From Candidatus Dormiibacterota bacterium (lineage in GTDB: Bacteria > Chloroflexota > Dormibacteria > Dormibacterales > Dormibacteraceae), in contig CATPBP010000019.1 in NCBI GenBank assembly GCA_955652675.1, positions 1 to 64,000 on the forward strand: a stretch of 64,000 nucleotides of DNA. The letters run 5' to 3'. The position numbers and the translations under genes were made by a program. Below, one piece after another: positions 1 through 64,000 of the stretch (its first letter is position 1; every line of letters begins with the position of its first letter). The notes below the pieces were generated by a model. The model made no database searches and had not been told where the DNA came from. It saw only the letters and a list, made by a program, of their open reading frames with translations.

Positions 1-156
1 AGCGAGGCCCTCGGTGTGAGCCGGGGCAACCAGCGCGTGCTCCTGCACCGAGCTCGTGGCCGCCTCCGCGCAGCCCTGGAGTCCTGGATGTGGGCCGCCT
101 CACCCCGCCTCCCCTCGGCAACCGCCAGGGCCGAGAATGCCGGCCCCTATCCTTAG
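1..156 (+). CDS. RNA polymerase sigma-70 family factor, C-terminal fragment (5' end outside window)
   Basis: Frame 1 is open from the window edge to a TAG at 154-156. The first 30 or so residues (SEALGVSRGNQRVLLHRAR, then GRLRAALE) match the recognition helix and following segment of sigma region 4 in ECF-type sigma factors, where the pattern LGVSxGNQRVLLHRARxxLR is typical. A short tail of about 20 residues follows. Region 4 would contact the -35 element. Only this C-terminus is visible, so the sigma group and any anti-sigma partner cannot be told. It ends 5 nt before the chosen valS start, so the two may be cotranscribed. Confidence 0.75.
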   Translation, partial: SEALGVSRGNQRVLLHRARGRLRAALESWMWAASPRLPSATARAENAGPYP

Positions 157-161
157 GGGTT

Positions 162-2768
162 GTGCAGCGGATCCCGGAGCGTGCATCTCTGGAAGGGCTG
201 GAAGACAAGTGGTCTGCCCAATGGGAAGAGTCGGGCACCTATCGCTACGATCCTGACCCGCCGCGGGAGGCGAACTACTCCATCGACACTCCACCGCCGA
301 CGGTCAGTGGATCGCTGCACGTCGGGCACGTCTTCTCATTCACGCACACCGACACCGTCGCCCGCCATCAGCGGATGCGGGGGCGGAACGTCTTCTACCC
401 GATGGGCTGGGACGACAACGGACTGCCCACCGAGAGGCGGGTCGAGAACTATTACGGCGTCAGGTGTGATCCATCGCTCCCCTATGACCCGAACTTCTCG
501 CCTCCGGAGCGTGCCGGAGAACGGCCGATTCGGATAAGCCGGCGCAACTTCGTCGAGCTCTGCGTGGCACTGACGGCGGAGGACGAGAAGGCCTTTGAGC
601 GACTCTGGCGCACCCTGGGACTGTCTGTGGACTGGTCTCTGACCTACACCACGATCGGGGAACGCGCGCAGCGAGTATCTCAGCTGGCCTTTCTGCGCAA
701 CCTGGCTCGTGGAGAGGCCTACAGCGCCGAAGCGCCGACTCTGTGGGATGTCGACTTCCAGACCGCCGTAGCCCAGGCGGAGGTAGAGGACCGCGAGGTG
801 CCCGGCGTCTACTGCCGGGTGGCTTTCCCACTGGAGGGAGGCGGCCGGCAGGTGATCGAGACCTCCCGCCCCGAACTGCTGGCCGCTTGCGTGGCCCTGG
901 TGGCCCATCCCGACGACCCGCGCTACGCGGGCCTGTTGGGCGCGGAAGCGATCACCCCGCTGTACGGCGTCCCGGTCCCGATCGTGGGCCATGAGCTGGC
1001 CGACCCCGAACGCGGGACCGGCCTGGCGATGATCTGCACCTTCGGCGACGTGACCGACATCACCTGGTGGCGCGACCTGCAACTCCCGACCCGCCCGGTG
1101 ATCGGCCGCGACGGGAGATTGACGCCGGTCGGTTGGGGCTCAGAGGCCTGGCCGTCCCGTGATCCGGCGGCCGCGGAGGCGCACTACAGCGGGCTCGTGG
1201 GCCAAACCGTCAACTCGGCCCGGACGGCCACCATCGAGATGCTGCGAGAGCACGGCCACCTGGCCGGAGAGCCGACCCCGGTGACGCACAGCGTCAAGTT
1301 CTACGAGAAAGGGCGCCGGCCGCTGGAGGTGGTGACCAGCAGGCAGTGGTACATCAAGAACGGCGGCCGCGATCCCGCTCTGCGTGAGCGCTTGCTCGAG
1401 AGGGGTCGCCAGCTGCGCTGGTACCCCGAGTACATGCGCGCTCGCTACGAGAGCTGGGTGGCGGGGCTGACGGGCGACTGGCTGATCAGCCGCCAGCGGT
1501 TCTTCGGTGTTCCATTCCCGATCTGGTATCCCATCGACGGCACCGGCCGGGTGGACCTTCAAAGCCCGCTGGTCGCCGAGGAGTTTCGCCTGCCTGTCGA
1601 CCCCTCCGTGGACGTGCCGGCGGGCTACATGGAATCGGACCGCGGCCGAGCGGGCGGCTTCGTCGCCGACTCGGATGTCATGGACACCTGGGCGACATCG
1701 TCACTGACTCCGGAACTGGTCTCCGGCTGGCTGCAGGATGACGAGAGGTTCCAGCGACTCTTTCCGATGGACCTGCGCCCGCAGGCGCACGACATCATCC
1801 GGACCTGGCTCTTCTCTTCGATAGTCCGCGCGGAGCACGAGTTCCACACCCTGCCCTGGACGCACGCCGCCATCTCGGGCTGGATCCTCGACCCAGACCG
1901 TAAGAAGATGTCCAAGTCGAAGGGCAACGTGGTCACGCCACTGGGACTGCTGGAGCAGTACGGGTCCGACGCGGTCCGCTACTGGGCCGCCGGCGCCCGG
2001 CCGGGTGCCGACACGGCCTTCGACGAAGGCGAGATGAGGGTCGGCCGGCGCCTCGCGGTCAAGCTTCTCAACGCCAGTCGCTTTGTGCTCTCGGTCACCG
2101 GCACGGCCGGTTCAGAGGACCCCCAAGACGGGGCTGAGCAGGCGACCAAGGAGGCGACCGAGGCCATTGACGAGTCCATGCTGCGCCGGCTGGCCGAAGT
2201 GGTCGGGGAAGCGACCTCGGCCTTCGATGAGTACGACCACGCCCGCGCCCTTCGCCGCAGCGAGTCCACCTTCTGGTGGTTCTGTGACAACTACCTGGAG
2301 CTGGTCAAGCACCGGGCCTATGGATCGCGCGGCGAGGGCCCGGCGCGATCGGCGAGCGTCACTCTGAGAACCTGCCTCTCAACCTTCCTCCGGCTCTTCG
2401 CGCCCCACATGCCCTTCGTCACCGAGGAGGCTTGGTCATGGTGGCGAGAGGGCTCGGTCCATCGAGCGCCCTGGCCCGAGGCCGGCCAGGTCGCACCCCG
2501 CGCGGCCACCGGTCCTACGGTGGCGCTCGACCTCGTGGCCGAGGTCCTGGCGGAAGTGCGAAAGGCGAAGACTACGGCCAGGCTGTCCCAGGTCGCCCCA
2601 GTGGACAGGGTCGTCGTGCGAGGCCCTCGTGAGCGGCTGGCCGGGGTGCGCGGAGCCGTCGATGACCTGCGACATGCGCTCGCGATTCGTGAGCTGGAGC
2701 TGGAGGAGTCGGACGAGCCGGCCGTACTTGTCGCTCTGCCGGCGGCTACGGCGTCAGATCGGGCGTGA
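162..2768 (+). CDS. valS: Valyl-tRNA synthetase, class Ia, short archaeal/actinobacterial type
   Basis: Charges tRNA-Val with valine in the cytoplasm. The class I signatures are present: HVGH (residues 53-56 from this start) within PPPTVSGSLHVGH, and KMSKS (582-586). Between them lies the CP1 editing domain, and an anticodon-binding domain follows. The protein ends soon after this domain, without the C-terminal coiled-coil arm of E. coli-type ValS. This matches the shorter form known from Actinobacteria, archaea and rickettsias. I chose GTG 162 because it follows the sigma-factor stop at 156 and has AGGGG just upstream. An ATG at 90 would overlap the upstream gene by 67 nt and add an unconserved head. 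The 3' end overlaps the convergent epimerase gene by 23 nt. Confidence 0.93.
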   Translation: MQRIPERASLEGLEDKWSAQWEESGTYRYDPDPPREANYSIDTPPPTVSGSLHVGHVFSFTHTDTVARHQRMRGRNVFYPMGWDDNGLPTERRVENYYGVRCDPSLPYDPNFSPPERAGERPIRISRRNFVELCVALTAEDEKAFERLWRTLGLSVDWSLTYTTIGERAQRVSQLAFLRNLARGEAYSAEAPTLWDVDFQTAVAQAEVEDREVPGVYCRVAFPLEGGGRQVIETSRPELLAACVALVAHPDDPRYAGLLGAEAITPLYGVPVPIVGHELADPERGTGLAMICTFGDVTDITWWRDLQLPTRPVIGRDGRLTPVGWGSEAWPSRDPAAAEAHYSGLVGQTVNSARTATIEMLREHGHLAGEPTPVTHSVKFYEKGRRPLEVVTSRQWYIKNGGRDPALRERLLERGRQLRWYPEYMRARYESWVAGLTGDWLISRQRFFGVPFPIWYPIDGTGRVDLQSPLVAEEFRLPVDPSVDVPAGYMESDRGRAGGFVADSDVMDTWATSSLTPELVSGWLQDDERFQRLFPMDLRPQAHDIIRTWLFSSIVRAEHEFHTLPWTHAAISGWILDPDRKKMSKSKGNVVTPLGLLEQYGSDAVRYWAAGARPGADTAFDEGEMRVGRRLAVKLLNASRFVLSVTGTAGSEDPQDGAEQATKEATEAIDESMLRRLAEVVGEATSAFDEYDHARALRRSESTFWWFCDNYLELVKHRAYGSRGEGPARSASVTLRTCLSTFLRLFAPHMPFVTEEAWSWWREGSVHRAPWPEAGQVAPRAATGPTVALDLVAEVLAEVRKAKTTARLSQVAPVDRVVVRGPRERLAGVRGAVDDLRHALAIRELELEESDEPAVLVALPAATASDRA

Positions 2769-3666
2769 TCCCCCAGCTGCCCGTGAACCGTTCTCCGGGC
2801 TGCAGCACGAGCAAAGCCTCGCCGGTCTGAAAGGCATTCGGCGGGCAGGTCATCGGCTCGATCGCCAGGCCCCGACGCCGGCGCTCCGGCTCCAGCGGGT
2901 CGCCGGTGAAGACCATCAGATACGGGTACGACTCATCCGCCCACAACGTCAGCGACGGGCCTGCAGGCGCGGAGAGGGCGGCGCGGGCCCTTCCGTCCGG
3001 GCCACGGCGCAGGTCGGCGTAACCGGTGTCGAGAGCGGTGCTCCCGATCTCTCGAGGGGTCAGGAAGTCGAACTGGCTGCCTTCGACGCTTGAACGACCG
3101 ACCGGAATGGCTCGTTCGTCGGCCTCCAGCCGGCTCTCGGCTGGCAGCTGGAGCGTCGCCGAGTCGATTACCTCGCCGCCGACCCTCAGATACGGATGGG
3201 CGCCGGCTCCGAAGGGGCAGGGGCCTGCGCCCAGGTTGACGGCGGTCATGGTCACTGTCAGCCCATCCTCTGAGAGGGAGTACTCGATGGTCAGGTCGAG
3301 GTCGAAGGGGTAGCCCTGCTCGGGATGCAGCCGGTGCTGCATGAGGAGCCGCTCGCCGGTATGTTCCCCGGGCTGCCAGGCATTCCAGCGGACCAGGCCG
3401 TGGATCGCGTTGCCGCGCTCCACCTCGTTGATGGGGAGCTGGTAGTCCACGCCAGCGAAGCTGTAGCGACCGTCGCGGATGCGGTTGGGCCAGGGCAGCA
3501 GTGGCTGTCCACGGCCGGCTGAGCACATCTCGTCGATCTCGAAGCCGTCCAACGCCTCCAGGTCGCCAGCCCGGTATCGACGCAGCGTGGCCCCCACCTC
3601 GGTGACGACGGCCTGTTGCGTTCCCCGAGCTATCTCGAACTGGCGGCCGGAGGGCGGGTCAGGCAT
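2746..3666 (-). CDS. Aldose 1-epimerase family protein (galactose mutarotase-like)
   Basis: A 306-residue protein with the galactose mutarotase fold, expected to interconvert alpha and beta anomers of hexoses in the cytosol. Visible family landmarks are PLLPWPNRIRDGRY (about residues 55-68), NAIHGLVRW (about 85-93) with the substrate-binding His, FGAGAHPYL (about 152-160) with the catalytic His, and a C-terminal LAIEPMTCPPNAF (about 267-279) with the catalytic Glu. No signal peptide is seen. It is divergent from the debranching-enzyme gene, which suggests a shared carbohydrate theme. Its substrate cannot be set from sequence; it could be a glucose-6-phosphate epimerase or another sugar mutarotase. 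Confidence 0.88.
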   Translation of the reverse strand: MPDPPSGRQFEIARGTQQAVVTEVGATLRRYRAGDLEALDGFEIDEMCSAGRGQPLLPWPNRIRDGRYSFAGVDYQLPINEVERGNAIHGLVRWNAWQPGEHTGERLLMQHRLHPEQGYPFDLDLTIEYSLSEDGLTVTMTAVNLGAGPCPFGAGAHPYLRVGGEVIDSATLQLPAESRLEADERAIPVGRSSVEGSQFDFLTPREIGSTALDTGYADLRRGPDGRARAALSAPAGPSLTLWADESYPYLMVFTGDPLEPERRRRGLAIEPMTCPPNAFQTGEALLVLQPGERFTGSWGITPDLTP

Positions 3667-3824
3667 CGGCTCGAGCAGGACGTGTCACTACGACCACCAC
3701 TTTAAATGGTGCCCGGGACGCTGGTTGAGCCAGATGGATCGCCGGTCGGCGGTCTGTAACGGAGCAGACGGCCGCCGGGACAACACTGACAGGCGTCTAC
3801 GGTGACTTCAGGAGACCGACATAC

Positions 3825-5861
3825 ATGACGAGCGACACCATCAGCATCCTGGACGGAAGCACCTTCATCGTCAGCGACCGGCGAGGGGACATCGAGGCGG
3901 CGCCGGACGAGCCGCACGGTCTCTTCTACCGCGACACCCGCTTCCTTTCGCGCTGGGTGCTGACCTTCAACGGCGCTCCTCTGACCACGCTCTCCACCGA
4001 CGAGACTGCCTACTCGGCGGCCCAGTTCTTCCTCTATCCGCCGACGGGCACCATCTACGAGAACCCGACAGTCTCGGTTATCCGCAAGCGCATGGTCGGC
4101 GACGGCTTTCACGAGGACCTGACGGTCATCAACCACAGCCAGAAGCCGATCGACATCGGGCTGCGCCTGGAGGCCGCGTCCGACTTCGCGGACATCTTCG
4201 AGGTGAAGGACGCCCTGGCCAAGAAAGGCGAGGCCTACCGCTCCGCCGGCGATGACAAGTTGGTCCTGGGCTACCGCCGCGAGGGCTTCAAGCGCGAGAC
4301 CCACGTCACCTCCAGCCAGCCTGCTGACTTCTCCGACGATGCCATCGTCTTCCGGCTTCACCTGGCGCCCCACAACGAGTGGACGACCTGCATCGTCGTG
4401 CAGGTGGTGACCGACCGCATGATCGCGGTCAAGTACGACCACGGCGAGGACATGCCCAAGCCGAACCTTCGCGTCTCTCTCGCCGAATGGCTGGACCAGG
4501 CGCCTCGCCTGGAATCCGACTACGACGCCCTGGAGCACATCTACCGGCAGAGCCTGATCGACCTGGCGGCCCTCCGCTTCTACTCGGAGCTCTTCCCCGA
4601 GGAATCCATGCCGGCAGCCGGAATGCCCTGGTTCATGACGGTCTTCGGCCGTGACAGCCTGATCACCAGCTACCAGGCGCTTCCCTTCTCCTCGGAGCTG
4701 GCCAGAACCAGCCTCCGCGTCCTGGCCGCTCGTCAGGGAAAGCGGGTGGACCCCTTCAAGGAGGAGGAGCCGGGCAAGATCCTGCACGAGATCCGCTTCG
4801 GCGAGCTGACGGCATTCGGGGAGCGACCGCACTCGCCCTACTTCGGGACGGCGGACGCCACGCCGCTCTATCCCGTCCTGCTGGACGAGTACGAGCGCTG
4901 GACCGGCGACGCGGACCTGGTGCGCGAGCTCGAGCAGCCGGCCCGAGCAGCGCTGGAGTGGATCGACCGCTACGGCGACCGGGACGGCGACGGCTACGTC
5001 GAGTACCAGCGCGCCATGGAGACAGGCCTCGAAAACCAGTGCTGGAAAGATTCCTGGAACTCGATACTGTTCGCCGACGGCTCGCTGGCCAAGTCTCCCC
5101 GCGCGACCTGCGAGATCCAGGGCTACGTCTACGACGCCAAGGTGCGGTCAGCCCGGCTGGCCCGCGAGTTCTGGAACGACCCAGAGCTGGCCGAGCGCCT
5201 GGAGCGCGAGGCGGCAGAGCTACGAGCGAACTTCAATCGAGACTTCTGGATGCCGGACCGGCAGTTCTTCGGAATCGCGCTGGACGGGGACAAGCGTCTG
5301 GTCGACAGCGTCACCTCGAACCCAGGACAGCTGCTCTGGAGCGGCATCGTCGACGAGGACAAGGCGGAGCTTGTCGTGAGCCGGCTGATGGACGACAGCC
5401 TGTTCTCCGGCTGGGGCATCAGGACCATGGCGGAGGGCGAGGGAGCCTACAACCCGATCGAGTACCACTGTGGAACCGTCTGGCCCCACGACAACTCGCT
5501 CATCGCCGCCGGTCTTGCCCGCTACGGGTATCGGGACGAGGCGGCCAGAGTCGCCATGGCGATCCTGGAGACCGCGACCTTCTTCAACTTCCGGCTGCCG
5601 GAAGTCTTCGCCGGCTACCGGAGGACCCGAACTTCCTTCCCTGTGGAGTACCCGACCGCCTCCAGCCCCCAGGCCTGGTCGACCGGAACGCCCCTCCTGC
5701 TGCTCCGAGTGCTGCTCGGGCTGGAGCCGCGTAGCGCCGAGCTCGCCGTCGCCCCCCGGCTGCCAGACGGTATCGAACGTATCGAGCTCCGCGGCATCCC
5801 GGGCCGCTGGGGCAGAGCGGAAGCGCTCTCCGGCGCGCTGCCATCGGCCGTCAGCCGCTAG
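3825..5861 (+). CDS. Glycogen-debranching-like protein (GDE N-terminal domain + six-hairpin glycosidase domain)
   Basis: 678 residues. The N-terminal part (about 8-215) is the beta-rich debranching N-terminal domain, with the hallmark GLFYRDTRFLSRW near residue 30. The remainder (about 240-660) is an (alpha/alpha)6 amylo-alpha-1,6-glucosidase-like barrel with PWFMTVFGRDSLIT and YHCGTVWPHDNSLIA. The family cleaves alpha-1,6 branches in glycogen-like glucans or trehalose/sucrose-related oligosaccharides; the exact substrate is not assigned. The ATG at 3825 has AGGAGA at 3809-3814 as ribosome binding site. The gene stands alone on this strand and is divergent from the aldose 1-epimerase. No signal peptide, so cytosolic. 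Confidence 0.88.
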   Translation: MTSDTISILDGSTFIVSDRRGDIEAAPDEPHGLFYRDTRFLSRWVLTFNGAPLTTLSTDETAYSAAQFFLYPPTGTIYENPTVSVIRKRMVGDGFHEDLTVINHSQKPIDIGLRLEAASDFADIFEVKDALAKKGEAYRSAGDDKLVLGYRREGFKRETHVTSSQPADFSDDAIVFRLHLAPHNEWTTCIVVQVVTDRMIAVKYDHGEDMPKPNLRVSLAEWLDQAPRLESDYDALEHIYRQSLIDLAALRFYSELFPEESMPAAGMPWFMTVFGRDSLITSYQALPFSSELARTSLRVLAARQGKRVDPFKEEEPGKILHEIRFGELTAFGERPHSPYFGTADATPLYPVLLDEYERWTGDADLVRELEQPARAALEWIDRYGDRDGDGYVEYQRAMETGLENQCWKDSWNSILFADGSLAKSPRATCEIQGYVYDAKVRSARLAREFWNDPELAERLEREAAELRANFNRDFWMPDRQFFGIALDGDKRLVDSVTSNPGQLLWSGIVDEDKAELVVSRLMDDSLFSGWGIRTMAEGEGAYNPIEYHCGTVWPHDNSLIAAGLARYGYRDEAARVAMAILETATFFNFRLPEVFAGYRRTRTSFPVEYPTASSPQAWSTGTPLLLLRVLLGLEPRSAELAVAPRLPDGIERIELRGIPGRWGRAEALSGALPSAVSR

Positions 5862-5939
5862 CGAGGCGTCGATGGGTGTGGCCGAGTACGGGTCTGCCCA
5901 CCGGTCCCGGGGCGACAGGTGGCACTGGCCGCCGGCGCC

Positions 5940-5945
5940 TACCAT
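5940..5945 (+). promoter_or_regulatory. Putative -10 element TACCAT for leaderless VOC gene
   Basis: TACCAT ends 7 nt before the ATG at 5953. The same hexamer with the same 7-nt spacing precedes the carboxylase gene at 35589. No ribosome binding site is seen. Confidence 0.5.
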
Positions 5946-5952
5946 GACTGGC

Positions 5953-6303
5953 ATGGTCACAGGCATACATGCGCTGATCTTCTCTCGCGAGGCTGAACAG
6001 GCTCGCGCCTTCTTTCGAGATGTGCTCGGGTTCAAATCCGTCGACGCCGGAGGCGGCTGGCTGATCTTCGCCCTGCCCCCGGCCGAGCTCGGCATCCACC
6101 CCACCGAGGAAGAAGGTCGCCAGGAGCTCTACCTGATGTGCGACGACATCGAAGCCACCGTCGCCGAGCTCAAGGACAAAGGGGTCGAAATTGCCCGACC
6201 CATCTCAGACGAGCGCTTCGGCCTGGTCACCTGGCTCCGGATCCCGGGCGGCGAGCTGGCGCTCTATCAGCCCAAGCATCCGACGGCGTTGCCCCTCCCC
6301 TGA
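5953..6303 (+). CDS. VOC (glyoxalase/bleomycin resistance) superfamily protein
   Basis: A single VOC domain of about 116 residues, beginning VTGIHALIFSREAEQARAFF and continuing with a typical beta-alpha-beta-beta-beta module (FRDVLGFKSVDAGGGW; YLMCDDIEATVAELKDKG). The VOC fold binds a divalent metal or small molecules and covers lyases, dioxygenases and resistance proteins, so the activity is open. An ATG 9 nt upstream (5944) is in frame, but it lies inside a TACCAT -10 hexamer, so 5953 is the better start. The gene is convergent with the membrane protein at 6315, and a hairpin spans the junction. Confidence 0.8.
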   Translation: MVTGIHALIFSREAEQARAFFRDVLGFKSVDAGGGWLIFALPPAELGIHPTEEEGRQELYLMCDDIEATVAELKDKGVEIARPISDERFGLVTWLRIPGGELALYQPKHPTALPLP

Positions 6304-6326
6304 CCGGCGGCCTCTCAGGCCACCGG
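6304..6326. terminator. Hairpin between convergent genes
   Basis: CCGGCGGCC (6304-6312) and GGCCACCGG (6318-6326) pair with one mismatch around a 5-nt loop. The loop contains the stop codon of the minus-strand gene (6315-6317). There is no T-tract on either strand. Confidence 0.4.
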
Positions 6327-6926
6327 CACCTTGCGGCAGGCCCAGGGGCCGAAGCGCCTGAGCGCGACGATCATCCAGATGAAGAGGGCGAGCTCCGCCA
6401 GCCCGAGGATCAGGCCGAGGAGCGCGTTGGGCAGCGGCAGCAGGAAGACCGGCTGCCCAGGGCCGCCCGAGATACCGACTCCGAAGATCTCGAGCGCCTG
6501 CTGTGGGAGGCCGAGTACCGAGAGGCCGGCGGCGATCATCAGCAGCCAGTAGAGCCAGGTCCACCGCCTCAGGGTGCCGATCAAGACCAGCAGGCACCAG
6601 ACGATCGCGAAGGCCACTGTCAGCGCCACTGAAAAGAAGGCCACCTGCTCCGCGATCATCCGGACCTGGTCAGCGTTCTCCACAGTGCCCGGCTGGGAAG
6701 CGAGGGAGAGGTCGATGCTCTGCCGTATCGACCTTCGCAGGTAGTCGCCGAAGTAGGGCAGCAGGAACAGCAAGTTGAGCGCGCCGACCAGCGTCAGGGC
6801 TATCACGGCCAGCTGCATAGGACGCGTCCAGGCGGAGGGCTCCCGGCGGAAGCGCTGAGGTGCAGCGGGAACGGTTGGCACCCACTCTCGCCCGTTCCAG
6901 GCCCAGGCTCCGTCTGGCGACAACAT
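6315..6926 (-). CDS. Membrane protein with N-terminal SPDGxWxWNGxxW motif
   Basis: About 203 residues. The start MLSPDGAWAWNGREWVP resembles the short DUF2510-like 'SPDGKWWWDGxxW' segment found at the N-termini of many actinobacterial and Dormibacterota membrane proteins. Four hydrophobic segments follow: about 38-58 (LAVIALTLVGALNLLFLL), 97-120, 125-145 and 170-195. No catalytic motif is seen and the function is unknown. In-frame codons upstream of 6926 would add an arginine-rich head without the motif, so they were rejected. The gene lies about 100 nt downstream of another membrane-protein gene on the same strand. Confidence 0.7.
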   Translation of the reverse strand: MLSPDGAWAWNGREWVPTVPAAPQRFRREPSAWTRPMQLAVIALTLVGALNLLFLLPYFGDYLRRSIRQSIDLSLASQPGTVENADQVRMIAEQVAFFSVALTVAFAIVWCLLVLIGTLRRWTWLYWLLMIAAGLSVLGLPQQALEIFGVGISGGPGQPVFLLPLPNALLGLILGLAELALFIWMIVALRRFGPWACRKVPVA

Positions 6927-6965
6927 CAGGCGCGTATTGCACCAGCGCAAAGCGCGCAGCCGCAA

Positions 6966-6979
6966 TTCTCGATCGAGAA
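6966..6979. promoter_or_regulatory. Perfect 14-bp palindrome, possible operator
   Basis: TTCTCGATCGAGAA lies 40 nt upstream of the minus-strand start at 6926, in the gap between two membrane-protein genes. A perfect dyad in a promoter position could be a dimeric repressor site. No regulator can be named. Confidence 0.3.
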
Positions 6980-7032
6980 ACGGCGCGCACAGACTGGATC
7001 GGCCGCCGCTGGGGGGAGGCGACGCGGACCGT

Positions 7033-7710
7033 TCAGGCCAGGATGTTGACCGCCCGGGCGGCCACCAGAGCCACCGTAATGAGCGCGACCAGCGCCTGCC
7101 CGGCCATCAACAGTTTTGCTTCGACACTGAGTGGCATGGTGTCGGTCGGGCTGAAAGCCGTGGAGTTTGTGAACGACACATACAGGTAGTCCACGAAGGA
7201 CGGCAGCCAGTTGGCCCCGAGGTCATGGGAGGTCATCTGGGGGAACAGGAACTCCGCTCCCTTGGGAAACTCGTTGATCCGCTGGCCGGGACCTCCGGCG
7301 TCCAGCTCCCAATACCAAAGACCGAACACGAGGACGTTCGTGAGCCAGATCTGGATCGCCGAAAAGATGAGCTGAACGCCGGTGGCTTTGCCGCCCTGGA
7401 GCAGGAAGCGAAGCAGCAGCACCAGCGCCACGGTATTGGCGAGGCTGACCAGCGCGCACTGACCGATCGAAAGCCAGCGAGCAAACTTGGGCTCGTTTCC
7501 ATGCCGATAGGGGGAGACCGCCAACAGCGAGACCAGCAGCCCACCTTCCAGCACCGGCACCAGCCAGCGGGGGCCGATGACCAGCTTCTCTGGCAGCAGC
7601 ACGTAGAGCGCGATGGCGCCGGCCGCCGCCAGGGACGCCCACCAGCGGGGCTCCCGCATCCTCTGACGGGTGCCCTCGCCCGCCGAGCGAAAACGGTTGC
7701 CGAGCGACAT
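7033..7710 (-). CDS. Multi-pass membrane protein of unknown function, DUF1345/ion-channel-like C-terminus
   Basis: 225 residues with about five hydrophobic segments (about 27-42, 52-67, 84-103, 117-134 and 200-222). Near the C-terminus is FVDYLYVSFTNSTAFSPTD, followed by a last transmembrane helix ending AARAVNIL. This layout recalls the pore-loop/inner-helix arrangement of two-TM potassium-channel-like domains, but the selectivity signature GYG is replaced. It could be a divergent channel or a DUF1345-type protein; the match is by pattern only. There is no clear ribosome binding site. It may be cotranscribed with the gene at 6315-6926, with a gap of about 106 nt. Confidence 0.65.
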   Translation of the reverse strand: MSLGNRFRSAGEGTRQRMREPRWWASLAAAGAIALYVLLPEKLVIGPRWLVPVLEGGLLVSLLAVSPYRHGNEPKFARWLSIGQCALVSLANTVALVLLLRFLLQGGKATGVQLIFSAIQIWLTNVLVFGLWYWELDAGGPGQRINEFPKGAEFLFPQMTSHDLGANWLPSFVDYLYVSFTNSTAFSPTDTMPLSVEAKLLMAGQALVALITVALVAARAVNILA

Positions 7711-7851
7711 CAGCTCGGCAAACCCGGCTCGTCGTCGGGGATCGACCGGGCCGCGGTAAACGCCGGCCGGCCCCAGGGCAAGAATCTCACTCGCGTGGAT
7801 ATCCTGACACCCCGAGCGCCAGGGCGCCGCCGCGCCACTCTCGCCTCGGTG

Positions 7852-7887
7852 AAAAAAAGAGGCCTCCGGGCTTCTAGGCCCCCTCTC
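7852..7887 (-). terminator. Rho-independent terminator of the GAF/PAS gene
   Basis: Read on the minus strand, a stem built from GGCCT and AGGCC and extended by G-U/G-C pairs is followed by seven T residues (A7 at 7852-7858 on the plus strand). The stop codon of the gene (7874-7876) lies within the hairpin. Confidence 0.65.
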
Positions 7888-9319
7888 CTCTGCTTGTCTT
7901 GGGCACCGCGGAGCCGGCTCGCCGTTTGCCTGTCAGCACAGGGGGGGGACTCTCGAAGAAGGTGGTCACCACCCATTTGAGGCGCGACCCCTCCTCGATC
8001 GCCCGCGAGTCTATACGCAGCCAGCGCGGCTGGCCGCCAGGCGGCGTGACGCGGGCTCGCAGACCCTGGACCGGCCGGGCCGACTTGAGGACCGATTCAG
8101 GCGGGCGCAGCGGAAGGGGAATCGCCATTCCGTTCTCGCCCTGCATGGTCCAGTCGGGCCCGAAGACGCCCTCCTTCGCCATCTGCTTGAGGGGCATCCC
8201 GGTCAGGTTCTCAGCTGCCCAGTTGGCGTCTATCAGCCGGCCGCGGCTGTCGTGAGTGACCGCGCCGCAGGCAAGCCCGTGATAGAAGGAGCGGAGGGTC
8301 CTCTTCGCCTCGCCCAGCTCGTCGCGTAGGCGCATGCCTTCCAGGAGTCCGGTCAGCGCGGAGACGAGCACGCTGGCGATCTGCACGTCGGCGGCCGAGA
8401 AGGGACGCAAACGAGAGGCCACGATGAAGATTCCGATCACGTCTGCCGCAACGGCCACCGGCACCGCCAGCACGTGCCTGGTGTCGCCGGCGATGAGGAC
8501 GTCCTGCTCGGAGCAGGCGGGGTCGTCCCGGTCGAAGACGGCGATCCTGCGCTCCTTGACGGCCCGGGCCACCAGGCCCGCGTCCTGCTCGACAAGCAGG
8601 AGATTGACGGGCTCCGTGCTGGCCTTGATCCAGAGCCCGCGCTTCGATTCCTCCTTCATGAAGAGGATGGCGCGGTCGATCCCGGGAACCTCGCCCACGC
8701 GGTTGACCACCACGGTCGCGGCCTCATGGGAGTCCTCGGCCCCCGAGGCGCCGGCGATCATCTGCGGCAGCAGCTCGAAGGCGACAGCCAGGCGTAGTTC
8801 GAGGTCGAACTCGGTGGCGGCGGCGAGCGCCAGGCCACCGAGGTCGGCGACGCCGCCCAGCATCTCCAGGTCCGCCTCCGGGTCCGGGCTGGCATCCTCG
8901 AGGGGGACGCTGACCAGGCCGAACGGTTTGCCGTAGGAAATCAGCGGAGCCAGTGCCACACGACGCCAGCGGCGGGCGCCGTAACGGCTCCGGAGGTCGG
9001 CCGGCACCTCTCTGATGCCGAGAAGCAGGGTGCGCCGCGCCGCCAGCACTTCCTGGAGCTGGCCCTCGACCGGGAGGCCTGGCGTCACGGTCGGCGCCGT
9101 CCCACCGAACTCGGCCTCGAGGAGGAGCTCGGATCCGCGCAGTTTCCACACTGTGGCAGCTCCCGTCTCACCCGGTGGCCGCCAGACAGATTTGGCGGCG
9201 GCGGACGCCACCTCTTCCAGCACGACGTCGAGTGGATCTCCATCGTTCAGCGTTCGAGCAGCCTTCAGGAGAAGGGCCAGCCCATGCGTGCTCGTGATGG
9301 GTTCGGACTGGAGCCTCAT
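7874..9319 (-). CDS. GAF-GAF-PAS sensor protein without output domain
   Basis: 481 residues, no transmembrane segment. Two GAF domains are recognisable (about 20-170 and 185-335; the second has IDRAILFMKEESKRGLWI and LAVPVAVAADVIGIFIV). A PAS-like domain follows (about 345-460) with GAVTHDSRGRLIDANWAAENLTGM. No kinase, GGDEF, EAL, phosphatase or DNA-binding domain follows, so it must act through another protein or serve as a ligand-binding adaptor. The start has GGGGG about 8 nt upstream. It is transcribed alone, divergent from the lipoprotein gene. Confidence 0.75.
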   Translation of the reverse strand: MRLQSEPITSTHGLALLLKAARTLNDGDPLDVVLEEVASAAAKSVWRPPGETGAATVWKLRGSELLLEAEFGGTAPTVTPGLPVEGQLQEVLAARRTLLLGIREVPADLRSRYGARRWRRVALAPLISYGKPFGLVSVPLEDASPDPEADLEMLGGVADLGGLALAAATEFDLELRLAVAFELLPQMIAGASGAEDSHEAATVVVNRVGEVPGIDRAILFMKEESKRGLWIKASTEPVNLLLVEQDAGLVARAVKERRIAVFDRDDPACSEQDVLIAGDTRHVLAVPVAVAADVIGIFIVASRLRPFSAADVQIASVLVSALTGLLEGMRLRDELGEAKRTLRSFYHGLACGAVTHDSRGRLIDANWAAENLTGMPLKQMAKEGVFGPDWTMQGENGMAIPLPLRPPESVLKSARPVQGLRARVTPPGGQPRWLRIDSRAIEEGSRLKWVVTTFFESPPPVLTGKRRAGSAVPKTSRGEGA

Positions 9320-9678
9320 CGTCTATCCCCCGCTTCTTTAATGCCTGACCAGTCGTGTCTACGAAGCTGGCGCCGCAACAGAGCAATATCCCGCCTGCTC
9401 GGCCCTGCGAAGAAGATGTGGGGGGCCGACATCAAAGATGCCGGCCCCCGTCTGTAGGGGGAAGAGTCGAAATAAGATGAGGTCGTTCTAGGCTGCCGGC
9501 AGGTTCGGGTTGCGCAAGAGTTGAGGACTCCTGCGGGACGTGGGCAACCTTGGCAATCCTCCCGACGCAGCTGCTTGGCTCCTGAAACTCGCTTACACAC
9601 TCGACGCCTCAGCGGCAACTTTTGATCGGTTCGGCCCCGGAACCGGGGAGTCTCGAGCGGTGTAGAAGAGCCAGATCG
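9320..9678. other. 359-bp gene-free divergent intergenic region
   Basis: Separates the GAF/PAS gene (minus) from the lipoprotein gene (plus). I see no convincing coding sequence. The main structure is the hairpin at 9421-9449. Promoters for both genes must lie here; no strong TANNNT/TTGACA pair stands out. Confidence 0.6.
9421..9449. other. Strong hairpin (13-bp stem, one mismatch, AAA loop)
   Basis: GGGGGCCGACATC (9421-9433), loop AAA, GATGCCGGCCCCC (9437-9449). Neither strand has a T-tract, so it is not a classical terminator. It could be a structured 5' leader element, a small RNA or a protein-binding dyad. Confidence 0.5.
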
Positions 9679-10941
9679 ATGAAGGGACGCACGCTCGTAA
9701 CGGCCTGTCTCTGGGGAGTGCTGATGGGCTGCTCTTCGCAGCCCACCCACGTCTCGGCACCCTCTCCCACGGTTCCAGCCGCACCCGTTGAGGCCGTACC
9801 GGTTGAGGCCGCACCGGGTGCGGGTGTGGCCTGGCTGGGCGAAGCCGGCCGGATGCGCGGATTCACGCCCGACGGCCGCGAGCTCTCGCTTGCCGGCCTG
9901 CCGCTGTTCAACAGCAGCAACGAGGGCACCGGTCTTCGCTCCGCCGACGGCCGGCGCCTCTACGTGGTGTCGTCGGGCAAGCTGACGGTCGCCGCCGCGA
10001 TGGACGGCCGGGTAGAGCGCCTCATTGATCTTCCGCCGGCATGGCGCCTCCCCGCGGCGCCTCTGACGGCGGCCTCGCTGAGCCCGGACGGCCGCTGGCT
10101 GGCCCTGGAATCCAATATCTCGGCCACCGATCTTCTCCTGGTCGATCTCGAGTCCGGACTGGCCGCCGCATCCGGCTCGCTCGCCATCGACCAGCGGGGA
10201 GGGACGGCGCCGCCCGGCGCCGGACTTCTGGCGCTGCCCAGCGGCCGTCTACTGATGCTCCTGCCGGGCACCGAGGAGGCTGTGATGGGATCCCCGCGGA
10301 ATGGACGGCTGGAAATCCAGTCGCGGCTCTCCGATCACGGTCTGTCATGCGCGAGCCCCACGCTCCTGCACGCCCTGCCCAGCGGCTCGGCAGCGATGGG
10401 CTACTGCCCCATGGACGGGCGAGTCTGGTGGCTGGACCTGGACAGCTTCCGTCTAGCCGGCGCGGTGCAGGCCAGGATCGGCAACCCGTTCTGGGGTGCG
10501 CCGCTGTTCACGCCGGACGGCCGCCTGCTGTACGTGTACGACAGCTGGGATGGCGGCGTGAGCGTTGTGGACCTCGTCGGCCGGCACCTGCTCGACACCC
10601 GGGCCACCGTGGGTAGGAGGACCGCTCTTCACCTTCCCTTTGCGGAGGACGCCTACGCCAAGGGGCCGAACTTCTCGGCTGCACTCTCCGCGGATGGGTC
10701 CACGCTCTTTGCAAACGGTGCGCGGGACTCCGCCGCGGGCATCTACGCACTGAGCACACGAGACTGGTCGGTTAGGACCCACTGGTTCGACGGCAGGAGG
10801 TACAACTCGATCTGGGCGGGCGGTGATGGCCGCCAGCTCTACGCCATCCGAGAGGGCGGGCCGCTGGACATCATCGATCTTCGGACCAGCTCCGCCCGCA
10901 CCGCCTCGCTGGGCGTGGAGGCCGACTTCACAGTGGCGTAG
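9679..10941 (+). CDS. Lipoprotein with beta-propeller-like repeats
   Basis: 420 residues. The N-terminus MKGRTLVTACLWGVLMGC is a lipoprotein signal peptide with lipobox LMGC; Cys18 would be lipidated and the protein anchored outside the membrane. A Pro/Val/Ala-rich linker follows. The rest holds repeated blade-like motifs of the form SPDGRWLALE, TPDGRLLYVYD, SADGSTLFANG and GDGRQLYAI, as in YVTN/WD40-like beta-propellers. No enzymatic motif is seen, so ligand binding or scaffolding is most likely. An in-frame ATG at 9622 was rejected because it would place 19 polar residues before the signal peptide. Confidence 0.78.
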   Translation: MKGRTLVTACLWGVLMGCSSQPTHVSAPSPTVPAAPVEAVPVEAAPGAGVAWLGEAGRMRGFTPDGRELSLAGLPLFNSSNEGTGLRSADGRRLYVVSSGKLTVAAAMDGRVERLIDLPPAWRLPAAPLTAASLSPDGRWLALESNISATDLLLVDLESGLAAASGSLAIDQRGGTAPPGAGLLALPSGRLLMLLPGTEEAVMGSPRNGRLEIQSRLSDHGLSCASPTLLHALPSGSAAMGYCPMDGRVWWLDLDSFRLAGAVQARIGNPFWGAPLFTPDGRLLYVYDSWDGGVSVVDLVGRHLLDTRATVGRRTALHLPFAEDAYAKGPNFSAALSADGSTLFANGARDSAAGIYALSTRDWSVRTHWFDGRRYNSIWAGGDGRQLYAIREGGPLDIIDLRTSSARTASLGVEADFTVA

Positions 10942-10952
10942 GGAGGGGGTGG

Positions 10953-11828
10953 CTAGCGCCTCTTTGCTCTCGCCGCCGCCTCGTCTGCCGCCTGCCTGGC
11001 CTGAGCCGCCTCGTTTTGGGCGGCTGCCGCTTCGCCCTCCGCCGCGTCCGCCTCCTCCTGGGCTCTGGCGGCCTCCCTCAGAAGGCTTCTCGCCCGCCGG
11101 GCCAGCTCGTCCGCCCGGGAGCGGGCCGCCACGGCGGCGCGCTCGCGCTCGGCCGCGAGCTTTCGGGCTTCAGCCGCGCGGGCTACCCCCTCGACGCCTG
11201 ACGCCTCCTGGCCGGCTCGAGAAGACTCTTCGCCGGTGGCCGCCTCCTTTCGACCCTCGCCGCGCTCCCCAGCCTCCGCCCCGCCCTCGCGGGTGCCGGC
11301 CGAGATCAGCTCGAAGCCGCCAGGCTCCACCTCGGCCGGCAGTGAGCCCTGAGCCAGGCGGCGCCCGCTCTCGCCCGGCTCGGTGGATGCCGCCCGCAAC
11401 GTTGCCGCCAGGCGCCTGCCCACCTCGTCCCCGCCACCGTGGCCGTTTTCGGCGGCGTAGCTCTGCGCCGCCCGCACGAGGGCCTCGATCAGCTGCGAGT
11501 GCCGGGCGATCAGCTCACGAAAGCGGCGCCTGGCGCCGGCATCACCGCGAGCCGCCTTCGCCTGGGCGCCCTGCAGCTCGCCGCCCACCGCCAGCAGTTC
11601 CTCGAGCTCGGGTGCGGCCACCTCGCTAAGGCGGTTGGCCAGCCAGAGGCTGAGAGTCGGGCGGCGCAGGGCGGCGACGCGGCCGGCCAGCTCCCGCTCG
11701 CCCTGCCCTCGCAGCTCCCGGACAAGGCGGCCGCGGGCGGCCACGAAGTCCTCCGGCCGCTCGCTGTAGAGCCGCCGGGAGACCTCTTCCAACGCCTCTT
11801 CAGAACTGGGCTGCTTCTGGCTGCTCAC
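10953..11828 (-). CDS. Ala/Glu/Arg-rich coiled-coil protein
   Basis: 291 residues. The N-terminal third has the pattern EDFVAARGRLVRELRGQGERELA followed by LRRPTLSLWLANRL. This module is shared by many uncharacterised high-GC Gram-positive coiled-coil proteins. The last 90 residues are a near-continuous Ala/Arg/Glu heptad-like coiled coil. No membrane segment or enzymatic motif is seen; function unknown. GTG start at 11828, with a TACCAT hexamer (11841-11846, reverse) 12 nt upstream. Divergent from the Hsp20 gene. Confidence 0.65.
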   Translation of the reverse strand: MSSQKQPSSEEALEEVSRRLYSERPEDFVAARGRLVRELRGQGERELAGRVAALRRPTLSLWLANRLSEVAAPELEELLAVGGELQGAQAKAARGDAGARRRFRELIARHSQLIEALVRAAQSYAAENGHGGGDEVGRRLAATLRAASTEPGESGRRLAQGSLPAEVEPGGFELISAGTREGGAEAGERGEGRKEAATGEESSRAGQEASGVEGVARAAEARKLAAERERAAVAARSRADELARRARSLLREAARAQEEADAAEGEAAAAQNEAAQARQAADEAAARAKRR

Positions 11829-11880
11829 GGCAACGAATCGATGGTAGACCGGTCGGCAATGCCGGGCCAGGCGGCCACTT

Positions 11881-11886
11881 TAAAAT
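11881..11886 (+). promoter_or_regulatory. Putative -10 element TAAAAT of hsp20
   Basis: TAAAAT ends 7 nt before GTG 11894; the spacer is a G-run. The G-run could instead act as a ribosome binding site, but it directly abuts the start. Confidence 0.45.
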
Positions 11887-11893
11887 TGGGGGG

Positions 11894-12316
11894 GTGATCG
11901 GCTGGCGCTTCTCAGACCCGGGGCCCAACCCGCTGCGGGACATTCTCGAGCAGGTGATGGCCGAGCGGCGCCGCGGCGGGGGGGAATGGATGCCCGTCAA
12001 TGTCTTCGAGGACGGAGACGCCGTCGTGGTGGAGGCCGCCCTGCCCAGGGTGCGGCCAGAGGACGTGGACCTGAACTGCACCGACAACGTGCTTACCATC
12101 ACGGGCCGCGCCCAGGTTCCCGAGCGCGAGTACCTCCACCAGGAGATGCGACCCGCCGTATACCACCGCCAGATCGCCCTTCCCGGTGACTGCCGGTTCG
12201 AGGACGCCCAGGCCGCCATCGAGGACGGCGTGCTGACCGTGCGAGTGCCCAAGGTCCGGCCCCGGGGACCCGAGAGCATCCGGATCCAGGTCAACCGCCG
12301 GGACTCCGACCGCTAG
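11894..12316 (+). CDS. Hsp20/alpha-crystallin family small heat-shock protein
   Basis: 140 residues. The alpha-crystallin domain covers about 35-130, with WMPVNVFEDGDAVVVEAALP at its start, LTITGRAQVPEREYLHQEMR in the middle, and the conserved EDGVLTVRVPK close to the end. Small heat-shock proteins bind unfolding proteins as ATP-independent holdases in the cytosol. Length and domain order are usual for the family. I see no CIRCE (TTAGCACTC) or HAIR-type element upstream, so heat control is not evident from sequence. Confidence 0.9.
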   Translation: MIGWRFSDPGPNPLRDILEQVMAERRRGGGEWMPVNVFEDGDAVVVEAALPRVRPEDVDLNCTDNVLTITGRAQVPEREYLHQEMRPAVYHRQIALPGDCRFEDAQAAIEDGVLTVRVPKVRPRGPESIRIQVNRRDSDR

Positions 12317-12340
12317 AGGTGCGGCAAAGCCGTTGATTTA

Positions 12341-12365
12341 GTCCCTCTCCTTGCGGGGGAGGGAC
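12341..12365. repeat. GC-rich palindromic repeat, copy a (core only)
   Basis: GTCCCTCTCC, loop TTGC, GGGGGAGGGAC. It lies between the hsp20 stop and the xer start. It belongs to the CCCTCCCC-NNNN-GGGGAGGG family also seen at 25832, 28984, 32660, 37251 and 37346. Confidence 0.7.
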
Positions 12366-12401
12366 AAACCTTTTGGGCGTAAGATCGCCGTGGCCTCGCC
12401 C

Positions 12402-13331
12402 ATGTCACTCGATTTCCAGGCCGCCGCAGACGAATACATCGGCTGGCTCCAGCTCGAAGCCAACCGCAGTCCGAACACCGTGCGGGCTTACCAGGGTGAG
12501 CTGCGCCGGCTGGCCGGCTTCCTCGCCTCGCGCGGCCACAGCCTGGCCATGGGGGACCTCCGTCACGAGGACCTTCGCGCCTACCAGCGGCATCTGGCGA
12601 CGACGCTGAAGAGCCCTGCCTCGCGCGCCCGCGCCCTCGTGGCGATCCGGTCCTGGCTGCGCTGGCTGGCCCGGGAGCGGCTGATGGACAACGACCTCTC
12701 CAACGGGATCACCCTGCCCAGGCTCGAACAGCGCCTCCCCAAGCCTCTGCCCTCTGACGAGCTGGCCCGGCTGCTCAGCTCGCTGCCGGCGGAGAGCCCG
12801 CTCGAGAAGCGCGACCGGGCGCTCGTGCACTTCCTCCTCAGCACGGGCTGCCGCATATCGGAAGCCCTCCAGCTGGAACGGACCGACGTGCCGCGGCGGG
12901 GCAACCGCTTGGTCGTGACCGGGAAAGGCGCCAAGCAGCGCGCAGTCTATCTCACCGACGACGCCAAGGCGGCCGTGGACGACTACCTCCAGGCGCGCAC
13001 CGACACGTGCATGGCGCTGTTCGTCAATTACGACCGCTCGACTCCGAACGACCTCCGGCGACGGCTCACCCCCGCCGGTGCCCGCCACGTCGTGAACCGC
13101 CTCCGCAAGGAGCTGGGCGCCTGGTCCTTCAAGTCCCCACACGTGGCGCGCCACACCACAGCCACCAGCCTGCTCGAGGTGACCGGCGGCGACGTCCGGC
13201 TCGTCCAGGAGGTGCTCGGACACGCCAACCTGAACACACTCCAGGGTTACACCAAGATCGTCGACTCGCGGAAGCAGGACGCCTACCGCCGCTACCAGGA
13301 GTACCTCACGGACAAGAAGAGGGAGGGCTGA
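12402..13331 (+). CDS. Tyrosine recombinase, XerC/XerD-like
   Basis: 309 residues. The N-terminal SAM-like core-binding domain (about 1-95) has SPNTVRAYQGELRRLAGF. The catalytic domain carries the full set of active-site residues: Arg151 (STGCRISEAL), Lys175 (GKGAKQR), His247 and Arg250 (HVARH), His274 (LGHANLNT) and nucleophile Tyr283 (LQGYTK). It would cut and rejoin DNA through a 3'-phosphotyrosine link. Length fits Xer housekeeping recombinases better than phage integrases. No att or dif-like site and no cargo border is visible. ATG 12402 follows an in-frame GTG at 12390; a TAAGAT hexamer 4 nt before that GTG leaves the choice open. Confidence 0.88.
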   Translation: MSLDFQAAADEYIGWLQLEANRSPNTVRAYQGELRRLAGFLASRGHSLAMGDLRHEDLRAYQRHLATTLKSPASRARALVAIRSWLRWLARERLMDNDLSNGITLPRLEQRLPKPLPSDELARLLSSLPAESPLEKRDRALVHFLLSTGCRISEALQLERTDVPRRGNRLVVTGKGAKQRAVYLTDDAKAAVDDYLQARTDTCMALFVNYDRSTPNDLRRRLTPAGARHVVNRLRKELGAWSFKSPHVARHTTATSLLEVTGGDVRLVQEVLGHANLNTLQGYTKIVDSRKQDAYRRYQEYLTDKKREG

Positions 13332-13347
13332 CCCCTCCGTCTTTGTT
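13322..13347 (+). terminator. Possible terminator at the xer 3' end
   Basis: GGAGGG (13322-13327) and CCCTCC (13333-13338) form a short stem with the TGA stop in the 5-nt loop. GTCTTTGTT follows, resembling the tail of the stronger terminator at 48081. Confidence 0.45.
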
Positions 13348-13406
13348 GCCCCGAGTGCAGGTCCGGCCCTCCAGGGCAGCGATCAACGCCGGCCGCGAAG
13401 GGCTGC

Positions 13407-13709
13407 TCAGTCCTCGTCTGGTGAGGTGAACATGAGACCGTCCTGGATCTCGTAGAGAAGATCCATCGCCTCGATCACTGACCCCGGCCGGCACGCCACG
13501 CCCCCTCCAGGGAGATCCGCGAGCAACCTGGCCACCGCGCCCGAGATCGGCTGAGGCAGTTCCCTGCGCTCGGCCAGGTTCAGCATCTCGAGCTCGTTCA
13601 AAAGGTGGTCGATGTATCGCATTCGATTGCGGCGCGCGTACTTGGCCTCCCGCAGGCGGCGGTCGCGCGCTTCGACGCTCTCAATTGCGATGCAGGCTTC
13701 TTCGATCAT
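13407..13709 (-). CDS. Small protein of unknown function (100 aa)
   Basis: The N-terminus is helical and charged (ESVEARDRRLREAKYARRNRM), followed by YIDHLLNELEMLNLAERREL and a C-terminal MDLLYEIQDGLMF. No cysteine motif or membrane segment. The start codon has a good ribosome binding site (AGGGGGAG about 4 nt upstream), and codon use matches neighbouring genes, so it is likely expressed. It is convergent with xer. I do not recognise the family. Confidence 0.6.
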   Translation of the reverse strand: MIEEACIAIESVEARDRRLREAKYARRNRMRYIDHLLNELEMLNLAERRELPQPISGAVARLLADLPGGGVACRPGSVIEAMDLLYEIQDGLMFTSPDED

Positions 13710-13857
13710 TCTCTCCCCCTTGACGGCTTTCGGAATTCGCCCAGGGCATTGTTATGGGTTAACCGAAATTCGTCAAGGGACGATGTTCGAAAACCCGAGT
13801 ACGTCAGGGGGGGTCGGAATGGGCCCCTGTGCTAAGCTCCGGCCAATTCAGCCGGAC

Positions 13858-14502
13858 ATGCCAAGCCTCATCGCCGGCCGATCAACCCGCATGGAGGTGC
13901 TGGAGCTTCTCCGGCGCAAGCAGACGGCGAGCGCCGAGAACATCGCCGCCGAGCTGGGCATCACCGCCAACGCCGTCCGCCAGCACCTGACGAACCTGGA
14001 GCGCGACGGTCTGGTCAGGAGCCAGCCGGTACGTACGAAGCGCGGGCGACCGGTGCTCCAGTTCTCCCTCACCGAGAGGGCCGACGCGGCGTTTCCCAAG
14101 CGCTATGGCCAGCTGGCCAGCATGGTCCTGGCCGAGCTCCAGGAGATGGGCGGTCCCGAGATGCTGGACGAAGTCTTCGCGCGGGTGGCTCATCGCAACG
14201 CGCAAGCCGTGGCACCGACCATGCAGGGCCTCGACTTCGACCAGAAGGTGGAGCGCCTGGTCGACTGGATTGCCCGAGCAGGCACGCTGGCCGAGCAGGA
14301 GGAAACGCCGGCCGGCGTTCGTGTCAGCATCCACAACTGCCCATTCCGGAACACGGCCCTCAAGTTCCCCCAGGTCTGCACCATCACGCCCCAGCTCATG
14401 GTCGAGCTACTGGGTCAGCCGGTCTCCCAGGAGAAGTCGATCCACCGCCGCGACCCCTACTGCTCCTTCCTTGTCCAGCGGCCAGATCCCGCAGCTGACT
14501 AG
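13858..14502 (+). CDS. Winged-helix transcriptional regulator (ArsR/SufR-like)
   Basis: 214 residues. The N-terminal DNA-binding domain reads TRMEVLELLRRKQTASAENI then AAELGITANAVRQHLTNLER, a classic winged helix, with a wing KRGRPVLQFSLTE. The C-terminal part has conserved cysteines (Cys in IHNCPF, CTITPQ and DPYCSF) like the metal- or Fe-S-binding domain of SufR/HTH_20 regulators. An Fe-S or metal sensor role is therefore possible but unproven. A TAAGCT hexamer (13833-13838) could be its -10. An alternative ATG at 13819 has a G-rich ribosome binding site but lies upstream of that hexamer. The gene overlaps nnrE by 32 nt. Confidence 0.75.
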   Translation: MPSLIAGRSTRMEVLELLRRKQTASAENIAAELGITANAVRQHLTNLERDGLVRSQPVRTKRGRPVLQFSLTERADAAFPKRYGQLASMVLAELQEMGGPEMLDEVFARVAHRNAQAVAPTMQGLDFDQKVERLVDWIARAGTLAEQEETPAGVRVSIHNCPFRNTALKFPQVCTITPQLMVELLGQPVSQEKSIHRRDPYCSFLVQRPDPAAD

Positions 14503-15166
14503 CGCCCAGGTCCGCGAGGTCGACCGCCTCGCCACCGAGCGCTACCGCATCCCCCTCTCCTGGCTCATGGAGGCTGCCGGCTGGCAGGTGGCCAGGCACT
14601 GCCGTGGCCGCGCTGTCGTCCTCTGCGGCAGGGGAAACAACGGCGGGGACGGCCTGGCCGCGGCCAGGCACCTGCATCGCTGGGGCCGCCTGGCGGGCGT
14701 CGCCTGCCTGGACCCCGAGCGTCTGAGCGAGCTGGCCGCGCAGCAAGCTGGCGTCCTGCGCGCTCTCGGCATCTCGATCACCTCCCAGCCTGATTTCTCG
14801 GGTGCCCAGATCGCCGTCGACGCCCTCCTCGGCACCGGGCTGTCCCGGCCGGCCGAGGGCGCGGTGGCCGGCTGGATCGACTCGATAAACCGCTCCGGCC
14901 TGCGGGTGGTCTCGGTGGACGTTCCATCGGGGCTCGACGCCGACACCGGAAGGGCCGCGGGCCCTTGCGTGCGCGCCACCACCACCGTCACCCTCGGCCT
15001 GCCCAAGGCAGGACTGCTTAGCGGCGACGGGCTTGCTCAAGCGGGTGAGGTGTGGGTGGCCGACATCGGGGTGCCACTGGAGGCCTATGCTGACGTCGGA
15101 CTGCAGGTGCCTCCTCACCTTTTCGCCATGCACGACCGCTTCCAGCTCTCGGCCGTCCGCCTTTGA
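14471..15166 (+). CDS. nnrE: NAD(P)H-hydrate epimerase (YjeF N-terminal domain)
   Basis: 231 residues. Repairs NAD(P)H by epimerising R-NADHX to the S form. The family start LTSAQVREVDRLATERY, the nucleotide-site motif CGRGNNGGDGLAAARHL (about residues 54-70), DALLGTGLSRPAEG, and SVDVPSGLDADTG are all present. Only the epimerase domain is here; the dehydratase (YjeF_C/NnrD) domain often fused to it is absent and not found nearby. The frame lacks ATG/GTG at the family start, so TTG 14471 is chosen; this makes a 32-nt overlap with the upstream regulator. Its TGA overlaps the next gene's TTG by 4 nt, so translational coupling is likely. Confidence 0.85.
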   Translation: MSSGQIPQLTSAQVREVDRLATERYRIPLSWLMEAAGWQVARHCRGRAVVLCGRGNNGGDGLAAARHLHRWGRLAGVACLDPERLSELAAQQAGVLRALGISITSQPDFSGAQIAVDALLGTGLSRPAEGAVAGWIDSINRSGLRVVSVDVPSGLDADTGRAAGPCVRATTTVTLGLPKAGLLSGDGLAQAGEVWVADIGVPLEAYADVGLQVPPHLFAMHDRFQLSAVRL

Positions 15167-16128
15167 CGCGGCACGTCACCTGGGACCGTGGCGTCTCCCT
15201 GGTGGGCCACGGGCTCTGGCTCGACCCCCTCACCGTGCGCGATCTGGCTTTCGTGTCCCATGCTCACACCGATCACGCGCGGCGCCACCGCGAGGCCGTG
15301 ATGACCGAGGCGACACTGTCTTTGCTGCCGCTTCCGCTCAAGCCCCGTGCAGCGCGCCTCGTCAAGCAAGGCGACAGCCTCGAGCTAGACGGCGCCGTGC
15401 TCTCGGTCCACGACGCCGGTCACATGCTCGGCTCGGTCCAGCTGCTCTTCGAGCACGGGGGCTGCCGGCTGCTCTACACGGGCGACATGAAGCTCCGGCG
15501 AGGCTGCGGAGCGGGCACGACGCCGGTGCCCGCCTGCGAGGTGCTGGTGATCGAGAGCACCTACGGGCGCCCCCACTTCCGCTTCCCGGAACCAGACGCC
15601 GCGACCGAAGGAGTGGCGCTCTGGTGCCGGCGGGCGCTCGACGCCCGGGTGACGCCTGTCCTGCTCGCGCACGCCACTGGCAAGACGCAGGAGATCATGG
15701 TGGCGCTCGCCCGCTACGGCTTTCGATTCGCGCTGGAGGAGCGCTGCGTCCCCTCCGCACGGGCCTACCAGGCGGCCGGCATCTCGCTCCCCGATTGGGT
15801 CGAGCTCACGGACGACCCCGGGGACCGCGTCGTGGTGGCACCGCCCACAGGCAAGGAGGCGGTGCGGCGGCTGGCCCGCTACCGGACGGCGCTGATCTCG
15901 GGATGGGCGTGCGACCGAGACTTCTGGCGGGTCTTCGGCGCCGACGTGGCCTTTCCCCTCTCCGACCACTGTGACTTCGACGAGCTGCTGGATGTGGTCG
16001 AGCTATCTGGAGCCGACCAGGTCTACACGGTTCACGGCTTCGCCCAGGACCTGGCCCGCCACCTCCGCAGGCGAGGCGTGCGAGCTCACGCCCTGCAGGC
16101 GAGCGAACAGCTCCTGCTGGGCTTGTAG
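15163..16128 (+). CDS. MBL-fold exonuclease, DNA ligase-associated/beta-CASP-like
   Basis: 321 residues. Metallo-beta-lactamase motifs are SHAHTDH (metal site, about residue 32), HDAGHMLGS, YTGDMKLRRG, and a late SDHCDF. The length and IESTYGRPHF match the 'ligase-associated DNA exonuclease' and mRNA 3'-end-processing-like MBL group. Such genes usually sit in a cluster with an ATP-dependent DNA ligase, a DEXH helicase and PdeM endonuclease. Here a ligase gene is 2.5 kb downstream but no helicase or PdeM is seen. TTG start inside the TTGA overlap with nnrE. Role in DNA repair or RNA processing is inferred. Confidence 0.8.
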   Translation: MTRHVTWDRGVSLVGHGLWLDPLTVRDLAFVSHAHTDHARRHREAVMTEATLSLLPLPLKPRAARLVKQGDSLELDGAVLSVHDAGHMLGSVQLLFEHGGCRLLYTGDMKLRRGCGAGTTPVPACEVLVIESTYGRPHFRFPEPDAATEGVALWCRRALDARVTPVLLAHATGKTQEIMVALARYGFRFALEERCVPSARAYQAAGISLPDWVELTDDPGDRVVVAPPTGKEAVRRLARYRTALISGWACDRDFWRVFGADVAFPLSDHCDFDELLDVVELSGADQVYTVHGFAQDLARHLRRRGVRAHALQASEQLLLGL

Positions 16129-16145
16129 CCGCCGCCCGTCCCGTC

Positions 16146-16784
16146 GTGAGAGCGCCTCTGCGCTTCCGCCTGGCCCGGTTCCTGCTCCGGCTGATCCTGG
16201 GCAGCCTGTTCCGGGTGTGGCTGGAGGGAGCCGATCGGCTGCCGGGCAGCGGTCCCTACCTGCTGGCCTGCAATCATCTCAGCTGGGTCGATCCCTTCCT
16301 GCTCCTGGCCTGGCTCCCGGCCAGCCCCCGCATCCACTTCCTGGGCCGCCGCACGGCCATCTACAACCGGACCTGGAAGCGGTGGCTGCTTCAGTTCATG
16401 GGCGGCGTCATCCCGGTCGAGAGCGGCGACGTCGAGCACCTCTCTCGAGCTGTCGGAGGCGCGCTCGACCGAGGCGGCGTGGTGGCCATCTTTCCCGAAG
16501 GCAGGACGGGACCCGCCGAGGGCCGGCTGCAGGATCTCCGGCATGGGGTGGCGCACTTCGCGGCGCGGAACCGCGCGCCGGTGGTGCCTGCCGGCCTGGC
16601 CGGAACGCTCGAGCTCTGGCGAGGCAAGTCCCTCTGCATCCGGGTTGCGGAGCCACTGCGACTGCGGGGGGACGTGGGCTCGGACATGGCCGCGCTGGAG
16701 CGGGCGATGCGGGAGGCGCTGCCTCCCTACGGAGATCCCGGCGGCGCCCGGCCCTGGCCCTGGCTCACCACCCTGCTCCGCTAA
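16146..16784 (+). CDS. 1-acyl-glycerol-3-phosphate acyltransferase family (PlsC-like)
   Basis: 212 residues. The acyltransferase motifs are NHLSWVDPF (HX4D catalytic motif, about residue 46), PVESGD, and FPEGRTGPAEG (glycerophosphate-binding). A hydrophobic stretch near the N-terminus (LLRLILGSLFRVWL) should dock it to the inner membrane. It would acylate lysophosphatidate in phospholipid synthesis, though hemolysin/ornithine-lipid acyltransferases share the fold. GTG start, 17 nt after the exonuclease stop. Confidence 0.85.
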   Translation: MRAPLRFRLARFLLRLILGSLFRVWLEGADRLPGSGPYLLACNHLSWVDPFLLLAWLPASPRIHFLGRRTAIYNRTWKRWLLQFMGGVIPVESGDVEHLSRAVGGALDRGGVVAIFPEGRTGPAEGRLQDLRHGVAHFAARNRAPVVPAGLAGTLELWRGKSLCIRVAEPLRLRGDVGSDMAALERAMREALPPYGDPGGARPWPWLTTLLR

Positions 16785-16817
16785 GCTTTGGCTGATGCTG
16801 CGTGCAGGTATCCGGCC

Positions 16818-17165
16818 ATGCAGCTGATCACCGGAGACCAGCTCGGCGAGGGCCACGCGACACCGGGTATGACGCGCAAGGAGGCGTTCGCGGGCGAGGG
16901 CGTCTGGACGGGAACCGTCTTGCTGCCGGCGGGCACGGACTCCGCCTGGCACCACCATGGGGAGCACCGGAACTACCTCTACATTGTCCGCGGTCTGGCG
17001 CGCTTCGAGAACGAGGAGGGAGATCAGCTGGACGCCCGGACCGGAGACTTCGTGTTCATCGGCCCGTACGAGGTCCATCGGGAGGTGAATCCGGGCAGCG
17101 AAGAGTCCGAGGTCGTCCTCTTCCGGCTCGGAGAGGGCCCTGTCGTGGTGAACGTCGAGCACTGA
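16818..17165 (+). CDS. Small cupin-domain protein
   Basis: 115 residues forming one cupin barrel. The metal-site pattern WHHHGEHRNYLYIVRG (about 35-50) supplies the first motif (HxH...E), and FVFIGPYEVHRE (about 75-86) the second. Single-domain cupins bind a metal and are often small-molecule dioxygenases, isomerases or sensors; the function is unassigned. Last gene of the plus-strand run that starts with the HTH regulator; a TAAGCT hexamer at 16782-16787 could give it its own transcript. Confidence 0.78.
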   Translation: MQLITGDQLGEGHATPGMTRKEAFAGEGVWTGTVLLPAGTDSAWHHHGEHRNYLYIVRGLARFENEEGDQLDARTGDFVFIGPYEVHREVNPGSEESEVVLFRLGEGPVVVNVEH

Positions 17166-17202
17166 GGCAAGCCGGCGCGCGAGCCCGGCGCCGCCGCTCG
17201 GC

Positions 17203-17559
17203 TCAGCGCAACGCCCAACCCGCTCTGGTGATCGCGGCGCGCAGTCGCGCATTCCCGGCGGCGTCCCGGCTCAGGTCCCTGAGAAGCCGGTCGACCCACT
17301 CCGGCGCGGGCGCCTCAGGGCCGAAGCGGAGACTCCCACCGCTCCTCGCCACCCGGTAATCGGTACCGGCCGCAAGGATCCGCACCTCCCGCGGCGGCGA
17401 CCGTCCGAGCAGGCCACGGCTGACGGACGCGCTGGGCAGCCTGTCGGCCAGGTAGTCGAGAAGGCCGCTGGGGTCAGGCTCTCCTGCGAGCGCCGAGCGG
17501 CAGAAAGCACAGGCCGCCTCGAGCGGCAGCGAAGGCGCCCCGCAGACCTCGCACTTCAA
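17203..17559 (-). CDS. Small zinc-ribbon protein
   Basis: 118 residues. The N-terminus MKCEVCGAPSLPLEAACAFC has two CxxC pairs spaced as a zinc ribbon. The rest is not recognised; it contains RILAAGTDYRVARSGGSLRF and a helical C-terminus. No membrane segment. It is the last gene of a three-gene operon: its start overlaps the D-aminopeptidase stop by 4 nt. Confidence 0.65.
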   Translation of the reverse strand: MKCEVCGAPSLPLEAACAFCRSALAGEPDPSGLLDYLADRLPSASVSRGLLGRSPPREVRILAAGTDYRVARSGGSLRFGPEAPAPEWVDRLLRDLSRDAAGNARLRAAITRAGWALR

Positions 17560-18383
17560 CTGGTGGCTGCCTGCGCCAGGTCGACCAGGGCCAGGAAGAG
17601 CTTGTAGATCTGGACGTAGTCTTCCCCGGCGTAGGCCACGCCCCTCGAGCCGATCCTGCGGACCCCAGGGATCCGTTCGCAGGAGTCCGCCATGGCGGTG
17701 CGGACGAAGTCCACCTCCAGCTCGACGGTGCCCTCCAGACGCATCGGGGGGATGTTGTCCAGCCGCTCTATGGCCCTGCGAGCCCCGGAGCGGATTCGCT
17801 GCCTAGCCAGCTCCGGGTGCAGGGAGCGCGCAGCCTGGTGGGCCAGCGACTCCTTGACGACCACTCCTTCGACCGTCAGGCAGAACTGGTGCATCTGGGA
17901 GACGGCGGCCGCGTCGCCGGTGAAGAGGGCGACAGGGCAGTCGAAGTAGCCGCAGAGGTATCCCGTCAAACTGCCCTCGCTCTGGGGTATGCCGCCCAGG
18001 CGGACCTCCTGCACCAGCCGGGGGTCGGCACCGCTGTGGTCGAGGACGGCGTCCCGGGTGCCGGACGAAGCGTGGTATCCGACGAAGTAGGCGGCGTCGA
18101 AGCCCGGTCCCATCCCTTCGCCCATGTAGAGGCGGCGGGGGTAGCCGCTCAGCAGCTCGGCCGCTGGGTGAAGCTCGTCCGGGAGCAGGTTGGTGCCAGA
18201 CCAGTGGCCGTCGCTCACGACGATCTCCTGAACGCCCGCCTCGAGGGCCCCCTCGATGGCGGCGTTGACCTCGAGCGTCATCAGCCGCCGGAAGAGGGGA
18301 TAGTCGCGGCCGGCGGGATCGGTCTGCTCGTCGCGGACCACGCCCGCCACTCCCTCCATGTCGGCGGAGACGAAGACTCTCAA
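17556..18383 (-). CDS. M55 family D-aminopeptidase (DppA-like)
   Basis: 275 residues. The start MRVFVSADMEGVAGV is the hallmark of M55 zinc peptidases (SxDxEGxxG, with Asp and Glu as metal ligands); VSDGHWSGTNLL, FVGYHASSGT and VLDHSGAD follow in the expected order. The family cleaves short D-amino-acid peptides, as Bacillus DppA does, so a role in D-Ala-peptide or cell-wall peptide recycling is likely. TTG start (18381-18383), 7 nt after the preceding small gene. No oligopeptide transporter is nearby. Confidence 0.87.
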   Translation of the reverse strand: MRVFVSADMEGVAGVVRDEQTDPAGRDYPLFRRLMTLEVNAAIEGALEAGVQEIVVSDGHWSGTNLLPDELHPAAELLSGYPRRLYMGEGMGPGFDAAYFVGYHASSGTRDAVLDHSGADPRLVQEVRLGGIPQSEGSLTGYLCGYFDCPVALFTGDAAAVSQMHQFCLTVEGVVVKESLAHQAARSLHPELARQRIRSGARRAIERLDNIPPMRLEGTVELEVDFVRTAMADSCERIPGVRRIGSRGVAYAGEDYVQIYKLFLALVDLAQAATS

Positions 18384-18390
18384 GGAGCGA

Positions 18391-18606
18391 TCAATCGGTG
18401 TAGCGCTGGATCAGCCCGTCTTCGCGCCGCTTCTCCTCCTGGTAGAGGGGGCAGTCCTCGAAGTCGCGGACGCAGATCGGCGGCGATTCCCGCAGCGCCA
18501 GCTTCACCTTTGACTTGTGGTCGACGTGACAGTCGAAGTGATACACGCGGAGCGGTCCACGCCGTTCCTTGTAGAGCTGTTCCAGATAAGGGCAGCGACG
18601 CACCAC
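18391..18606 (-). CDS. Cysteine-containing 71-aa protein
   Basis: Four cysteines (CPYLE near residue 5, DCHVDHKSK, ICVRDF, DCPLY) suggest one bound zinc or Fe-S cluster; the spacing is too wide for a standard zinc ribbon. It opens the operon with the M55 peptidase and zinc-ribbon genes. The GTG start is only 14 bp from the divergent ligase start, with TAACTT (18613-18618 reverse) 6 nt upstream. I do not recognise the family. Confidence 0.6.
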   Translation of the reverse strand: MVRRCPYLEQLYKERRGPLRVYHFDCHVDHKSKVKLALRESPPICVRDFEDCPLYQEEKRREDGLIQRYTD

Positions 18607-18620
18607 TACGATAAGTTACC
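18607..18620. promoter_or_regulatory. 14-bp divergent promoter with two overlapping -10 hexamers
   Basis: The whole gap between two GTG starts is TACGATAAGTTACC. On plus, TACGAT (18607-18612) lies 8 nt before the ligase GTG. On minus, TAACTT (reverse of 18613-18618) lies 6 nt before the small gene's GTG. Any -35 contacts must fall inside the opposite gene. Confidence 0.5.
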
Positions 18621-20282
18621 GTGCTCGACTTCGCCCGGACGGCGGAGGCGATCGGAGCCACCTCTTCCACCCTCGAGAAGAGCCGCCTGCTCGCCGACTA
18701 CCTGCGCCGCCTTCCACCAGACGACCTGCGCCGCGCAGCAATTTACATGAGCGGCCAGCCCTACGGGCGCGCCGAGCGGCGAACCCTGAACCTGGGCTGG
18801 GCGGCCATCGGCAAAGTCGTGGGCCGCCTCTCCAGACGGCCGCCGGAGGAGCTCAACGGCCTCTTCCTGAAGCACTCGGATCTGGGGGACTGGACCTTCG
18901 ACGCCCTCAGCGAAGCGACCCATCCAGCGGCCACCTCGATGGCCGAGGTCGCCGCCGCCCTGGAGGAGATCCGGACGGCTCGGACGGCAGCCGCCAAGCA
19001 GCAGCTCCTGGAGGCGCTGCTAGACCGGCTCGACCCGCTGGCCGCCAAGTACGTGGTCAAGGTGCTGAGCTTCGAGCTCCGGATCGGTCTCCAGGAGGGC
19101 CTGGTCGAAGCAGCCCTCGCCTCCGCCTTCGAGGTCCCCCTGGCGACGGTGCGCCGGATCCACATGCTGACCGGCGACATCGGCGAGACGGCCGTCCGGT
19201 GCCGGGCCGGGGAGCTGGCCGATACCCGGATCACGCTCTTCCAACCCATCCGCTTCATGCTCGCCACGGCGGTGGAGACGCCAGAGGAGGCGTTCCAGCG
19301 GATGCAAACCGAGGTCGTCTGGACCGAGGAGAAGTACGACGGCGTCCGCTGCCAGCTGCACAGCTCGGGGGGCCGCTGCGAGCTGTTCAGCCGGGAGCTG
19401 AAAGAGACGAGCGAGGCGTTCCCCGAGATCGTGGAGGCCGGCCTCGGGCTCATCCACGAAGTCCTGCTGGACGGAGAGGTGCTGGCCCACGACGGGACCC
19501 AGGTGCTTCCCTTTTTCGAGCTCCAGCGGCGGCTGGGCCGCAAGGTGGTGTCCAGCGCACTGCGAGCCGAGGTGCCGCTGGTATTCGTCGCGTTCGACCT
19601 GCTCTACCTGGACGGTGATGTGGTCATGGACCGTCCGCTGGAGGAGCGGCGGCGGCTGATGGAGGAGCTGGGCATGAAGCCGCCCTTCCTGCTGGCGAGG
19701 CTGGAGACCGCCCGCGATCCCGAGCACCTGGACCGCATCTTCGCGGAAACGCGCGACAGGGGGAACGAGGGATTGATGGTGAAGGACCCGCACAGCCCCT
19801 ACAGCCCGGGCCGGCGGGGCATGTCGTGGCTGAAGCTCAAGCGCCCGCTGGCAACGCTGGACGTGGTCGTCACCGCCGTCGAGTGGGGTCACGGGAAGCG
19901 TCGGGGGGTGCTCTCCGACTACACCTTCGCGGTTCGGGAGGCGGAGACAGGGCAGCTGCTGAACGTCGGGAAGGCGTACACCGGGCTGACGGACGCCGAG
20001 ATCGCGACGATGACGGAGTTTTTCCTCGCCAACACGGTCGCCGACTACGGCAGGAGCCGTCTGGTCGAGCCGAACACCGTGATCGAGGTCGCCTTCGACT
20101 CCATACAGCGATCCGCCCGCCACCGCAGCGGATTCGCCCTGCGCTTCCCACGCATCGTCAGACTGCGGGAGGACAAGCCGGTCGCCGAGATCGATACCCT
20201 GGCCCGGGTGCGTGAGCTCCACGAGAGGTACTTCGCCCGGCTGATCCCCCTGGCCCAGGTCGCCGAGGTCTCCGAAGAGTGA
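18621..20282 (+). CDS. ATP-dependent DNA ligase
   Basis: 553 residues. Seals nicks in duplex DNA using ATP. An N-terminal DNA-binding domain (about 1-205) of the archaeal/eukaryotic type I class precedes the nucleotidyltransferase core, with motif I EEKYDGVRCQLH (adenylated Lys238), motif III (FVAFDLLYLDG), motif IV (NEGLMVKD) and motif V (WLKLKRP). A C-terminal OB domain follows. This is the long LigB/LigC-like form, not the LigD polymerase fusion. The next gene, an MBL hydrolase, overlaps the stop by 4 nt. An MBL exonuclease gene lies 2.5 kb upstream. Confidence 0.92.
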   Translation: MLDFARTAEAIGATSSTLEKSRLLADYLRRLPPDDLRRAAIYMSGQPYGRAERRTLNLGWAAIGKVVGRLSRRPPEELNGLFLKHSDLGDWTFDALSEATHPAATSMAEVAAALEEIRTARTAAAKQQLLEALLDRLDPLAAKYVVKVLSFELRIGLQEGLVEAALASAFEVPLATVRRIHMLTGDIGETAVRCRAGELADTRITLFQPIRFMLATAVETPEEAFQRMQTEVVWTEEKYDGVRCQLHSSGGRCELFSRELKETSEAFPEIVEAGLGLIHEVLLDGEVLAHDGTQVLPFFELQRRLGRKVVSSALRAEVPLVFVAFDLLYLDGDVVMDRPLEERRRLMEELGMKPPFLLARLETARDPEHLDRIFAETRDRGNEGLMVKDPHSPYSPGRRGMSWLKLKRPLATLDVVVTAVEWGHGKRRGVLSDYTFAVREAETGQLLNVGKAYTGLTDAEIATMTEFFLANTVADYGRSRLVEPNTVIEVAFDSIQRSARHRSGFALRFPRIVRLREDKPVAEIDTLARVRELHERYFARLIPLAQVAEVSEE

Positions 20283-21028
20283 AGCTGACGTTCATGGGGA
20301 CCGCCGGCGCCCGCTTCATGGTGGCCAAGCAGCTTGCGGCGTCCGGAGGGCTCTACCTGGAGCTTGGCTCTACGCGCCTCGCCATGGACCCGGGACCGGG
20401 AGCCGTGGTCCAGTACGCCAAGCGGAAGGTGGACCTGAGCCGGCTCGACGGGATCCTGGTCAGCCACCGCCACCTCGATCACTGCGGCGACGTCAACGTG
20501 GTCATCGAGGCGATGACCGAGGGCGGCTTCCGGCCTCGGGGCACGCTCTTCTGCCCCTCGGACGCGCTCGACGAAGACCCGGTCGTGCTCAAGTACCTCC
20601 GGCACTTCCCCGAAGAGGTCGTCCGCCTGCAGCCGGAGAGCCCGTACCAGCTGAAGGAGATCAGCTTCCGGACCACCCGCCGCCACATCCACGGGGTCGA
20701 GACCTACGGTTTCCGGTTCGGAGACGGGGACATCCCGAACCTCGGGTGGGTGACCGACTCCAAGTACTACGACGGGATCGCCGAGGATCATCGCGCCCAG
20801 GTGATGCTCATCCACACCGTTCTTGCTCAGAGCCGGCCCGACCTACCGCACCTGGGCCTGGACGACGCCGAGCGCATTATCGCCGAGGCGCAGCCGAGGC
20901 TTGCCGTCATCACGCACTTCGGGATGGGCGTCTGGCGGGCCCACCCCTGGGAGGTGGCGGCCCAGCTCAGCGAGCGAACCGGGATCGAGGTCAAGGCTGC
21001 GCGAGACGGGATGTCGCTCGAGGTTTGA
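20279..21028 (+). CDS. MBL-fold metallo-hydrolase
   Basis: 249 residues. The metal site VSHRHLDHCGD (about residue 60) and later THFGMGVWRAHPW are clear. The opening LTFMGTAGARFMVAKQ and GGLYLELG are typical of the RNase Z/phosphodiesterase-like branch. It could be a tRNA 3' nuclease relative or a cyclic-nucleotide/phospho-diester hydrolase; substrate not known. The 4-nt GTGA overlap with the ligase gene suggests a joint role. Confidence 0.8.
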   Translation: MKLTFMGTAGARFMVAKQLAASGGLYLELGSTRLAMDPGPGAVVQYAKRKVDLSRLDGILVSHRHLDHCGDVNVVIEAMTEGGFRPRGTLFCPSDALDEDPVVLKYLRHFPEEVVRLQPESPYQLKEISFRTTRRHIHGVETYGFRFGDGDIPNLGWVTDSKYYDGIAEDHRAQVMLIHTVLAQSRPDLPHLGLDDAERIIAEAQPRLAVITHFGMGVWRAHPWEVAAQLSERTGIEVKAARDGMSLEV

Positions 21029-21050
21029 ACGACGGTGCCCGGTCCCAGGT

Positions 21051-21683
21051 TCAGCGGCGGGCAGCGCCCTCCTGGGGCACCGGGACCGCTGGCGGGGCGT
21101 CGATCATGCCGTCGATCAGCCCGTAAACGATCGCCTCTTCGGGGGACATGTAGTAGTCGCGGTCGGTGTCGCGCTCGATGCGCTCCAGAGGCTGCCCGGT
21201 GTGCTGGGCGATCAGCTCATTCAGCTCGTTCTTGATCCGGAGGATCTCCCTAGCGTGGATGTCCAGGTCGGTCGCCTGGCCGGTCAGCCCGCGTCCGGCG
21301 ATCAGCGGCTGATGCACATGGATCCGCGCGTTGGGAAGGGCGAAGCGCTTGCCCTTGGCGCCGGCCATGAGCAGAACCGTGCCGAAGCTGGCGGTGCGGC
21401 CCACGGCCACCGTGGAGATGGGCGGCTTCACGTACTGCATGGTGTCGTAGATCGCCATCCCCGAGGCCACGGCGCCTCCCGGGGAGTTCACGTACATCTG
21501 GATCTCTTTGTCCGGGTCCTCCGCGGCCAGGAAGATCAGCTGTGCGACGATCAGGTTGGCCATCACGTCGTCGATCGGGCGTCCGACGATCACGATGCGG
21601 TCGCGCAAGAGCCGGGAGTAGATGTCGAAGGCACGCTCCCGGTTGCCGCCCTCGTTCTCGATCACGGTGGGTACCCACGCCAT
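21051..21683 (-). CDS. clpP: ATP-dependent Clp protease proteolytic subunit
   Basis: 210 residues. The Ser99-His124-Asp172 triad is visible: Ser99 in GRTASFG, His124 in HVHQP, Asp172 in [30 protein letters not shown] is the ClpP signature. GRTASFG departs from the usual GxAASMG, a change common in second ClpP copies, so this may be one of two paralogues. The C-terminus is short and acidic. Clp ATPases are not in the window. A TAGGAT hexamer 9 nt upstream suggests a leaderless transcript. Confidence 0.93.
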
Positions 21684-21692
21684 GGCCTACCG

Positions 21693-21698
21693 ATCCTA
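21693..21698 (-). promoter_or_regulatory. Putative -10 element TAGGAT of clpP
   Basis: Reads TAGGAT on the minus strand, 9 nt before the ATG at 21683. Confidence 0.45.
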
Positions 21699-21780
21699 TC
21701 AGGCAATACTCCTCCCGCCGGTGCCGCCTTAACAGGCGGCCTTGGGGCTTCGGGCGCCCCTCGGTATATTCACGCGCGAA

Positions 21781-22233
21781 GTGGCCACTGGAGAAGGGAG
21801 GGTGCTGTCTGCGAGCGACTTCTTCGAGGTCCTGCCGACGGCGCTGGCCGGTCAGCTGCAGGCCGAGCTGCGTGGGTTCGAAGCGGTTCGCGACCGTGGG
21901 CGCCTGCTCAAGCTCGACTACGGCCATGCCGAGACGCACTTCGAGGCCTGGTATCACCGCTCCGCCGGGCGACTTGAGGTCGGGCTCCACTTCGAGGGCG
22001 ACCCGGACCTGAACGAGCGGGCGCACGTGTTCTTCAGACGGCGGATCGTGGAGATCAAGAGAGCCCTGCCCCGTGCGGAGCTGGAGCCCTGGGACCACGG
22101 CTGGGTCCGCCTCTACGAGACCGCCCCCGCAGCCGACCTGACCAGCCGGACGCTGGCCCTGGTGGCCGAGCGGCTGGCCGCCTTCATAACCGTGCTGCAG
22201 CCTATGGTTTTCGAGTTCTGGGAGTCAGAGTGA
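21781..22233 (+). CDS. Uncharacterised soluble protein (150 aa)
   Basis: The sequence has alternating strands and helices, such as [40 protein letters not shown] and [17 protein letters not shown]. No membrane segment, cysteine cluster or catalytic motif. GTG 21781 is chosen because TATATT (21765-21770) ends 10 nt upstream and no ribosome binding site exists for the other in-frame codons. The family is not recognised. Followed directly by a tiny open frame and the O-methyltransferase. Confidence 0.6.
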
Positions 22234-22344
22234 ATGGTCGGCCGTGACCGAGTTCGTCCGTCTCGAGCCCGACTTCTACGCACCACCGAGGAGGTCTATC
22301 ACGTGCTACAGGTCCTAACTCCGGGCGGGGTGACGGCGGCATGA
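22234..22344 (+). CDS. Possible 36-aa leader peptide coupled to the O-methyltransferase gene
   Basis: ATG at 22234 directly follows the upstream TGA, and the frame ends in a TGA that overlaps the next gene's ATG (ATGA, 22341-22344). The C-terminal half, TEEVYHVLQVLTPGGVTAA, looks protein-like. A strong GAGGAGG (22288-22294) also lies 8 nt before an internal in-frame GTG at 22303, giving a 13-residue alternative. It may only serve translational coupling. Confidence 0.3.
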   Translation: MVGRDRVRPSRARLLRTTEEVYHVLQVLTPGGVTAA

Positions 22345-22988
22345 GGCTGGCGGCGGTCCAGGTGGACGCCAGGCTCCAGGATTACATGGAGTCGTTGCTT
22401 CCCCGGCGCGACCCGGTTGTGGAACGCATCGAGCGGCAGGTGGAGGAGCAGAACATCCCCGCCGTCGGCCCCCTGGAGGGGCAGCTGCTCTACCTGCTCC
22501 TGAAGACGCACCGGTCTGCAGACGTCCTGGAACTTGGCACCGCAGTCGGCTACAGCGCGATCTGGCTCGCCCGCGGCTGTTCTGGAAAGGTGACCACCGT
22601 CGAGCTGCAGGCGGAACGCGCCCAGCAGGCTCGGCAAAACCTCGAGGACGCGGGCCTTGGCGACCGGGTGCAGGTCGTCGAGGGGGATGCGATCGGCTAT
22701 CTGGAGAGGACCCAGGGCCAGGTCGACTGCGTCTTCAACGATCTGCTGAACTCCTTCCCGGACGAGGCGACGGTGGAGCGCTGCGTGCAACTCTCACTGG
22801 CCCGGCTGCGCCCGGGCGGCCTGCTGCTGGCGGACAATGCCCTGGGTCGTGGAGAGGTTGTGAGACCGAGCTCTCGCCAGTCCCGGAACATCAGCCGCTA
22901 CAACGAGCTGGTGGCTCGGGCGCCACAGCTGGAGAGCGTGATCGTGCCGCTCCGGGACGGCGTTTCCGTCGCCCGCCTCAAGGACTGA
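22341..22988 (+). CDS. Class I SAM-dependent O-methyltransferase (catechol O-methyltransferase family)
   Basis: 215 residues. SAM-binding motif I is DVLELGTAVGYSAIWLA (about 60-76), followed by TTVELQAE (acidic ribose-binding residue) and VVEGDAIGYL. FNDLLNSFPD occupies the place of the metal-binding Asp motif, and LRPGGLLLADNALGRGEV is the usual post-V segment. Such enzymes methylate hydroxyls of catechols or related phenolics with Mg2+; substrate unknown. The stop codon forms one end of a perfect hairpin. Confidence 0.82.
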   Translation: MRLAAVQVDARLQDYMESLLPRRDPVVERIERQVEEQNIPAVGPLEGQLLYLLLKTHRSADVLELGTAVGYSAIWLARGCSGKVTTVELQAERAQQARQNLEDAGLGDRVQVVEGDAIGYLERTQGQVDCVFNDLLNSFPDEATVERCVQLSLARLRPGGLLLADNALGRGEVVRPSSRQSRNISRYNELVARAPQLESVIVPLRDGVSVARLKD

Positions 22989-23013
22989 CCACTCCCCTTA
23001 CTGGGAGTGGTCA
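22986..23013. terminator. Perfect 11-bp hairpin spanning both stop codons of a convergent pair
   Basis: TGACCACTCCC (22986-22996), loop CTTACT, GGGAGTGGTCA (23003-23013). The first TGA is the stop of the O-methyltransferase. The final TCA is the reverse of the moaX-like stop. There is no T-tract. Confidence 0.6.
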
Positions 23014-23742
23014 GGGAAGGTCGGGCGTGCCGACCGGCCCGGACGCGGTCCGTGGGTCGGCGGCGGGGGGAGCCTCGCGTGCCTGGGTCCCCTCGATCCA
23101 GACAGCGCCGGAGCGCGCGAACTCCTTCTTCCAGATCGGCACCGACTCCTTGAGTCGGTCGATTCCCCGGCGGCAGGCGTCGATTGCCTCGGCACGGTGC
23201 GGGCAGGAGACCGCGACCACCACCGACGCCTCCCCTATCTCCAGGAATCCGGTCCGGTGGGCGATCGCGATACGGGCCTCCGGCCAGCGCTCGGCAATCT
23301 CGTCAGCGATGACCCGCATCTGCTTTTCGGCCATCTCCGCGTAGGCCTCGTACTCGAGGTGGGTGACCTCCTCGCCTCTCGAATTGTCGCGAACGATCCC
23401 GGTGAAGGTGCAGATCGCGCCGGCCCCTGCGTGCGCCACCGCCGCCTCCAGCCTGCGCGCGTCGAGCACCTCGCTGGTCACCTCGAAGAGCACTCCACCC
23501 TCTGAGCCACCGCTCACCGGGGGGATGAAGGCGATCTCGTCTCCGTCCTTCACGGAATCCGTCCATTGCGCGAAGGACTCGTTGAGCGCGGGCTGGATCA
23601 ACGACAGGTTGGCTTCCAGCGCCGGATGTCGCTCGCGCAATGCGGAGTAGACGTCCGCCACGCTGGCTCCGGCCAGGTCGAGCTCCTCCGTGGTCCTCCC
23701 CGCCTGCTCGCGGAGCCGTGCGAATAGCCTGGCCGTGATCAC
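23011..23742 (-). CDS. MoaD-MoaE fusion, molybdopterin synthase (MoaX-like)
   Basis: 243 residues. Residues 1-79 are MoaD, the ubiquitin-like sulfur carrier, with FARLREQAG at the start and the essential C-terminal Gly-Gly at 78-79 (PPVSGG). Residues 85-225 are MoaE, with ICTFTGIVRDNS, HLEYEAYAEMA, HRTGFLEIGEASV and the catalytic lysine motif PIWKKEFA. Molybdopterin synthase adds two sulfurs to cPMP. The Gly79-Ser80 junction matches the layout of mycobacterial MoaX, which is cleaved after Gly-Gly to free the thiocarboxylate tail. Other moa genes are absent here. GTG start, with TAAGAT 6 nt upstream. Confidence 0.9.
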   Translation of the reverse strand: MITARLFARLREQAGRTTEELDLAGASVADVYSALRERHPALEANLSLIQPALNESFAQWTDSVKDGDEIAFIPPVSGGSEGGVLFEVTSEVLDARRLEAAVAHAGAGAICTFTGIVRDNSRGEEVTHLEYEAYAEMAEKQMRVIADEIAERWPEARIAIAHRTGFLEIGEASVVVAVSCPHRAEAIDACRRGIDRLKESVPIWKKEFARSGAVWIEGTQAREAPPAADPRTASGPVGTPDLP

Positions 23743-23748
23743 GAACCG

Positions 23749-23754
23749 ATCTTA
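23749..23754 (-). promoter_or_regulatory. Putative -10 element TAAGAT of the moaX-like gene
   Basis: Reads TAAGAT on minus, 6 nt before GTG 23742. It overlaps the TAA stop (23752-23754) of the upstream SLOG gene, so the fusion could be expressed independently. Confidence 0.45.
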
Positions 23755-24129
23755 ATCGCCCGCAGATCGGGGCGGCTGACCGGCCTCCCCGGGAACCAGC
23801 ACGTGGACCTCTATACCGCCGTCAAGGGCTCTCTCGACGGTCCGCCTGGTGCCCTCCGAAGACCCGTCCCAAAAGGCGACGAGAACATCGCAGGCCGCCA
23901 CCAGACGCTGGTTTCGCTCGAGCGCGCTCTCGGCGTCAGCCGCCTCCTCGAAGGAGGCGCCGAGCACCCGGACCGGAAGTCCCCGCTCCCGAGCCGCTCG
24001 GGTTGCCGTGGCGTCCACCCCACTCGCGCCGCCGGTCACCAGGCTGACCGTGGCCGGCAGCGAGCGGACGTACTCGGCCACCCGCTCGAGCTGGGGAAAA
24101 TGGCGGCTGCCGACGATGGCGACCCTCAC
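23752..24129 (-). CDS. SLOG/DprA-like Rossmann-fold protein
   Basis: 125 residues. MRVAIVGSRHFPQLERV and SLVTGGASGVDATATRAA are the nucleotide-binding motifs of the SLOG superfamily (YspA/DUF2493, DprA). DVLVAFWDGSSEGTRRTV is the typical late motif. SLOG domains bind nucleotide-derived ligands such as ADP-ribose or dinucleotides; many act in stress or defence signalling, but no effector partner is adjacent here. GTG start. Gap of only 9 nt to the moaX-like gene. Confidence 0.75.
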   Translation of the reverse strand: MRVAIVGSRHFPQLERVAEYVRSLPATVSLVTGGASGVDATATRAARERGLPVRVLGASFEEAADAESALERNQRLVAACDVLVAFWDGSSEGTRRTVERALDGGIEVHVLVPGEAGQPPRSAGD

Positions 24130-24234
24130 CCCGGCCGAACCGCCTGCGGCACGGTTTGCAGCCTCGGCCCTTCGGTCACGAGGGAGAAGGCTACTCGCCC
24201 CACTCCGTCGCCTGTCCCAGCAGCCTTGTCGGGC

Positions 24235-25803
24235 TCAGCCGGCGCCGAAGTCCGCCTCGCCGATGTGGGCGAAGTTCTCCTCGAACATCGCCTTCAGCCG
24301 CCGGGCCTGCCGCTCGTAAGCCGCCGGATCGGGCCAGGAGCCGCGGGGGTCCAGCACCTCGCTCGGCACCCCGGGGACCGTGACTGGCACGTGCACCCCG
24401 AAGACGGGGTCGGGCCGGGTCTCAACGTCTCGAAGACGGCCCTCCACCACCGCTCTGACAATCGCCCGGGTGTGGGCTATCGAGATCCTCTCCCCGACGC
24501 CGTAGGCGCCGCCGACCCAACCCGTGTTCAGCATCCAGACCTGCGCTCCGTGCCGCTTCACCCGGTCCTGGAGCATGGCGGCGTAGGTCTCAGCGGGCAG
24601 CACGAGGAATGGTGCCGCGAAACAGGTGCTGAAGGTGGGCTCCGGCTCGGTTACTCCCCGCTCGGTCCCGGCCACCTTGGCGGTGTAGCCGGAGAGGAAG
24701 AAGAAGCGCAGCTGCTCCTCGTCCAGGCGGGCCACCGCCGGCAGCACGCCGAATGCGTCCGCGGATAGGAAGAGCACGTTGCTCGGGTGGCCGCCACGGC
24801 CGCTCAGCTCGACGTCCGGGATGAAGTCGATGGGATAGGCGGAACGCGTGTTCTCGGTAAGGCTCTCGTCGTCGAAATCGGGTATCCGGGTGTCGGCGTC
24901 GAAGGGGACGTTTTCCAGGATGGCTCCGAAACGGTTCGTGGCGGCGTAGATCTCCGGCTCCGCATCCCGCGAGATCCGGATGGTCTTCGCGTAGCAGCCC
25001 CCCTCGAAGTTGAAGATGCCGTCGTCGCTCCAGCCGTGCTCGTCGTCACCGATGAGCCGGCGGGTGGGGTCGGACGAGAGGGTGGTCTTGCCCGTTCCGG
25101 AGAGCCCGAAGAAAAGCGCCACGTTCCCGTCCTGGCCGATGTTCGCCGAGCAGTGCATCGGCATGGCGCCACGCTCCGGCATCAGGTAGTTGAGGGCCGT
25201 GAAGATCGACTTCTTGATCTCGCCCGCGTAACGCGTGCCGCCGATCAGCACCATGCGCCGGGCGAAGTTGACCAGGATGAAGGTCTCGGTCCGGGTGCCG
25301 TCCCGGTCTGGGTCGGCCTTGAGGTCCGGCAGGGAGATTACGGTGAAGTCGGGCTCGAAGTCCCTGCGCTGCTCGAGGCTGGGGCGGATGAAGAGGTTGT
25401 GGGCGAAGACGCTGTGCCACGCCAGTTGGGTGACCACACGGACGTTGAGCCGAAAGTTCGGGTCCGCGCATGCGAACAGGTCCTGGACGTAGACCTGGTG
25501 CTCGGAGATGTATTGGACCATCTTCTGGAGCAGGCGGTCGAAGCTCTCCGGCGCTATCGGCTGGTTGCCGGGGAACCACCAGATCTTGTCTGCGGAACTG
25601 GGCTCCTCGACGAAGAACTTGTCCTTAGGCGAGCGGCCGGTGTGCCTTCCGGTCTCGGCCGTGAGGGCCCCAGAGGCCACGAGCGAGGCCTCGCCATTGC
25701 GGATCGCGTGCTCGTAAAGGTCCGCCGGCGACAGGTTGTGCCAGCTTCGGACTCGGGCCGGGACACCCACGTGATCGAGTACCGCGCGCTCTTCGAGCTG
25801 CAT
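24235..25803 (-). CDS. pckA: Phosphoenolpyruvate carboxykinase (ATP)
   Basis: 522 residues. Converts oxaloacetate and ATP to PEP and CO2, the entry to gluconeogenesis. Visible are TGRHTGRSPKDKF (51-63), the P-loop kinase-1a motif FGLSGTGKTTLS (232-243), GDDEHGWSD (252-260) for metal binding, NFEGGCYAKT, and YTAKVAGTE with the active-site Lys-Arg region. Length matches the ATP-dependent (not GTP-dependent) form. TAATAT (25816-25821 reverse) lies 12 nt before the start. A palindromic repeat lies upstream. Confidence 0.95.
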   Translation of the reverse strand: MQLEERAVLDHVGVPARVRSWHNLSPADLYEHAIRNGEASLVASGALTAETGRHTGRSPKDKFFVEEPSSADKIWWFPGNQPIAPESFDRLLQKMVQYISEHQVYVQDLFACADPNFRLNVRVVTQLAWHSVFAHNLFIRPSLEQRRDFEPDFTVISLPDLKADPDRDGTRTETFILVNFARRMVLIGGTRYAGEIKKSIFTALNYLMPERGAMPMHCSANIGQDGNVALFFGLSGTGKTTLSSDPTRRLIGDDEHGWSDDGIFNFEGGCYAKTIRISRDAEPEIYAATNRFGAILENVPFDADTRIPDFDDESLTENTRSAYPIDFIPDVELSGRGGHPSNVLFLSADAFGVLPAVARLDEEQLRFFFLSGYTAKVAGTERGVTEPEPTFSTCFAAPFLVLPAETYAAMLQDRVKRHGAQVWMLNTGWVGGAYGVGERISIAHTRAIVRAVVEGRLRDVETRPDPVFGVHVPVTVPGVPSEVLDPRGSWPDPAAYERQARRLKAMFEENFAHIGEADFGAG

Positions 25804-25831
25804 GCCTCTTAACAGATATTAAGGCCTGCTA

Positions 25832-25858
25832 TCTCCCTCCCCCTGCGGGGAGGGGGAT
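25832..25858. repeat. GC-rich palindromic repeat, copy b
   Basis: CCCTCCCC, short loop containing CTGC, GGGGAGGGGG. Lies just after the stop of the S1C protease gene and before pckA, so it may also end protease transcription. Confidence 0.7.
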
Positions 25859-25864
25859 GATCTG

Positions 25865-27307
25865 TTAGGCGGTGGGGCCGGTCATCAGGGTCACGTTGGC
25901 GGAGTGGGTGCCGCTCTGGTCGACCCAGGTGACCTTGATCTGGTCTCCCGGCTTGTGGCTCTGGATGGCGGGGCCCAGCGAATTGGCAGAGCCGATCTGG
26001 GTGCCGTTGATGGCCGTGATGACCGAGTTCGGCGAGATGCCGACGCCTTCTGCCGGCGAGCCGGCCACCACCGTCGCGACCAGGGCTCCCGAGGCTCCGT
26101 TGAGCCCCAACTGGGCGGCCGCCGCCGGGGTCAGGTCGTTCACGCTGACGCCGAGATAGCCGGCTTGCCCGATGATGATCGTCGAGCTTGCTTGGCCCGC
26201 CCTTACCTGGTTGACGACGTCGAGCGCGGCGTTGGACGGGATCGCGTAGCCCACGGTGGAGGTAGTCTGCCGGCGGCCCTGGGACTCCCCGGCGGTGATC
26301 ATCCCCACGACCTGGCCGGCCGAGTTCACCAGCGGGCCGCCTGAGTCGCCCGGGCTGATCGGCGCGTCGCTCTGAATCAGGCCCGTCAGCTGCTCCGCGT
26401 TGCGGCCACCGGTACTCGCCGTGATGTTCTGGTCCAGCGCTGTGACGCTGCCCTGCGTTGCCGCGGGCGTACCGCCCTGGCCCAGCGCATTCCCGATCGC
26501 AACCACCGCCTGGCCCACCGTCACGCTGGAGGAATCCGCGAGGGTTGCCGTAGGCAGCCCTGATACTCCCTCGATCTGAATCAGCGCCACGTCAGCCGAA
26601 GGACCCACCCCGATGACCTTGGCGTTGTAGGTGCCCGAGCGCCCCTGGATGGTCACCTTGATGCTGCTCGATCCCTGCACCACGTGGTGGTTCGTCAGGA
26701 CCTGACCTGACGGGGTCAGGATGATGCCGGTCCCAGCCGCCTGCGCGGTGCGCCCGTTGGAGCCGGTGACCACCGTGTTGATGTCCACCACCGCCGGGTC
26801 GACCTTCTTGGCGATCGCCTGGACGTCGAGCGTCTGACTGCTGCCGCCGTTCGGTGTGGTCGTCTGAGGAGCTGTCTGGGGGACCGTCTGGATCGGGCTC
26901 TGCGCCGCGGTGTGAGACCCGACGAAGGCCCTGCCCACCCCCACGCCTACGCCAACACCGACTCCCAGGTTGAGCAGGGCCAGCACCGCAACCAGGGCCG
27001 TGAGGCCCATCCGCCGGCGGTTCGGACCGGGGCGGCCTGGTGCCGGTCCGCCGGGCGGCTGCTCCCAGCCTCCGCCAGCTGGCGGCGTTTGGCTGCCGCC
27101 GCCCGGGGGAGACGTCCACCCAGTGCTTGGGGGAGGAGTCCAGCCGCCACCCGAAGGCGGCTGCCAGCCTCCCGCCGGCGGCGGCGTGCCACTACCTGGA
27201 GGGGGAGTCCAGCCGCCTCCCGCTGGAGGGTGGGGCAGGCCTCCACCCGATGCCTCTCGCGACGTTCGGGATCCCGATTCCAGCTTTTCCATACTGTTTA
27301 GACTCAT
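25865..27307 (-). CDS. S1C (HtrA/DegP-like) membrane-anchored serine protease with PDZ domain
   Basis: 480 residues. Residues 20-98 are a Gly/Pro/Trp-rich cytoplasmic tail with repeated GGGWTPPP-type units. One membrane helix follows (about 101-127, containing a GVGV run), then a Thr/Gln-rich linker. The trypsin-like domain has His208 (TNHHVV), Asp239 (SADVALIQ) and Ser322 (GDSGGP); a PDZ domain follows (about 375-470; YLGVSVNDL, GISPNSVITAINGTQI). It should degrade misfolded envelope proteins. ATG 27307 is used; an in-frame ATG 15 nt later is also possible. Confidence 0.9.
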   Translation of the reverse strand: MSLNSMEKLESGSRTSREASGGGLPHPPAGGGWTPPPGSGTPPPAGGWQPPSGGGWTPPPSTGWTSPPGGGSQTPPAGGGWEQPPGGPAPGRPGPNRRRMGLTALVAVLALLNLGVGVGVGVGVGRAFVGSHTAAQSPIQTVPQTAPQTTTPNGGSSQTLDVQAIAKKVDPAVVDINTVVTGSNGRTAQAAGTGIILTPSGQVLTNHHVVQGSSSIKVTIQGRSGTYNAKVIGVGPSADVALIQIEGVSGLPTATLADSSSVTVGQAVVAIGNALGQGGTPAATQGSVTALDQNITASTGGRNAEQLTGLIQSDAPISPGDSGGPLVNSAGQVVGMITAGESQGRRQTTSTVGYAIPSNAALDVVNQVRAGQASSTIIIGQAGYLGVSVNDLTPAAAAQLGLNGASGALVATVVAGSPAEGVGISPNSVITAINGTQIGSANSLGPAIQSHKPGDQIKVTWVDQSGTHSANVTLMTGPTA

Positions 27308-27408
27308 ACTGCTCGGCCTTCCTGAGAAAGAGCTCAGAGGTAACTCAGAGCACAGTCAGAGGCCGCGGCCTGCTTTTCCTCACTTCCAGTATCCGGCGGC
27401 GCCCGGCT

Positions 27409-28926
27409 TCAGCGCCGGATCGGCGTGATCATCTGGTCCACCGGCGCGTAGTCGTCGGTGAGGATCGGCGCTCCTGAGGCGAATCGGTTGAAGTCAGGGC
27501 CGGACGCCACCTCGAGGGAGGATCCGCGCTGGCCGAGCCGGTCCGCCACCGCGGCGATGGGAAGCGGCGCGGCCGATGCCAGGACGACGTAGTTGCCGCC
27601 GGTCGTCCCCTGAACGGACGTGGCCTCGGCAACCACCGCCACCTGGGGGAACACGGCAGCGATCGTCGCCGCCTCGGCGTGCACGAAGCGGTTGGGCGGG
27701 AAGTCGATGACGTTGACCGCATAGATGCCGTCCGGCCGGAGCACCCTGGCTATCTCACGCACCTCCTCTCGAGTCGTCAGCTGCCAGGGAACGGCGAGGC
27801 CGCCGAAAGCATCGCCGACAACCAGGTCTCGACCGTTCGAGGGCTCCTCCGTCAGACCCACCCGGCCGTCGACCAGGTCGATCCGAAGCCCTGGCAGGTC
27901 GCGGAGGCCGAGCTGAGCCCGGTCCAGGCGCAGGATGCCTGGGTCGACCTCGAGTACACGGCTCTGGGTGCCAGGCCGGGTGGCCGCGAGGTACCTCGGC
28001 ATGGTGAGACCGCCGGCACCCAGGTGGAGAACCCGCAGGGGCTGGCCGGCCGGGCGCACCACGTCGGCGACCGAGCCGATCGCCTGGATGTAGGGAAACT
28101 GGAGGTAAGTCGGGTCGCTGAGGTCCACATAGGAATGGACCAGGGTGTCGAGCACGAGCAGCCGGCCGGTGGTCCTGGCCGGGTCCTGGACCACCCGGGC
28201 GCAGTGGTAGGCGGTCTCGATGCCGCATGGAGAAGGCGTGAAGGGCGGCAGGAGGAGGCCTAGCAGGCCCAGGACCACGAGCGTGGCCGGCGGCCGCCGC
28301 CAGCCTCCTGGCGTCAGGCCGAGCACCAGACCGACCACCACCGCAGCACCGCCCACCGCCAGGAAGATCAGGCTCGTCGGCACGGCCGCCAGGAGCACGA
28401 AGCCGGTCAGGAAGGTGGCCAGGATTGCGCCCAGGGTCCCTATCCCCGACAGCCTGCCCACCACGGTGCCGGTCCGGTGCAGGTCGCGCAGCTGCAGCTT
28501 GACCACCATCGGCGGCACCGCGGCGAGGAACACGCAGGGGGCGAAGACCGCGATGAAGGCGAGGAGGGTCACCGTCACCGGGTCGCTGCTGGCCAGGATC
28601 GGGCCCGCGAGCCTGACCAGAGGCAGCGTGAGGCAGGTCACCAGCCCCGCCACGACCAGGTTGGGCGCGATCAGGCGCCTCGGTCCCGCCAGGTCGGCGA
28701 GCCGGCCGCCAGTCCAGGCACCGAGGGCGATGGCGGCCAGCGCCACGCCGATCACGGCGCTGCTGGTCTGGAGGGTGACACCGACGTAGGGCGCCACCAG
28801 CCGCAGGGCCACCACCTCGATGACGAGCACGGCGCCGCTCGCGAAGAAGACCAGGGCGGCGGCCAGCCGCGGGTGCAGGGAGGGCTCGGCTGCCGGGGCG
28901 CCAGGCGGCCCGTCGCTGGTTGTCAT
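27409..28926 (-). CDS. Membrane-fused spermidine synthase-like protein
   Basis: 505 residues. The N-terminal half has seven or eight hydrophobic helices (about 20-230), MFS-like. The C-terminal half (about 255-490) is a spermidine-synthase-type Rossmann methyltransferase fold, with LRVLHLGAGGLTMPRYLA, SRVLEVDPGIL and DLVVGDAFGG. This 'fused MFS/spermidine synthase' family is widespread, but polyamine synthesis has not been shown for most members and no speE/speD partner is here. The ATG has GAGGAGG just upstream. The chain ends PVDQMITPIRR, as in the soluble homologues. Confidence 0.82.
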   Translation of the reverse strand: MTTSDGPPGAPAAEPSLHPRLAAALVFFASGAVLVIEVVALRLVAPYVGVTLQTSSAVIGVALAAIALGAWTGGRLADLAGPRRLIAPNLVVAGLVTCLTLPLVRLAGPILASSDPVTVTLLAFIAVFAPCVFLAAVPPMVVKLQLRDLHRTGTVVGRLSGIGTLGAILATFLTGFVLLAAVPTSLIFLAVGGAAVVVGLVLGLTPGGWRRPPATLVVLGLLGLLLPPFTPSPCGIETAYHCARVVQDPARTTGRLLVLDTLVHSYVDLSDPTYLQFPYIQAIGSVADVVRPAGQPLRVLHLGAGGLTMPRYLAATRPGTQSRVLEVDPGILRLDRAQLGLRDLPGLRIDLVDGRVGLTEEPSNGRDLVVGDAFGGLAVPWQLTTREEVREIARVLRPDGIYAVNVIDFPPNRFVHAEAATIAAVFPQVAVVAEATSVQGTTGGNYVVLASAAPLPIAAVADRLGQRGSSLEVASGPDFNRFASGAPILTDDYAPVDQMITPIRR

Positions 28927-28983
28927 CTAGTCCTCCTCGTTGCCTCCCCGAACATAGCCAGAGATCAAGCGTTCGCTGCGAAC

Positions 28984-29016
28984 ACCCCCTCGCCGGCACT
29001 CCCCGCAGGGGGGAGG
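28984..29016. repeat. GC-rich palindromic repeat, copy c (with tail)
   Basis: Plus strand: CCCCCTCGCCGGCACTCCCC, then GCAGGGGGGAGG. It aligns over its whole length with copy e at 37346 (CCCCCTCCCCAACCCTCCCC, then GCACGGGGGAGG). It lies between the spermidine-synthase-like start and the GH5-like stop. Confidence 0.7.
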
Positions 29017-29021
29017 CAATG

Positions 29022-29999
29022 TCACTGGCTGGCGCTGGCCAGGACGCCTTTGGCGGCGTCGAGCCATCGGTTGTCGCCGGCGTCCGCGCGCCAGAGCCAG
29101 TACTCGCAGCCCCAGAGCAGGATCGTCTGAAATCCGGCTGCAGCCAGGCGCGAGTACATGTCCTGTATCGCCGGAGGATCGAGGCTCTTGGGGTCGGCGT
29201 AAGTGTCCTTGGACGGTTCCCAGGGCTCCGCCTGGCACTCGATCACCCACGCTTCCTTGCCGGCCGCGGTCGCCGTCGCCAGCCAGCGACCGGCGGAATC
29301 CGCCCAGTCCGAAGCCGCGTGATGAACCACCTCGTGACCGAACATGTTCACGCCGATGGCGGTGTAGAGGTCCAGCCCGAGGACGTCCGATCCGCCCAGC
29401 AGATCCAGCGCCTCCTGCTCTGGAGGCGTCTCACCCACGCCCAGCGGGTTGCGGTGCGGACGGGAGAGCCAGTCCTGGACCAGGTCGAAGTGCCCGAAGG
29501 TGTTCACAACGATCGGCCTCTGGTCCAGCTGCCTGACCGCCGCGATCTCGTCTCTGACCGTGCCCGGATCGATCCACCACTTGAGCGGGCCCGAGGAATT
29601 GAAAGGCTCATTCTCAACCTGCCACGCAGCCAGGGTCGGGTGGTCCTTGTAGCGGGAGACCGTCTCGGTGACAAACTCGACAACTGCCTGGTGGAGCCTG
29701 GGATCGGCGCTCACGCACTCCCCGCTGCCGATGCCGGCTGGCACCAGGTCAGGCGGGATGTAGAACTCCGGCCACTGGATGCCCTTCATCCCGACGGTGA
29801 GCAGGATCGGCTGGTCGGCGGCCCGCGCTCGATCGAGCAGCCAGTCGAGCTCGTCATACCCGTGCGCGCGAATCTCGTCCCAGTAGGCCGAGAGCCTGAT
29901 CAGGCCCAGCCCTAACTGCAGCACCCGCCCGAAGCTGTCTCGTGGATCGAGGCCGAGAAAGGATGCCCGGTGTTCGCTGAAGCTCGACCCCACGCGCAT
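29022..29999 (-). CDS. GH5/GH42-like TIM-barrel glycoside hydrolase
   Basis: 325 residues. The acid/base motif AAWQVENEPF (Glu131) and the probable nucleophile strand WVIECQAEPW (Glu254 or Glu258) are in the usual order of clan GH-A barrels. LGLGLIRLSAYWDEI marks the first strands. There is no signal peptide, so it is probably intracellular. The substrate (beta-glucoside, galactoside or mannoside) cannot be told. The frame runs open to 30416, but family similarity begins at MRVGSSFSEHRASFLGLD, so ATG 29999 is chosen. Confidence 0.75.
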   Translation of the reverse strand: MRVGSSFSEHRASFLGLDPRDSFGRVLQLGLGLIRLSAYWDEIRAHGYDELDWLLDRARAADQPILLTVGMKGIQWPEFYIPPDLVPAGIGSGECVSADPRLHQAVVEFVTETVSRYKDHPTLAAWQVENEPFNSSGPLKWWIDPGTVRDEIAAVRQLDQRPIVVNTFGHFDLVQDWLSRPHRNPLGVGETPPEQEALDLLGGSDVLGLDLYTAIGVNMFGHEVVHHAASDWADSAGRWLATATAAGKEAWVIECQAEPWEPSKDTYADPKSLDPPAIQDMYSRLAAAGFQTILLWGCEYWLWRADAGDNRWLDAAKGVLASASQ

Positions 30000-30075
30000 G
30001 CAAGCGCAATCATGGCGTGGATGCCCCAGTGGAGGCCACCGCTGTTGCCTGTAATCACTCGCTGGCTGCCGCTGG

Positions 30076-30081
30076 TAGGTT
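30076..30081 (+). promoter_or_regulatory. Putative -10 element TAGGTT of the DUF5655 gene
   Basis: TAGGTT ends 6 nt before GTG 30088. The same hexamer precedes the YgjP-like gene at 43234. Confidence 0.45.
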
Positions 30082-30087
30082 CTGCTG

Positions 30088-30570
30088 GTGACATCCGCCC
30101 CAGGGGCGCGGCGGCTGCCGATGTGGACGTGTCCGATCTGTGGGCGGACCTTCGCCAACCGGAACCAGTCACATACCTGCCGCCCGGTCGGCGACCTGGA
30201 GCGGCACTTCCAGCGCGGCGAGCCGGCGGTTCGCGCCACCTTCGACCGCCTGCTCGAGATCGTTGCCGCGCTCGGCCCGGTGACGGTGCTGCCGGAGAAG
30301 ACCCGCATCGCCCTCCACGTGCGGATGAGCTTCGCCGCGCTGATCCCCCGCCGGCGATGGCTTGACGGCCACGTCGTGCTGGCGCGACGGCTGGACAGTC
30401 CGCGCTTCCGGCGCATCGAGACCTACTCTCCACAGAACGTGCTCCACGCCTTCCGTCTCACCTCGCCGGCGGAGGTGGACGACGAGGTGGCGGCGTGGTT
30501 CGCCGAGGCCTACGCAGTCGGCGAGCAGCGGCACCTAGAGCGCAGAGCGCCCAGGTCGTCGGAAGGCTGA
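30088..30570 (+). CDS. Zinc-finger + DUF5655 domain protein
   Basis: 160 residues. Near the N-terminus, WTCPICGRTFANRNQSHTC supplies a CxxC...HxC zinc site. The rest is a DUF5655-like domain with FDRLLEIVAALGPVTVLPEK, RIALHVRMSFAAL and a helical end. Function unknown; similar domains occur alone or in transport-associated proteins. GTG 30088 is favoured by the -10 hexamer 6 nt upstream; ATG 30121, just before the zinc motif, is the alternative. Confidence 0.72.
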   Translation: MTSAPGARRLPMWTCPICGRTFANRNQSHTCRPVGDLERHFQRGEPAVRATFDRLLEIVAALGPVTVLPEKTRIALHVRMSFAALIPRRRWLDGHVVLARRLDSPRFRRIETYSPQNVLHAFRLTSPAEVDDEVAAWFAEAYAVGEQRHLERRAPRSSEG

Positions 30571-30595
30571 GGGGTTCCCGGGGCTGCCTGCCGGG

Positions 30596-31576
30596 CTAGC
30601 CGGCCGGCTCGGCGTAGAGCTCCAGAACCCGTCTCGCCGTCTCCGCAAACATCTGGCGGAGGCTCACCGGGGAGAGGACTTCCACATCCGCGCCGAAGCC
30701 GAGCAGCGCGCCCTGGGCGGCGCCCTCGGCCACGAAGGGTATGCGAAGGACGTGCCAGCCGGAGGCGTCCGGAGCCGGCTCCCGCTCGGCCGGACCTGAG
30801 ACCTGGGAGGCTATGAACCGCAGCAGCATCTCCGCCCGCTCGGGCCGGACGCGCAGGCGGACGCCAACGCCCGGCCCGCGGTCCTCGGCGCGCTGCCGAA
30901 GCCGCCGCCAGAGCGCGTCCAGGTCGAGGCGGGCCGGACGCTCCGACGGCAGCTCCAGGATGGCGGCCTCTTCGATGCGAGAGACGCGGTAGAGCCTGGG
31001 TTCCGAGCCGATGGCGGCGATCAAGTACCAGACGCCTGCCTTGGCCACGACGCCCCAGGGGTGGACGACCTGCTCCCGCGCGACGCTCTGCCCGGACGCC
31101 CGGTATCCGATCCGGAGCTGCCGATCGTTCCAGAGCGCCTCCTGCACGATGGGCAGCCGAGCCGTCTCGTCGGCGAGTCGGTGCCAGCCGCGCGGGTCGA
31201 CCACGACCCGCTCCTGGGCGTGGAGCGCATCCGGCCGGCGCGGCTCCGGAAGGGCCGCCATGACCTTGCGCAGCGCCGCCTGCAGATCACGCTCGAGGCC
31301 GAGCTCGCTCAGGGTTCCCCGACCGGCGAAGACGAACAGCGCTCGCGCCTCGGCTGGGGTCAGGCCGCTCACGTCGGTCCGGTAGCCCGGCAGCAGGGCT
31401 ATGCCCCCGTGCCGCCCTCGCTCGGCGTAGACCGGGACGCCGGCGGCACTCAGCGCGTCCAGGTCTCTGAGGATGGTCCGCTCCGAGACCTCCAGGCGAC
31501 TCGCCAACTGCCCTGCCGTAAGACGGGCGTGGGCCTGAAGGAGGAGCAGTATCGAGAGCAGCCGGTCGGATCTCAT
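30596..31576 (-). CDS. HTH-WYL domain transcriptional regulator (YafY/DeoR-like)
   Basis: 326 residues. The N-terminal helix-turn-helix (about 1-60) reads RLLSILLLLQAHARLTAGQL, then VSERTILRDLDALSAAGVPV. A WYL domain (about 140-230) has VAREQVVHPWGVVAKAGVWY, and a WYL C-terminal extension follows. WYL domains sense nucleic acids or nucleotides, and such regulators often control DNA-damage or defence genes. The gene is divergent from alkA, a natural target. A weak dyad ACGA-N6-TCGT (31605-31618) lies between them. ATG 31576 is used; the open frame upstream is unlike the family. Confidence 0.85.
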   Translation of the reverse strand: MRSDRLLSILLLLQAHARLTAGQLASRLEVSERTILRDLDALSAAGVPVYAERGRHGGIALLPGYRTDVSGLTPAEARALFVFAGRGTLSELGLERDLQAALRKVMAALPEPRRPDALHAQERVVVDPRGWHRLADETARLPIVQEALWNDRQLRIGYRASGQSVAREQVVHPWGVVAKAGVWYLIAAIGSEPRLYRVSRIEEAAILELPSERPARLDLDALWRRLRQRAEDRGPGVGVRLRVRPERAEMLLRFIASQVSGPAEREPAPDASGWHVLRIPFVAEGAAQGALLGFGADVEVLSPVSLRQMFAETARRVLELYAEPAG

Positions 31577-31604
31577 CGCTTTCTCAGATTGCCACACAAA
31601 TATG

Positions 31605-31618
31605 ACGATAGATGTCGT
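31605..31618. promoter_or_regulatory. Possible operator between the WYL regulator and alkA
   Basis: Short inverted repeat ACGA-N6-TCGT in an AT-rich stretch of the divergent promoter region. The dyad is weak. Confidence 0.25.
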
Positions 31619-31674
31619 ATTTAGCCTCCATCCTGAGGCACATGAAAGCGACACTCAACGCTCGGAGGAGCACC

Positions 31675-32601
31675 ATGCAGCACGAGATCCGGATCGAGCC
31701 GCGCGGACCCTTTTCCTGGGAGTCGGCACTGGATGTGCTGGGTAACTTCCCGCCGACACGTCACCAGGGGCGCAGCGCGTCCAACGCCGTCCCACTCACG
31801 TTTCCGCTGGATGGAAGCTTCAGGCCGGTGGGCACCGCGCTTCGCTTCGAGGAAGGCGTCCTGCGCGGGGAGGTGGCCGGCACGGACGACCTCGAGGCTG
31901 TCGAGCGCCAGGTGGCTCGCATCTTCTCGCTGGATCACGACGGGTCGAACTACCCAGCGGTGGGCGAACGCGACCCCGCCATCGGCCGCCTCATGTCGGC
32001 GCTGCCCGGACTCCGGCCCGTCTGCTTCACCTCGCCCTACGAGACGGCCGCCTGGGGAGTGATCTCCCAGCGGATCAGCATGCGGCAGGCCGCTGTCCTC
32101 AAAGACCGCCTGATCGCCGACCTCGGCCACGCGCTGCGGGTCGGTGATGCCGACGTGCGCTGCTTCCCCGCCCCCCAGAGGCTTCTTCAGCTCGAGGGGG
32201 TTGCCGGGCTCAGCCAGGAGAAGGTCGGCCGCCTGCGCGGGGTTGCGAAAGCGGCGCTGGAGGGGTTGCTCGACGCCGAACGGCTTCGGGCCCTGGGACA
32301 CGAGGCTGGACCCGCCTCGGTGCTCGCCATCCCCGGTATCGGGCCCTTCTGGTCACAGGGCATCTACCTCCGGGGCTGCGGGATCGTCGACGTCTTCCCC
32401 AAGGAACCGCTCTCGATAGCGGCCCTGGGCGAGGTTCACGGCCTCGGCGACCACCCCGACCCGGCGACAGTTGAGCGGCTGACGGAGCCCTACCGCCCCT
32501 TCCGGATGTGGGTGAGCTTCCTGCTGCGGGTGTCGGTCAACCGGGGGCTGGTGCCCGGCGTCGCCGGGAGGGAGGGAGCCATCCGCCGGGCGGCTCGGTA
32601 G
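31675..32601 (+). CDS. DNA-3-methyladenine glycosylase II, AlkA-like
   Basis: 308 residues. Removes alkylated bases in base-excision repair. The AlkA N-terminal domain spans about 1-90; the HhH-GPD fold has RQAAVLKDRLIADLG, the hairpin LAIPGIGPFWSQGIYLRG, and the catalytic Asp in IVDVFPKEPL. Length is usual for AlkA without the Ada methyltransferase part. ATG 31675 has GGAGGA 5-10 nt upstream, which decides the start over two in-frame ATGs further up. Divergent from the WYL regulator. Confidence 0.85.
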   Translation: MQHEIRIEPRGPFSWESALDVLGNFPPTRHQGRSASNAVPLTFPLDGSFRPVGTALRFEEGVLRGEVAGTDDLEAVERQVARIFSLDHDGSNYPAVGERDPAIGRLMSALPGLRPVCFTSPYETAAWGVISQRISMRQAAVLKDRLIADLGHALRVGDADVRCFPAPQRLLQLEGVAGLSQEKVGRLRGVAKAALEGLLDAERLRALGHEAGPASVLAIPGIGPFWSQGIYLRGCGIVDVFPKEPLSIAALGEVHGLGDHPDPATVERLTEPYRPFRMWVSFLLRVSVNRGLVPGVAGREGAIRRAAR

Positions 32602-32659
32602 GGCGGCAGTATCGCCGGGTGCCGGGGAGCACGGTCGCCGAACTCTTGATCTCGGAGGA

Positions 32660-32694
32660 CCCCTCCCCCAGCAAGGTCCCAGCAAGGGGAGGGA
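32660..32694. repeat. GC-rich palindromic repeat, copy d
   Basis: Left arm CCCCTCCCC, right arm GGGGAGGG. The centre holds AGCAAGG twice, 11 nt apart. Lies between the convergent alkA and VWA genes. Confidence 0.65.
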
Positions 32695-32702
32695 ATGAGC
32701 TA

Positions 32703-34685
32703 CTAGCCCGCGCGGCTGTGTTGGCGGCGTTGTTTGCCGGAGACGTAGTCGACCAGGATGTACTCGCCCAGGCGCTCTGGGGAGACGAAGAAGGCCCGGC
32801 CCTTGTTGATGCGCGTCATCTGGTTTACGAACTCGGTCAGGTAGGGCCCGCGCTCGAGCATGAAGGTGTTGATGACGATCCGGTCCCTGGTGCACCGTCG
32901 CACCTCGCGCAGCGTCTCCTGGATGGTCCTGAAGGTTGGCGGGTAGGCGAAGAACACCCGGCCCCTTTCATCGAGGTGGGCAGTCGGCTCGCCGTCGGTG
33001 ACCATGATGATCTGCCGGTTCCCGCGGTGCCGGGCCAGCAGCGAGCGGCCAACCTGAAAGGCGTGCTGCATGTTGGTGCCGTAGACGTAGTCGTTGAGTG
33101 CGATGCCAGGAAGGCTGTGGGGCTTCAGCTCGACAGCGTGGTTCGAGAAGCCCACCACGTACAGCGTGTCCCGCGGAAACTGGGTTCGGATCAGCGAATC
33201 CAGCGCGATCGCCACCTTCTTGGCCGCCAGGAAACAGCCGCGCAGGAACATCGAGCGGCTCATGTCGATCATCAACACTGTGGACGCCTGGCTGGTGTGC
33301 TCGGTACGGTGCACCACGAAGTCGGGCGGCTCGATCTTCACCGGCACGCCCTTTCCCTGCCGCTCCAGCGAGTTGAAGAGCGTCTCCTTCATGTCGAGCA
33401 GGAAGGGGTCCCCGAACTCGTATAGCTTCAGCTCGTCCCCCGCGTCCACGCCCTGGCCCGTGGGGGTGATCCGGTGCTGGCCGATCCGGCTCTTCTTGAG
33501 CTGGTTGAAGATCTCTCGCAGCGCTCCCTGACCCACCCGGCGCATCCCCCGCGGGGTCAGCTCCAGCCGGCGGTCGCGCCGCTCCACGTAGCCGGCCTTC
33601 TCCAGCACCTCGGTGACCTGGCGCATCTGGTCGAGCTGCTGGCGCGCCTCCGGGCCGAGCATCTGCTCGGCCAGACTCCGGTCTATGTCGTCCAGCCTGA
33701 AGCTGCCCCGCTCCAGCTGCGACTCGAGCCTGTCCATCTGCTGCAGCCGCTCCATCAGGCCCATCGCCTGCTGCATGCTCATGGGCTCGTCGCCGAAGAA
33801 GGGGTAGCGCTCGGTCAGCTCCGAGGGAGGCGCCATCTGCTGCATGAGCGCGCCCAGCCTGGCCAGCTCGAGCCGGAGGGAATCGTCCTGCAGCAGCTGG
33901 TCCATCATGCGGCGGAGCTCGTCGCGAGCCGGTGGCGTCAGTGACTGCATAAGTGAGTTCATCTGCGCCATCTGCCGCTGCAGGTGCTCCAGCAGCTGGT
34001 CGAGCGTGTCGATGCCGGGCGGGAACATCTGGCCGTACTTCTGCATGAAGTCCCGGAACGAGGCCGAGGTGTCCAGGCCCTGCCGGCGCTGCTCGAGCAT
34101 CCGGTTCAGGTCGCGCACCATCTCGCGCACTGCCGAAAGGTCCTGCTGGGTCATTGACTGGATCGACTGCTTCATGCCCTGGAACATCTGGTTGAGCATC
34201 TGCTGCTGCAGCTGCTGGAGCAGCTGGTCGAACTTCTCCCGGGCCTCCTCGTCCATGAACTCGTACTGGCGAAGGCCCTTCATGCGGCCGCCCAGGTCCT
34301 CGGGAATCCTGTCGAGCTGGTTTCGCCGCTGCTTGGCCAGCTTCTCCATCAGCTTGCGATTCTCGGGCGGGCTCTCCGCCACCTTGCGGTCGATGCCCTG
34401 GCGCTCGGTGTCCACCACCTCCTGGAGCTGCTCGCGAATGGATTCGACAGTCGAGTCGAGGTCGTAGCGGGCAAGCTCCTGCTCGCGGCGCTCACGCAGC
34501 TCGCGAAGCAGCTGCTCGAGCCCCGGCATGTCCTCGTTCCCCCAGCGATAGAGCCGCTGCAGCGCGGAGCTCAAGTCGCCGTAGCTCATGAGGTCGTCCG
34601 AGAGCGCCTCCAGGACCTCGTCCGCGTCCGGCGCGTCCAGGTGCTGGGTGCCGTCCCACCGTGAGTACCGGAACCTGGCGGGCAT
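32703..34685 (-). CDS. VWA-domain protein with long Gln/Leu-rich helical N-terminus
   Basis: 660 residues. The N-terminal 430 are strongly helical and Gln/Met/Leu-rich (for example LLQQLQQQMLNQMFQGMKQS), likely coiled coil. The C-terminal VWA domain (about 450-640) has the MIDAS motif DMSRSM, a Thr in MVTDGEPT and a helical end. Such proteins usually work with a MoxR or magnesium-chelatase-like AAA ATPase to insert cofactors or remodel complexes. No AAA gene is present in the window. It follows the UPF0173 hydrolase gene by 50 nt on the same strand. Cytosolic; no signal peptide. Confidence 0.8.
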   Translation of the reverse strand: MPARFRYSRWDGTQHLDAPDADEVLEALSDDLMSYGDLSSALQRLYRWGNEDMPGLEQLLRELRERREQELARYDLDSTVESIREQLQEVVDTERQGIDRKVAESPPENRKLMEKLAKQRRNQLDRIPEDLGGRMKGLRQYEFMDEEAREKFDQLLQQLQQQMLNQMFQGMKQSIQSMTQQDLSAVREMVRDLNRMLEQRRQGLDTSASFRDFMQKYGQMFPPGIDTLDQLLEHLQRQMAQMNSLMQSLTPPARDELRRMMDQLLQDDSLRLELARLGALMQQMAPPSELTERYPFFGDEPMSMQQAMGLMERLQQMDRLESQLERGSFRLDDIDRSLAEQMLGPEARQQLDQMRQVTEVLEKAGYVERRDRRLELTPRGMRRVGQGALREIFNQLKKSRIGQHRITPTGQGVDAGDELKLYEFGDPFLLDMKETLFNSLERQGKGVPVKIEPPDFVVHRTEHTSQASTVLMIDMSRSMFLRGCFLAAKKVAIALDSLIRTQFPRDTLYVVGFSNHAVELKPHSLPGIALNDYVYGTNMQHAFQVGRSLLARHRGNRQIIMVTDGEPTAHLDERGRVFFAYPPTFRTIQETLREVRRCTRDRIVINTFMLERGPYLTEFVNQMTRINKGRAFFVSPERLGEYILVDYVSGKQRRQHSRAG

Positions 34686-34735
34686 GGAGTCTGATTACAA
34701 CCTTACAGGGTCCCGGCGGGAATGGGCCTCCGACA

Positions 34736-35446
34736 TCAGACCTCCGCGCCGGGCTGGATGTCGAGGACCTGGACGCCGGAGCCGACCAGCTCCTGCAGCT
34801 GGTTGGGGCGGCCGATGAGGGGCGGGAAGGTGCCGAAGTGCATGGGTACGACGGTCTTGACGCCCAGCAGCTCGACCGCCTTGGCGGCACGCTTGGGGCT
34901 CATCGTGTAGTAGTCACCGATCGGTAGGAAGGCGGCGTCGAGCGAGTGCAGCTCTCCGATCAGTCGCATGTCCCCGAAAACGTCGGTGTCACCGGCGAAG
35001 TAGATGGTGAAGCCGTTTTCGAACTCGACCACGTATCCCACTGCCTCGCCGCCGTACACCACCTGGTCACCGTCAGTGATGCCACAGGAGTGCTCAGCGT
35101 GCACCATCGTGACCCGTACGCCGTCGATGTCCTGGGTGCCGCCCTTGTTCATTGCATTGCCACCCGCACCCGGGAAGCCCTTGGAGCCGAGCCAGGTGGC
35201 CGTCTCGGGGATGGCCACCAGCTTGGGGGTCGTCCGCTTGCCGATCTCCAGGGCGTCGTGGATGTGATCGAAGTGCCCGTGGGTGATCAGCATCAGGTCG
35301 CAACGATCAACGGTCTTCAGGTGCTCCGGCGCCACCGGGTTGTTCATCACCCAGGCGTCCAGCAGGATTTCCTGGCCCTGGACGCTCCTCGCCCTCCAGG
35401 TGCCGTGCCCGATCCAGGTGAAGCTGACCTTGTCGTTGATCGCCAT
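34736..35446 (-). CDS. UPF0173-type metal-dependent hydrolase (MBL fold)
   Basis: 236 residues. THGHFDHIHDA is the zinc-binding motif; VHAEHSCGI, FAGDTDVFGDM and MHFGTFPPL supply the remaining ligands in the order typical of UPF0173/YtkL-like hydrolases. Substrate unknown. The start has a clear AAGGAGA ribosome binding site. It sits just upstream of the VWA gene and may be cotranscribed. Confidence 0.87.
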   Translation of the reverse strand: MAINDKVSFTWIGHGTWRARSVQGQEILLDAWVMNNPVAPEHLKTVDRCDLMLITHGHFDHIHDALEIGKRTTPKLVAIPETATWLGSKGFPGAGGNAMNKGGTQDIDGVRVTMVHAEHSCGITDGDQVVYGGEAVGYVVEFENGFTIYFAGDTDVFGDMRLIGELHSLDAAFLPIGDYYTMSPKRAAKAVELLGVKTVVPMHFGTFPPLIGRPNQLQELVGSGVQVLDIQPGAEV

Positions 35447-35575
35447 CTGCGCTCTCCTTTGCTGGGATGTGGCCCGGCCACCAAGCCTAGGCCAGCTGAG
35501 CGACCGCCCGAAGGCTCCGCCGCTGAAGCAACCCGATCGCGCCCTCCAGTTCGCGGAGTTCGGTGATCAGCGAAC

Positions 35576-35581
35576 TACCAT
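35576..35581 (+). promoter_or_regulatory. Putative -10 element TACCAT of the carboxylase gene
   Basis: TACCAT ends 7 nt before GTG 35589; identical in sequence and spacing to the element before the VOC gene. Confidence 0.5.
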
Positions 35582-35588
35582 AGGTCAC

Positions 35589-37244
35589 GTGGCGGAACGG
35601 GCAAAACGGGAGCAGAAGCCGCGTGGCCTGAGCCCGGTCAGGCGGACCAAGCCAAAGCCCTCAGGCTCCCGCGAGGCCCCGGAGCTGCGGCCGGCCACGG
35701 CAGCCGAGCAGAAGCTGGACAAGTTCCGCAAACGGCGCTACGAGGTGCTCCACCAGGAGACCGCGCCGGCGCGCAAGCGGCGGGCCGAAGGCAAGCCTGG
35801 AGCCAGGGAAAGGATCAACGCGATGCTGGACCCCGGCAGCTTCGTGGAGCTCGACATGTTCGCCACGGCGCGGGCCACTGGATTCGGCATGGAGGAGCGG
35901 CGCGCACCGGGCGACGGCGTGGTGGTGGGCTTCGGGACCGTGGACGGCCGGGAGGTGGCCGTCTATGCCTATGACCCCACGGTGCTCGGAGGATCGCTGG
36001 GCGAGGTGACCGCCGAGAAGATCGTCAAAGTGCAGGAGCTGGCTCTGCGCAACCGGATCCCCATAGTCGGCATCAACGATTCCGGCGGGGCCCGGATCCA
36101 GGAAGGGGTGGTGGCGCTGGCAGGCTACGCGGACATCTTCTTCCGCAACGTGCGCGCCTCGGGCGTCATCCCACAGGTGAGCGTGATCGCCGGCCCCTGC
36201 ACGGGCGGCGCCGTCTACTCACCGGCGATCACGGACTTCATCTTCATCGTGGCCGGCTCCGGGTACATGTTCATCACTGGACCCGAGGTGGTGAAGGTCA
36301 CCACGGGCGAGGAGGTCACCTTCGACCAGCTTGGCGGCGGCGAGGTTCACAACACCCAGTCCGGAGTCGCGCACTTCCTCTCCCAGGACGAGGCCGACTG
36401 CTGGAGCGGGGTGCGCCGGCTGCTCTCCTACCTCCCCTCCAGCAACGCCGAGCAGCCGCCCTTCCGGCCCACCGCCGACGACCTGGAGCGAGGCGACCCG
36501 GAGCTGCAGACGCTGGTGCCCGAGAGCCCCAACCAGCCCTACGACATGCGCGAGGTGGTGACGCGGCTGCTGGACGACCGCCAGTTCCTGGAGGTGCAGC
36601 CCTTCTTCGCCCAGAACATCGTGGTCGGCTTTGGCCGCCTGGGCGGCCACGTGGTGGGGGTGGTCGGCAACCAGCCCAAGGTGCTGGCGGGCGCCATCGA
36701 CATCAAGGCGTCGACCAAGGCGGCTCGCTTCATCCGCTTCTGCGATGCCTTCAACGTGCCCATCCTGTCCCTGGTCGACGTGCCCGGCTACCTGCCCGGC
36801 ACCGCCCAGGAGCACGAGGGGATCATCCGGCACGGGGCCAAGCTGCTCTACGCCTACGCCGAGGCGACCGTGCCCAAGCTGGCAGTGATCGCTCGCAAGG
36901 ACTACGGCGGGGCGTACTGCGTGATGTCGCCCAAGCAGATGGGTTCCGATCTCAACCTGGCGTGGCCGACGGCTGAGATCGCGGTTATGGGCCCGGAGGC
37001 GGCGGTGAACGTCATCTACCGCCGCGAGTTGAACAAGGCTGAAGACCCGGCGGCGCGCCGCGCCCAGCTGGTCGCGGAGTACACCGCCCGGTTCGCAAAC
37101 CCCTACGTCGCCGCCGAGCGCGGCTACGTCGACGGAGTCATCGAGCCGCGGGAGACCCGGCGCGAGCTGATCCGCGGCCTTCGCCTCTGCCTACGCAAAC
37201 AGGTCGAACGCCCCGCCAGAAAGCACGGGAATATCCCTCTTTAA
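35589..37244 (+). CDS. Acyl-CoA (propionyl-CoA) carboxylase beta subunit, carboxyltransferase
   Basis: 551 residues. Transfers CO2 from carboxybiotin to acetyl- or propionyl-CoA. The two crotonase-like halves show GINDSGGARIQEGV and IAGPCTGGAVYSPA (first oxyanion hole), then LVDVPGYLPGTAQEH and KDYGGAYCVMSPK (second), the classic AccD5/PccB signature. The first 45 residues are a basic, proline-containing extension. The biotinylated alpha subunit and epsilon subunit are not in the window; birA is at 62.1 kb. GTG 35589 is chosen by the -10 hexamer 7 nt upstream. Confidence 0.93.
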   Translation: MAERAKREQKPRGLSPVRRTKPKPSGSREAPELRPATAAEQKLDKFRKRRYEVLHQETAPARKRRAEGKPGARERINAMLDPGSFVELDMFATARATGFGMEERRAPGDGVVVGFGTVDGREVAVYAYDPTVLGGSLGEVTAEKIVKVQELALRNRIPIVGINDSGGARIQEGVVALAGYADIFFRNVRASGVIPQVSVIAGPCTGGAVYSPAITDFIFIVAGSGYMFITGPEVVKVTTGEEVTFDQLGGGEVHNTQSGVAHFLSQDEADCWSGVRRLLSYLPSSNAEQPPFRPTADDLERGDPELQTLVPESPNQPYDMREVVTRLLDDRQFLEVQPFFAQNIVVGFGRLGGHVVGVVGNQPKVLAGAIDIKASTKAARFIRFCDAFNVPILSLVDVPGYLPGTAQEHEGIIRHGAKLLYAYAEATVPKLAVIARKDYGGAYCVMSPKQMGSDLNLAWPTAEIAVMGPEAAVNVIYRRELNKAEDPAARRAQLVAEYTARFANPYVAAERGYVDGVIEPRETRRELIRGLRLCLRKQVERPARKHGNIPL

Positions 37245-37250
37245 AGAAAA

Positions 37251-37288
37251 TTCCCCCCCTTTCCGGGGGAGGGCGCGGCAGGGGGCCT
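37251..37288. repeat. GC-rich palindromic repeat, copy f
   Basis: CCCCCCC, loop, GGGGGAGGG, then CGCGGCAGGGGGCC. Its reverse complement aligns with copies c and e including the tail. It lies 7 nt after the carboxylase stop and is inverted relative to copy e, 58 bp away. Confidence 0.65.
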
Positions 37289-37331
37289 CTTTCTTGGGCA
37301 GCCAAGCTTGCACCGATCGCACTGAATTCAA

Positions 37332-38639
37332 TTACTCGCTCGGATACCCCCTCCCCAACCCTCCCCGCACGGGGGAGGGAAGTTCGGTGTCTGTCTGTTC
37401 GCGGGGGCCGCGGGCGGCGGGCCAGATCACGGCAAGGCTGGCGCCCCCTTCGGGCGACTCGCCGACCCGCCAGCGTCCACGCGTGGCCTGCACCACAGCG
37501 CCGGCGATGGACAGGCCGAGGCCGCTGCCGCGGCCGTCGTCGGTGAGGCGGTGGAAGCGCTCGAAGATCCGCTCCCGCTCGCTGGGAGGAATACCTGGAC
37601 CGCTGTCCTCAACGCGCAGCGTCACCTGGCCGTCTTTGCCCTCCACGGCAACCCCGACCGTGCCGCCTTCGGGTGTATACCGGCAGGCGTTGTCGATCAG
37701 CACTCCGAGCAAGCGGTCGATCCATTCCGGCGGCGCCAGCACCAGCCCCTGCCGGCCAGCATCGTTCTGGAGCGTGAACCTGAGCCGGCGCTGCTCGGCG
37801 AGCGCGCGGAAGCGCTCCACCGCGTCGGTGGCCAGCTCGCCGATGTCCAGGACCTCGGACTTTGGACGTCCAGGCAGGGTGTCGAAGCGGGCCAGCCAGA
37901 GCAGGTCGTCCACCAGCCGGTGCAGCCGCTTGCTCTCCCCGCCGATGTTTTCGATCGTCTCCCGATAGGAGGACGCGCCCCGCTCCTGCAGCAGGGCCAG
38001 CGAGACCTCCGCCTCGATCACCTGGAGAGGCGTCCGAAGCTCATGGGAGGCATCCGCGGTGAACTCGAGCAGGCGGCGGCGAGCGCGGTCCACCGGCGCG
38101 GCGCTCCACCGCCCGATGGCCAGCGCGGCCAGAAACACGAGGACCAGGAGGGGCACTCCGACGACCAACGCTTCGACCAGCAGGGCTCTGGTGGCGTAGT
38201 CGATGTAGTCGGCCGAGGCGCCGACGATCAGCCAGCCGTTGCCCAGGGGGCCTCCGGCCAGACGAAGCGAGTGATTCTGGATTCGGGCCGGCGTAGGCGA
38301 CTGGACGTGGAGGTACCGAGACGGGAGGGAAGGCGCCGTCGGAGCGGTCAGCACCTGGCCGTCGGGAGAGACTATCCAGATCGTCGTCTGGTTGATCTCT
38401 CGCTGCGACTGATCGGGTGACGGCCGGCCCTGGGCCCGGTCGAGGGCCAGCAGCGGCCTCGCCTGCAGGGAGCTCAGCTCCGCGGCGACGTTCTGGTCGA
38501 GCTGCTGGGTCAGGCTGTTGTTGACCAGCACCACGATGCCGAGCGCTGCGACCGCGTAGAGGACGGCGGCGATCAGGGTCGCGATCGCCGCAACCCGAGC
38601 CGCCGCCCAGAGCGGGCTGTCGGGTCGGGGCCGCATCAC
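37332..38639 (-). CDS. Sensor histidine kinase
   Basis: 435 residues. TM helices at about 14-38 and 152-175 enclose a 110-residue extracytoplasmic sensor. Only about 20 residues separate TM2 from the H-box (ASHELRTPL, His199), so the usual HAMP linker is missing or vestigial. The ATPase domain has the N-box (LIDNACRYTPEGG), G1 (VEDSGPGI), F-box (FERFHR) and G2 (GSGLGLSI). The last residues (ELPSPVRGGLGRGYPSE) are encoded by palindromic repeat copy e. The start overlaps the response-regulator stop by 4 nt. Confidence 0.9.
   Translation of the reverse strand: MMRPRPDSPLWAAARVAAIATLIAAVLYAVAALGIVVLVNNSLTQQLDQNVAAELSSLQARPLLALDRAQGRPSPDQSQREINQTTIWIVSPDGQVLTAPTAPSLPSRYLHVQSPTPARIQNHSLRLAGGPLGNGWLIVGASADYIDYATRALLVEALVVGVPLLVLVFLAALAIGRWSAAPVDRARRRLLEFTADASHELRTPLQVIEAEVSLALLQERGASSYRETIENIGGESKRLHRLVDDLLWLARFDTLPGRPKSEVLDIGELATDAVERFRALAEQRRLRFTLQNDAGRQGLVLAPPEWIDRLLGVLIDNACRYTPEGGTVGVAVEGKDGQVTLRVEDSGPGIPPSERERIFERFHRLTDDGRGSGLGLSIAGAVVQATRGRWRVGESPEGGASLAVIWPAARGPREQTDTELPSPVRGGLGRGYPSE
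37346..37383. repeat. GC-rich palindromic repeat, copy e, inside the histidine-kinase 3' end
   Basis: CCCCCTCCCCAACCCTCCCC (plus), then GCACGGGGGAGGG. The core is an 8-bp hairpin. The kinase frame reads through it, adding a Pro/Gly/Arg tail after the end of the ATPase domain. Confidence 0.75.
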
Positions 38640-39304
38640 CCCGGCACCAGCCGGTAACCGGCTCCCCGTACGGTCAGAAGCTGCACGTCGGCGCCCGAGA
38701 GCTTATGACGCAGGTGGCCCACGTGCACGTCGATGGTGTTCGAGCCGAGCGCGTCGCCCTCGTCGTCCCAGGCGTGCCGTGCGATCGTGAGCCGGTCCAC
38801 TGCCGCCGGCGACCGCCGCATCAGCAGCTCCGCGATCGCCAGCTCCCGACCTGTCAACTGCAGGGCTTTGCCGTTCAGAGAGGCCGTCCGGCTGCCCGGG
38901 TCGAGGCGGAGAGAGCCGATCGTGAGGACCGGACTTCCCACGTCACGCGGGCGCCGTAGGAGCGCCCGCAGTCTGGCCAGCAGCTCCGGGAAGTTCACCG
39001 GCTTGACGAGGTAGTCGTCTGCTCCGGCGTCCAGCCCGGTCACCTTGTCCTCGGTCGTGTCGCGGGCGGTGAGCATGAGCATCGAGGTCGGGATCCCAAG
39101 CCTACGGGCCTGTCTGATCACCTCGTCCCCTGGCAGGCCCGGGAGCCGCCAGTCGATGATGGCCGCGGCGTAGCCGTAGAGGCGAAGGAGATGGAGGGCA
39201 TCGTCGCCCCTGGTGGCCGTGTCGAGCACGTAGCCCTGCTCGCGCAGGCCTCGCTCCAGCACGGACAGCAGTGCCCGATCGTCCTCGGCGATGAGGATCC
39301 TCAC
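38636..39304 (-). CDS. OmpR/PhoB-family response regulator
   Basis: 222 residues. Receiver domain with acidic pocket EDD (7-9), phosphoacceptor Asp51 (IIDWRLPG) and Lys101 (LVKPVN). The C-terminal winged helix (about 128-220) has LTGRELAIAELLMRR and the recognition segment SNTIDVHVGHLRHKL, ending in VRGAGYRLV. It is cotranscribed with the histidine kinase (4-nt overlap) and is the probable target of its phosphate. Two direct-repeat boxes upstream (39385-39401 and 39447-39463) suggest autoregulation. Confidence 0.93.
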   Translation of the reverse strand: MRILIAEDDRALLSVLERGLREQGYVLDTATRGDDALHLLRLYGYAAAIIDWRLPGLPGDEVIRQARRLGIPTSMLMLTARDTTEDKVTGLDAGADDYLVKPVNFPELLARLRALLRRPRDVGSPVLTIGSLRLDPGSRTASLNGKALQLTGRELAIAELLMRRSPAAVDRLTIARHAWDDEGDALGSNTIDVHVGHLRHKLSGADVQLLTVRGAGYRLVPG

Positions 39305-39384
39305 CGGGCCGGCCCCCGGCGGCCAGCGCTCGGAACCCCTGCCATCACCGTATGGTCCACCCTCCGGGATTCTCGCTCCACAGC

Positions 39385-39401
39385 GTGAAGCCAGCGTGAA
39401 G
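39385..39401 (-). promoter_or_regulatory. Response-regulator box 1: CTTCAC-N5-CTTCAC (reverse)
   Basis: GTGAAG CCAGC GTGAAG on plus, i.e. CTTCAC repeated at 11-bp spacing on minus, about 80 nt upstream of the response-regulator gene. Eleven-bp direct repeats are the standard layout of OmpR/PhoB-family sites. Confidence 0.6.
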
Positions 39402-39446
39402 GTATCTCCAGCATCCCGCGTGCGCCCAGGCGGCCGGACGGAGACG

Positions 39447-39463
39447 CTTCACAAATTCTTCAC
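39447..39463 (+). promoter_or_regulatory. Response-regulator box 2: CTTCAC-N5-CTTCAC
   Basis: CTTCAC AAATT CTTCAC on plus, the same sequence and spacing as box 1 but in opposite orientation, 45 bp away. It lies between the two-component operon and the gene-poor stretch before the PAP2 gene. Confidence 0.6.
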
Positions 39464-39715
39464 CCAGCCCCGACTAGCGTGTCGAAAGACACCATGCAGC
39501 CCACTAGCAGACGAAGCGGATGAGCTACCGGAGCCTCTTGTGATCAGGAGCGCGCGCTTTCTGCTGGCCGGGGACTGCTGATTCCGCCAACTCTGCTCCA
39601 CCCCCTCCCTGTGCCGGCGGCGGCCGTGTCCGCCGCCGGCCTCCAAGCGTCCTGGAACAGGTTTTCATCCTCTTGATCTTTTGCTCGCGGTCACTGGATA
39701 TGCTGTCGACCTGCT
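39464..39715. other. Gene-free upstream region of the PAP2 gene with hairpin
   Basis: No coding sequence longer than a few codons. It contains GTGTC-GAAA-GACAC (39479-39492) and a perfect 11-bp GC hairpin, GCCGGCGGCGG / CCGCCGCCGGC (39613-39640). TATGCT (39699-39704) could be the -10 of the PAP2 gene, 11 nt before GTG 39716. Confidence 0.5.
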
Positions 39716-40798
39716 GTGTCGCCCCCAACCTCGCCACAGACCGAGCCGCACGCTGAACCCATGGACGATCCCGTCGTGCACGCGCCGGGCCGAAGCGAGA
39801 AAGCGGGGGAACTGGCATGGCGCGGCGACATCGAGCGAGCCGGGGAAGCCGGCCAAAACGGCCGAGAAGCCGGGCTCTTAAGCCGCCCGGCGTGTGCCTC
39901 GTTGCTGTTCAGCCGGCTCGTCAGGTGGCGTCCTCAAGCGCGAACCCTGGTCCTGATCACAGTCGCCTACCTGGCTCTTTGCAGCGCCGTCCTCATCCTG
40001 CGGCGGATGGACATCTCGCCCGAGTACCTGTTCGTACTGCTGCTGCCGATCGCGGTCATGAGCGGTCGCTTCTGGGGCTTCTTCAAGGACTGGGTTCCCT
40101 TCGTGGTGCTGCTCCTCTCCTGGGAGGCGATGCGCGGGATCGCGCCTCTGCTCGGAATGCCGGTGCACAACGGCGCGCTCATCTCCGAAAGGTGGCTTTT
40201 CGCCGATCACCTTCCCACGATCCTGCTCCAGAACCTGCTGGAACGCGGGTGGCTGGGGCAGGTGACCGACTACACGGCGGCGATCGTCTATTTCTGCCAT
40301 TTCCCGGTGACACTGGGAGTCGCGGTGGTGCTCTGGCTGGTCGACCGCGACCAGTTCCTTCGCTATGCGGGCACGCTCCTGGGTATGGGTTTCGTGGCCT
40401 TCCTCTTCTGTCTCATGGTGCCCACGGCGCCACCCTGGTACGCAGCCAACCAGGGGTTGATCACCGGGATGCAGCACGTGCTGAGTTACACGCTTCCGAG
40501 CAAGCTGAGCGCCTACTCCCAGCTGCTCAATCCCAACCCGGTGGCAGCCCTTCCCTCGCTGCACGCGGCCTTTGCGTTCCTGGGCTACCTGGCCGTCTCC
40601 AAGGTGTACCCCCGAGCCTCCTGGATCATGCTCGCCTGGTGCCTGGCCGTCTGGTTGAGCGTGGTCTACCTGGGCGAGCACTACGTGGTCGACGTGGTGG
40701 CCGGCGTGGGACTGGCGGGTGCCTCCTGGGCGCTCAGCCGCCGGTTCTTTGCTCCCCGCCCGGCAGCTCTCCGCTCCGCCAGCGTCAACGCCGGCTGA
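39716..40798 (+). CDS. PAP2-superfamily membrane phosphatase / inositolphosphotransferase-like
   Basis: 360 residues. About 60 polar residues precede six or so membrane helices. The PAP2 motifs are PSLHAAFAFLGY (C2, catalytic His) and GEHYVVDVVAGVG (C3, His nucleophile and Asp). The C1 motif KX6RP is not obvious, as in the PAP2_3/Aur1-type branch that moves phosphoinositol or phosphatidyl groups. Likely acts on lipid phosphates in the inner membrane. GTG 39716 is used; ATG 39761 is an alternative. Whether the boxes at 39385-39463 control this gene is open. Confidence 0.75.
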   Translation: MSPPTSPQTEPHAEPMDDPVVHAPGRSEKAGELAWRGDIERAGEAGQNGREAGLLSRPACASLLFSRLVRWRPQARTLVLITVAYLALCSAVLILRRMDISPEYLFVLLLPIAVMSGRFWGFFKDWVPFVVLLLSWEAMRGIAPLLGMPVHNGALISERWLFADHLPTILLQNLLERGWLGQVTDYTAAIVYFCHFPVTLGVAVVLWLVDRDQFLRYAGTLLGMGFVAFLFCLMVPTAPPWYAANQGLITGMQHVLSYTLPSKLSAYSQLLNPNPVAALPSLHAAFAFLGYLAVSKVYPRASWIMLAWCLAVWLSVVYLGEHYVVDVVAGVGLAGASWALSRRFFAPRPAALRSASVNAG

Positions 40799-40826
40799 CC
40801 GACCGGCACCTCCCTTCGGCCCGATC

Positions 40827-40832
40827 TAGATT
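40827..40832 (+). promoter_or_regulatory. Putative -10 element TAGATT of apbE
   Basis: TAGATT ends 6 nt before GTG 40839; the gap to the PAP2 stop is only 40 nt. Confidence 0.5.
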
Positions 40833-40838
40833 GGCCCC

Positions 40839-41765
40839 GTGATCGCTCGATCCACCTTTCCGGCGCTGGGGGGCGAGGCCACGGTGGCTGCAGAGGAACG
40901 CTGGCTGGATCTCGCCCGCCGTGCCGTTGAGGCTGAGGTTCGGGCCATCGACGAGGTCTGCAGCCGTTTTCGCCCGGACTCCGAGCTCAGCCTTTTGAAT
41001 GGGGCGGCGGGACGTTCTTTCTCCGCCTCTCCGCTGCTGATCCAGGCCCTGGAGGCCGCCCTGCGAGCGGCCCGGCAGACGGGTGGGGCGGTCGATCCCA
41101 CGGTGGGCGGCGCAATGCTGCGGATCGGTTACGACGATGACTTCGAGGTGCTTCCTGAGCAGCGGCCGGCCGCTCCTCTGAGACCGCTCCCGGTTCAAGG
41201 CTGGAGGGTTGTCCAGCTCGACAGCGCCAGGCGGACAGTCAAGGTTCCGGAGGGAGTGAGCCTGGACCTGGGCGCGACGGCCAAGGCGCTCGCGGCGGAC
41301 CGGGCCGCGGCCGCAGCTTACCAAGCAGCCGGAGCAGGCGGAACCGGCGTCCTGGTCAGCCTCTCCGGCGACCTGGCGGCCGCGGGCCCCAGCCCTTCCG
41401 ACGGCTGGACGGTCCTGCTCGCCGAGGACCATCGCGGAGCGCCTGACGGCGCCGGCCCGAGGATCACGATCCGTTCGGGTGGCGTCGCCACCTCTGGCAC
41501 CGGCGTCCGGCGCTGGAGGGTCGGCGGTGAAGAGCGGCATCACCTGGTCGATCCCAGGACCGGCCTGCCGGCCCGCAGCCGCTGGCGGACCGTGAGCGTC
41601 GCAGCCGCGAGCTGCGTCGACGCCAACGCAGCCTCGACCGCCGCAATAGTGATGAGCGAGTCCGCCGAGGAGTGGCTCCTCGCACGTCGCCTGCCGGCAC
41701 GACTGGTCGGGACGTCCGGCGAGGTCCGCGTCATAGGTGGCTGGCCGCCCGACCAGCCGGCGTGA
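40839..41765 (+). CDS. FAD:protein FMN transferase (ApbE family)
   Basis: 308 residues. ApbE attaches FMN to threonines of flavoproteins. Seen are SRFRPDSELSLLN (about 45-57), GGAVDPTVGGAML (about 85-97), LDLGATAKALAADRA, VSLSGDLAAAG and the C-terminal HHLVDPRTGLPA metal/FAD site. There is no lipoprotein signal, unlike many ApbE proteins, so it may act in the cytosol or use another route. No target such as Rnf/Nqr or a DUF-type FMN-binding protein is adjacent. Confidence 0.88.
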   Translation: MIARSTFPALGGEATVAAEERWLDLARRAVEAEVRAIDEVCSRFRPDSELSLLNGAAGRSFSASPLLIQALEAALRAARQTGGAVDPTVGGAMLRIGYDDDFEVLPEQRPAAPLRPLPVQGWRVVQLDSARRTVKVPEGVSLDLGATAKALAADRAAAAAYQAAGAGGTGVLVSLSGDLAAAGPSPSDGWTVLLAEDHRGAPDGAGPRITIRSGGVATSGTGVRRWRVGGEERHHLVDPRTGLPARSRWRTVSVAAASCVDANAASTAAIVMSESAEEWLLARRLPARLVGTSGEVRVIGGWPPDQPA

Positions 41766-41830
41766 CAGCGAAACCTCCTCTGTGCACCACTGTCAGATCG
41801 TCTTAGCTGCAGTAGTACTTACTGCCCTTC

Positions 41831-41836
41831 TATAAT
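41831..41836 (+). promoter_or_regulatory. Consensus -10 element TATAAT
   Basis: A perfect TATAAT 78 nt upstream of GTG 41915. The -35 region is poor. The implied leader of about 70 nt starts with a CCGGG/CCCGG stem (about 41843-41860). Confidence 0.55.
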
Positions 41837-41914
41837 CCGCGGCCGGGAATTACGCCCGGCGCTCCGGCGCGTACCCGAACGTAGGGAGAGCGGTCGTTCT
41901 CGTAGGGGGTAGAA

Positions 41915-43147
41915 GTGAATCGACAGCCCAGGGTTTTGCCTGCTCTGCTGGCTCGTGCCCGACTGATCCTCGCCGCCATCGCGCTGGCGGTCTGCGCGGG
42001 GCTGGTCTGGGTGGACGGGCCGGAGAGCGCCGTCGCCGCCTCCCCACCCACCGTTCCGGGAACTTCCTGCCCGAGCTTTCTCTCGGACACCGTCTGGAAC
42101 ACGCCGGTAAGCGGGCTCCCGGTCAGCCCGCAGAGCGGCCAGTGGCTCGCCTCGTCCGGCGCCGCCGGCGGCCGGCTCCTCCACCCGGACTTCGGCTCCG
42201 GCTACGGCCTGCCATTCAACGTGGTGCACTCCAACCACGCGACCACCAACTTCAAGTTCGACTACGCGGGCGAGAGCGATCCGCCCGGCGCCGGAAACCC
42301 CAAGGGGCCCTATCCCTACGGACCCGACCTCAAAGTCGAGGGCGGCAGCGACGCCCACCTGCTAACCGTCGACCAGGACACGTGCCGCCTCTACGAAGTC
42401 TACGCGACCAACGGCAGCGGGCTGGGGACGGCCGGCTCCGGCGCCATCTACGACCTCCGCTCCCACGCCCTGCGGCCCGACGGCTGGACCTCCGCCGACG
42501 CGGCGGGTCTGCCCATCCTGCCCGGCCTTGTCCGGCTCGACGAGGTGCAGGCGGGCGCCATCCGTCACGCCATCCGGTTCACGGTAGCCCGCACCAGCCG
42601 CTCGCACATCTGGCCCGCCCGGCACGACACAGGCTCGAGCGACTCCTCGCTGCCGCCCATGGGCGCCCGCTTCCGGCTCAAGTCCTCCTTCAACGTCTCT
42701 CTGTACGGCTCGGCGACGAGGGTCGTGCTCACGGCGATGCAGACGTACGGTGTGATACTCGCCGACAACGGCTCCAACTGGTTCTTCCAGGGAACCGACG
42801 ACCCGGGCTGGGCCGCTCCTCAGTACGACGCGATGATCTCGCAGCTCAAGCAGATACCCGCCTCCGCCTTCGAGGCGGTGGACGAATCCTCACTCATGAT
42901 CAACCCCAACTCGGATCAGGCCCGGCAGGCGCCCGGCACCGCAAACCCGGGCCCGACTCAGGCGCCCACACACTCGACGCAGACGCCGGTGGCGACAGCG
43001 ATGCCCCGCGGCCAGACGCCCACGCCGACCTCTCCGCCTCCGGCGAGCGCCGTGCCGGCGGTGTCCGGTCCCACGGCCGGCGGCCAGGCCGCCCGGCAGC
43101 CAGGCAAGGGAGCTGGCTGCACCCCGCTCTGGGCGCCACGAACCTGA
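41915..43147 (+). CDS. Secreted protein with proline/threonine-rich C-terminal tail
   Basis: 410 residues. Signal peptide: LILAAIALAVCAGLVWVDG, probable cleavage near AVAAS (about residue 42). The mature core has FLSDTVWNTPVSGLPVSP, FNVVHSNHATTNF and SHIWPARHDTG, typical of a conserved secreted family of soil bacteria with no known function. The last 70 residues are a Pro/Thr/Ala-rich linker ending in a single Cys. GTG start with a GGGGG ribosome binding site, and one of the few genes here with a consensus -10. Confidence 0.72.
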   Translation: MNRQPRVLPALLARARLILAAIALAVCAGLVWVDGPESAVAASPPTVPGTSCPSFLSDTVWNTPVSGLPVSPQSGQWLASSGAAGGRLLHPDFGSGYGLPFNVVHSNHATTNFKFDYAGESDPPGAGNPKGPYPYGPDLKVEGGSDAHLLTVDQDTCRLYEVYATNGSGLGTAGSGAIYDLRSHALRPDGWTSADAAGLPILPGLVRLDEVQAGAIRHAIRFTVARTSRSHIWPARHDTGSSDSSLPPMGARFRLKSSFNVSLYGSATRVVLTAMQTYGVILADNGSNWFFQGTDDPGWAAPQYDAMISQLKQIPASAFEAVDESSLMINPNSDQARQAPGTANPGPTQAPTHSTQTPVATAMPRGQTPTPTSPPPASAVPAVSGPTAGGQAARQPGKGAGCTPLWAPRT

Positions 43148-43218
43148 TCGGTCCGTCCGAGGCCGAGGGGCTGTTCGCGCCTTAACAACCTCCCGCCCAC
43201 CTATGTGCGCGCGCGTGA

Positions 43219-43224
43219 TAGGTT
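43219..43224 (+). promoter_or_regulatory. Putative -10 element TAGGTT of the YgjP-like gene
   Basis: TAGGTT ends 9 nt before ATG 43234. Confidence 0.45.
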
Positions 43225-43233
43225 CCCGGACCG

Positions 43234-43767
43234 ATGGCTGAGCCCAACGGGAGCTGGCGACCGCAGGTCCGCGTGACGCCATCTCCGCGCCGCCGCCGCA
43301 CCGTGGCGGCAAGGCTCGTGGACGGGGTTCTGGAGGTCCGGGTTCCGGCCTGGATGAGCGTCGCTGAACGCGAGAAATGGGCGGAGCGGATGCGCGCGCG
43401 GATCGAGCGCCAGGTCCGGCGGGCGGGACCCACTGACGAGCAGTTGGAGCGCCGAGCCGCTCTCCTCAACCGCCGTATCTTCGCCGGCCGGCTGCGCTGG
43501 AGCTCGATTGCCTACGCCGAGCAGGAGCGCCGCTGGGGCTCCTGCAGCCCCGAGTCAGGCGTGATCAGGATCTCTTCGCGGGCGGCGCGGCTGCCTGGCT
43601 GGGTGCTCGACTACCTGCTGGTCCACGAGCTCGCCCACCTCGAAGTGCCCAGCCACGGCGAGCGGTTCTGGCACCTGGTGGCGGGTTACCCACTGACAGA
43701 GCGCGCGAGGGGCTACCTGATCGCGCTCGACCACCAATCCGGCCGCGGTGACGAAGAGCTCGACTAG
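43234..43767 (+). CDS. YgjP/DUF45-type metallopeptidase
   Basis: 177 residues. WGSCSPESGVIRISSRAARLP and LLVHELAHLEVPSHGERFW give the HExxH zinc motif (HELAH) and the downstream His/Glu, as in the YgjP/WSS1-like DUF45 family. The N-terminal part is a small beta sheet. Usual length is 220-240, so this is a slightly short member. It is probably a cytosolic zinc protease; substrate unknown. Convergent with the alcohol dehydrogenase gene, 18 nt apart. Confidence 0.82.
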   Translation: MAEPNGSWRPQVRVTPSPRRRRTVAARLVDGVLEVRVPAWMSVAEREKWAERMRARIERQVRRAGPTDEQLERRAALLNRRIFAGRLRWSSIAYAEQERRWGSCSPESGVIRISSRAARLPGWVLDYLLVHELAHLEVPSHGERFWHLVAGYPLTERARGYLIALDHQSGRGDEELD

Positions 43768-43785
43768 CCGCGTGGGAACGAGTTG

Positions 43786-44823
43786 TCAGGGGCGGAGGAC
43801 GATCTTTGTCGCTTCTCGGGCCTCGAACATCTGATAGGCCTCACGGGCGTCGTCGAGGAGCATTCGGTGACTGATGATCCGCTCCGGCTGGAGCCGCCCG
43901 GAGGCTACCAGGTCAAGGAGCGGACGCAGGTAGGCGTGGACGTTCGCCCAACCCGCACGGTAGGTGAGGTCCCGCATCCAGACGTCGAGATAGGGGAAGT
44001 CACCGCTGACGGCGCTCGGCACCCCTACCGTGGATACTGTGCCGCCACCGCGCACGCATTGGAGCGCGGTGTCTATCGCGGACAGCTGGCCGACGCATTC
44101 GAGCACCGAGTCGGCGCCGGCCCCTCCGGTGAGCCGCTGGATTTCGACCTGGGAGTTCAACGCCCGCGAGTCGACCGGCTGCGCCCCGAGCTCCTCGGCC
44201 AGCCGGAGTCGGCTGTCCACCATGTCGATCGCAAAAACCCGGGCCGGGCCGAAGAGCTGCGCGCAGATGACCGCCATCAAGCCGACCGGCCCGACGCCCA
44301 CCACGGCTACCGTGTCGCCCGCCCGGATCTCGGCGCGCTCGGCGGCGAAGAAACCGGTGGCGAGGATGTCGCCTACGAAGATCGCCTGCTCATCGCTTAC
44401 CTGGGCGGGAATCGGCGCCAGGTTGAGGTCGGCATCGGGGACGGTGACGTACTCGGCCTGCCCTCCACCAAGTCCTCCGAAGTAGGTGCCGTGTCCAAAC
44501 GTCGCCTTCTGCTCGCATTGCGACCACCAGGACCGGCGGCAATAGTGACAGTGGCCGCAGGCCGCGTAAAAGGGCGCCACCACCCGCTCGCCGAGGCGAA
44601 GCGAGCGCACTTCCGGGCCCACTTCCTCCACCACTCCGACGAACTCGTGCCCTATCACGGCCCCCGCCTCGATGGGAACGTGGCCGTGGTAGATGTGCAG
44701 GTCGGAACCGCAGATGGAGCTGAGCGAGATCCGCACCAAGGCGTCTCGACTGCCGTCGAGCTGAGGCCGCGGTACCTCGGCAACCCGGAAATCACCCACA
44801 TCGCAGTAGGTGACGGCTTTCAT
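43786..44823 (-). CDS. Zinc-dependent alcohol dehydrogenase (MDR superfamily)
   Basis: 345 residues. Catalytic zinc ligands: Cys in SICGSDLHIYHG, His-Glu in GHEFVGVV. The structural zinc site CGHCHYCRRSWWSQC has four cysteines. The Rossmann motif is VAVVGVGPVGLMAV, and AIDMVDSRL suggests NAD preference (Asp at the ribose position). It resembles threonine/sorbitol-type and formaldehyde-type dehydrogenases; substrate open. ATG 44823 has TACAAT 7 nt upstream; the longer open frame adds a non-conserved head and was rejected. Confidence 0.9.
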   Translation of the reverse strand: MKAVTYCDVGDFRVAEVPRPQLDGSRDALVRISLSSICGSDLHIYHGHVPIEAGAVIGHEFVGVVEEVGPEVRSLRLGERVVAPFYAACGHCHYCRRSWWSQCEQKATFGHGTYFGGLGGGQAEYVTVPDADLNLAPIPAQVSDEQAIFVGDILATGFFAAERAEIRAGDTVAVVGVGPVGLMAVICAQLFGPARVFAIDMVDSRLRLAEELGAQPVDSRALNSQVEIQRLTGGAGADSVLECVGQLSAIDTALQCVRGGGTVSTVGVPSAVSGDFPYLDVWMRDLTYRAGWANVHAYLRPLLDLVASGRLQPERIISHRMLLDDAREAYQMFEAREATKIVLRP

Positions 44824-44830
44824 GCGCTGG

Positions 44831-44836
44831 ATTGTA
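44831..44836 (-). promoter_or_regulatory. Putative -10 element TACAAT of the alcohol dehydrogenase gene
   Basis: Reads TACAAT on minus, 7 nt before ATG 44823. Confidence 0.5.
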
Positions 44837-44879
44837 GGAGCTGTCCCGACCGCATCTGGCCCGTTAAGCGGGCGACATC

Positions 44880-44885
44880 TATAGT
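44880..44885 (+). promoter_or_regulatory. Putative -10 element TATAGT for the gene at 44919
   Basis: TATAGT, 33 nt before ATG 44919, leaves room for a short leader with a GGGGG ribosome binding site. Confidence 0.4.
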
Positions 44886-44918
44886 GATAGCTAACACGGA
44901 AGAAACTTGGGGGTCGCG

Positions 44919-45551
44919 ATGCAAAGTCAGACCATCTTGATCGTGGTGATCGTGGCAATCGTGATCATCGTGCTCGTTGTGATCGGGTTGATGGTCGGTC
45001 GCGGCGGCCGGCGCGCCGGCTTCGAACCACACGCCCTGCCGCCCGACGAGCTGGAGGACCGGGAGCGGCGCATCGACGAGATCGAGCGCATGTTCGTGAA
45101 TCAGCCGCGAGACGCCGTGGCGGCGGCACGGCTGCTCGTGGACGAGATGCTGACCCGTATGGGCTACCCCGTGCGACTCACAGCGAGCGAGCGGGCCCGG
45201 GACCTGGCTCACTTCAACCGGGCTCACGCCGACCGCATCCGGACCGCCGGCGCCATCCGCGACGATGCCAACACCGAGGAGATGAGGCGGGCGCTGAAGG
45301 GATACCTCGACACCGCGCGTGACATCCTCGGAGAGGCCCGGGCACGGTCGGGCGGCCAGAAGCCCGCCTTCGTGCCTCAGCAGCCCGAGACGTCAGCGCA
45401 GCGGCCGGTTGTGGCCGAAGAGCGCCGGACGGTGGTCGAGGAGGGTCCTGCGGCCGACGAGCGCCGCGTTGCGGAGGACCGCCGGGTGGTCGAGGACCGG
45501 CCGCCTCCCGAGGACCGTCCGCCGGCCGGGGAGCGTCCAGCCAGGGGCTGA
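44919..45551 (+). CDS. Single-pass membrane protein with charged cytoplasmic domain
   Basis: 210 residues. A hydrophobic helix at about 4-26 (ILIVVIVAIVIIVLVVIGLM) is followed by a helical domain (about 45-145) with RERRIDEIERMFVNQPRDAV and VDEMLTRMGYPV, then an Arg/Glu/Pro-rich tail with repeats such as ERRVAEDRRVVEDRP. This architecture (TM plus 'MGYP' helical domain) occurs in many high-GC bacteria with no assigned role. ATG 44919 is preferred over TTG 44907 because the hydrophobic helix starts directly. Confidence 0.68.
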   Translation: MQSQTILIVVIVAIVIIVLVVIGLMVGRGGRRAGFEPHALPPDELEDRERRIDEIERMFVNQPRDAVAAARLLVDEMLTRMGYPVRLTASERARDLAHFNRAHADRIRTAGAIRDDANTEEMRRALKGYLDTARDILGEARARSGGQKPAFVPQQPETSAQRPVVAEERRTVVEEGPAADERRVAEDRRVVEDRPPPEDRPPAGERPARG

Positions 45552-45585
45552 CGTTCAGTCCGGACGGCAGGCCGGCGCCCGACTC

Positions 45586-45591
45586 TAAGCT
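45586..45591 (+). promoter_or_regulatory. Putative -10 element TAAGCT of the SDR gene
   Basis: TAAGCT ends 8 nt before ATG 45600. Confidence 0.5.
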
Positions 45592-45599
45592 GAGCACCG

Positions 45600-46400
45600 A
45601 TGGCGGGGCTCAAGGGGGCGGCGGTCTACGTGACAGGCGCGTCGAGTGGCATCGGAGAAGCCACAGCTCTCGCCTTCGCGCGCAGAAAAGCCCGTCTGGC
45701 GCTCTGCGCCAGACGGCTGGACCGCCTGAAGGCGGTGGCAGACCGTTGCCGCGAGGCCGGTGCCGCCGATGTGGTGTTCCGTAAGGCCGACGTCAGCCGC
45801 GCCGCGGAGGCCCGAGCCTTTGTGGCGACGGGCCTTCAGCAATACGACCGCATCGACGTGCTCGTCAACAACGCCGGCTCCGGCTGGCGAGGGCGCCTGA
45901 CCGAGATGCCGGATGACGAGATCGAGAGCCTGATCGGCACCAACCTGATGGGAGTGATCTGGACCAGCAAGGCGGCCCTCCCCCACATGGTGGGCGAGGG
46001 CTCGGGAGTGGTGATCAACGTCGCCTCCGTGGTCGGCTTCCGGGCCATGCCGTACTCCGCCGTCTACTCCGCGAGCAAGCACGGGCTGGTCGGGCTTTCC
46101 CATGCCCTGCGCGGCGAACTGAGCGGGACCGGAGTGAAGGTCTCGGTGGTCTATCCGGGAACGACGGACACCGAGTTCTTCCGGGGGAAGGACCCTGGCG
46201 GCCTGATGCTCCATTCGGCGGACTGGGTGGCCAGCTCCATCGTGCGAGCCGCCCGCTGGCCTCGTCGCGACGTGATCGTCTTTCCCTACCGGCTGGCTCA
46301 CCTGGTGGAACCCGTGGCCGGCGGTCTCCTCGACCACGTGCTGGGCGAGGCCAGGCGGCGCCAGAACCCACGCCTGCGCGAGAAGCCTTCGAGCGGCTGA
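45600..46400 (+). CDS. Short-chain dehydrogenase/reductase (classical SDR)
   Basis: 266 residues. Cofactor motif VTGASSGIGEATAL (TGxxxGxG), NNAG (LVNNAGSGWRG), catalytic Ser in NVASVVG, and YSASK with Tyr and Lys. Arg residues after the first strands (CARRLDRL) suggest NADP preference. The C-terminal 50 residues are longer than in minimal SDRs. Substrate unknown. Convergent with the DUF72 gene, and a perfect hairpin spans the junction. Confidence 0.88.
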   Translation: MAGLKGAAVYVTGASSGIGEATALAFARRKARLALCARRLDRLKAVADRCREAGAADVVFRKADVSRAAEARAFVATGLQQYDRIDVLVNNAGSGWRGRLTEMPDDEIESLIGTNLMGVIWTSKAALPHMVGEGSGVVINVASVVGFRAMPYSAVYSASKHGLVGLSHALRGELSGTGVKVSVVYPGTTDTEFFRGKDPGGLMLHSADWVASSIVRAARWPRRDVIVFPYRLAHLVEPVAGGLLDHVLGEARRRQNPRLREKPSSG

Positions 46401-46404
46401 ACCT

Positions 46405-46423
46405 GGCTCAGCCGCGCTGAGCC
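46405..46423. terminator. Perfect 8-bp hairpin at a convergent junction
   Basis: GGCTCAGC (46405-46412), loop CGC, GCTGAGCC (46416-46423). It includes the stop codon of the DUF72 gene (46408-46410) and starts 5 nt after the SDR stop. No T-tract. Confidence 0.5.
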
Positions 46424-47337
46424 GGAGTGTCGCCCCCTCCCTTTGCCTGGTCGATCAGCTCCTTGAGGCGCCTGGCGTTGGCGGGCGCCCAATTCGAGTA
46501 GTTGTTGTTCATGATCGCGTGCACCTCGGCCACCTGCTCTTCCATGGCCAGGATCCGGGGCACCCACTCAGCGAGCTCGTCATCCGAGTAGTTGTGCTGG
46601 AAGCGCACGCTGGGCGGCGCGCCCCTCAGGTTCCAGTTCCGGGCGTTGCGGCCATGGAAACGCACCACGGCAAGCTTGCTCGAGGTGGTCTCGTGGATCG
46701 GGGGCATCGCGCTCTCGAAGCCCTGCGGCGAATCAACGGTCACATAGGGGATGTCCCGGGCGCGTAGGAACTGGAGCGTGCCCTCGGCGTGGCGCTCGTC
46801 CAGCCAGGTCCGGCGCCGGAACTCCACGGCGATCAGGAACCCGAACATCCGCTCCTGGCACTGCTCGATGTAGGCCAGCGACTTGGTCGAGGGGTAGAAC
46901 CAGGGCGGGAACTGAAAGAAGACGGCCCCAAGCCGGCCGTGCGCGCGAAGCGGCTCCAGAGCCTCGCGAAAGGCTTCCCAGGCCGCGTCGACCACCTCTT
47001 CCGGAAGCTGCTCCAGATAGAGGCTCTTCTTGCCCGCGAGGTCGGCCGGAATGCCTTCTCGAACCTCCGGCGGCAGCGCCTTGGGATTGGTTGGGTGCTG
47101 TGTGAAGAGCGAAAAGGACTTGACGTCGAAGGTGAAGCCGGCCGGCGTGCGCTCCACCCACAGCTCGCTGTTCTTCTTGGAGGGCATGCCGTAGTAGGTG
47201 CTGTCGACCTCCACCAGGGGGAACTGGCTGGCGTAGTAGCGGAGGCGTTCCTCAGAGCTGGTGGTGTGGGGCGGGTAGAACTTGCCCGAGCTGATCAGCT
47301 CTTTGTCGATCCAGCCTGCGATGCCGACCTTGACCAT
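46408..47337 (-). CDS. DUF72 family protein (YecE-like)
   Basis: 309 residues. VKVGIAGWIDKELISSGKFYP, ASQFPLVEVDSTYYGMPS, FTFDVKSFSLFTQHP, VFFQFPPWFYP and the C-terminal IMNNNYSNWAPANA are the DUF72 landmarks of this TIM-barrel family. Function unknown; links to DNA repair nucleases have been proposed for the fold but not shown. ATG 47337 is chosen because family similarity starts there, although the frame is open to 47478. Confidence 0.85.
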   Translation of the reverse strand: MVKVGIAGWIDKELISSGKFYPPHTTSSEERLRYYASQFPLVEVDSTYYGMPSKKNSELWVERTPAGFTFDVKSFSLFTQHPTNPKALPPEVREGIPADLAGKKSLYLEQLPEEVVDAAWEAFREALEPLRAHGRLGAVFFQFPPWFYPSTKSLAYIEQCQERMFGFLIAVEFRRRTWLDERHAEGTLQFLRARDIPYVTVDSPQGFESAMPPIHETTSSKLAVVRFHGRNARNWNLRGAPPSVRFQHNYSDDELAEWVPRILAMEEQVAEVHAIMNNNYSNWAPANARRLKELIDQAKGGGDTPAQRG

Positions 47338-47563
47338 CCGTTCAATACTCTCGCGAGCGCCAGGCCACGCGGCGTCCGGCTCAGACCCGGTGGTCGATCG
47401 ACGGCTCCCACGCCGCTGTGGCCATCGATCTGCGAGGATTGGACCGGCCCGCGGGAAATCGCCGTCGGGGCTTTGCAATTACAAACGTAGGTGATGGAAG
47501 ATCGAGCGATCCTGACTCGATAATCCCGTGGGTGCATCCATTCCCATTCATGGAGGCTCTTTA

Positions 47564-48064
47564 ATGCAGAACCAACCTCCGGGGCCGCCATCCGGCACCC
47601 CACCCCCCGGGCCCCCGCCCGGGAATCCACCGTCCGGTTATGACCAGGGGACTCCCCCGCCTGGAAACCAGCCCGGGTACCAGCCTGGCTACCAGCCGTC
47701 TGCGACCTCTGGCATCGACAAGCGGACCGGGGCGTTCCTCGCCTACCTGCTCGGCTGGATCACCGGCCTGATCATGCTGTTCGTAGGGAAGAACGATCCA
47801 GACGTCAAGTACCATGCGGCGCAGTCGCTGGTCTTCTTCGGCGGCCTGCAGGTGCTGTCGATCATCCTTTCGATCGTCAGCGGCATCGTCCACCTCTTCG
47901 GCTTCATCAGCATCGTGGGCTACCTGGTAGGCCTGTTCGCCTTCATCATGTGGATCGTCTGCCTGTACAAGGCGTGGTCCGGTGGGGGCGCTCGATTCGA
48001 GATCCCGCTCGTCGGGGGCGTCGTCACGCCTTACGCCGAGCAGATTGCAAACTCGGTGAACTAA
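47564..48064 (+). CDS. DUF4870-type membrane protein with Pro/Gly-rich N-terminus
   Basis: 166 residues. The first 45 are Pro/Gly/Gln-rich (PGPPSGTPPPGPPPGNPP). Three hydrophobic segments follow (about 58-73, 86-108 and 112-135), with KRTGAFLAYLLGWITGLIML and the DUF4870 signature VKYHAAQSL. Possibly a tail-modulated membrane scaffold; function unknown. GGAGG (47552-47556) precedes ATG 47564. Followed by a clear terminator. Confidence 0.78.
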   Translation: MQNQPPGPPSGTPPPGPPPGNPPSGYDQGTPPPGNQPGYQPGYQPSATSGIDKRTGAFLAYLLGWITGLIMLFVGKNDPDVKYHAAQSLVFFGGLQVLSIILSIVSGIVHLFGFISIVGYLVGLFAFIMWIVCLYKAWSGGGARFEIPLVGGVVTPYAEQIANSVN

Positions 48065-48080
48065 ACCACACACGGTCGAT

Positions 48081-48114
48081 AGGGCCTCGCCAAGCGGGGC
48101 CCTGTCTTTGTTTT
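48081..48114 (+). terminator. Rho-independent terminator of the DUF4870 gene
   Basis: AGGGCCTCGC, loop CAA, GCGGGGCCCT with one mismatch per arm, then GTCTTTGTTTT. Confidence 0.8.
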
Positions 48115-48119
48115 GCCTT

Positions 48120-48143
48120 AGCCCGGATCCACCGATCCGGGCT
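48120..48143. terminator. Perfect 10-bp hairpin at the end of the minus-strand small gene
   Basis: AGCCCGGATC (48120-48129), loop CACC, GATCCGGGCT (48134-48143). It overlaps the stop of the gene at 48142 and lacks a T-tract. Confidence 0.5.
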
Positions 48144-48432
48144 AGCCGCTGGCCCTTTCCAGGCCTTCCACCGCTCGTGCCAGGCCCTCGAGCAACACCT
48201 CGTGCTCGGCCCTTGTCGCCGCCAGCTCTTGCCGCAGTCGCCGGTTCTCGTCCTCCAGCAGGCCAAGCCGCCGGTCGGGCTTGGTCCTGGCCGACCTCGC
48301 CTCATCGAGCTCGAGCCGCATACGTTCGTTCGCAACCTTCAGCTCTCGGCGCTCGGCCAGCAGTTGCTGGACGACGTCCGGAGCGCCTGGGGGCGCGTCA
48401 GACTGCGCGACTGACGCTTTGCGGGTGGACAT
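48142..48432 (-). CDS. Small coiled-coil protein (96 aa)
   Basis: After a polar N-terminus, residues 20-90 form one amphipathic coiled coil (VQQLLAERRELKVANERMR, LEDENRRLRQELAATRAEHE), leucine-zipper-like. No DNA-binding basic region is evident. It overlaps the end of the upstream gene at 48398-48700 by 35 nt, so the two are probably translated together. Family not recognised. Confidence 0.55.
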   Translation of the reverse strand: MSTRKASVAQSDAPPGAPDVVQQLLAERRELKVANERMRLELDEARSARTKPDRRLGLLEDENRRLRQELAATRAEHEVLLEGLARAVEGLERASG

Positions 48433-48700
48433 AGCGGCAGAGCCCTGGCTGGAATTCACGGAGGCGGAGGTGCTCCATCTCACCCTTCAGGTAGCGCCCT
48501 TTGGCCGATAGCGCCTTGGTGCCTTTCGAGTTGTCGAACGGATACCGATACAGGTACTTCGAATCGACCAGCAGGCAGAGGCCGAGGCGCTCTCCCTCCG
48601 GCTCGAGCACGAACTTGTAACAGGGCACGGTCCGGCGCGCGATGCTGGCTTTGGCAAGACCGTCGATGCGGCCCAACAGGGCGTCGAAGGGAGAGCGCAT
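48398..48700 (-). CDS. Small uncharacterised protein (100 aa)
   Basis: MRSPFDALLGRIDGLAKASI, CYKFVLEPEGERLGLCLLVD and YLYRYPFDNSKG suggest a compact alpha/beta domain. No membrane segment. ATG 48700 has TAGCAT 8 nt upstream and no ribosome binding site. It is followed, with overlap, by the coiled-coil gene. Family not recognised. Confidence 0.55.
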   Translation of the reverse strand: MRSPFDALLGRIDGLAKASIARRTVPCYKFVLEPEGERLGLCLLVDSKYLYRYPFDNSKGTKALSAKGRYLKGEMEHLRLREFQPGLCRYVHPQSVSRAV

Positions 48701-48708
48701 TCATGAAA

Positions 48709-48714
48709 ATGCTA
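48709..48714 (-). promoter_or_regulatory. Putative -10 element TAGCAT for the gene at 48398-48700
   Basis: Reads TAGCAT on minus, 8 nt before ATG 48700. Confidence 0.45.
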
Positions 48715-48719
48715 GCTCC

Positions 48720-49649
48720 TCAGGAGGCCAGCAAGCTGAGCTGTTCGGGGCGGGGCGGTGGCGCCAGGTGCCGGCGGGGACCAGCCCCCACTTCGAACCG
48801 GCGCGCCAGCTCCTTGACCGTCTTCTGCACGGGCTCGACTTTTTCTGTGGGCAGGTAGCCGCGGCCCTGGTACTCCTGGGTGTAGATCGGCAGCAGTTCC
48901 GGCCAGTGCCTGCCCAGCACCTCCAGGAAGTGCTCTCGAGTCCCCTCCCTCAGGTAGAGAAGGTTCGCCCAGATCGAGACCGCTCCGGCGTCTCTGACCG
49001 CTCGCACGACGGCCTCGAGCAGCTCGGGCCGGTCACTCAGCCCAGGAAGGATAGGGGCCATGCCGACGCCCACCCGAACACCGGCGGCCGCGAGCCGTTC
49101 GATCGCCCGCAGGCGCTGCCGGGGGTGGGCAGTGCCAGGCTCCGTCCGCCGCCAGATCTCATCGTCCACGGTGGGGATGCTGAAGTTGACGGTGAGCTGC
49201 GCACGCCGCGCCAGCCGTGTCAGCACGTCGACGTCGCGCACGATCATCGGTCCCCTCGTGATCAGCCCAACTGGCGTCGAGTAGTCGCCGAATGCCTCGA
49301 GGCAGGCGCGCGTCAGGCGGTAGCGCCCCTCGGCCGGCTGGTAGGGGTCGGTGGCGGCCCCCACGGCGACGCTCTCCTGCCTCCAGCTGGCTCGCGCCAG
49401 CTCCCGGCGCAGAACGTCGGCAACGTTGGTCTTGACCCGGACCGACCGGCCGTACCGGTCATCCGAGGCGCGGTCGGCGCGCTTTTCGAAGGCACGGACG
49501 TAGCAAAAGGCGCAGCGGTGCTCGCACCCCATGTAGGGGTTCAGGGACCAGTTGAAAGGCATGCCCTTGACCCGGTTCAGCGCCGATTTGCAGGGCTGCT
49601 CCAGGTACTCAACGTCCACCCGCCTCGGATCAGGGGCTACCGTGGCCAC
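48720..49649 (-). CDS. Radical SAM protein, Rv2578c / spore photoproduct lyase-like
   Basis: 309 residues. GCEHRCAFCYVR is the CX3CX2C cluster motif. FNWSLNPYMGCEHRC and VGAATDPYQPAEGRYRLTR mark the SplB-related group that includes mycobacterial Rv2578c. Known SplB repairs spore photoproduct in DNA; this branch is uncharacterised. An SOS-type palindrome (49661-49674) directly upstream supports a DNA-damage role. GTG 49649 follows TATACT by 6 nt; the open frame further up (to 49748) would include the promoter and was rejected. Confidence 0.82.
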   Translation of the reverse strand: MATVAPDPRRVDVEYLEQPCKSALNRVKGMPFNWSLNPYMGCEHRCAFCYVRAFEKRADRASDDRYGRSVRVKTNVADVLRRELARASWRQESVAVGAATDPYQPAEGRYRLTRACLEAFGDYSTPVGLITRGPMIVRDVDVLTRLARRAQLTVNFSIPTVDDEIWRRTEPGTAHPRQRLRAIERLAAAGVRVGVGMAPILPGLSDRPELLEAVVRAVRDAGAVSIWANLLYLREGTREHFLEVLGRHWPELLPIYTQEYQGRGYLPTEKVEPVQKTVKELARRFEVGAGPRRHLAPPPRPEQLSLLAS

Positions 49650-49655
49650 CCAGCC

Positions 49656-49661
49656 AGTATA
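49656..49661 (-). promoter_or_regulatory. Putative -10 element TATACT of the radical SAM gene
   Basis: Reads TATACT on minus, 6 nt before GTG 49649. Confidence 0.5.
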
Positions 49662-49674
49662 GAACGTATGTTCT
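49661..49674. promoter_or_regulatory. LexA/SOS-type operator
   Basis: AGAACGTATGTTCT is a perfect 14-bp palindrome with core GAAC-N4-GTTC, the Gram-positive/actinobacterial LexA box. It abuts the -10 hexamer, so a bound repressor would block RNA polymerase. Confidence 0.6.
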
Positions 49675-49775
49675 GGTGCGACAGGGCGTGATGCAGACCG
49701 ACGGCAGGTGAGCGAAGCACCGGCTCTGCCGAGATTGCGTGGGGCCATGAGTCGCGGACAGGCGACCTGCTCTGG

Positions 49776-50030
49776 CTAGCGCTGGTCGTCGTCGTATGGA
49801 CTCTTCGGGAACTTGTCCACGAACACGAACTGGCCGGGAAGCAGCACGACGTTGTCGAATTCGTATCCCCCAACCAGGTCGGGAGACGGAATCCCGAGGT
49901 CGACGGCGTACCCTTCCGGCTCCTCATACCACTCGACGATGGTGCCGTACGTGCCAGCCGGAATTGTTCGGTCCTCAAATTCGGATCGAACGTCAACCAC
50001 TGTCTTTACTATGTTTCCGGACCGCCGCAT
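49776..50030 (-). CDS. DUF4926-like small protein (84 aa)
   Basis: VVDVRSEFEDRTIPAGTYGT and VEWYEEPEGYAVDLGIPSPD form a small SH3-like beta barrel as in DUF4926 proteins, some of which accompany toxin or immunity genes. No toxin partner is adjacent. Strong ribosome binding site AAGGAGGA before ATG 50030. Confidence 0.65.
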   Translation of the reverse strand: MRRSGNIVKTVVDVRSEFEDRTIPAGTYGTIVEWYEEPEGYAVDLGIPSPDLVGGYEFDNVVLLPGQFVFVDKFPKSPYDDDQR

Positions 50031-50385
50031 GAGTCCTCCTTGCTCATCGGTGCACTGAGACCCAGTTGGTTATGAGCCGTGGCCGATCGCTGCCGATGGA
50101 CCCGACAGATGAGGTGGCCCTGCAAAAGGCGGCCGCCCCGCCTTCCAGTCTGGCCAGCACAGGCGGACCAAAGGATGACGGTGCGGGCGCCGCAGCCAGT
50201 TGCTGCTTTGTCCCGAAGGACGCTTATCGGAAGATCCGGTCCTGCTCCTGCCGCGTCCCGCCTGGCTCCGAGCTCTCGTCCACAAGGGATGAAAGGGGCC
50301 TTCCTCTTTGGTGGGATGATCTCGGCATGCAAGAGGAGCTGGCGGAAACCGGCGGGGGCCTGCTCACCATTAGGGCGGCAGCCGG
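50031..50385. other. 355-bp region without an assured gene
   Basis: Lies between the DUF4926-like start (minus) and the LuxR/TPR gene (plus). I see no repeat, hairpin or RNA gene. One plus-strand open frame (50072-50389) is listed separately as doubtful. Confidence 0.5.
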
Positions 50386-50389
50386 ATGA
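50072..50389 (+). CDS. Doubtful 105-aa open frame overlapping the LuxR-type start
   Basis: ATG 50072 to a TGA that overlaps the next gene's ATG (ATGA, 50386-50389). The product has four scattered cysteines and no recognisable domain. The only support is the ATGA coupling; codon use is not decisive and there is no clear ribosome binding site. Confidence 0.25.
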
Positions 50390-52068
50390 AGCAGCGCAAT
50401 CGCAGGCTGGATCAGGCTGAGGAAGCCTACAAGGCCCAGGATTGGGCGCGAGCGCGGGCGATCTACGGCGAGCTGGTCGCAGCCCATCCGTCACCGTCTG
50501 GCGAGTTGCTCGTGGGCCTATCGGATTCTCTCAAGTACACCGGCGCCTTCCCCGAGGCGGCACAGGCGATCGAAGGTGCTTACCGCGCGTTCGTCGACGC
50601 CGGCGACGACCTGGGCGCCGCCCGGTGTGCCACCCGCATCACCGGCTTCCGCATGATGTCCAACGACCGGTCCGGAGCCCGCGCCTGGGAGCGGCGCGGC
50701 TGGCAGCACCTCGAAAGGGTAGGCCCGTGCCTCGAGCGGGGCTACCACGCGGTCGCCTACGTCGGCTGCGACATTCACGACCCGGGCAAGCTGCTCGAGA
50801 ATGCGGAGCTTGCGCTGGCCGTCGCACATGAGTTTGACGACCGCCAGCTAGAGCTAAGGGCCTTCGCCGACATCGGACTGGCGCAGGTCAGCCAGGGGAG
50901 GGTCGACGAGGGCTTCGCTTTGATGGATGAGGTGATGGCCGCGATCGTCGCCGGCGAGATGCCAGATGCGCAGATGCGAGGTGTAACGCTTTGCGCCCTC
51001 ATCACCGCCTGTGAGCGCAGCGGCGACCACGGCCGGGCCGAGCACTGGGGCCGCACCATCGAAGACAACCCGCCGCTGCAGGAGATGGGAATCCAGGTGA
51101 CCCATTGCCAGATCGCCTACGGCGCAGTGGACGCCATGCGTGGCCGCTTCGACAGCGCCGAAGCGCGCCTGCAGACAGCGATCGAAGCCCAAGCCACCAC
51201 CCGATACCACAGCGCGGCCTCACGAGCAAAGTTCGCGGAGCTGCGCATCCAGCAAGGCCGATTCAACGAGGCGGCGGCGCTCCTCAAGGGCTACGAGGAC
51301 GAGTTCGAGGCTGCGCAGGCGCTCGCCTCGCTGAGCGTTGCGCTCGGCGAGCACGGGCGGGCGGCCGCGCTGCTGCGGACCTACATCCGGGGGCTTGGGG
51401 ATGACTGCATGCGCCTCGGTCCGGCTCTGGCGCTGCTGGTGGAGCTGGAGCTGCGCCGCAATGACCTGACCTCGGCGGCCAAGGCGGCGCGGCGGCTCCT
51501 CTCACTTGAGGAGGCGTGCAGCAGCAACGAGATCCGGGCCATGGGCCGCCTTGCTGCCGCGCGCATCGCCAACCACAAGGGCGACCACCGCGCCGCCATC
51601 GATGACCTGGAGACCGCACTGACGCTGCTGGTCCACCGCGATCGGCCGCTGCTCACAGCGGAGGTTCGGCTGGAGCTGGCTCGCGCTCTGGCGGCTGCCG
51701 GGGACCGGACGGCTGCGATCGTCGAAGCCGAGGCGGCCCTGGCGACCTTCCTCCGGCTCGGCGTCGTACCCCATATCAAAACCGGCCAGGGGGTGCTCGC
51801 GGGACTCAGCACCGAGAGCCGGGGCGTCGAGGTCAGCGCCGCGGCGGCTCCACGGTTGCGCATGGCGGAGAGCCTGACCCGGCGGGAGGCGGAGGTGGCG
51901 CGACTGGTGGCGGAGGGCCTTACCAACAGGGAGGTCGCCGACCGCCTGTTCCTCTCCGTGCGCACCGTGGAGACGCATGTCGATCGGGTGCTAGGCAAGC
52001 TCGACTTTCACACCCGGACCCAGCTGGCCGGGTGGGTGCAGCAGGGAGAGCGCGCCGAAATTACGTAG
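50386..52068 (+). CDS. TPR-type LuxR-family transcriptional regulator
   Basis: 560 residues. Residues 1-470 are tandem helical repeats of TPR type (for example [52 protein letters not shown]). The C-terminal 65 residues are a Lux[24 protein letters not shown], then [20 protein letters not shown]. Unlike LAL/MalT regulators it has no N-terminal ATPase, so it probably responds to a protein or peptide bound by the repeats. The downstream membrane protein and monooxygenase genes are candidate targets. Confidence 0.85.
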
Positions 52069-52148
52069 CTCGTTACGTAGTCCTTCGGACGCCTTGGAGG
52101 CCACCGCGACTTTACGTTCAGTGGCACTTCACGTCAGGAGAGAGCGCA

Positions 52149-52616
52149 ATGAGCAAGAAGTACGTCGTAGCCCTGACCATCGGTCTGGCCATCCCAACAT
52201 TCGTCCTGTCGCGGGTCATCTGGCCCGACCCGCCAGGCGCGCCCGTCCCACCGAAAGGGCTGCTGCCGTTCCTCATCGTCCCGGCAGTCTTCGAGTCACT
52301 CGCTTTCGGCGCCGGCGTCGCATTCCTGATTGCGGCCGGACGCGGGTTGCTCGGCAACACCGGGGTGGGAGGACTGGCTGTGGCCGCCTACGCCAGTGCC
52401 GGCTGGGCGCTGGTCAGCTGGTGGCCTCACTCCAACATGCACCGCGTCAACACCAGCTTTCAGGGACTGATAGTCATCGACTGGACCTTCCACCTGACCT
52501 TGATCGCCGGCGCCGCCATCATCGGAGTCTTCCTGTACCGCATGGTCGGCCGGGAGCAGGGTGTCGCGCGGCGGGAGAGCGGCGAAAGCACCCGCTTGCT
52601 CGACGCCGAGGCCTGA
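52149..52616 (+). CDS. Small four-helix membrane protein
   Basis: 155 residues with hydrophobic segments at about 6-22, 40-62, 72-90 and 112-132, and a charged C-terminus. AGWALVSWWPHSNMHRVNTS and a conserved-looking His-rich loop sit before the last helix; a cytochrome- or metal-binding role is possible but not shown. ATG 52149 has AGGAGAGA upstream. The flavin monooxygenase gene starts 10 nt after its stop, so the pair is probably an operon. Confidence 0.65.
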   Translation: MSKKYVVALTIGLAIPTFVLSRVIWPDPPGAPVPPKGLLPFLIVPAVFESLAFGAGVAFLIAAGRGLLGNTGVGGLAVAAYASAGWALVSWWPHSNMHRVNTSFQGLIVIDWTFHLTLIAGAAIIGVFLYRMVGREQGVARRESGESTRLLDAEA

Positions 52617-52626
52617 GAGAAGGGAC

Positions 52627-53898
52627 ATGAAGCACAACACAGTTGTCATCGGCGCCGGCCAGGCCGGCCTTGCCACCAGCTGGCACCTAACCGAGCGGGC
52701 CATCGAACACGTCGTCCTGGACCGTGGTCGCGTGGCCGAGACGTGGCGGAGCCATCGATGGGACTCGTTCCGCCTACTCATCCCGAACGGCGTCTGCCAG
52801 CTGCCCGGCTTCGGCTACAGCGGCGAAGACCCGGGCGGGTTCATGTGGAAGGACGAGGTGGTTCGCTTCTTCGAGCAGTACGCGGAGTCCTTCCACCCGC
52901 CGCTCCGGGAGGGGGTGACAGTGACCGAGCTGCGCCGCGGCCTGGACGGTGGCTGGGAGATCGTTACCGACAACGAAGGCGTCATGGAGGCCGAAAACGT
53001 CGTCGTGGCCACCGGCGCTCACCAGCGACCGCACGTCCCGAGTGTCGCGCAGGGGCTCGACTCGTGCATCGCGCAATTCCACACCGACGGATACAGGAAC
53101 CCGACGCAGCTGCCCAGCGGCGGCGTGCTGGTGGTTGGCGGCGGCTCCTCCGGGGGCCAGATCGCGGCTGAGCTGGCGATGGCGGGGCGGGACGTGTACC
53201 TGGCCCTGGGGCGCTGCGCCTGGCTGATGCGGCGGTACCGCGGCCGTGACATCACGGACTGGAACAAGGCAACGGGTTTCACAACCCAACCGGTGGAGTC
53301 GCTGGAAAACCCGAGCGCGAGGCTGGCCTGCCTGCCGATGCTGGCCGCCAATGACTCAGGAAAGGAGCTGAACCCGCGCGTGCTCCGAGACCTGGGCGTG
53401 ACCCTGACCGGGCGCCTGATCGACGCAGACGGCACCGTGGTGAGCTTCGCCGACGACCTCGCCGCCACAATTGCCGCCGGGGACGGCTTCATCCGCTTCC
53501 TCAAGGCACGCATCGACGCGTTCATCGACATGAACGACATCGACGCGCCTGCGGACATGGGTGCGACGCCCGCCTCGGATACGGCCGCGTCCCCCCGCGA
53601 ACTTGACCTCGAGGCCGCCGGGATCACGTCGGTCGTATGGGCGACCGGTTACCGCATGAACCTGGGTTGGATTCTTGACGCGGAGTTCGACGACCAGGGG
53701 TATCCCGTTCACGAGGGCGGCGTCACCCCCCAGGGCGGCCTCTACTTCATGGGCCTGCCCTGGTTGACCACCCGCGGCTCAGGCTTCATCCCCGGTGTGG
53801 GCACCGACGCCGAGAGGGTCGTCGAAGACATTGCCGCCCGCGGTGGCCATTCGCAACGGCATTCGGTGACGGCTGTGGCTCAAGGACTTGCCACCTGA
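52627..53898 (+). CDS. FAD-dependent NAD(P)-binding monooxygenase (CzcO/FMO-like)
   Basis: 423 residues. FAD site VIGAGQAGLATSWHL (9-14 GxGxxG), NADPH site VVGGGSSGGQIAAELA, and the late ATGYR motif (VVWATGYRMNLGW). The FMO signature FxGxxxHxxxY is replaced, as in the CzcO-type group of putative flavoprotein oxygenases. Substrate unknown. A long acidic insertion lies at about 285-330. GGAGAAGG precedes ATG 52627, which rules out the upstream in-frame start. Cotranscribed with the small membrane protein. Confidence 0.83.
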   Translation: MKHNTVVIGAGQAGLATSWHLTERAIEHVVLDRGRVAETWRSHRWDSFRLLIPNGVCQLPGFGYSGEDPGGFMWKDEVVRFFEQYAESFHPPLREGVTVTELRRGLDGGWEIVTDNEGVMEAENVVVATGAHQRPHVPSVAQGLDSCIAQFHTDGYRNPTQLPSGGVLVVGGGSSGGQIAAELAMAGRDVYLALGRCAWLMRRYRGRDITDWNKATGFTTQPVESLENPSARLACLPMLAANDSGKELNPRVLRDLGVTLTGRLIDADGTVVSFADDLAATIAAGDGFIRFLKARIDAFIDMNDIDAPADMGATPASDTAASPRELDLEAAGITSVVWATGYRMNLGWILDAEFDDQGYPVHEGGVTPQGGLYFMGLPWLTTRGSGFIPGVGTDAERVVEDIAARGGHSQRHSVTAVAQGLAT

Positions 53899-53906
53899 GG
53901 AAGGGC

Positions 53907-53933
53907 GAGGCGAGCGCCGGCTGCGCTCGCCTC
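53907..53933. terminator. Perfect 11-bp hairpin between convergent genes
   Basis: GAGGCGAGCGC (53907-53917), loop CGGCT, GCGCTCGCCTC (53923-53933). No T-tract; lies between the monooxygenase and nth ends. Confidence 0.55.
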
Positions 53934-53977
53934 CCAGCTTCCGGGCTCGGCCAACGATCGCCCGGCCGCCGCCGCCG

Positions 53978-54673
53978 TCAGACCGGTGTCAGCCGGTTGG
54001 GCTTGACCAGCGAAGAGGGGCAGAAGTCGTTCAGCACGCACTCCTCGCAGCGCGGCCGCCGAGCCTCGCAGACCCGCCGGCCGTGCAGGATGAGGCGCAG
54101 CGAGAGTCCCGTCCACTCCTCTGGGGGCACCATGCGGCAGACGATGGTCTCGATCTTCACCGGGTCGCGGGTGGCAACCAATCCCAGACGGTTGGTAAGC
54201 CGGATCACGTGAGTGTCCACCGCGAAGCCAGGCACGCCGAAAGCCACGCCCAGGATCACGTTCGCGGTCTTCCGGCCGATGCCCGGCAGGGTGACAAGCT
54301 CCTCGAGGCGGTTCGGGACCTCCCCGCCGTAGCGGTCGACCAGCGCCCGAGCGCAGATGATGATCGCGCGCGCCTTGGCCCGGAAGAACCCGGTTGGCTT
54401 GATGATCACCTCCACGTCCGCCGGATCGGCGGCGGCCAGGTCGGCCGCGGTCGGGTAGCGCTCGAACAGGCGGGGCGTGATGGAGTTGACGGACCGGTCG
54501 GTGGTCTGAGCCGAGAGGATGGTGGCGATCGTCATCTCGAAGGCATTGCGGTGCTGGAGCTCGGTGATCGCCGGGTAGACCTCCTTGAGGCGTTCGACGG
54601 TCAGCAGCGCCCTTTCCCTGGCGCCGCGGGGGGCGCGCAGCGGTGGCTTCCGGCGGCGCTGGCTAGCCGGCAA
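53978..54673 (-). CDS. nth: Endonuclease III
   Basis: 231 residues. Bifunctional glycosylase/AP lyase for oxidised pyrimidines. HhH motif LVTLPGIGRKTANVIL with the catalytic Lys, VDTHVIRLTNRLG with the catalytic Asp, and the Fe-S loop C-X6-C-X2-C-X5-C (CEARRPRCEECVLNDFC). The first 20 residues are basic. Its start lies 11 nt inside the yqeY-like gene, so coupling is likely. Confidence 0.93.
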   Translation of the reverse strand: MPASQRRRKPPLRAPRGARERALLTVERLKEVYPAITELQHRNAFEMTIATILSAQTTDRSVNSITPRLFERYPTAADLAAADPADVEVIIKPTGFFRAKARAIIICARALVDRYGGEVPNRLEELVTLPGIGRKTANVILGVAFGVPGFAVDTHVIRLTNRLGLVATRDPVKIETIVCRMVPPEEWTGLSLRLILHGRRVCEARRPRCEECVLNDFCPSSLVKPNRLTPV

Positions 54674-55115
54674 GCAGCTTCCGGGCTGCGGCGGCGATGC
54701 GGCCGGGCTCGGCTCGCCCGGCCAGCCTCGGCGTGGCCGCCTTCATCACCGCACCCATGTCACGAGGGCTGCTCGCGCCCAGCTCGGCAATGACCGCCGC
54801 CACTTCGCGCTCGACATCCTGGTCCCCGATCTGGGCCGGCAGGTAGGCGCGAAGGACCTCAGCCTCAGCCTCCTCCTTGCGCGCCGACTCCGGGCGGCCA
54901 CCGGCGCTGAAAGCCTGCGCCGCCTCCTCGCGGCGCTTGACCTCACGGCGAATGATTGCAAGAACCAGCTCGTCGTCCACCGAACTGGAGGCGCCCGGCT
55001 CCTTGCCGGCGTTGACGACCTCGCTCTTGAGCAGGCCGAGGGTGTCCAGCGACATATGGTCGCGCTGCTTGCGAGCGGTCACCAGGTCGCGCTCGATCTG
55101 ATCGAAGAGGGCCAT
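54663..55115 (-). CDS. GatB/YqeY domain protein
   Basis: 150 residues. MALFDQIERDLVTARKQRDH, LGLLKSEVVNAG and IIRREVKRREEAAQAF are the YqeY hallmarks; the C-terminal small helical domain (DMGAVMKAATPRLAGRAE) resembles the tail of GatB. The family is thought to help tRNA-dependent amidation, but its role is not settled. ATG 55115 is the family start. Overlaps nth by 11 nt. Confidence 0.9.
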   Translation of the reverse strand: MALFDQIERDLVTARKQRDHMSLDTLGLLKSEVVNAGKEPGASSSVDDELVLAIIRREVKRREEAAQAFSAGGRPESARKEEAEAEVLRAYLPAQIGDQDVEREVAAVIAELGASSPRDMGAVMKAATPRLAGRAEPGRIAAAARKLLAG

Positions 55116-55180
55116 CCCACGGATTCTCACACAGCGGCCGCGCACGGCCGCGGAAAGCGCCGCCGGTCCCCTCTCTGAGG

Positions 55181-56119
55181 CTAGATCGCCGGCCTGGCGA
55201 ACTCCAGCGTCGCGGCGGCAAGGCGCCGCGCGCCGTCGGGACCCTCCATCACGGTGTCGGTGACCAGCACCCGGTATCCGAGCGCCTCTATCTCGGGGGC
55301 GCGCTCCGCGTCCAGGGTGTCGAGGATGAAGAGACGGGCGAGCGCCTGGTACTCCTCCGCCACCCTCTTGGCACTGGCCTCACCGCGCAGCGTCCGCATC
55401 ATCTCGGCGGTCGGACCCTTGAGAGCCCGACCGGCCACCAATGGGCTGATTGCGACGGTCCGGTCCGGGTCGAGGTGGACGCCGAGCAGCGCTGCGATCG
55501 GACCGATGCTGATCAGCGGGTTGGAGGGACCGATCACGACGATGTCGGCGTTTCGCACCGCCTCGACGGCCTCGGGTGAGGGACGCGCCGAGTCGAGGCC
55601 CTGGAAGAGCAGACCGCGAAGAGGCGGCCGCAGCTTTTCCCGGACGAAGTACTCCTGGAATCCGAGCCGGCCGGCGTCCGTCTCGAAGCAGGTGCGCACG
55701 TCGTCATCGCTCATCGGCAGCACACGGCTCTGCAGACCCAGCCGGTGGCCCAGCTCCAGCGCCGTCTCGGTGAGTCGGGCCCCCTGCCTGAGAAGAGCCG
55801 TCCGCACCAGGTGGAAGGCCAGGTCGCGATCTCCGAGCCAGAACCAGTCGGGCTCGGCCAACCGCCGCATCTGGGAATGGACGTTGAAAGTCTCGTCTGC
55901 CACGCCGAAGCCTGCCTTCTCGTTGAAGATGCCGGCCAGGCGGAAGAGACACGCGTCGGTGTCCGGACAGACCCTGAGGCCCCAGAAGTCCACGTCGTCG
56001 GCGCTGTTCGAGATGACAGTCAAGGCGCCCGGATCCAGCTCCTTCTCCAGGCCCACGGCCAGTTTGGCCGCACCCGTCCCGCCCGCCAGCAGCGCCACTC
56101 GTTCCACTGCCGACATCAT
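55181..56119 (-). CDS. cofD: 2-phospho-L-lactate (or PEP) transferase of F420 synthesis
   Basis: 312 residues. Joins the activated phospholactyl/enolpyruvyl group to FO, making F420-0 or its dehydro form. VALLAGGTGAAKLAVGLEKE and VISNSADDVDFWGLRVCPD are the substrate-binding motifs of CofD/FbiA; IGPSNPLISIGPI and SPLVAGRALKGPTA complete the signature. The other F420 genes (cofE, cofC, fgd-like) are 3-6 kb away on the same strand; FO synthase (fbiC/cofGH) is not in the window. Confidence 0.93.
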   Translation of the reverse strand: MMSAVERVALLAGGTGAAKLAVGLEKELDPGALTVISNSADDVDFWGLRVCPDTDACLFRLAGIFNEKAGFGVADETFNVHSQMRRLAEPDWFWLGDRDLAFHLVRTALLRQGARLTETALELGHRLGLQSRVLPMSDDDVRTCFETDAGRLGFQEYFVREKLRPPLRGLLFQGLDSARPSPEAVEAVRNADIVVIGPSNPLISIGPIAALLGVHLDPDRTVAISPLVAGRALKGPTAEMMRTLRGEASAKRVAEEYQALARLFILDTLDAERAPEIEALGYRVLVTDTVMEGPDGARRLAAATLEFARPAI

Positions 56120-56194
56120 GCGGCGGCCGGGTCTTTAGAGTTGTTTTCACATTTCACGTTGACGCGTCGGGGGTACGGCCGTTGACTATGCCTC

Positions 56195-56791
56195 ATGAGT
56201 TCACAATCGCCTTCCCAGGACCAACCGGGCGGCGGATCCTCGCCAGGTGGCTGGCAGCCACCGGCGCCCGCCGGCTGGCAACCCAATCCGGCGCCGGCCG
56301 CGCCGCCGGCCGAACAGCCTGGCGCGCCACCCCCGGCACCTAGTGCTCCCTACGAACAGCCGTGGGGCGCGGGCGCCGTCACCCAGCGGCCTGCGGGCTT
56401 CTGGATCCGGGTGGTCGCCTACATCATCGACGCCATCATCGTCGGCGTCTTCAACGGCATCTGGATCTTCGGGGTCACGGCGGCCGCCGGAGGCAGCATC
56501 CAGGGGGCTCCGGCCTTCCCGCTCTTCCTGATCGAAGCGCTGGTAGCCATCGGCTACTTCTCGTACATGTGGTCGAGTCGCGGACAGACCATCGGGATGA
56601 TGGCCACAAACCTGGAGGTGATCCGCGAGGACGGCTCCAGGCTGACGATGGGGCAGGCGATCGGGCGCGTCTTCGCGCTCGCTCTCTCCTTCTTCATCCT
56701 CTACATCGGCGTGATCATGGTGGCCTTCACCCAGCGCAAGCAGGGCCTCCACGACCTCATCTGTCACACCCTGGTGGTTCACAAGAGCTGA
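56195..56791 (+). CDS. RDD-family membrane protein with Pro/Gly-rich N-terminus
   Basis: 198 residues. The N-terminal 65 are Pro/Gly/Trp-rich (GGWQPPAPAGWQPNPAPA). Three hydrophobic segments follow, with RPAGFWIRVVAYIIDAIIV (the first RD pair), SSRGQTIGMMATNLEVI and RKQGLHDLICHT, as in the RDD domain. RDD proteins are linked to Na+/H+ antiport in a few cases, but most are uncharacterised. Divergent from cofD. Confidence 0.82.
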   Translation: MSSQSPSQDQPGGGSSPGGWQPPAPAGWQPNPAPAAPPAEQPGAPPPAPSAPYEQPWGAGAVTQRPAGFWIRVVAYIIDAIIVGVFNGIWIFGVTAAAGGSIQGAPAFPLFLIEALVAIGYFSYMWSSRGQTIGMMATNLEVIREDGSRLTMGQAIGRVFALALSFFILYIGVIMVAFTQRKQGLHDLICHTLVVHKS

Positions 56792-56859
56792 AGCGGCTGG
56801 GGCCAAATCGCCGCCTGGTTCCTGTCATATCGCCGGGAACTGGCCGCTGCGGGGTGATC

Positions 56860-56881
56860 GGGTCGGTTTTAGACCCGACCC
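56860..56881. terminator. Hairpin between the RDD and metallophosphoesterase genes
   Basis: GGGTCGG (56860-56866), an 8-nt loop containing TTTTAGA, CCGACCC (56875-56881). Located 70 nt after the RDD stop, in a GC-rich 177-bp gap. Confidence 0.4.
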
Positions 56882-56968
56882 GGCCCCTGCGGCCCCCCGG
56901 CCTGGCCTGCGGCCGGGTACTCCCCCGACGTCCCGGGAGAGAGACTTTCCGGCCTTGCCCCTCGGGTC

Positions 56969-57697
56969 TCAGGCTATGCGGATCTCGCGCTCGGCTTCGA
57001 GCTCCAGGACCAGGAAGGGCCTGTGGATGACCGGCTGCGCGACGTTGAGCACGCGGACGCCTCCCGGCGTACATGCCTCGGGGGATCCGCTGTGGGCGTG
57101 GCCGTGGATGACCAGGTGGGCGCCCGCTCGATCCACCGCCTGGGCCAGCAGATAGCTGCCCAGGAAGGGCCATAGCCCAGCAGGCTCGCCGGCCAGCGTG
57201 CCTTCCACCGGTGAGTAGTGGAGGAGCGCGATGCGCACGTCTGCGTTCAACGTCCGCAGCGCGGCCTCGAGCTCGTCCGCGGCGCGGCGGGTGACGGCGA
57301 CGAAGGCTTTCATCTCCGGCTCGCCGAAGTCTGTGGCGCTCGCCCCTGCGAAGCCGCCGCCGAAGCCCTTCACTCCGGCAATGCCTACGCTCAAGCCGCT
57401 CAGCCGGAGCACCGCGGCGGATCCCTCGAGAACCGTCACGCCGGCCCTTCTCAAGAGCGCCGACAGCTCCTCCTGGGCGTCATGGTGGTAGTCGTGGTTG
57501 CCAAGCACCGCCACAACCGGAAAGCCGAGGCCTTCCAGCTCCCGAGCGAGCACCGCAGCCTCGCCCGGATCGCCTCGCCGCGTCAGGTCTCCGGCCAGGA
57601 GCAGGAGCTGGATGCCGTCAGCCTCCAGGTGCGGGCGTAGGCGGCCGACCGAATCGGCGGCGAAGTGAACGTCCCCGGTGACCGCTACCCGGATCAT
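56969..57697 (-). CDS. Calcineurin-like metallophosphoesterase
   Basis: 242 residues. Metal-binding motifs in order: GDVH, LLLLAGDLT, GNHDYHHD, LLHYSP and HGHAHSG. Such enzymes cleave phosphomono- or diesters with two metals; substrate unknown. Last gene of the eight-gene operon; its start overlaps the nucleotidyltransferase-BON stop by 4 nt. A periplasmic signal is absent. Confidence 0.85.
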   Translation of the reverse strand: MIRVAVTGDVHFAADSVGRLRPHLEADGIQLLLLAGDLTRRGDPGEAAVLARELEGLGFPVVAVLGNHDYHHDAQEELSALLRRAGVTVLEGSAAVLRLSGLSVGIAGVKGFGGGFAGASATDFGEPEMKAFVAVTRRAADELEAALRTLNADVRIALLHYSPVEGTLAGEPAGLWPFLGSYLLAQAVDRAGAHLVIHGHAHSGSPEACTPGGVRVLNVAQPVIHRPFLVLELEAEREIRIA

Positions 57698-58527
57698 CCG
57701 GCGGGCACCTTCAGCTCTGAGCGGATGTCCGAGGCCGGCGCAAGCCTGCGCAGTAGGTCTTCGATTGCCGTCTTTCGAGAGGGCGTCGCCACCTCTCCTC
57801 TCACGATCACCTGGTGGTTGGCGACCACCACCGACACCTCGGGCTCGGCGATCTCAGGGTTGGTGGCCAGGGCCTCCCTGACCCGGGCTGCCAGGTGATG
57901 CTCGCCCTCGGTCTCCGGACGGGCCGGGAGCTGGTGCATGGCCTCCTCGAAGAGTTCCTGTAGCGGTTCGGCGGGAAGCTCCGACCCATCGGAGACGGCG
58001 TAGAGCAGCAGGCTGACGACGCGTGCAGCGTGAGGCCGGGCGCGCTGGACGAGGTAGCTCCAGTCCAGCTCGGTGGCGGCCAGGATGGCGAGCGCGTCGT
58101 GCCAGTGGCGGGGCCGGTGCTCGGCGTTCGCGATCGCCTTGATCACGACTATGTCCTCGGAGGAGAGAGCCGGTATCTCCCGGCCGAGCACCGACAGCGG
58201 GCGGAGGTGGGCGCGCACCTCCTCGTCGAAGAGGATCCCTCCGGACGACTCGAAGATCAGGTCGACCAGGTTCTCGCCCCAGAATGCCTTGAAGAGCCAG
58301 CCCGGGTCGGTGCGCTCGGCGCGGAACCCGGCCTGCTCGAGAGGACCGAGCGCAGCCTCTGCGTGCTTGCGCGTCAGGAACAGGTCGACGTCCTTCGTGC
58401 TGCGTTCCCGGCCCACGGTGGCGGCTGCGAGCCCGCCCATGAGTGCATAGGGGATTCCCGCCTGGTCGAGCACGTCGACCGCGCGCAGCAGGACCTCCTC
58501 GTGCTGCTGCTCGATCCGGTCGCTCAC
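57694..58527 (-). CDS. Nucleotidyltransferase fused to a BON domain
   Basis: 277 residues. The N-terminal part (about 15-140) is a MNT/AbiEii-type nucleotidyltransferase: YALMGGLAAATVGRERSTKD then VDLFLT supplies the GG and DxD motifs; VDLIFESSGGILFDEE gives the third acidic position. The C-terminal 70 residues, from AARVREALATNPEIAEPEVS to VIVRGEVATPSRKTAIEDLL, look like a BON domain, normally a membrane- or ligand-binding module of secreted proteins. The combination is unusual. No AbiEi antitoxin is adjacent, and it has 4-nt overlaps with both neighbours. Confidence 0.72.
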   Translation of the reverse strand: MSDRIEQQHEEVLLRAVDVLDQAGIPYALMGGLAAATVGRERSTKDVDLFLTRKHAEAALGPLEQAGFRAERTDPGWLFKAFWGENLVDLIFESSGGILFDEEVRAHLRPLSVLGREIPALSSEDIVVIKAIANAEHRPRHWHDALAILAATELDWSYLVQRARPHAARVVSLLLYAVSDGSELPAEPLQELFEEAMHQLPARPETEGEHHLAARVREALATNPEIAEPEVSVVVANHQVIVRGEVATPSRKTAIEDLLRRLAPASDIRSELKVPAG

Positions 58528-59186
58528 GCCTCACCTCTGAGCACGCTGCCCACCAGACTGGAGTCCAGCCGTTCGAGAAGATCGGCCGGAGAGGAGAAGA
58601 CCTCGGCCGCCCCCGCCGCCTCCAGCTCACAGCCCCCGGTCCCACCCGTGAGCAGGGCGATGCAGCGGAGACCGCAGCGGCCGGCAGCGGCCAGGTCCCA
58701 GACCGAATCCCCCACCGCCACGGCGCGCCGGGGATCGAGCCCGCCGGCTTCCAGAGCCTTTGCGAAGACGTCCGGCTCCGGCTTGGCGGCCTCGACGTCC
58801 TTGGAGCTGATCACCTCGTGTATTGCGTCCTCGGCGTCCAGCTTGCGCAGCAGGACCTCCAGCTCCTCCGGCTTTGCGGAGGTGGCCAGGACGACACGGC
58901 CGCCTCGTCGGGCGATCTCACGCAGGAGCTCGCGGGCCTGGTCGAAGAGGCGCGACTCCTCCCTCAGTTCCCGGTACTGCCGCGAGTGGGCGTCGCTCAG
59001 GTCCGGTTGGTCGCGGCCGATCAGCTCTTTGATCAGCTGCGCGGAGCCCATGCCGATGCAGCGATGAATGCGATACGCCGGCACATCCTCGCCGGCTTCG
59101 GCGAAGGCGCGGTACCAGGCCAGCGTGTGCAGGTAGTTCGAGTCGACCAGCGTTCCGTCTATGTCGAAGATGACGCCTCTTGCCAT
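58524..59186 (-). CDS. HAD-superfamily hydrolase (phosphoglycolate phosphatase-like)
   Basis: 220 residues. FDIDGTLVDSNYLH (nucleophile Asp), ATSAKPEELEVLL (motif II Thr/Ser), KPEPDVFAKALE (motif III Lys) and VGDSVWDLAAAG (motif IV). The cap is of C1 helical type. Likely a small-molecule phosphatase. It lies 31 nt after cofE and overlaps the nucleotidyltransferase gene by 4 nt. Confidence 0.87.
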   Translation of the reverse strand: MARGVIFDIDGTLVDSNYLHTLAWYRAFAEAGEDVPAYRIHRCIGMGSAQLIKELIGRDQPDLSDAHSRQYRELREESRLFDQARELLREIARRGGRVVLATSAKPEELEVLLRKLDAEDAIHEVISSKDVEAAKPEPDVFAKALEAGGLDPRRAVAVGDSVWDLAAAGRCGLRCIALLTGGTGGCELEAAGAAEVFSSPADLLERLDSSLVGSVLRGEA

Positions 59187-59217
59187 GTCCAGACGTACTA
59201 CCAGGTTTGGCGGCGGC

Positions 59218-59961
59218 TCATCTGAAGAGATCCAGCTCCGGCGGACGGATCAGGTCCCGGCCGCTGCCCGGCGGCGCCGGGGGGCGGTAGCCCCGGACCA
59301 CTGCGACCGGAAGCCTGTCCGTCTTCCCCATCACCAGCTCGGCGGCGCAGGCCACCTCGTCCGCGACGGCAACCAGCGTGGCGGTCAGCTCCTGGCCGAA
59401 GTCGTCCGGGCGGCCCCGGTAGTCCACCAGTGCCGGGAGCCCGGCCACGCCCAGGGCCACGTTGGTGATTCCCATCCGCCAGGCGCGCCCGAAGGTGTCC
59501 GCCACGATGAGGCCGAGCCGGCGCCCGGTCAGCTCCTCCAGTCGCCTTCGAAGGGCGGAGGCGCTCGCGTCCGAGTCCTCGGGCAGCAGCGTCACCGAGT
59601 CCGCCCCCGGGACGTTGGAGTGGTCGACCCCGGCGTTGGCACACACGTAGCCCTGCCTGGTCTCCACGATCAGGACTCGCTCGTCCCGCACCACCCTGAC
59701 CGTCTCGTCCAGGATCACCTGGATTACCCTGGGATCCGCCTGCAGACGCTCTGCGTAGCGCAGCGCGGACTCGCCTGGCTCCACCACCTTCAGAGATCGG
59801 ATTCGGCCCTCCGCCTTCGAGACGATCTTCTGGGCCACAACCACGATGTCCTCATCCTGCAGCCGGGCGTGGGCGGCGATCAGCTCCCCCACGTCGTCGC
59901 CAGGCCGCACCTCCGGCAGGCCGGGCACGCCGATCACCTCGACCACGCCCGCCGCCGTCAC
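59218..59961 (-). CDS. cofE: Coenzyme F420-0:L-glutamate ligase
   Basis: 247 residues. Adds L-glutamate to F420-0 with GTP. IGVPGLPEVRPGDDVGELIA, VVAQKIVSKAEGRI, VCANAGVDHSNVPG (GTP/metal site) and DTFGRAWRMGITNVALGVAG are the CofE/FbiB N-terminal landmarks. The FMN-reductase domain found at the C-terminus of mycobacterial FbiB is absent, so reduction of dehydro-F420-0 needs another protein. Overlaps cofC by 4 nt. Confidence 0.93.
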   Translation of the reverse strand: MTAAGVVEVIGVPGLPEVRPGDDVGELIAAHARLQDEDIVVVAQKIVSKAEGRIRSLKVVEPGESALRYAERLQADPRVIQVILDETVRVVRDERVLIVETRQGYVCANAGVDHSNVPGADSVTLLPEDSDASASALRRRLEELTGRRLGLIVADTFGRAWRMGITNVALGVAGLPALVDYRGRPDDFGQELTATLVAVADEVACAAELVMGKTDRLPVAVVRGYRPPAPPGSGRDLIRPPELDLFR

Positions 59962-60578
59962 CGCCTGGCGCGGAGTGCTTCCAGGTCGCTGGGCTCGTCC
60001 AGATCGAGGGCCAGGCCGGAGGACTCGAAGAGCGCGAAGCGCACGCTCCGCTCGGCCGCATCTTCGGCGAACTTCTCCAGCGAAGCGTCCCCGAAATGGA
60101 GGCCGACGGCCCCCGGCGGACTCAGATAGAGGGCGTTGGTGCCGCCTCTTCCGGTGGCCGCCGCGGCCAGCACCGCCGGCCTGCCCAGCCGCCGGCCGGC
60201 CGAGATCATCTCCGCCACGACACCGTCGCTGACCAGCGGCAGATCGCTCGAGAGCAGGACCACGGCGGCCGCGCCGCCGGCTTCAGCGTGCTCGAGTCCG
60301 CGGCGAGCCGCGGGGTTCTGCCCGGCCGGCCTCTCCTCCAGGAGCACCTCCGCCCCCAGCCGCTCCGCCAGCTCGGCAGCCTCCGGGCTCCCGCACACGG
60401 CCAGCACGTGGTCGCCGGCGCGCGCCGCACGAAGCGCCCGCTCGGCGTTCTCGACCGCCAGGCTGCGCCTGGCCGGGGGATCGAGGACAGGGCTCAGCCG
60501 CTGCTTGGCCGAATCGAAGCCCTTGACCAGGACCACCACCCAGACGGGCGCCGGTCCCGGATCGCCGCTCAGCCCCAA
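59958..60578 (-). CDS. cofC: 2-phospho-L-lactate/PEP guanylyltransferase
   Basis: 206 residues. Forms the GDP-activated three-carbon donor used by CofD (FbiD in Actinobacteria, where PEP is the substrate). VVVLVKGFDSAKQRLSPVL is the signature; VVLLSSDLPLVS holds the metal-binding Asp and GGTNALYLSPPGAV the substrate loop. Starts 10 nt inside fgd, ends 4 nt inside cofE. Confidence 0.9.
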   Translation of the reverse strand: MGLSGDPGPAPVWVVVLVKGFDSAKQRLSPVLDPPARRSLAVENAERALRAARAGDHVLAVCGSPEAAELAERLGAEVLLEERPAGQNPAARRGLEHAEAGGAAAVVLLSSDLPLVSDGVVAEMISAGRRLGRPAVLAAAATGRGGTNALYLSPPGAVGLHFGDASLEKFAEDAAERSVRFALFESSGLALDLDEPSDLEALRARR

Positions 60579-61576
60579 CGCTCGCGGAGCCGAGGCAGGA
60601 TCAGCTCGGAATAACGGTGCAGGAAGGACGCCTGGTCGTTGCCCGGGGCATGGAAGACCAGGTGCGTGAAGCCGAGCTCCAGGTAGGGACGGATCTGCTC
60701 GATGTGCTCATCCACGCTGTCCGAGATCAGCCAGCGGCGCCCTGGGTCCTTCACCCGGGTGGCACGCTGCTCCATCTCGAGCGGGTTGTGAACGTCCACC
60801 TTGTCCTCGGCGGGAAGGGCCAGCGCGGCCCAGATCCGGCAGTCCTCATCCGCCCGAACGCGGTCGGGATCGAAGGAGACCTTGACCTCGATGGTCTTCT
60901 CGATCGCATCGAAGTCCCGTCCGGCCGCCTCGGCGCCTTCGCGGACCGCGGGCAGCAGCTTGTCCTTGTAGAGCTCGATGCCTTTGCCCGAGGTGCATAT
61001 GAAGCCGTCCCCCTGCCGGCCCGCGAAGCGAGCAGCGACCTCGCCCGAGGCGCCGACGTAGATGGGGACCGGCTTCTCCGGGCGGTCGTACACGGTCGCG
61101 CCGTGGACGTGGTAGAAGTCACCGTCGAACTCCACGAACTCTTCGGTCCAGAGCTTTCGGATCAGCCGCGTTGCCTCGCTCATGCGCCGGAAACGCTCTC
61201 TGAACTCGGGCCACTCGATCCCGATCACAGGCACCTCGTTCATCGACTCGCCAGTGCCGATTCCCAGGATGACGCGCTCCGGGTACATGACCCCCAACGT
61301 CGCGAAAGCCTGCGCAACGATGGCCGGGTGATAGCGGAAGGTGGGCGTGAGGACGCTCGTGCCCATCAGCACGCGGCTGGTGCGCTCGCCCAGGGCCGCC
61401 AGCCAGGACATGGAGAAGGGCGAGTGGCCATCGGTGTGCCGCCAGGGCTGGTAGTGGTCGCTGACCCAGACGCTGTCGAAGCCGACCTCCTCGGCGAGGA
61501 TCGCAAAATCGAGCAGCGGGCGCGGACCGAACTGCTCCGCAGAGGCCTTCCAGCCCAGCCGGAGGGGATGGCTCAT
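60569..61576 (-). CDS. F420-dependent glucose-6-phosphate dehydrogenase-like luciferase-family oxidoreductase
   Basis: 335 residues, LLM TIM barrel. LGWKASAEQFGPRPLLDFAI, DSVWVSDHYQPWRHTDGHSP (active-site His/Trp/Glu region) and YPERVILGIGTGESMNEVP are shared with Fgd (F420-reducing glucose-6-phosphate dehydrogenase) and the wider TIGR03557-like group. Placement between cofC and two small genes in one operon supports an F420 role. Sugar-phosphate versus other substrates (for example hydroxymycolate-type) cannot be decided. Confidence 0.85.
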   Translation of the reverse strand: MSHPLRLGWKASAEQFGPRPLLDFAILAEEVGFDSVWVSDHYQPWRHTDGHSPFSMSWLAALGERTSRVLMGTSVLTPTFRYHPAIVAQAFATLGVMYPERVILGIGTGESMNEVPVIGIEWPEFRERFRRMSEATRLIRKLWTEEFVEFDGDFYHVHGATVYDRPEKPVPIYVGASGEVAARFAGRQGDGFICTSGKGIELYKDKLLPAVREGAEAAGRDFDAIEKTIEVKVSFDPDRVRADEDCRIWAALALPAEDKVDVHNPLEMEQRATRVKDPGRRWLISDSVDEHIEQIRPYLELGFTHLVFHAPGNDQASFLHRYSELILPRLRERWG

Positions 61577-61764
61577 CGCCGCCTCGGGAAGTAGCGCCGG
61601 TAGCTGAAGGCGATCCCAGCCAGGGCGGCGGCGGCCACCACCACGAGCAGCGCGGCGAGGCTCTGGGCGCCGAACGTGGCGGCGCCGTAAGCCGTCATGA
61701 CGCCGAGCATGGCGAGGGACAGCACTATGAGGACTACCAGGGTGATGGCGCGATGCAGCTTCAC
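61573..61764 (-). CDS. Small two-helix membrane protein (63 aa)
   Basis: Two hydrophobic helices (ITLVVLIVLSLAMLGVMTA and LAALLVVVAAAALAGIAF) and a basic C-terminus RRYFPRRR. GTG start within a 4-nt overlap with the upstream gene, and its stop overlaps the fgd-like start by 4 nt, so it is firmly embedded in the F420 operon. It could tether the operon products or their substrate to the membrane; no direct evidence. Confidence 0.6.
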   Translation of the reverse strand: MKLHRAITLVVLIVLSLAMLGVMTAYGAATFGAQSLAALLVVVAAAALAGIAFSYRRYFPRRR

Positions 61765-62102
61765 TGGGCGGGCAGCCGGTCGATGCCGCTGCGGAGCATC
61801 GCCTCGAGCTCGTCCAGCGGCCGCTCCCGGGTGAACGTGCCCACGTCCTCGCGCTGGAGGCGCTCGCCCTCCCACCAGAGCACCGAGACCGTGTAGTCCT
61901 CCGGACGGTCGTCCTCCCAGGCGACGTCGACCGCTCCCTCGCCCCTGCCCCTGCCGGCGAAGTCGAGTCGCCAGACCGGGTCGTCGCGGAAGAACTCGTG
62001 AAGGCGGGCGCCCTGCGATCGGGCGACCCGGCGCAGGGCCGGCGCGATCACCTCGAAGGCGGCGTCCATCTGCCCGAGCTTGTCCCAGGAGGTTCCCGCC
62101 AT
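61761..62102 (-). CDS. First gene of the F420 operon, unknown function (113 aa)
   Basis: MDAAFEVIAPALRRVARSQG, WRLDFAGRGRGEGAVDVAWE and YTVSVLWWEGERLQRED suggest an alpha/beta soluble domain. No known motif. ATG 62102 lies 8 nt after a TAAGCT hexamer shared with birA. The stop overlaps the small membrane-protein start by 4 nt. Confidence 0.6.
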   Translation of the reverse strand: MAGTSWDKLGQMDAAFEVIAPALRRVARSQGARLHEFFRDDPVWRLDFAGRGRGEGAVDVAWEDDRPEDYTVSVLWWEGERLQREDVGTFTRERPLDELEAMLRSGIDRLPAQ

Positions 62103-62107
62103 TGCTC

Positions 62108-62117
62108 CTAAGCTTAG
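62108..62117. promoter_or_regulatory. Palindromic bidirectional -10 element CTAAGCTTAG
   Basis: TAAGCT on plus (62109-62114) lies 11 nt before the birA ATG 62126; TAAGCT on minus (62116-62111) lies 8 nt before ATG 62102. One palindrome can thus serve as -10 for both genes in a 23-bp gap. Confidence 0.5.
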
Positions 62118-62125
62118 TGGCCGCG

Positions 62126-62770
62126 ATGCGGACGATCCGGCTGGCCAGCACCCCTTCGACGCAGGACTTCGCGCGTCACCTGCCCGAAGGGTCCGTGGTG
62201 GTGGCCGACGAGCAGACCTCCGGCCGAGGGCGGCTGGGCAGGAATTGGGTGGCGCCGGCCGGCTCGGCGCTCCTCGCCTCATTCGTCCTCCACGCCCGAC
62301 CGCTGGCCAGCCTCGCCGCCGGAGTGGCCGCCGCCGAGGCCTGCGGCGACCAGGTCAGGCTCAAATGGCCCAACGACCTGCTCCTGGGGGGCGGCAAGCT
62401 GGCCGGCATCCTGGTCGAGCGCCGCGGCGACCGCTGCATCGTCGGGGTCGGCGTCAACCTGAGCTGGGCACCGCCCGGGGCGTCGAGGCTGGACGCGGAC
62501 CGAGACCGGCTGCTGGAGCGGCTCGGCGCGTCGCTGGTGCGCTGGTTCGCCGCACATGACCAAGAGGTCCTGGCCGCCTGGCGCGCCCGAGCCGAGACGC
62601 TCGGCCGCCGGGTGCGCGTCGAGCTACCTGGGGAGAGCTTCGAAGGTTTGGCCGAAGACCTGGCCGAGGACGGCTCTTTGATCGTGTCCGGCCGGCGGGT
62701 GGCCGCCGGCGACGTCATCCACCTGCGAGAAGCTGGATCTGCGGCAGGATCTCCCCCGAGCGGCCCCTGA
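62126..62770 (+). CDS. birA: Biotin--[acetyl-CoA-carboxylase] ligase
   Basis: 214 residues. Attaches biotin to carboxylase carrier domains. TSGRGRLGRNWVAPAG (biotin/ATP loop), RLKWPNDLLLGGGKLAGIL (catalytic Lys) and VGVGVNLS are diagnostic, and a C-terminal SH3-like domain follows. The N-terminal DNA-binding domain is missing, so it is a group I enzyme that does not regulate bio genes. Overlaps the convergent Sir2 gene by 56 nt. Confidence 0.92.
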   Translation: MRTIRLASTPSTQDFARHLPEGSVVVADEQTSGRGRLGRNWVAPAGSALLASFVLHARPLASLAAGVAAAEACGDQVRLKWPNDLLLGGGKLAGILVERRGDRCIVGVGVNLSWAPPGASRLDADRDRLLERLGASLVRWFAAHDQEVLAAWRARAETLGRRVRVELPGESFEGLAEDLAEDGSLIVSGRRVAAGDVIHLREAGSAAGSPPSGP

Positions 62771-63461
62771 CCACGACGGCCGCCAGCTCGTCAAGCGGCG
62801 TCGGCTCGTCGTTGACGATCACCAGAGGCGCTCCCCGCTCGGCCGCCAGCAGGGGCACCTCCGCCGCCGGGAACACCCCCAGGGAGCTGCCCACTACCAG
62901 CATCAAGTCGCACTCGCGGGCAAGTCCCATGGCTTCGGTGATGGCGGCGGGCGGGAGGGACTCGCCAAAGAAGACGACCGCCGGCTTGATGTGGATCCCG
63001 CCGCAGGTCCGGCAGTGGGGAGGCAGCTCGCTCTCCAGACGTGCCTGGACCTCCGAGCGGGGCTCGCTGGCGCCGCAGTCCAGGCAGCGAACCGTTCGTC
63101 CGTTGCCGTGCAGCTCGACCAGCCGCTGGCTGCCGGCCTTCAGGTGCAAGCTGTCGGTGTTCTGGGTCACCACGCCGGCCAGATGGCCCAGCTCCTCCAG
63201 GGCCGCGAGCGCGTAGTGGCCTGGATTTGGCTGAGCCTCGCGGTATGTGTGCCAGCGCTCCCTGGAGACCATCCAGTAGACGGCGGGATCCTTCAGAAAG
63301 TAGCTGAGCGTTGCGGTCTTGACGGGGTCGTACTGCTTCCAGAGACCGTTCTCGCCCCGGAAGGTGCGAATACCGCTTTCGGCTGAGACGCCCGCCCCTG
63401 TAAACGCCACGCCCCGCCGGGCGGCTCTCACAAGCCTTGCCGCCTCCCCCAGCCCTTCCAT
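62715..63461 (-). CDS. Sir2-family NAD-dependent protein deacylase
   Basis: 248 residues. GVAFTGAGVSAESGIRTFRG (NAD site), VTQNTDSLHLKAGS, ELHGN (catalytic His) and zinc site CLDCG...CRTCGG (two CxxC pairs about 25 apart). GIHIKPAVVFFGESLP and VGSSLGVFPAAE complete the sirtuin core. It lacks the Tyr/Arg pair position typical for desuccinylases as far as I can see, so deacetylase activity is the default. ATG 63461 follows TAGCCT by 7 nt. Confidence 0.9.
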   Translation of the reverse strand: MEGLGEAARLVRAARRGVAFTGAGVSAESGIRTFRGENGLWKQYDPVKTATLSYFLKDPAVYWMVSRERWHTYREAQPNPGHYALAALEELGHLAGVVTQNTDSLHLKAGSQRLVELHGNGRTVRCLDCGASEPRSEVQARLESELPPHCRTCGGIHIKPAVVFFGESLPPAAITEAMGLARECDLMLVVGSSLGVFPAAEVPLLAAERGAPLVIVNDEPTPLDELAAVVVRGRSGEILPQIQLLAGG

Positions 63462-63468
63462 TCACGGA

Positions 63469-63474
63469 AGGCTA
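63469..63474 (-). promoter_or_regulatory. Putative -10 element TAGCCT of the Sir2 gene
   Basis: Reads TAGCCT on minus, 7 nt before ATG 63461. Confidence 0.45.
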
Positions 63475-63501
63475 CCGGAGCACCGACGGTTTCAATACGT
63501 C

Positions 63502-64000
63502 GTGACGTCCCGCCCGTCTCGACCGCTGCCCATCTATCTGGCAGCAGGGTCCATCTTCGCCGCGCTGGCTGCGCGCGCCTTCATCACCCCGCTGCGCATC
63601 CACGAGCTGGGCGGCGACAAGATCCAGGTCGGGCTGCTCTTCAGCGTCTTCACCATCACCGCGGCCGGCCTCTCGCTCCCCGCGGGGTTCCTCGCCGATC
63701 GCTTCGGCCGCCGCTCCCTGATCTTCTTCTCGATCATCACCGGCGGCGTAGCCCAGCTGGGCATGGCCGCGGCCTCCTCCGTCGGCCCCTGGTACATCTG
63801 GCAGCTGCTTGCCGGGATCGGGGGTGGCGCCTCCCAGGCCGCGCTCTTCGCCGCCCTGGCCGACGCAGCCCCTGGCCGCCGCCTGGGCCGAGCCATGGGC
63901 TGGCTCACCCTCTCCATGCAGGCCGGCTTCCTGGTCGGACCGGCACTGACCGGCCTCTCGCTCCAGTGGCTCGGCCTGCAGGCGGCGCTGGCCGCGTCCA
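63502..64000 (+). CDS. MFS transporter, N-terminal part (3' end outside window)
   Basis: GTG 63502 opens a frame to the window edge (166 residues). IYLAAGSIFAALAARAFITPL is the first membrane helix; GFLADRFGRRSLIFFSIITG has the MFS loop 2-3 signature (GxxxDRxGRR); at least four more helices follow. It would export or import a small molecule by proton coupling; the substrate is unknown. Divergent from the Sir2 gene, 40 nt apart. Confidence 0.85.
   Translation, partial: MTSRPSRPLPIYLAAGSIFAALAARAFITPLRIHELGGDKIQVGLLFSVFTITAAGLSLPAGFLADRFGRRSLIFFSIITGGVAQLGMAAASSVGPWYIWQLLAGIGGGASQAALFAALADAAPGRRLGRAMGWLTLSMQAGFLVGPALTGLSLQWLGLQAALAAS

Follow-up and report, generated by a model that had tools for sequence, protein, structure and literature searches.

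TANNNT hexamers as putative -10 elements of leaderless or nearly leaderless genes in a class of uncultured soil Chloroflexota

The recurrence of a TANNNT hexamer a few nucleotides before start codons on both strands of the window, the whole stretch of 64,000 nucleotides analysed here, raises the question whether these hexamers are promoter elements and where transcription would then begin relative to the start codon. An earlier note had listed sixteen of them with their spacers and had read them as a leaderless promoter grammar, with transcription starting at or beside the start codon. All 16 match the sequence exactly (Table 1), and this reading is supported by the spacing, the motif, its de novo discovery and the genomic context; it also fits the split of genes into two classes with exclusion of Shine-Dalgarno (SD) sequences, the contrast between Deinococcus and E. 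coli controls and the conservation in orthologs, all of which are observed directly here. We consider it very probable that TANNNT is a sigma-A -10 element placed for transcription to start at or near the start codon, as in the TA-led leaderless class of Zheng et al. 2011.

Table 1. Candidate -10 elements in the window, called from sequence. The basis is an exact hexamer check, the motif model (with posterior where given) and Pfam where named.
Element	Position	Strand	Putative -10 of	Spacer (nt)	Basis and remarks
TATCCT	148..153	+	GTG 162	8	posterior 0.96; absent from earlier list
TACCAT	5940..5945	+	VOC/glyoxalase gene, ATG 5953	7	Pfam Glyoxalase; posterior 0.97
TAAAAT	11881..11886	+	hsp20, GTG 11894	7	model, Pfam
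TACGAT	18607..18612	+	ATP-dependent DNA ligase, GTG 18621	8	model, Pfam, conserved in orthologs
TACGATA	18607..18613	both	divergent ligase / small Cys protein pair (proposed shared -10)		invariant 30/30
TAACTT	18613..18618	-	small Cys protein (alternative -10), GTG 18606 or GTG 18603	6 or 9	
TAGGAT	21693..21698	-	clpP, ATG 21683	9	model, Pfam, orthologs
TAAGAT	23749..23754	-	ThiS-MoaE fusion, GTG 23742	6	model, Pfam
TAGGTT	30076..30081	+	GTG 30088 (DUF5655 per earlier note)	6	model
TATCGT	31605..31610	-	GTG 31597	7	posterior 0.93; absent from earlier list
TACCAT	35576..35581	+	carboxyltransferase, GTG 35589	7	model, Pfam, 29/30 orthologs
TAGATT	40827..40832	+	GTG 40839 (apbE per earlier note)	6	model
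TAGGTT	43219..43224	+	ATG 43234 (YgjP per earlier note)	9	model
TACAAT	44831..44836	-	zinc ADH, ATG 44823	7	model, Pfam, 22/30 orthologs
TAAGCT	45586..45591	+	ATG 45600 (SDR per earlier note)	8	model
TAGCAT	48709..48714	-	gene at ATG 48700	8	model
TATACT	49656..49661	-	GTG 49649 (radical SAM per earlier note)	6	model
TAAGCT	62111..62116	-	gene at ATG 62102	8	model; AGGAG present too
TAGCCT	63469..63474	-	Sir2, ATG 63461	7	model, Pfam

The positional signal was determined in 0.80 Mb of the genome, with starts chosen without regard to the upstream motif, on coding potential and start codon alone. TANNNT occurred at a rate of about 0.3-0.5% per position outside spacers 6-10 and at 4.2, 3.3, 2.0, 1.4 and 1.3% at spacers 6, 7, 8, 9 and 10, respectively, and at spacers 6-9 it preceded 69 of the 512 lead genes, compared with 8.8 +/- 2.7 when the sequence was dinucleotide-shuffled 50 times (maximum 17). 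The count per offset against shuffled sequence, which the earlier note had put forward as the check on its reading, thus gave a sharp peak at spacers 6-9 in the genome sample. Among genes lying no more than 20 nt behind a same-strand gene it was present in 8/195 (1.2 in shuffles), and the enrichment was largely confined to in-frame start codons, off-frame ones being largely devoid of it. A TA signal might also be produced by in-frame upstream stop codons (TAA, TAG) together with a bias at ORF boundaries, and spacers 6 and 9 do place TA in phase with the start; but the out-of-phase spacers 7 and 8 show enrichment as well, and TA[AG] makes up just 42-52% of the hexamers at every spacer, on which grounds this artefact was ruled out and its probability taken as negligible.

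When applied to 150 kb of D. radiodurans plasmid MP1, the same pipeline found the hexamer at spacer 6-9 in 14.7% of lead genes (4.9x background), and in 200 kb of E. coli K-12 it gave no peak, with 4.3% of lead genes at these spacers (0.5x background). The corresponding values were 13.2% (7.1x background) for the window's genome and 14.8% (8.9x background) for one member of its family, and the same peak appeared in two genomes of the class that belong to other families (14.5% and 15.5% of lead genes).

An unseeded expectation-maximisation (EM) search, in which random starting motifs were fitted jointly with the choice of start over 957 genes (1.08 Mb of the 4.21 Mb genome), recovered TANNNT beside a separate SD class, AGGAGG, in its best solutions. 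The solution of highest likelihood from 14 seeds assigned a weight of 0.40 to AGGAGG, 0.34 to TANNNT at spacer 6-7 and 0.26 to neither, and the logo of high-posterior sites read T 0.77, A 0.98, any base, not T, A or C, and T 1.00. Start-proximal enrichment of A and T is common in high-GC genomes, and A is slightly raised at -14 to -10 in the lead genes here, so that the hexamer could belong to a general A/T enrichment that prevents structure around the start and play no part in a promoter. The unseeded search, however, yields fixed T1, A2 and T6 with positions 3-4 nearly free, and the signal drops in operon-internal genes, with a mean TA posterior of 0.45 in divergent genes vs 0.20 in same-strand genes no more than 20 nt apart. 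That operon-internal genes lack the hexamer, as claimed earlier, therefore holds as a tendency and not as a rule. The SD posterior runs in the opposite direction (0.36 in divergent vs 0.50 in close same-strand genes).

The earlier statement that the hexamer usually stands without a ribosome binding site agrees with the lead genes, where an SD sequence was found in just 3/92 TA genes vs 118/392 others (p 2e-9), an exclusion that is partly steric because the two motifs fall within one and the same stretch of 15 nt; among the listed cases, the gene at 62102 departs from it by carrying both TAAGCT and AGGAG. Between 20 and 90 nt upstream, TANNNT was roughly 3x as frequent in SD-led lead genes (about 0.04-0.09 per 10 nt) as in TA genes (about 0.01-0.03), a diffuse excess that is expected if the promoters of SD-led genes sit above a leader. 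No -35 element was evident among TA genes, as TTGACA matches of at least 4 positions lying 15-19 bp from the -10 occurred in 15.2% of them (shifted controls: 10.6-15.2%) and the aligned logo of high-posterior sites was featureless in the -35 region, and the extended -10 TGn was not notable either (8.7%). If the transcription start site (TSS) had to be a purine, TTG starts would be depleted among TA genes; the counts ran in this direction without reaching significance (5/218 vs 32/647, p 0.12). The region 62102-62117 holds divergent starts no more than 14 nt apart on the two strands, with a competing plus-strand TTG at 62102 that has its own AGGAGG. The genome's sole 16S rRNA match (contig C27, L116:10336-11055) is a fragment ending at the contig edge, without the anti-SD tail.

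Conservation was surveyed for four genes in about 30 genomes of the family by searching for TANNNT 5-10 nt before a candidate start, with at most 3 candidate starts per gene. The hexamer was present in 29/30 orthologs of the carboxyltransferase, 25/30 of clpP, 22/30 of the ADH and 20/30 of the ligase, counts that are not independent because the genomes are related. Orthologous hexamers keep T1, A2 and T6 and vary mainly at bases 3-5, as in the ADH variants TACAAT, TAGAAT, TAAAAT, TATCAT, TAAGCT, TAATCT and TACGAT, a pattern that also speaks against general A/T enrichment and leaves that explanation very improbable beside a -10 element. Most relatives do not conserve the Sir2 hexamer, so the listed cases are not all old. 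In several clpP orthologs the start would be a TTG 10 nt after TAAGCT, and the window's clpP (21051-21683, minus strand) is one of at least 4 ClpP-like matches in its genome. The ThiS-MoaE fusion (23011-23742, minus strand) comprises Pfam ThiS at 5-79 and MoaE at 88-199. By Sir2, the soil MAGs Chloroflexi bacterium CF_78, CF_93 and 13_1_40CM_65_17 are among the nearest named relatives, and their ligase matches have coordinates equal to those of three genomes in the window's family.

In the mechanism that we propose, TANNNT would act as the -10 element of a housekeeping promoter of sigma-A type with no detectable -35, RNA polymerase would start at the start codon or about 0-4 nt upstream, and the mRNA, leaderless or nearly so, would be translated without an SD sequence, its 5'-terminal AUG or GUG presumably being recognised directly. 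The genome would divide its genes into TA-led ones, mostly first and divergent, and SD-led ones with AGGAGG, mostly operon-internal or leadered, whose promoters would lie further upstream. As PMC12825309 puts the optimal spacing between -10 and TSS at about 7 bp, the modal spacer of 6-7 nt would put the +1 on or beside the start codon. The TSS might instead lie several nt upstream of the start, with leaders of 5-20 nt and short-leader translation, which would suit the minority of spacers that reach 9-12 and the 10/30 ligase orthologs whose start lies at least 13 nt from TACGAT; the modal spacer set against the same optimum makes this improbable, and a TSS at or next to the start codon is the reading we prefer.

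The ligase shares its upstream region with the small Cys protein encoded on the opposite strand, and the block TACGATA between them reads TACGAT on the plus and TATCGT on the minus strand. It is invariant in 30/30 genomes of the family, as is no other block in a comparison of 35 columns, the flanks being 37-97% conserved. The Cys protein (18391-18603, minus strand) is an uncharacterised protein of 70 aa with four Cys (RRCPYLE... FDC... ICVRDFEDCPLYQ) and no Pfam match; in 30/30 genomes of the family its gene and the ligase gene point away from each other, and its identity outside its own genome is 64-80%. The earlier start for it, 18606, does have TAACTT at spacer 6, but the start shared with homologues is GTG 18603, one codon further in, which in the window itself stands 4 nt from the minus-strand TATCGT, with TAACTT as an alternative -10. 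Across the family, 29/30 genomes have the Cys protein start 7-8 nt away from the hexamer that serves it, and 20/30 have a ligase start 7-10 nt from TACGAT; both flanking starts lie within 5-11 nt of their hexamers in 19/30, so that each mRNA would carry little or no leader. We lean somewhat towards the view that the family-wide fixed TACGATA is the core of a bidirectional promoter from which the ligase and the 70-aa Cys protein would both be expressed as leaderless or nearly leaderless mRNAs, about 22 bp carrying two promoters and two translation starts.

Bidirectional promoters in which one short, symmetric -10 is shared by both strands, with divergent TSSs commonly 18 bp apart, have been described (Warman et al. 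2021; PMC12825309). The proposed shared -10 TACGATA fits this geometry; in contrast to those promoters, the two mRNAs of the ligase pair would be leaderless or nearly so (19/30), and the block is invariant in the sampled family. Such pairs were rejected as a genome-wide rule: 5 of 237 divergent pairs had TANNNT 5-10 nt from both starts with a gap of no more than 40, and the divergent intergenic gaps showed no clear size peak, so that the bidirectional layout is not claimed genome-wide.

As for the size of the TA-led class, 218 genes were called at a posterior above 0.8 vs 56-73 after shuffling the upstream sequence and repeating the start choice, which leaves, on a cautious reckoning, an excess equal to about 16% of all genes (about 20% of lead genes). 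Just about 13% of lead genes have strict TANNNT at spacer 6-9, and the figure of one third (0.34) depends on the mixture model; the true share probably lies between about 16% (a sixth) and one third.

TA-led genes, in which TANNNT precedes the start by about 12 bp, were defined alongside SD-led genes by Zheng et al. 2011 (PMC3160421), who also reported that the middle three bases are uninformative in high-GC genomes and that the signal is negatively associated with operon-distal position. The same consensus, position, SD-led partner class and operon-internal depletion are found here. Leaderless genes were recorded in that study in 4/12 Chloroflexi at 4.0-5.7% of genes, vs 39.4% in Deinococcus-Thermus, and medium-GC Chloroflexi had the form TAtaaT, whereas the present genome uses TANNNT at a level several-fold higher. 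In D. radiodurans nearly one third of genes have TANNNT in front of the ORF, mostly at 6-7 bp, beside a GGAG ribosome binding site class (Zhong et al. 2025 on Deinococcus-Thermus, PMC12340547); the motif pair, the spacer mode of 6-7 and the fixed T1, A2 and T6 are alike here, in another phylum and by sequence, while the motif was also tested experimentally there. Mycobacterial leaderless promoters, in the available portions of PMC3898074 and PMC4633059, belong to an extensive leaderless transcriptome of a different lineage, with TANNNT in PMC3898074. In the literature on leaderless expression and Chloroflexota that was accessible, its coverage incomplete and the evidence accordingly weak, we found no comparable motif survey. 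What appears to be new is a TA-led layout at roughly the Deinococcus level in a class of uncultured soil Chloroflexota, a phylum earlier recorded as weak in this respect.

The phylum was surveyed by counting TANNNT-N6-ATG against the same-phase TANNNT-N18-ATG over whole genomes, forward and reverse, for ATG only and without gene calls. The N6/N18 ratio was 1.27 in the window's genome (145 vs 114, under 2 sigma) and 1.68, 1.45 and 1.48 in three relatives of its class. Ratios of 3.0 and 2.9 were obtained in family f8 (G059, G069), an enrichment stronger than that in the window's own class, and of 1.47 and 1.68 in f10 (G061, G071), with about 1.0 in f6, f7, f9, f11 and f16. These crude pattern counts suggest that TANNNT usage is patchy within Chloroflexota, and such a spread could be used to study the frequency with which lineages acquire or lose leaderless expression. 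Gene callers that expect an SD sequence may misplace starts which the hexamer can correct, as at 30088, 43234 and 49649, all of which sit 5' of the starts picked by coding potential alone.

Follow-up and report, generated by a model that had tools for sequence, protein, structure and literature searches.

A putative bidirectional leaderless promoter between divergent DNA ligase and small cysteine-protein genes in a Dormibacterota family

Gene arrangement at the locus

In the window (the whole 64-kb stretch of DNA analyzed here), the 14-bp gap TACGATAAGTTACC (18607–18620) separates the GTG start codon of an ATP-dependent DNA ligase gene (18621, plus strand) from that of a gene encoding a small protein (18606, minus strand), just where an earlier note on this DNA had placed it. 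Genes and gap features are listed in Table 1. Gene starts are the output of a simple ORF caller; neither ORF can be extended upstream past the gap, because both frames have stops within it (TAA at 18612–18614 in the ligase frame and TAA at 18618–18616 in the small-gene frame). The initial Met of small-protein orthologs (MRRCP) aligns with a second in-frame GTG at 18603, not with the one at 18606, so judging from this alignment the true start of the small gene may be at 18603.

Table 1. Genes and candidate promoter elements in and around the gap (positions in the window).
Feature	Position	Strand	Remarks
Cys-motif (zinc-ribbon-like) protein	17203–17559	−	Third gene of minus operon; usual neighbor of small gene
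D-aminopeptidase DppA (Peptidase_M55)	17556–18383	−	Second gene of minus operon; lineage-specific insertion
Small protein, 71 residues, four invariant Cys	18391–18606	−	Start GTG 18606 or GTG 18603
Conserved symmetric core TACGATA (TAnnnTA)	18607–18613	both	Putative shared −10; TANNNT on either strand
−10 hexamer TACGAT, predicted ligase promoter	18607–18612	+	8 nt before GTG 18621
Putative ancestral minus −10 TATCGT	18608–18613	−	Overlaps TACGAT by 5 bp
Second overlapping TAnnnTA, TAAGTTA	18612–18618	both	Overlaps TACGATA
−10 hexamer TAACTT, likely derived minus promoter	18613–18618	−	No counterpart in orthologs
ATP-dependent DNA ligase	18621–20282	+	N, middle and C Pfam ligase domains; GTG start
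Metallo-beta-lactamase-fold protein	20279–21028	+	Overlaps ligase stop

The small protein belongs to a family found across the class, with four invariant cysteines and an invariant DCHVD motif. It has no match in Pfam, NCBIfam, or PDB, and its AlphaFold model is weak (mean pLDDT 63.8). The earlier note spoke of a D-aminopeptidase operon, which fits the window but not the family: in most loci searched the small gene is followed directly by the zinc-ribbon-like gene, and among these loci dppA lies between the two only in the window and in one other (L002). On the ligase side, the metallo-beta-lactamase-fold gene is presumably co-transcribed with ligase, and the overlap of its GTG with the ligase stop codon (20279–20282) suggests translational coupling of the two. 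At one related locus (L016, genome G012) ligase is absent, and the metallo-beta-lactamase-fold gene, which normally comes after ligase, is itself the head-to-head neighbor of the small gene.

Candidate promoter elements in the gap

Two hexamers of TANNNT form abut at 18612/18613, TACGAT reading toward ligase and TAACTT toward the small gene. The latter (18618–18613) lies 6 nt upstream of GTG 18606 and 9 nt upstream of GTG 18603. Both had been picked out in the earlier note, which took them for a pair of leaderless −10 elements packed into one small gap; the genome-wide signal and family conservation described below lend support to leaderless −10s here, as far as sequence comparison can. The note had overlooked the second minus-strand hexamer TATCGT (18613–18608), along with the conservation of the core across the family and the alternative start at 18603. 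The pattern TAnnnTA is its own reverse complement, so that TACGATA gives TACGAT on the plus strand and TATCGT on the minus strand. Since such a pattern is TANNNT on both strands, one −10 can in principle serve two leaderless genes. In TACGATA, here and in the orthologs, positions −11A and −7T of the two directions pair reciprocally. TAnnnTA is found just three times in the 64 kb, two of them being TACGATA and the overlapping TAAGTTA of the gap.

No −35 element was visible on either strand, with the best match to TTGACA at 15–19 bp spacing being three of six bases on the plus strand and two of six on the minus strand. Any −35 contacts would thus be to non-consensus sequence and, as had been expected, within coding sequence. 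Hexamers of this kind are short and degenerate, and they could be the chance product of an AT-rich gap, with the real promoters elsewhere. This is highly improbable, given that from 18481 to 18740 neither strand has a TANNNT except in the gap or at its edge, and that the core is deeply conserved in orthologous loci.

Leaderless signal across the lineage

A TA-like leaderless signal was described by Zheng et al. (2011; PMC3160421), and a comparable leaderless −10 motif has been described for Deinococcus (PMC12340547). Such TANNNT promoters lie about 12 bp upstream of the start codon, need no −35, and in high-GC genomes have a weakly informative interior (PMC3160421, PMC12340547). For an overview of this lineage, 954 first ATG or GTG starts were collected with a simple ORF caller from 1.26 Mb of sequence in four genomes. 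TANNNT was found 6, 7, 8, and 9 nt before the start 55, 28, 21, and 34 times, respectively, against a background further upstream of about 3.2 per position. This gives 138 of the 954 genes with a hexamer at 6–9 nt, an enrichment of roughly tenfold, with peaks at 6 and 9 nt; a spacing of 4 nt is barely above background (6 vs. 3.2). Among the 138 hexamer-bearing genes no −35 or extended −10 was visible and the upstream base profile was featureless. TAAGCT is the commonest hexamer in the sample, and TACGAT is among the commonest. From these counts it is plausible that leaderless transcription occurs in the Dormibacterota lineage and that −10 elements just before start codons are a genome-wide habit. 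The 8-nt spacing of TACGAT from the ligase start falls within the 6–9 nt range, as do both spacings of TAACTT from the possible small-gene starts.

The gap resembles the published leaderless promoters in the position of its hexamers, their weak interior, and the absence of a −35. It differs in that two such promoters share one site between ligase and the small gene; a term search of PMC3160421 and PMC12340547 found no mention of divergent sharing in either.

Conservation of the core in relatives

The Dormibacterota family is uncultured and known from MAGs. The small gene was found in 75 of 101 relatives searched, and it is head to head with ligase in 55 fetched loci. Several of these came from the same genomes and were collapsed by sequence identity around the core, leaving 34 distinct loci once identical ones were removed. 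TACGATA is present in every one except for a single TACCATA. The flanking sequence is more variable, with 0.05–1.4 bits in most columns against 2.0 bits (1.81 at one) in the columns of the core. The small-gene start is 7–8 nt from TATCGT in 31 of the 34. Spacing compatible with leaderless transcription is found on both sides in 17; in 15, ligase starts 10–45 nt from the core and is not compatible. Predicted leaderless initiation on both sides is consequently not universal among the orthologs, and the promoter core varies less than the way in which translation begins. In four loci (L017, L029, L032, and L037) the ligase ATG is 45 nt from the core and an out-of-frame TTG is 8 nt from it, a leaderless distance; these loci might have a short leader ORF that overlaps the start of ligase.

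Two genomes of genus g13 provide a natural control. Their small gene no longer has ligase as its neighbor, the symmetric core has been lost or disrupted, and TAAGCT lies 9–10 nt before the small gene. In another genome (G007), a second ligase copy (L057), 70% identical to that in the window, is divergent from a zinc-ribbon-like gene, and the gap between them has a different symmetric core, TAAAGTA, with TAAAGT at 6 nt on the plus strand and TACTTT at 9 nt on the minus strand. Among the class-level loci fetched, pairing of the small gene with ligase was found only in family f1, with no ligase match beside the small gene in families f2 and f3.

What differs in the window

Between the small-gene start and TACGATA, the relatives carry CGCGACT or a similar sequence; the window has only CAC there, a shortening by 4 bp. 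With these bases lost on the side of the small gene, TATCGT is 4 nt from GTG 18603 and 1 nt from GTG 18606, too close to the start. On the ligase side, the GGTCACC of relatives has become AGTTACC, which creates TAACTT 5 bp further back than TATCGT. It is probable, on the sequence evidence, that TAACTT now serves the minus direction in this genome. The case comes from a single genome and is mainly one of spacing; from the background rate, the chance of a TANNNT at usable spacing there is about 0.02–0.03.

Another reading is that TACGATA still drives transcription both ways, with TAACTT a chance occurrence and GTG 18603 the minus start. The core is intact in the window, and with 18603 and 18621 as start sites the two directions would be separated by 18 bp, the distance seen most often in bidirectional promoters (PMC12825309). 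The minus spacing of 4 nt would be unusually short, one that hardly rises above background genome-wide, unlike the peaks at 6 and 9 nt, and this reading is on the whole unlikely. With TAACTT as the minus element, the probable active pair, TACGAT and TAACTT, is abutting and lacks reciprocal −11A/−7T pairing.

A putative bidirectional leaderless promoter

Overall, we consider it likely (roughly 85% probability), from the arrangement and conservation of the sequence, that the gap is a bidirectional leaderless promoter, with an ancestral shared −10 and, in the window, two abutting ones. Ancestrally, a single symmetric −10, TACGATA, would have been read as TACGAT toward ligase and as TATCGT toward the small gene. 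Each transcript would begin at or close to its own start codon with no −35 element, and RNA polymerase would enter in either orientation, never in both at once. In the window genome the 4-bp loss would have left TATCGT too close, with the nearby TAACTT taking over the minus direction, so that the active −10s would abut instead of overlapping. The earlier description of the gap as two promoters may thus suit the window variant; for its relatives a single symmetric −10 used both ways is the better description.

Promoters of this general type are known. According to PMC12825309 and PMC10268837, the bidirectional promoters of Warman et al. (2021) have a symmetric −10 in which −11A and −7T pair reciprocally, and divergent start sites 7–25 bp apart that are subject to steric exclusion. 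The ancestral core resembles them in its symmetric −10, reciprocal −11A/−7T, and expected steric exclusion. The start spacing predicted from the start codons, 15 bp (18606/18621) or 18 bp (18603/18621), is within their range. Unlike them, both predicted transcripts are leaderless mRNAs in many of the orthologs, the whole intergenic gap being promoter, and the probable active −10s of the window abut where theirs overlap.

The earlier note had further argued that two polymerases could not occupy the gap together, which would be consistent, by analogy, with the published steric exclusion (PMC12825309), and from this that expression of ligase should exclude that of the small-gene operon, and vice versa. 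The second step does not follow from the anatomy. The −10s share sequence or abut within 12 bp, so two polymerases would not be expected to bind together, and competition does emerge in E. coli bidirectional promoters when one direction is strongly activated; at basal activity, the five examined were all too weak to compete, with one RNA having no effect on the other (PMC12825309). No site for an activator or other regulator was identified at this locus, although without a systematic search, and exclusive expression through polymerase competition seems quite unlikely.

Other divergent pairs in the family

Divergent gene pairs were sampled in 1.66 Mb of genomes from the family, giving 297 pairs, of which 77 are close. 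TANNNT at 6–9 nt in both directions was found in 12 of the 77, whereas 100 shuffles gave 0.33 on average and never more than 2; the hexamer pair first noticed in the gap is thus of a kind well above chance. The relative offset of the two hexamers among the close cases is mostly +1 (TAnnnTA, eight cases) or −4 (AnnnTAnnnT, two cases), the dominant geometries of close pairs, with +6 only in the window. At 6-nt spacing, offsets of +1 and −4 would correspond to distances of 18 and 23 bp between start sites, both of them among the three spacings common in bidirectional promoters (PMC12825309), and the family's TAnnnTA pairs typically have 18–21 bp between start codons, within the 7–25 bp range of Warman and colleagues. 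The hexamer is directly followed by A in 31% of divergent leaderless genes vs. 9% of tandem ones (Fisher p = 2e-5, an optimistic value as both genes of one shared promoter are counted).

Two other divergent pairs were followed through the family. Between aldolase and amidohydrolase genes, TAGATTA, TAGAGTA, or TACAGTA is found in 27 of 30 loci, and between birA and a gene for a 62-residue protein, TAGCTTA in 25 of 30. These bear on whether TACGATA might not be a core promoter but an operator through which a regulator, such as one of a DNA-damage response, controls both genes. Its CGA interior is nearly invariant, more conserved than a bare TAnnnTA requires, and the shared neighbor is a DNA ligase. 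The other divergent pairs have the same TAnnnTA geometry with different interiors, however, which favors a core promoter over one operator, and TACGAT itself ranks with the most frequent leaderless hexamers of the sample, so an operator is very unlikely. A search for a regulon of the exact site CTACGATAG gave 4 matches in the 4.2-Mb genome vs. 10 for a reversed control, and such a regulon was accordingly rejected.

With a core promoter as the preferred reading, a broader possibility can be put forward tentatively: that 7 bp of TAnnnTA, with an interior particular to each pair, are the whole conserved regulatory region between the leaderless pairs of this family, that sharing one −10 obligately couples the divergent genes, and that in the window such a promoter is seen dividing, after an indel, into two −10s that abut. 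The arrangement is not special to this locus, which on sequence grounds is a well-conserved example of a promoter type already known. Its interest lies in being a culture-free comparative case, in which symmetric two-way −10s appear to be under selection family-wide, at several loci, and not to be promoter noise. With leaderless genes and a symmetric −10, start sites should be predictable to the base, so competition between directions becomes a simple question of point mutations, and the window genome would illustrate how, in nature, one shared promoter can drift into a pair of neighboring ones.

Elsewhere in the window, a palindromic TAAGCTTA (62109–62116) lies between a likely minus-strand gene (ATG 62102) and birA (ATG 62126). 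Either strand of it gives TAAGCT, which lies 8 nt upstream of the minus-strand ATG and 11 nt upstream of that of birA.
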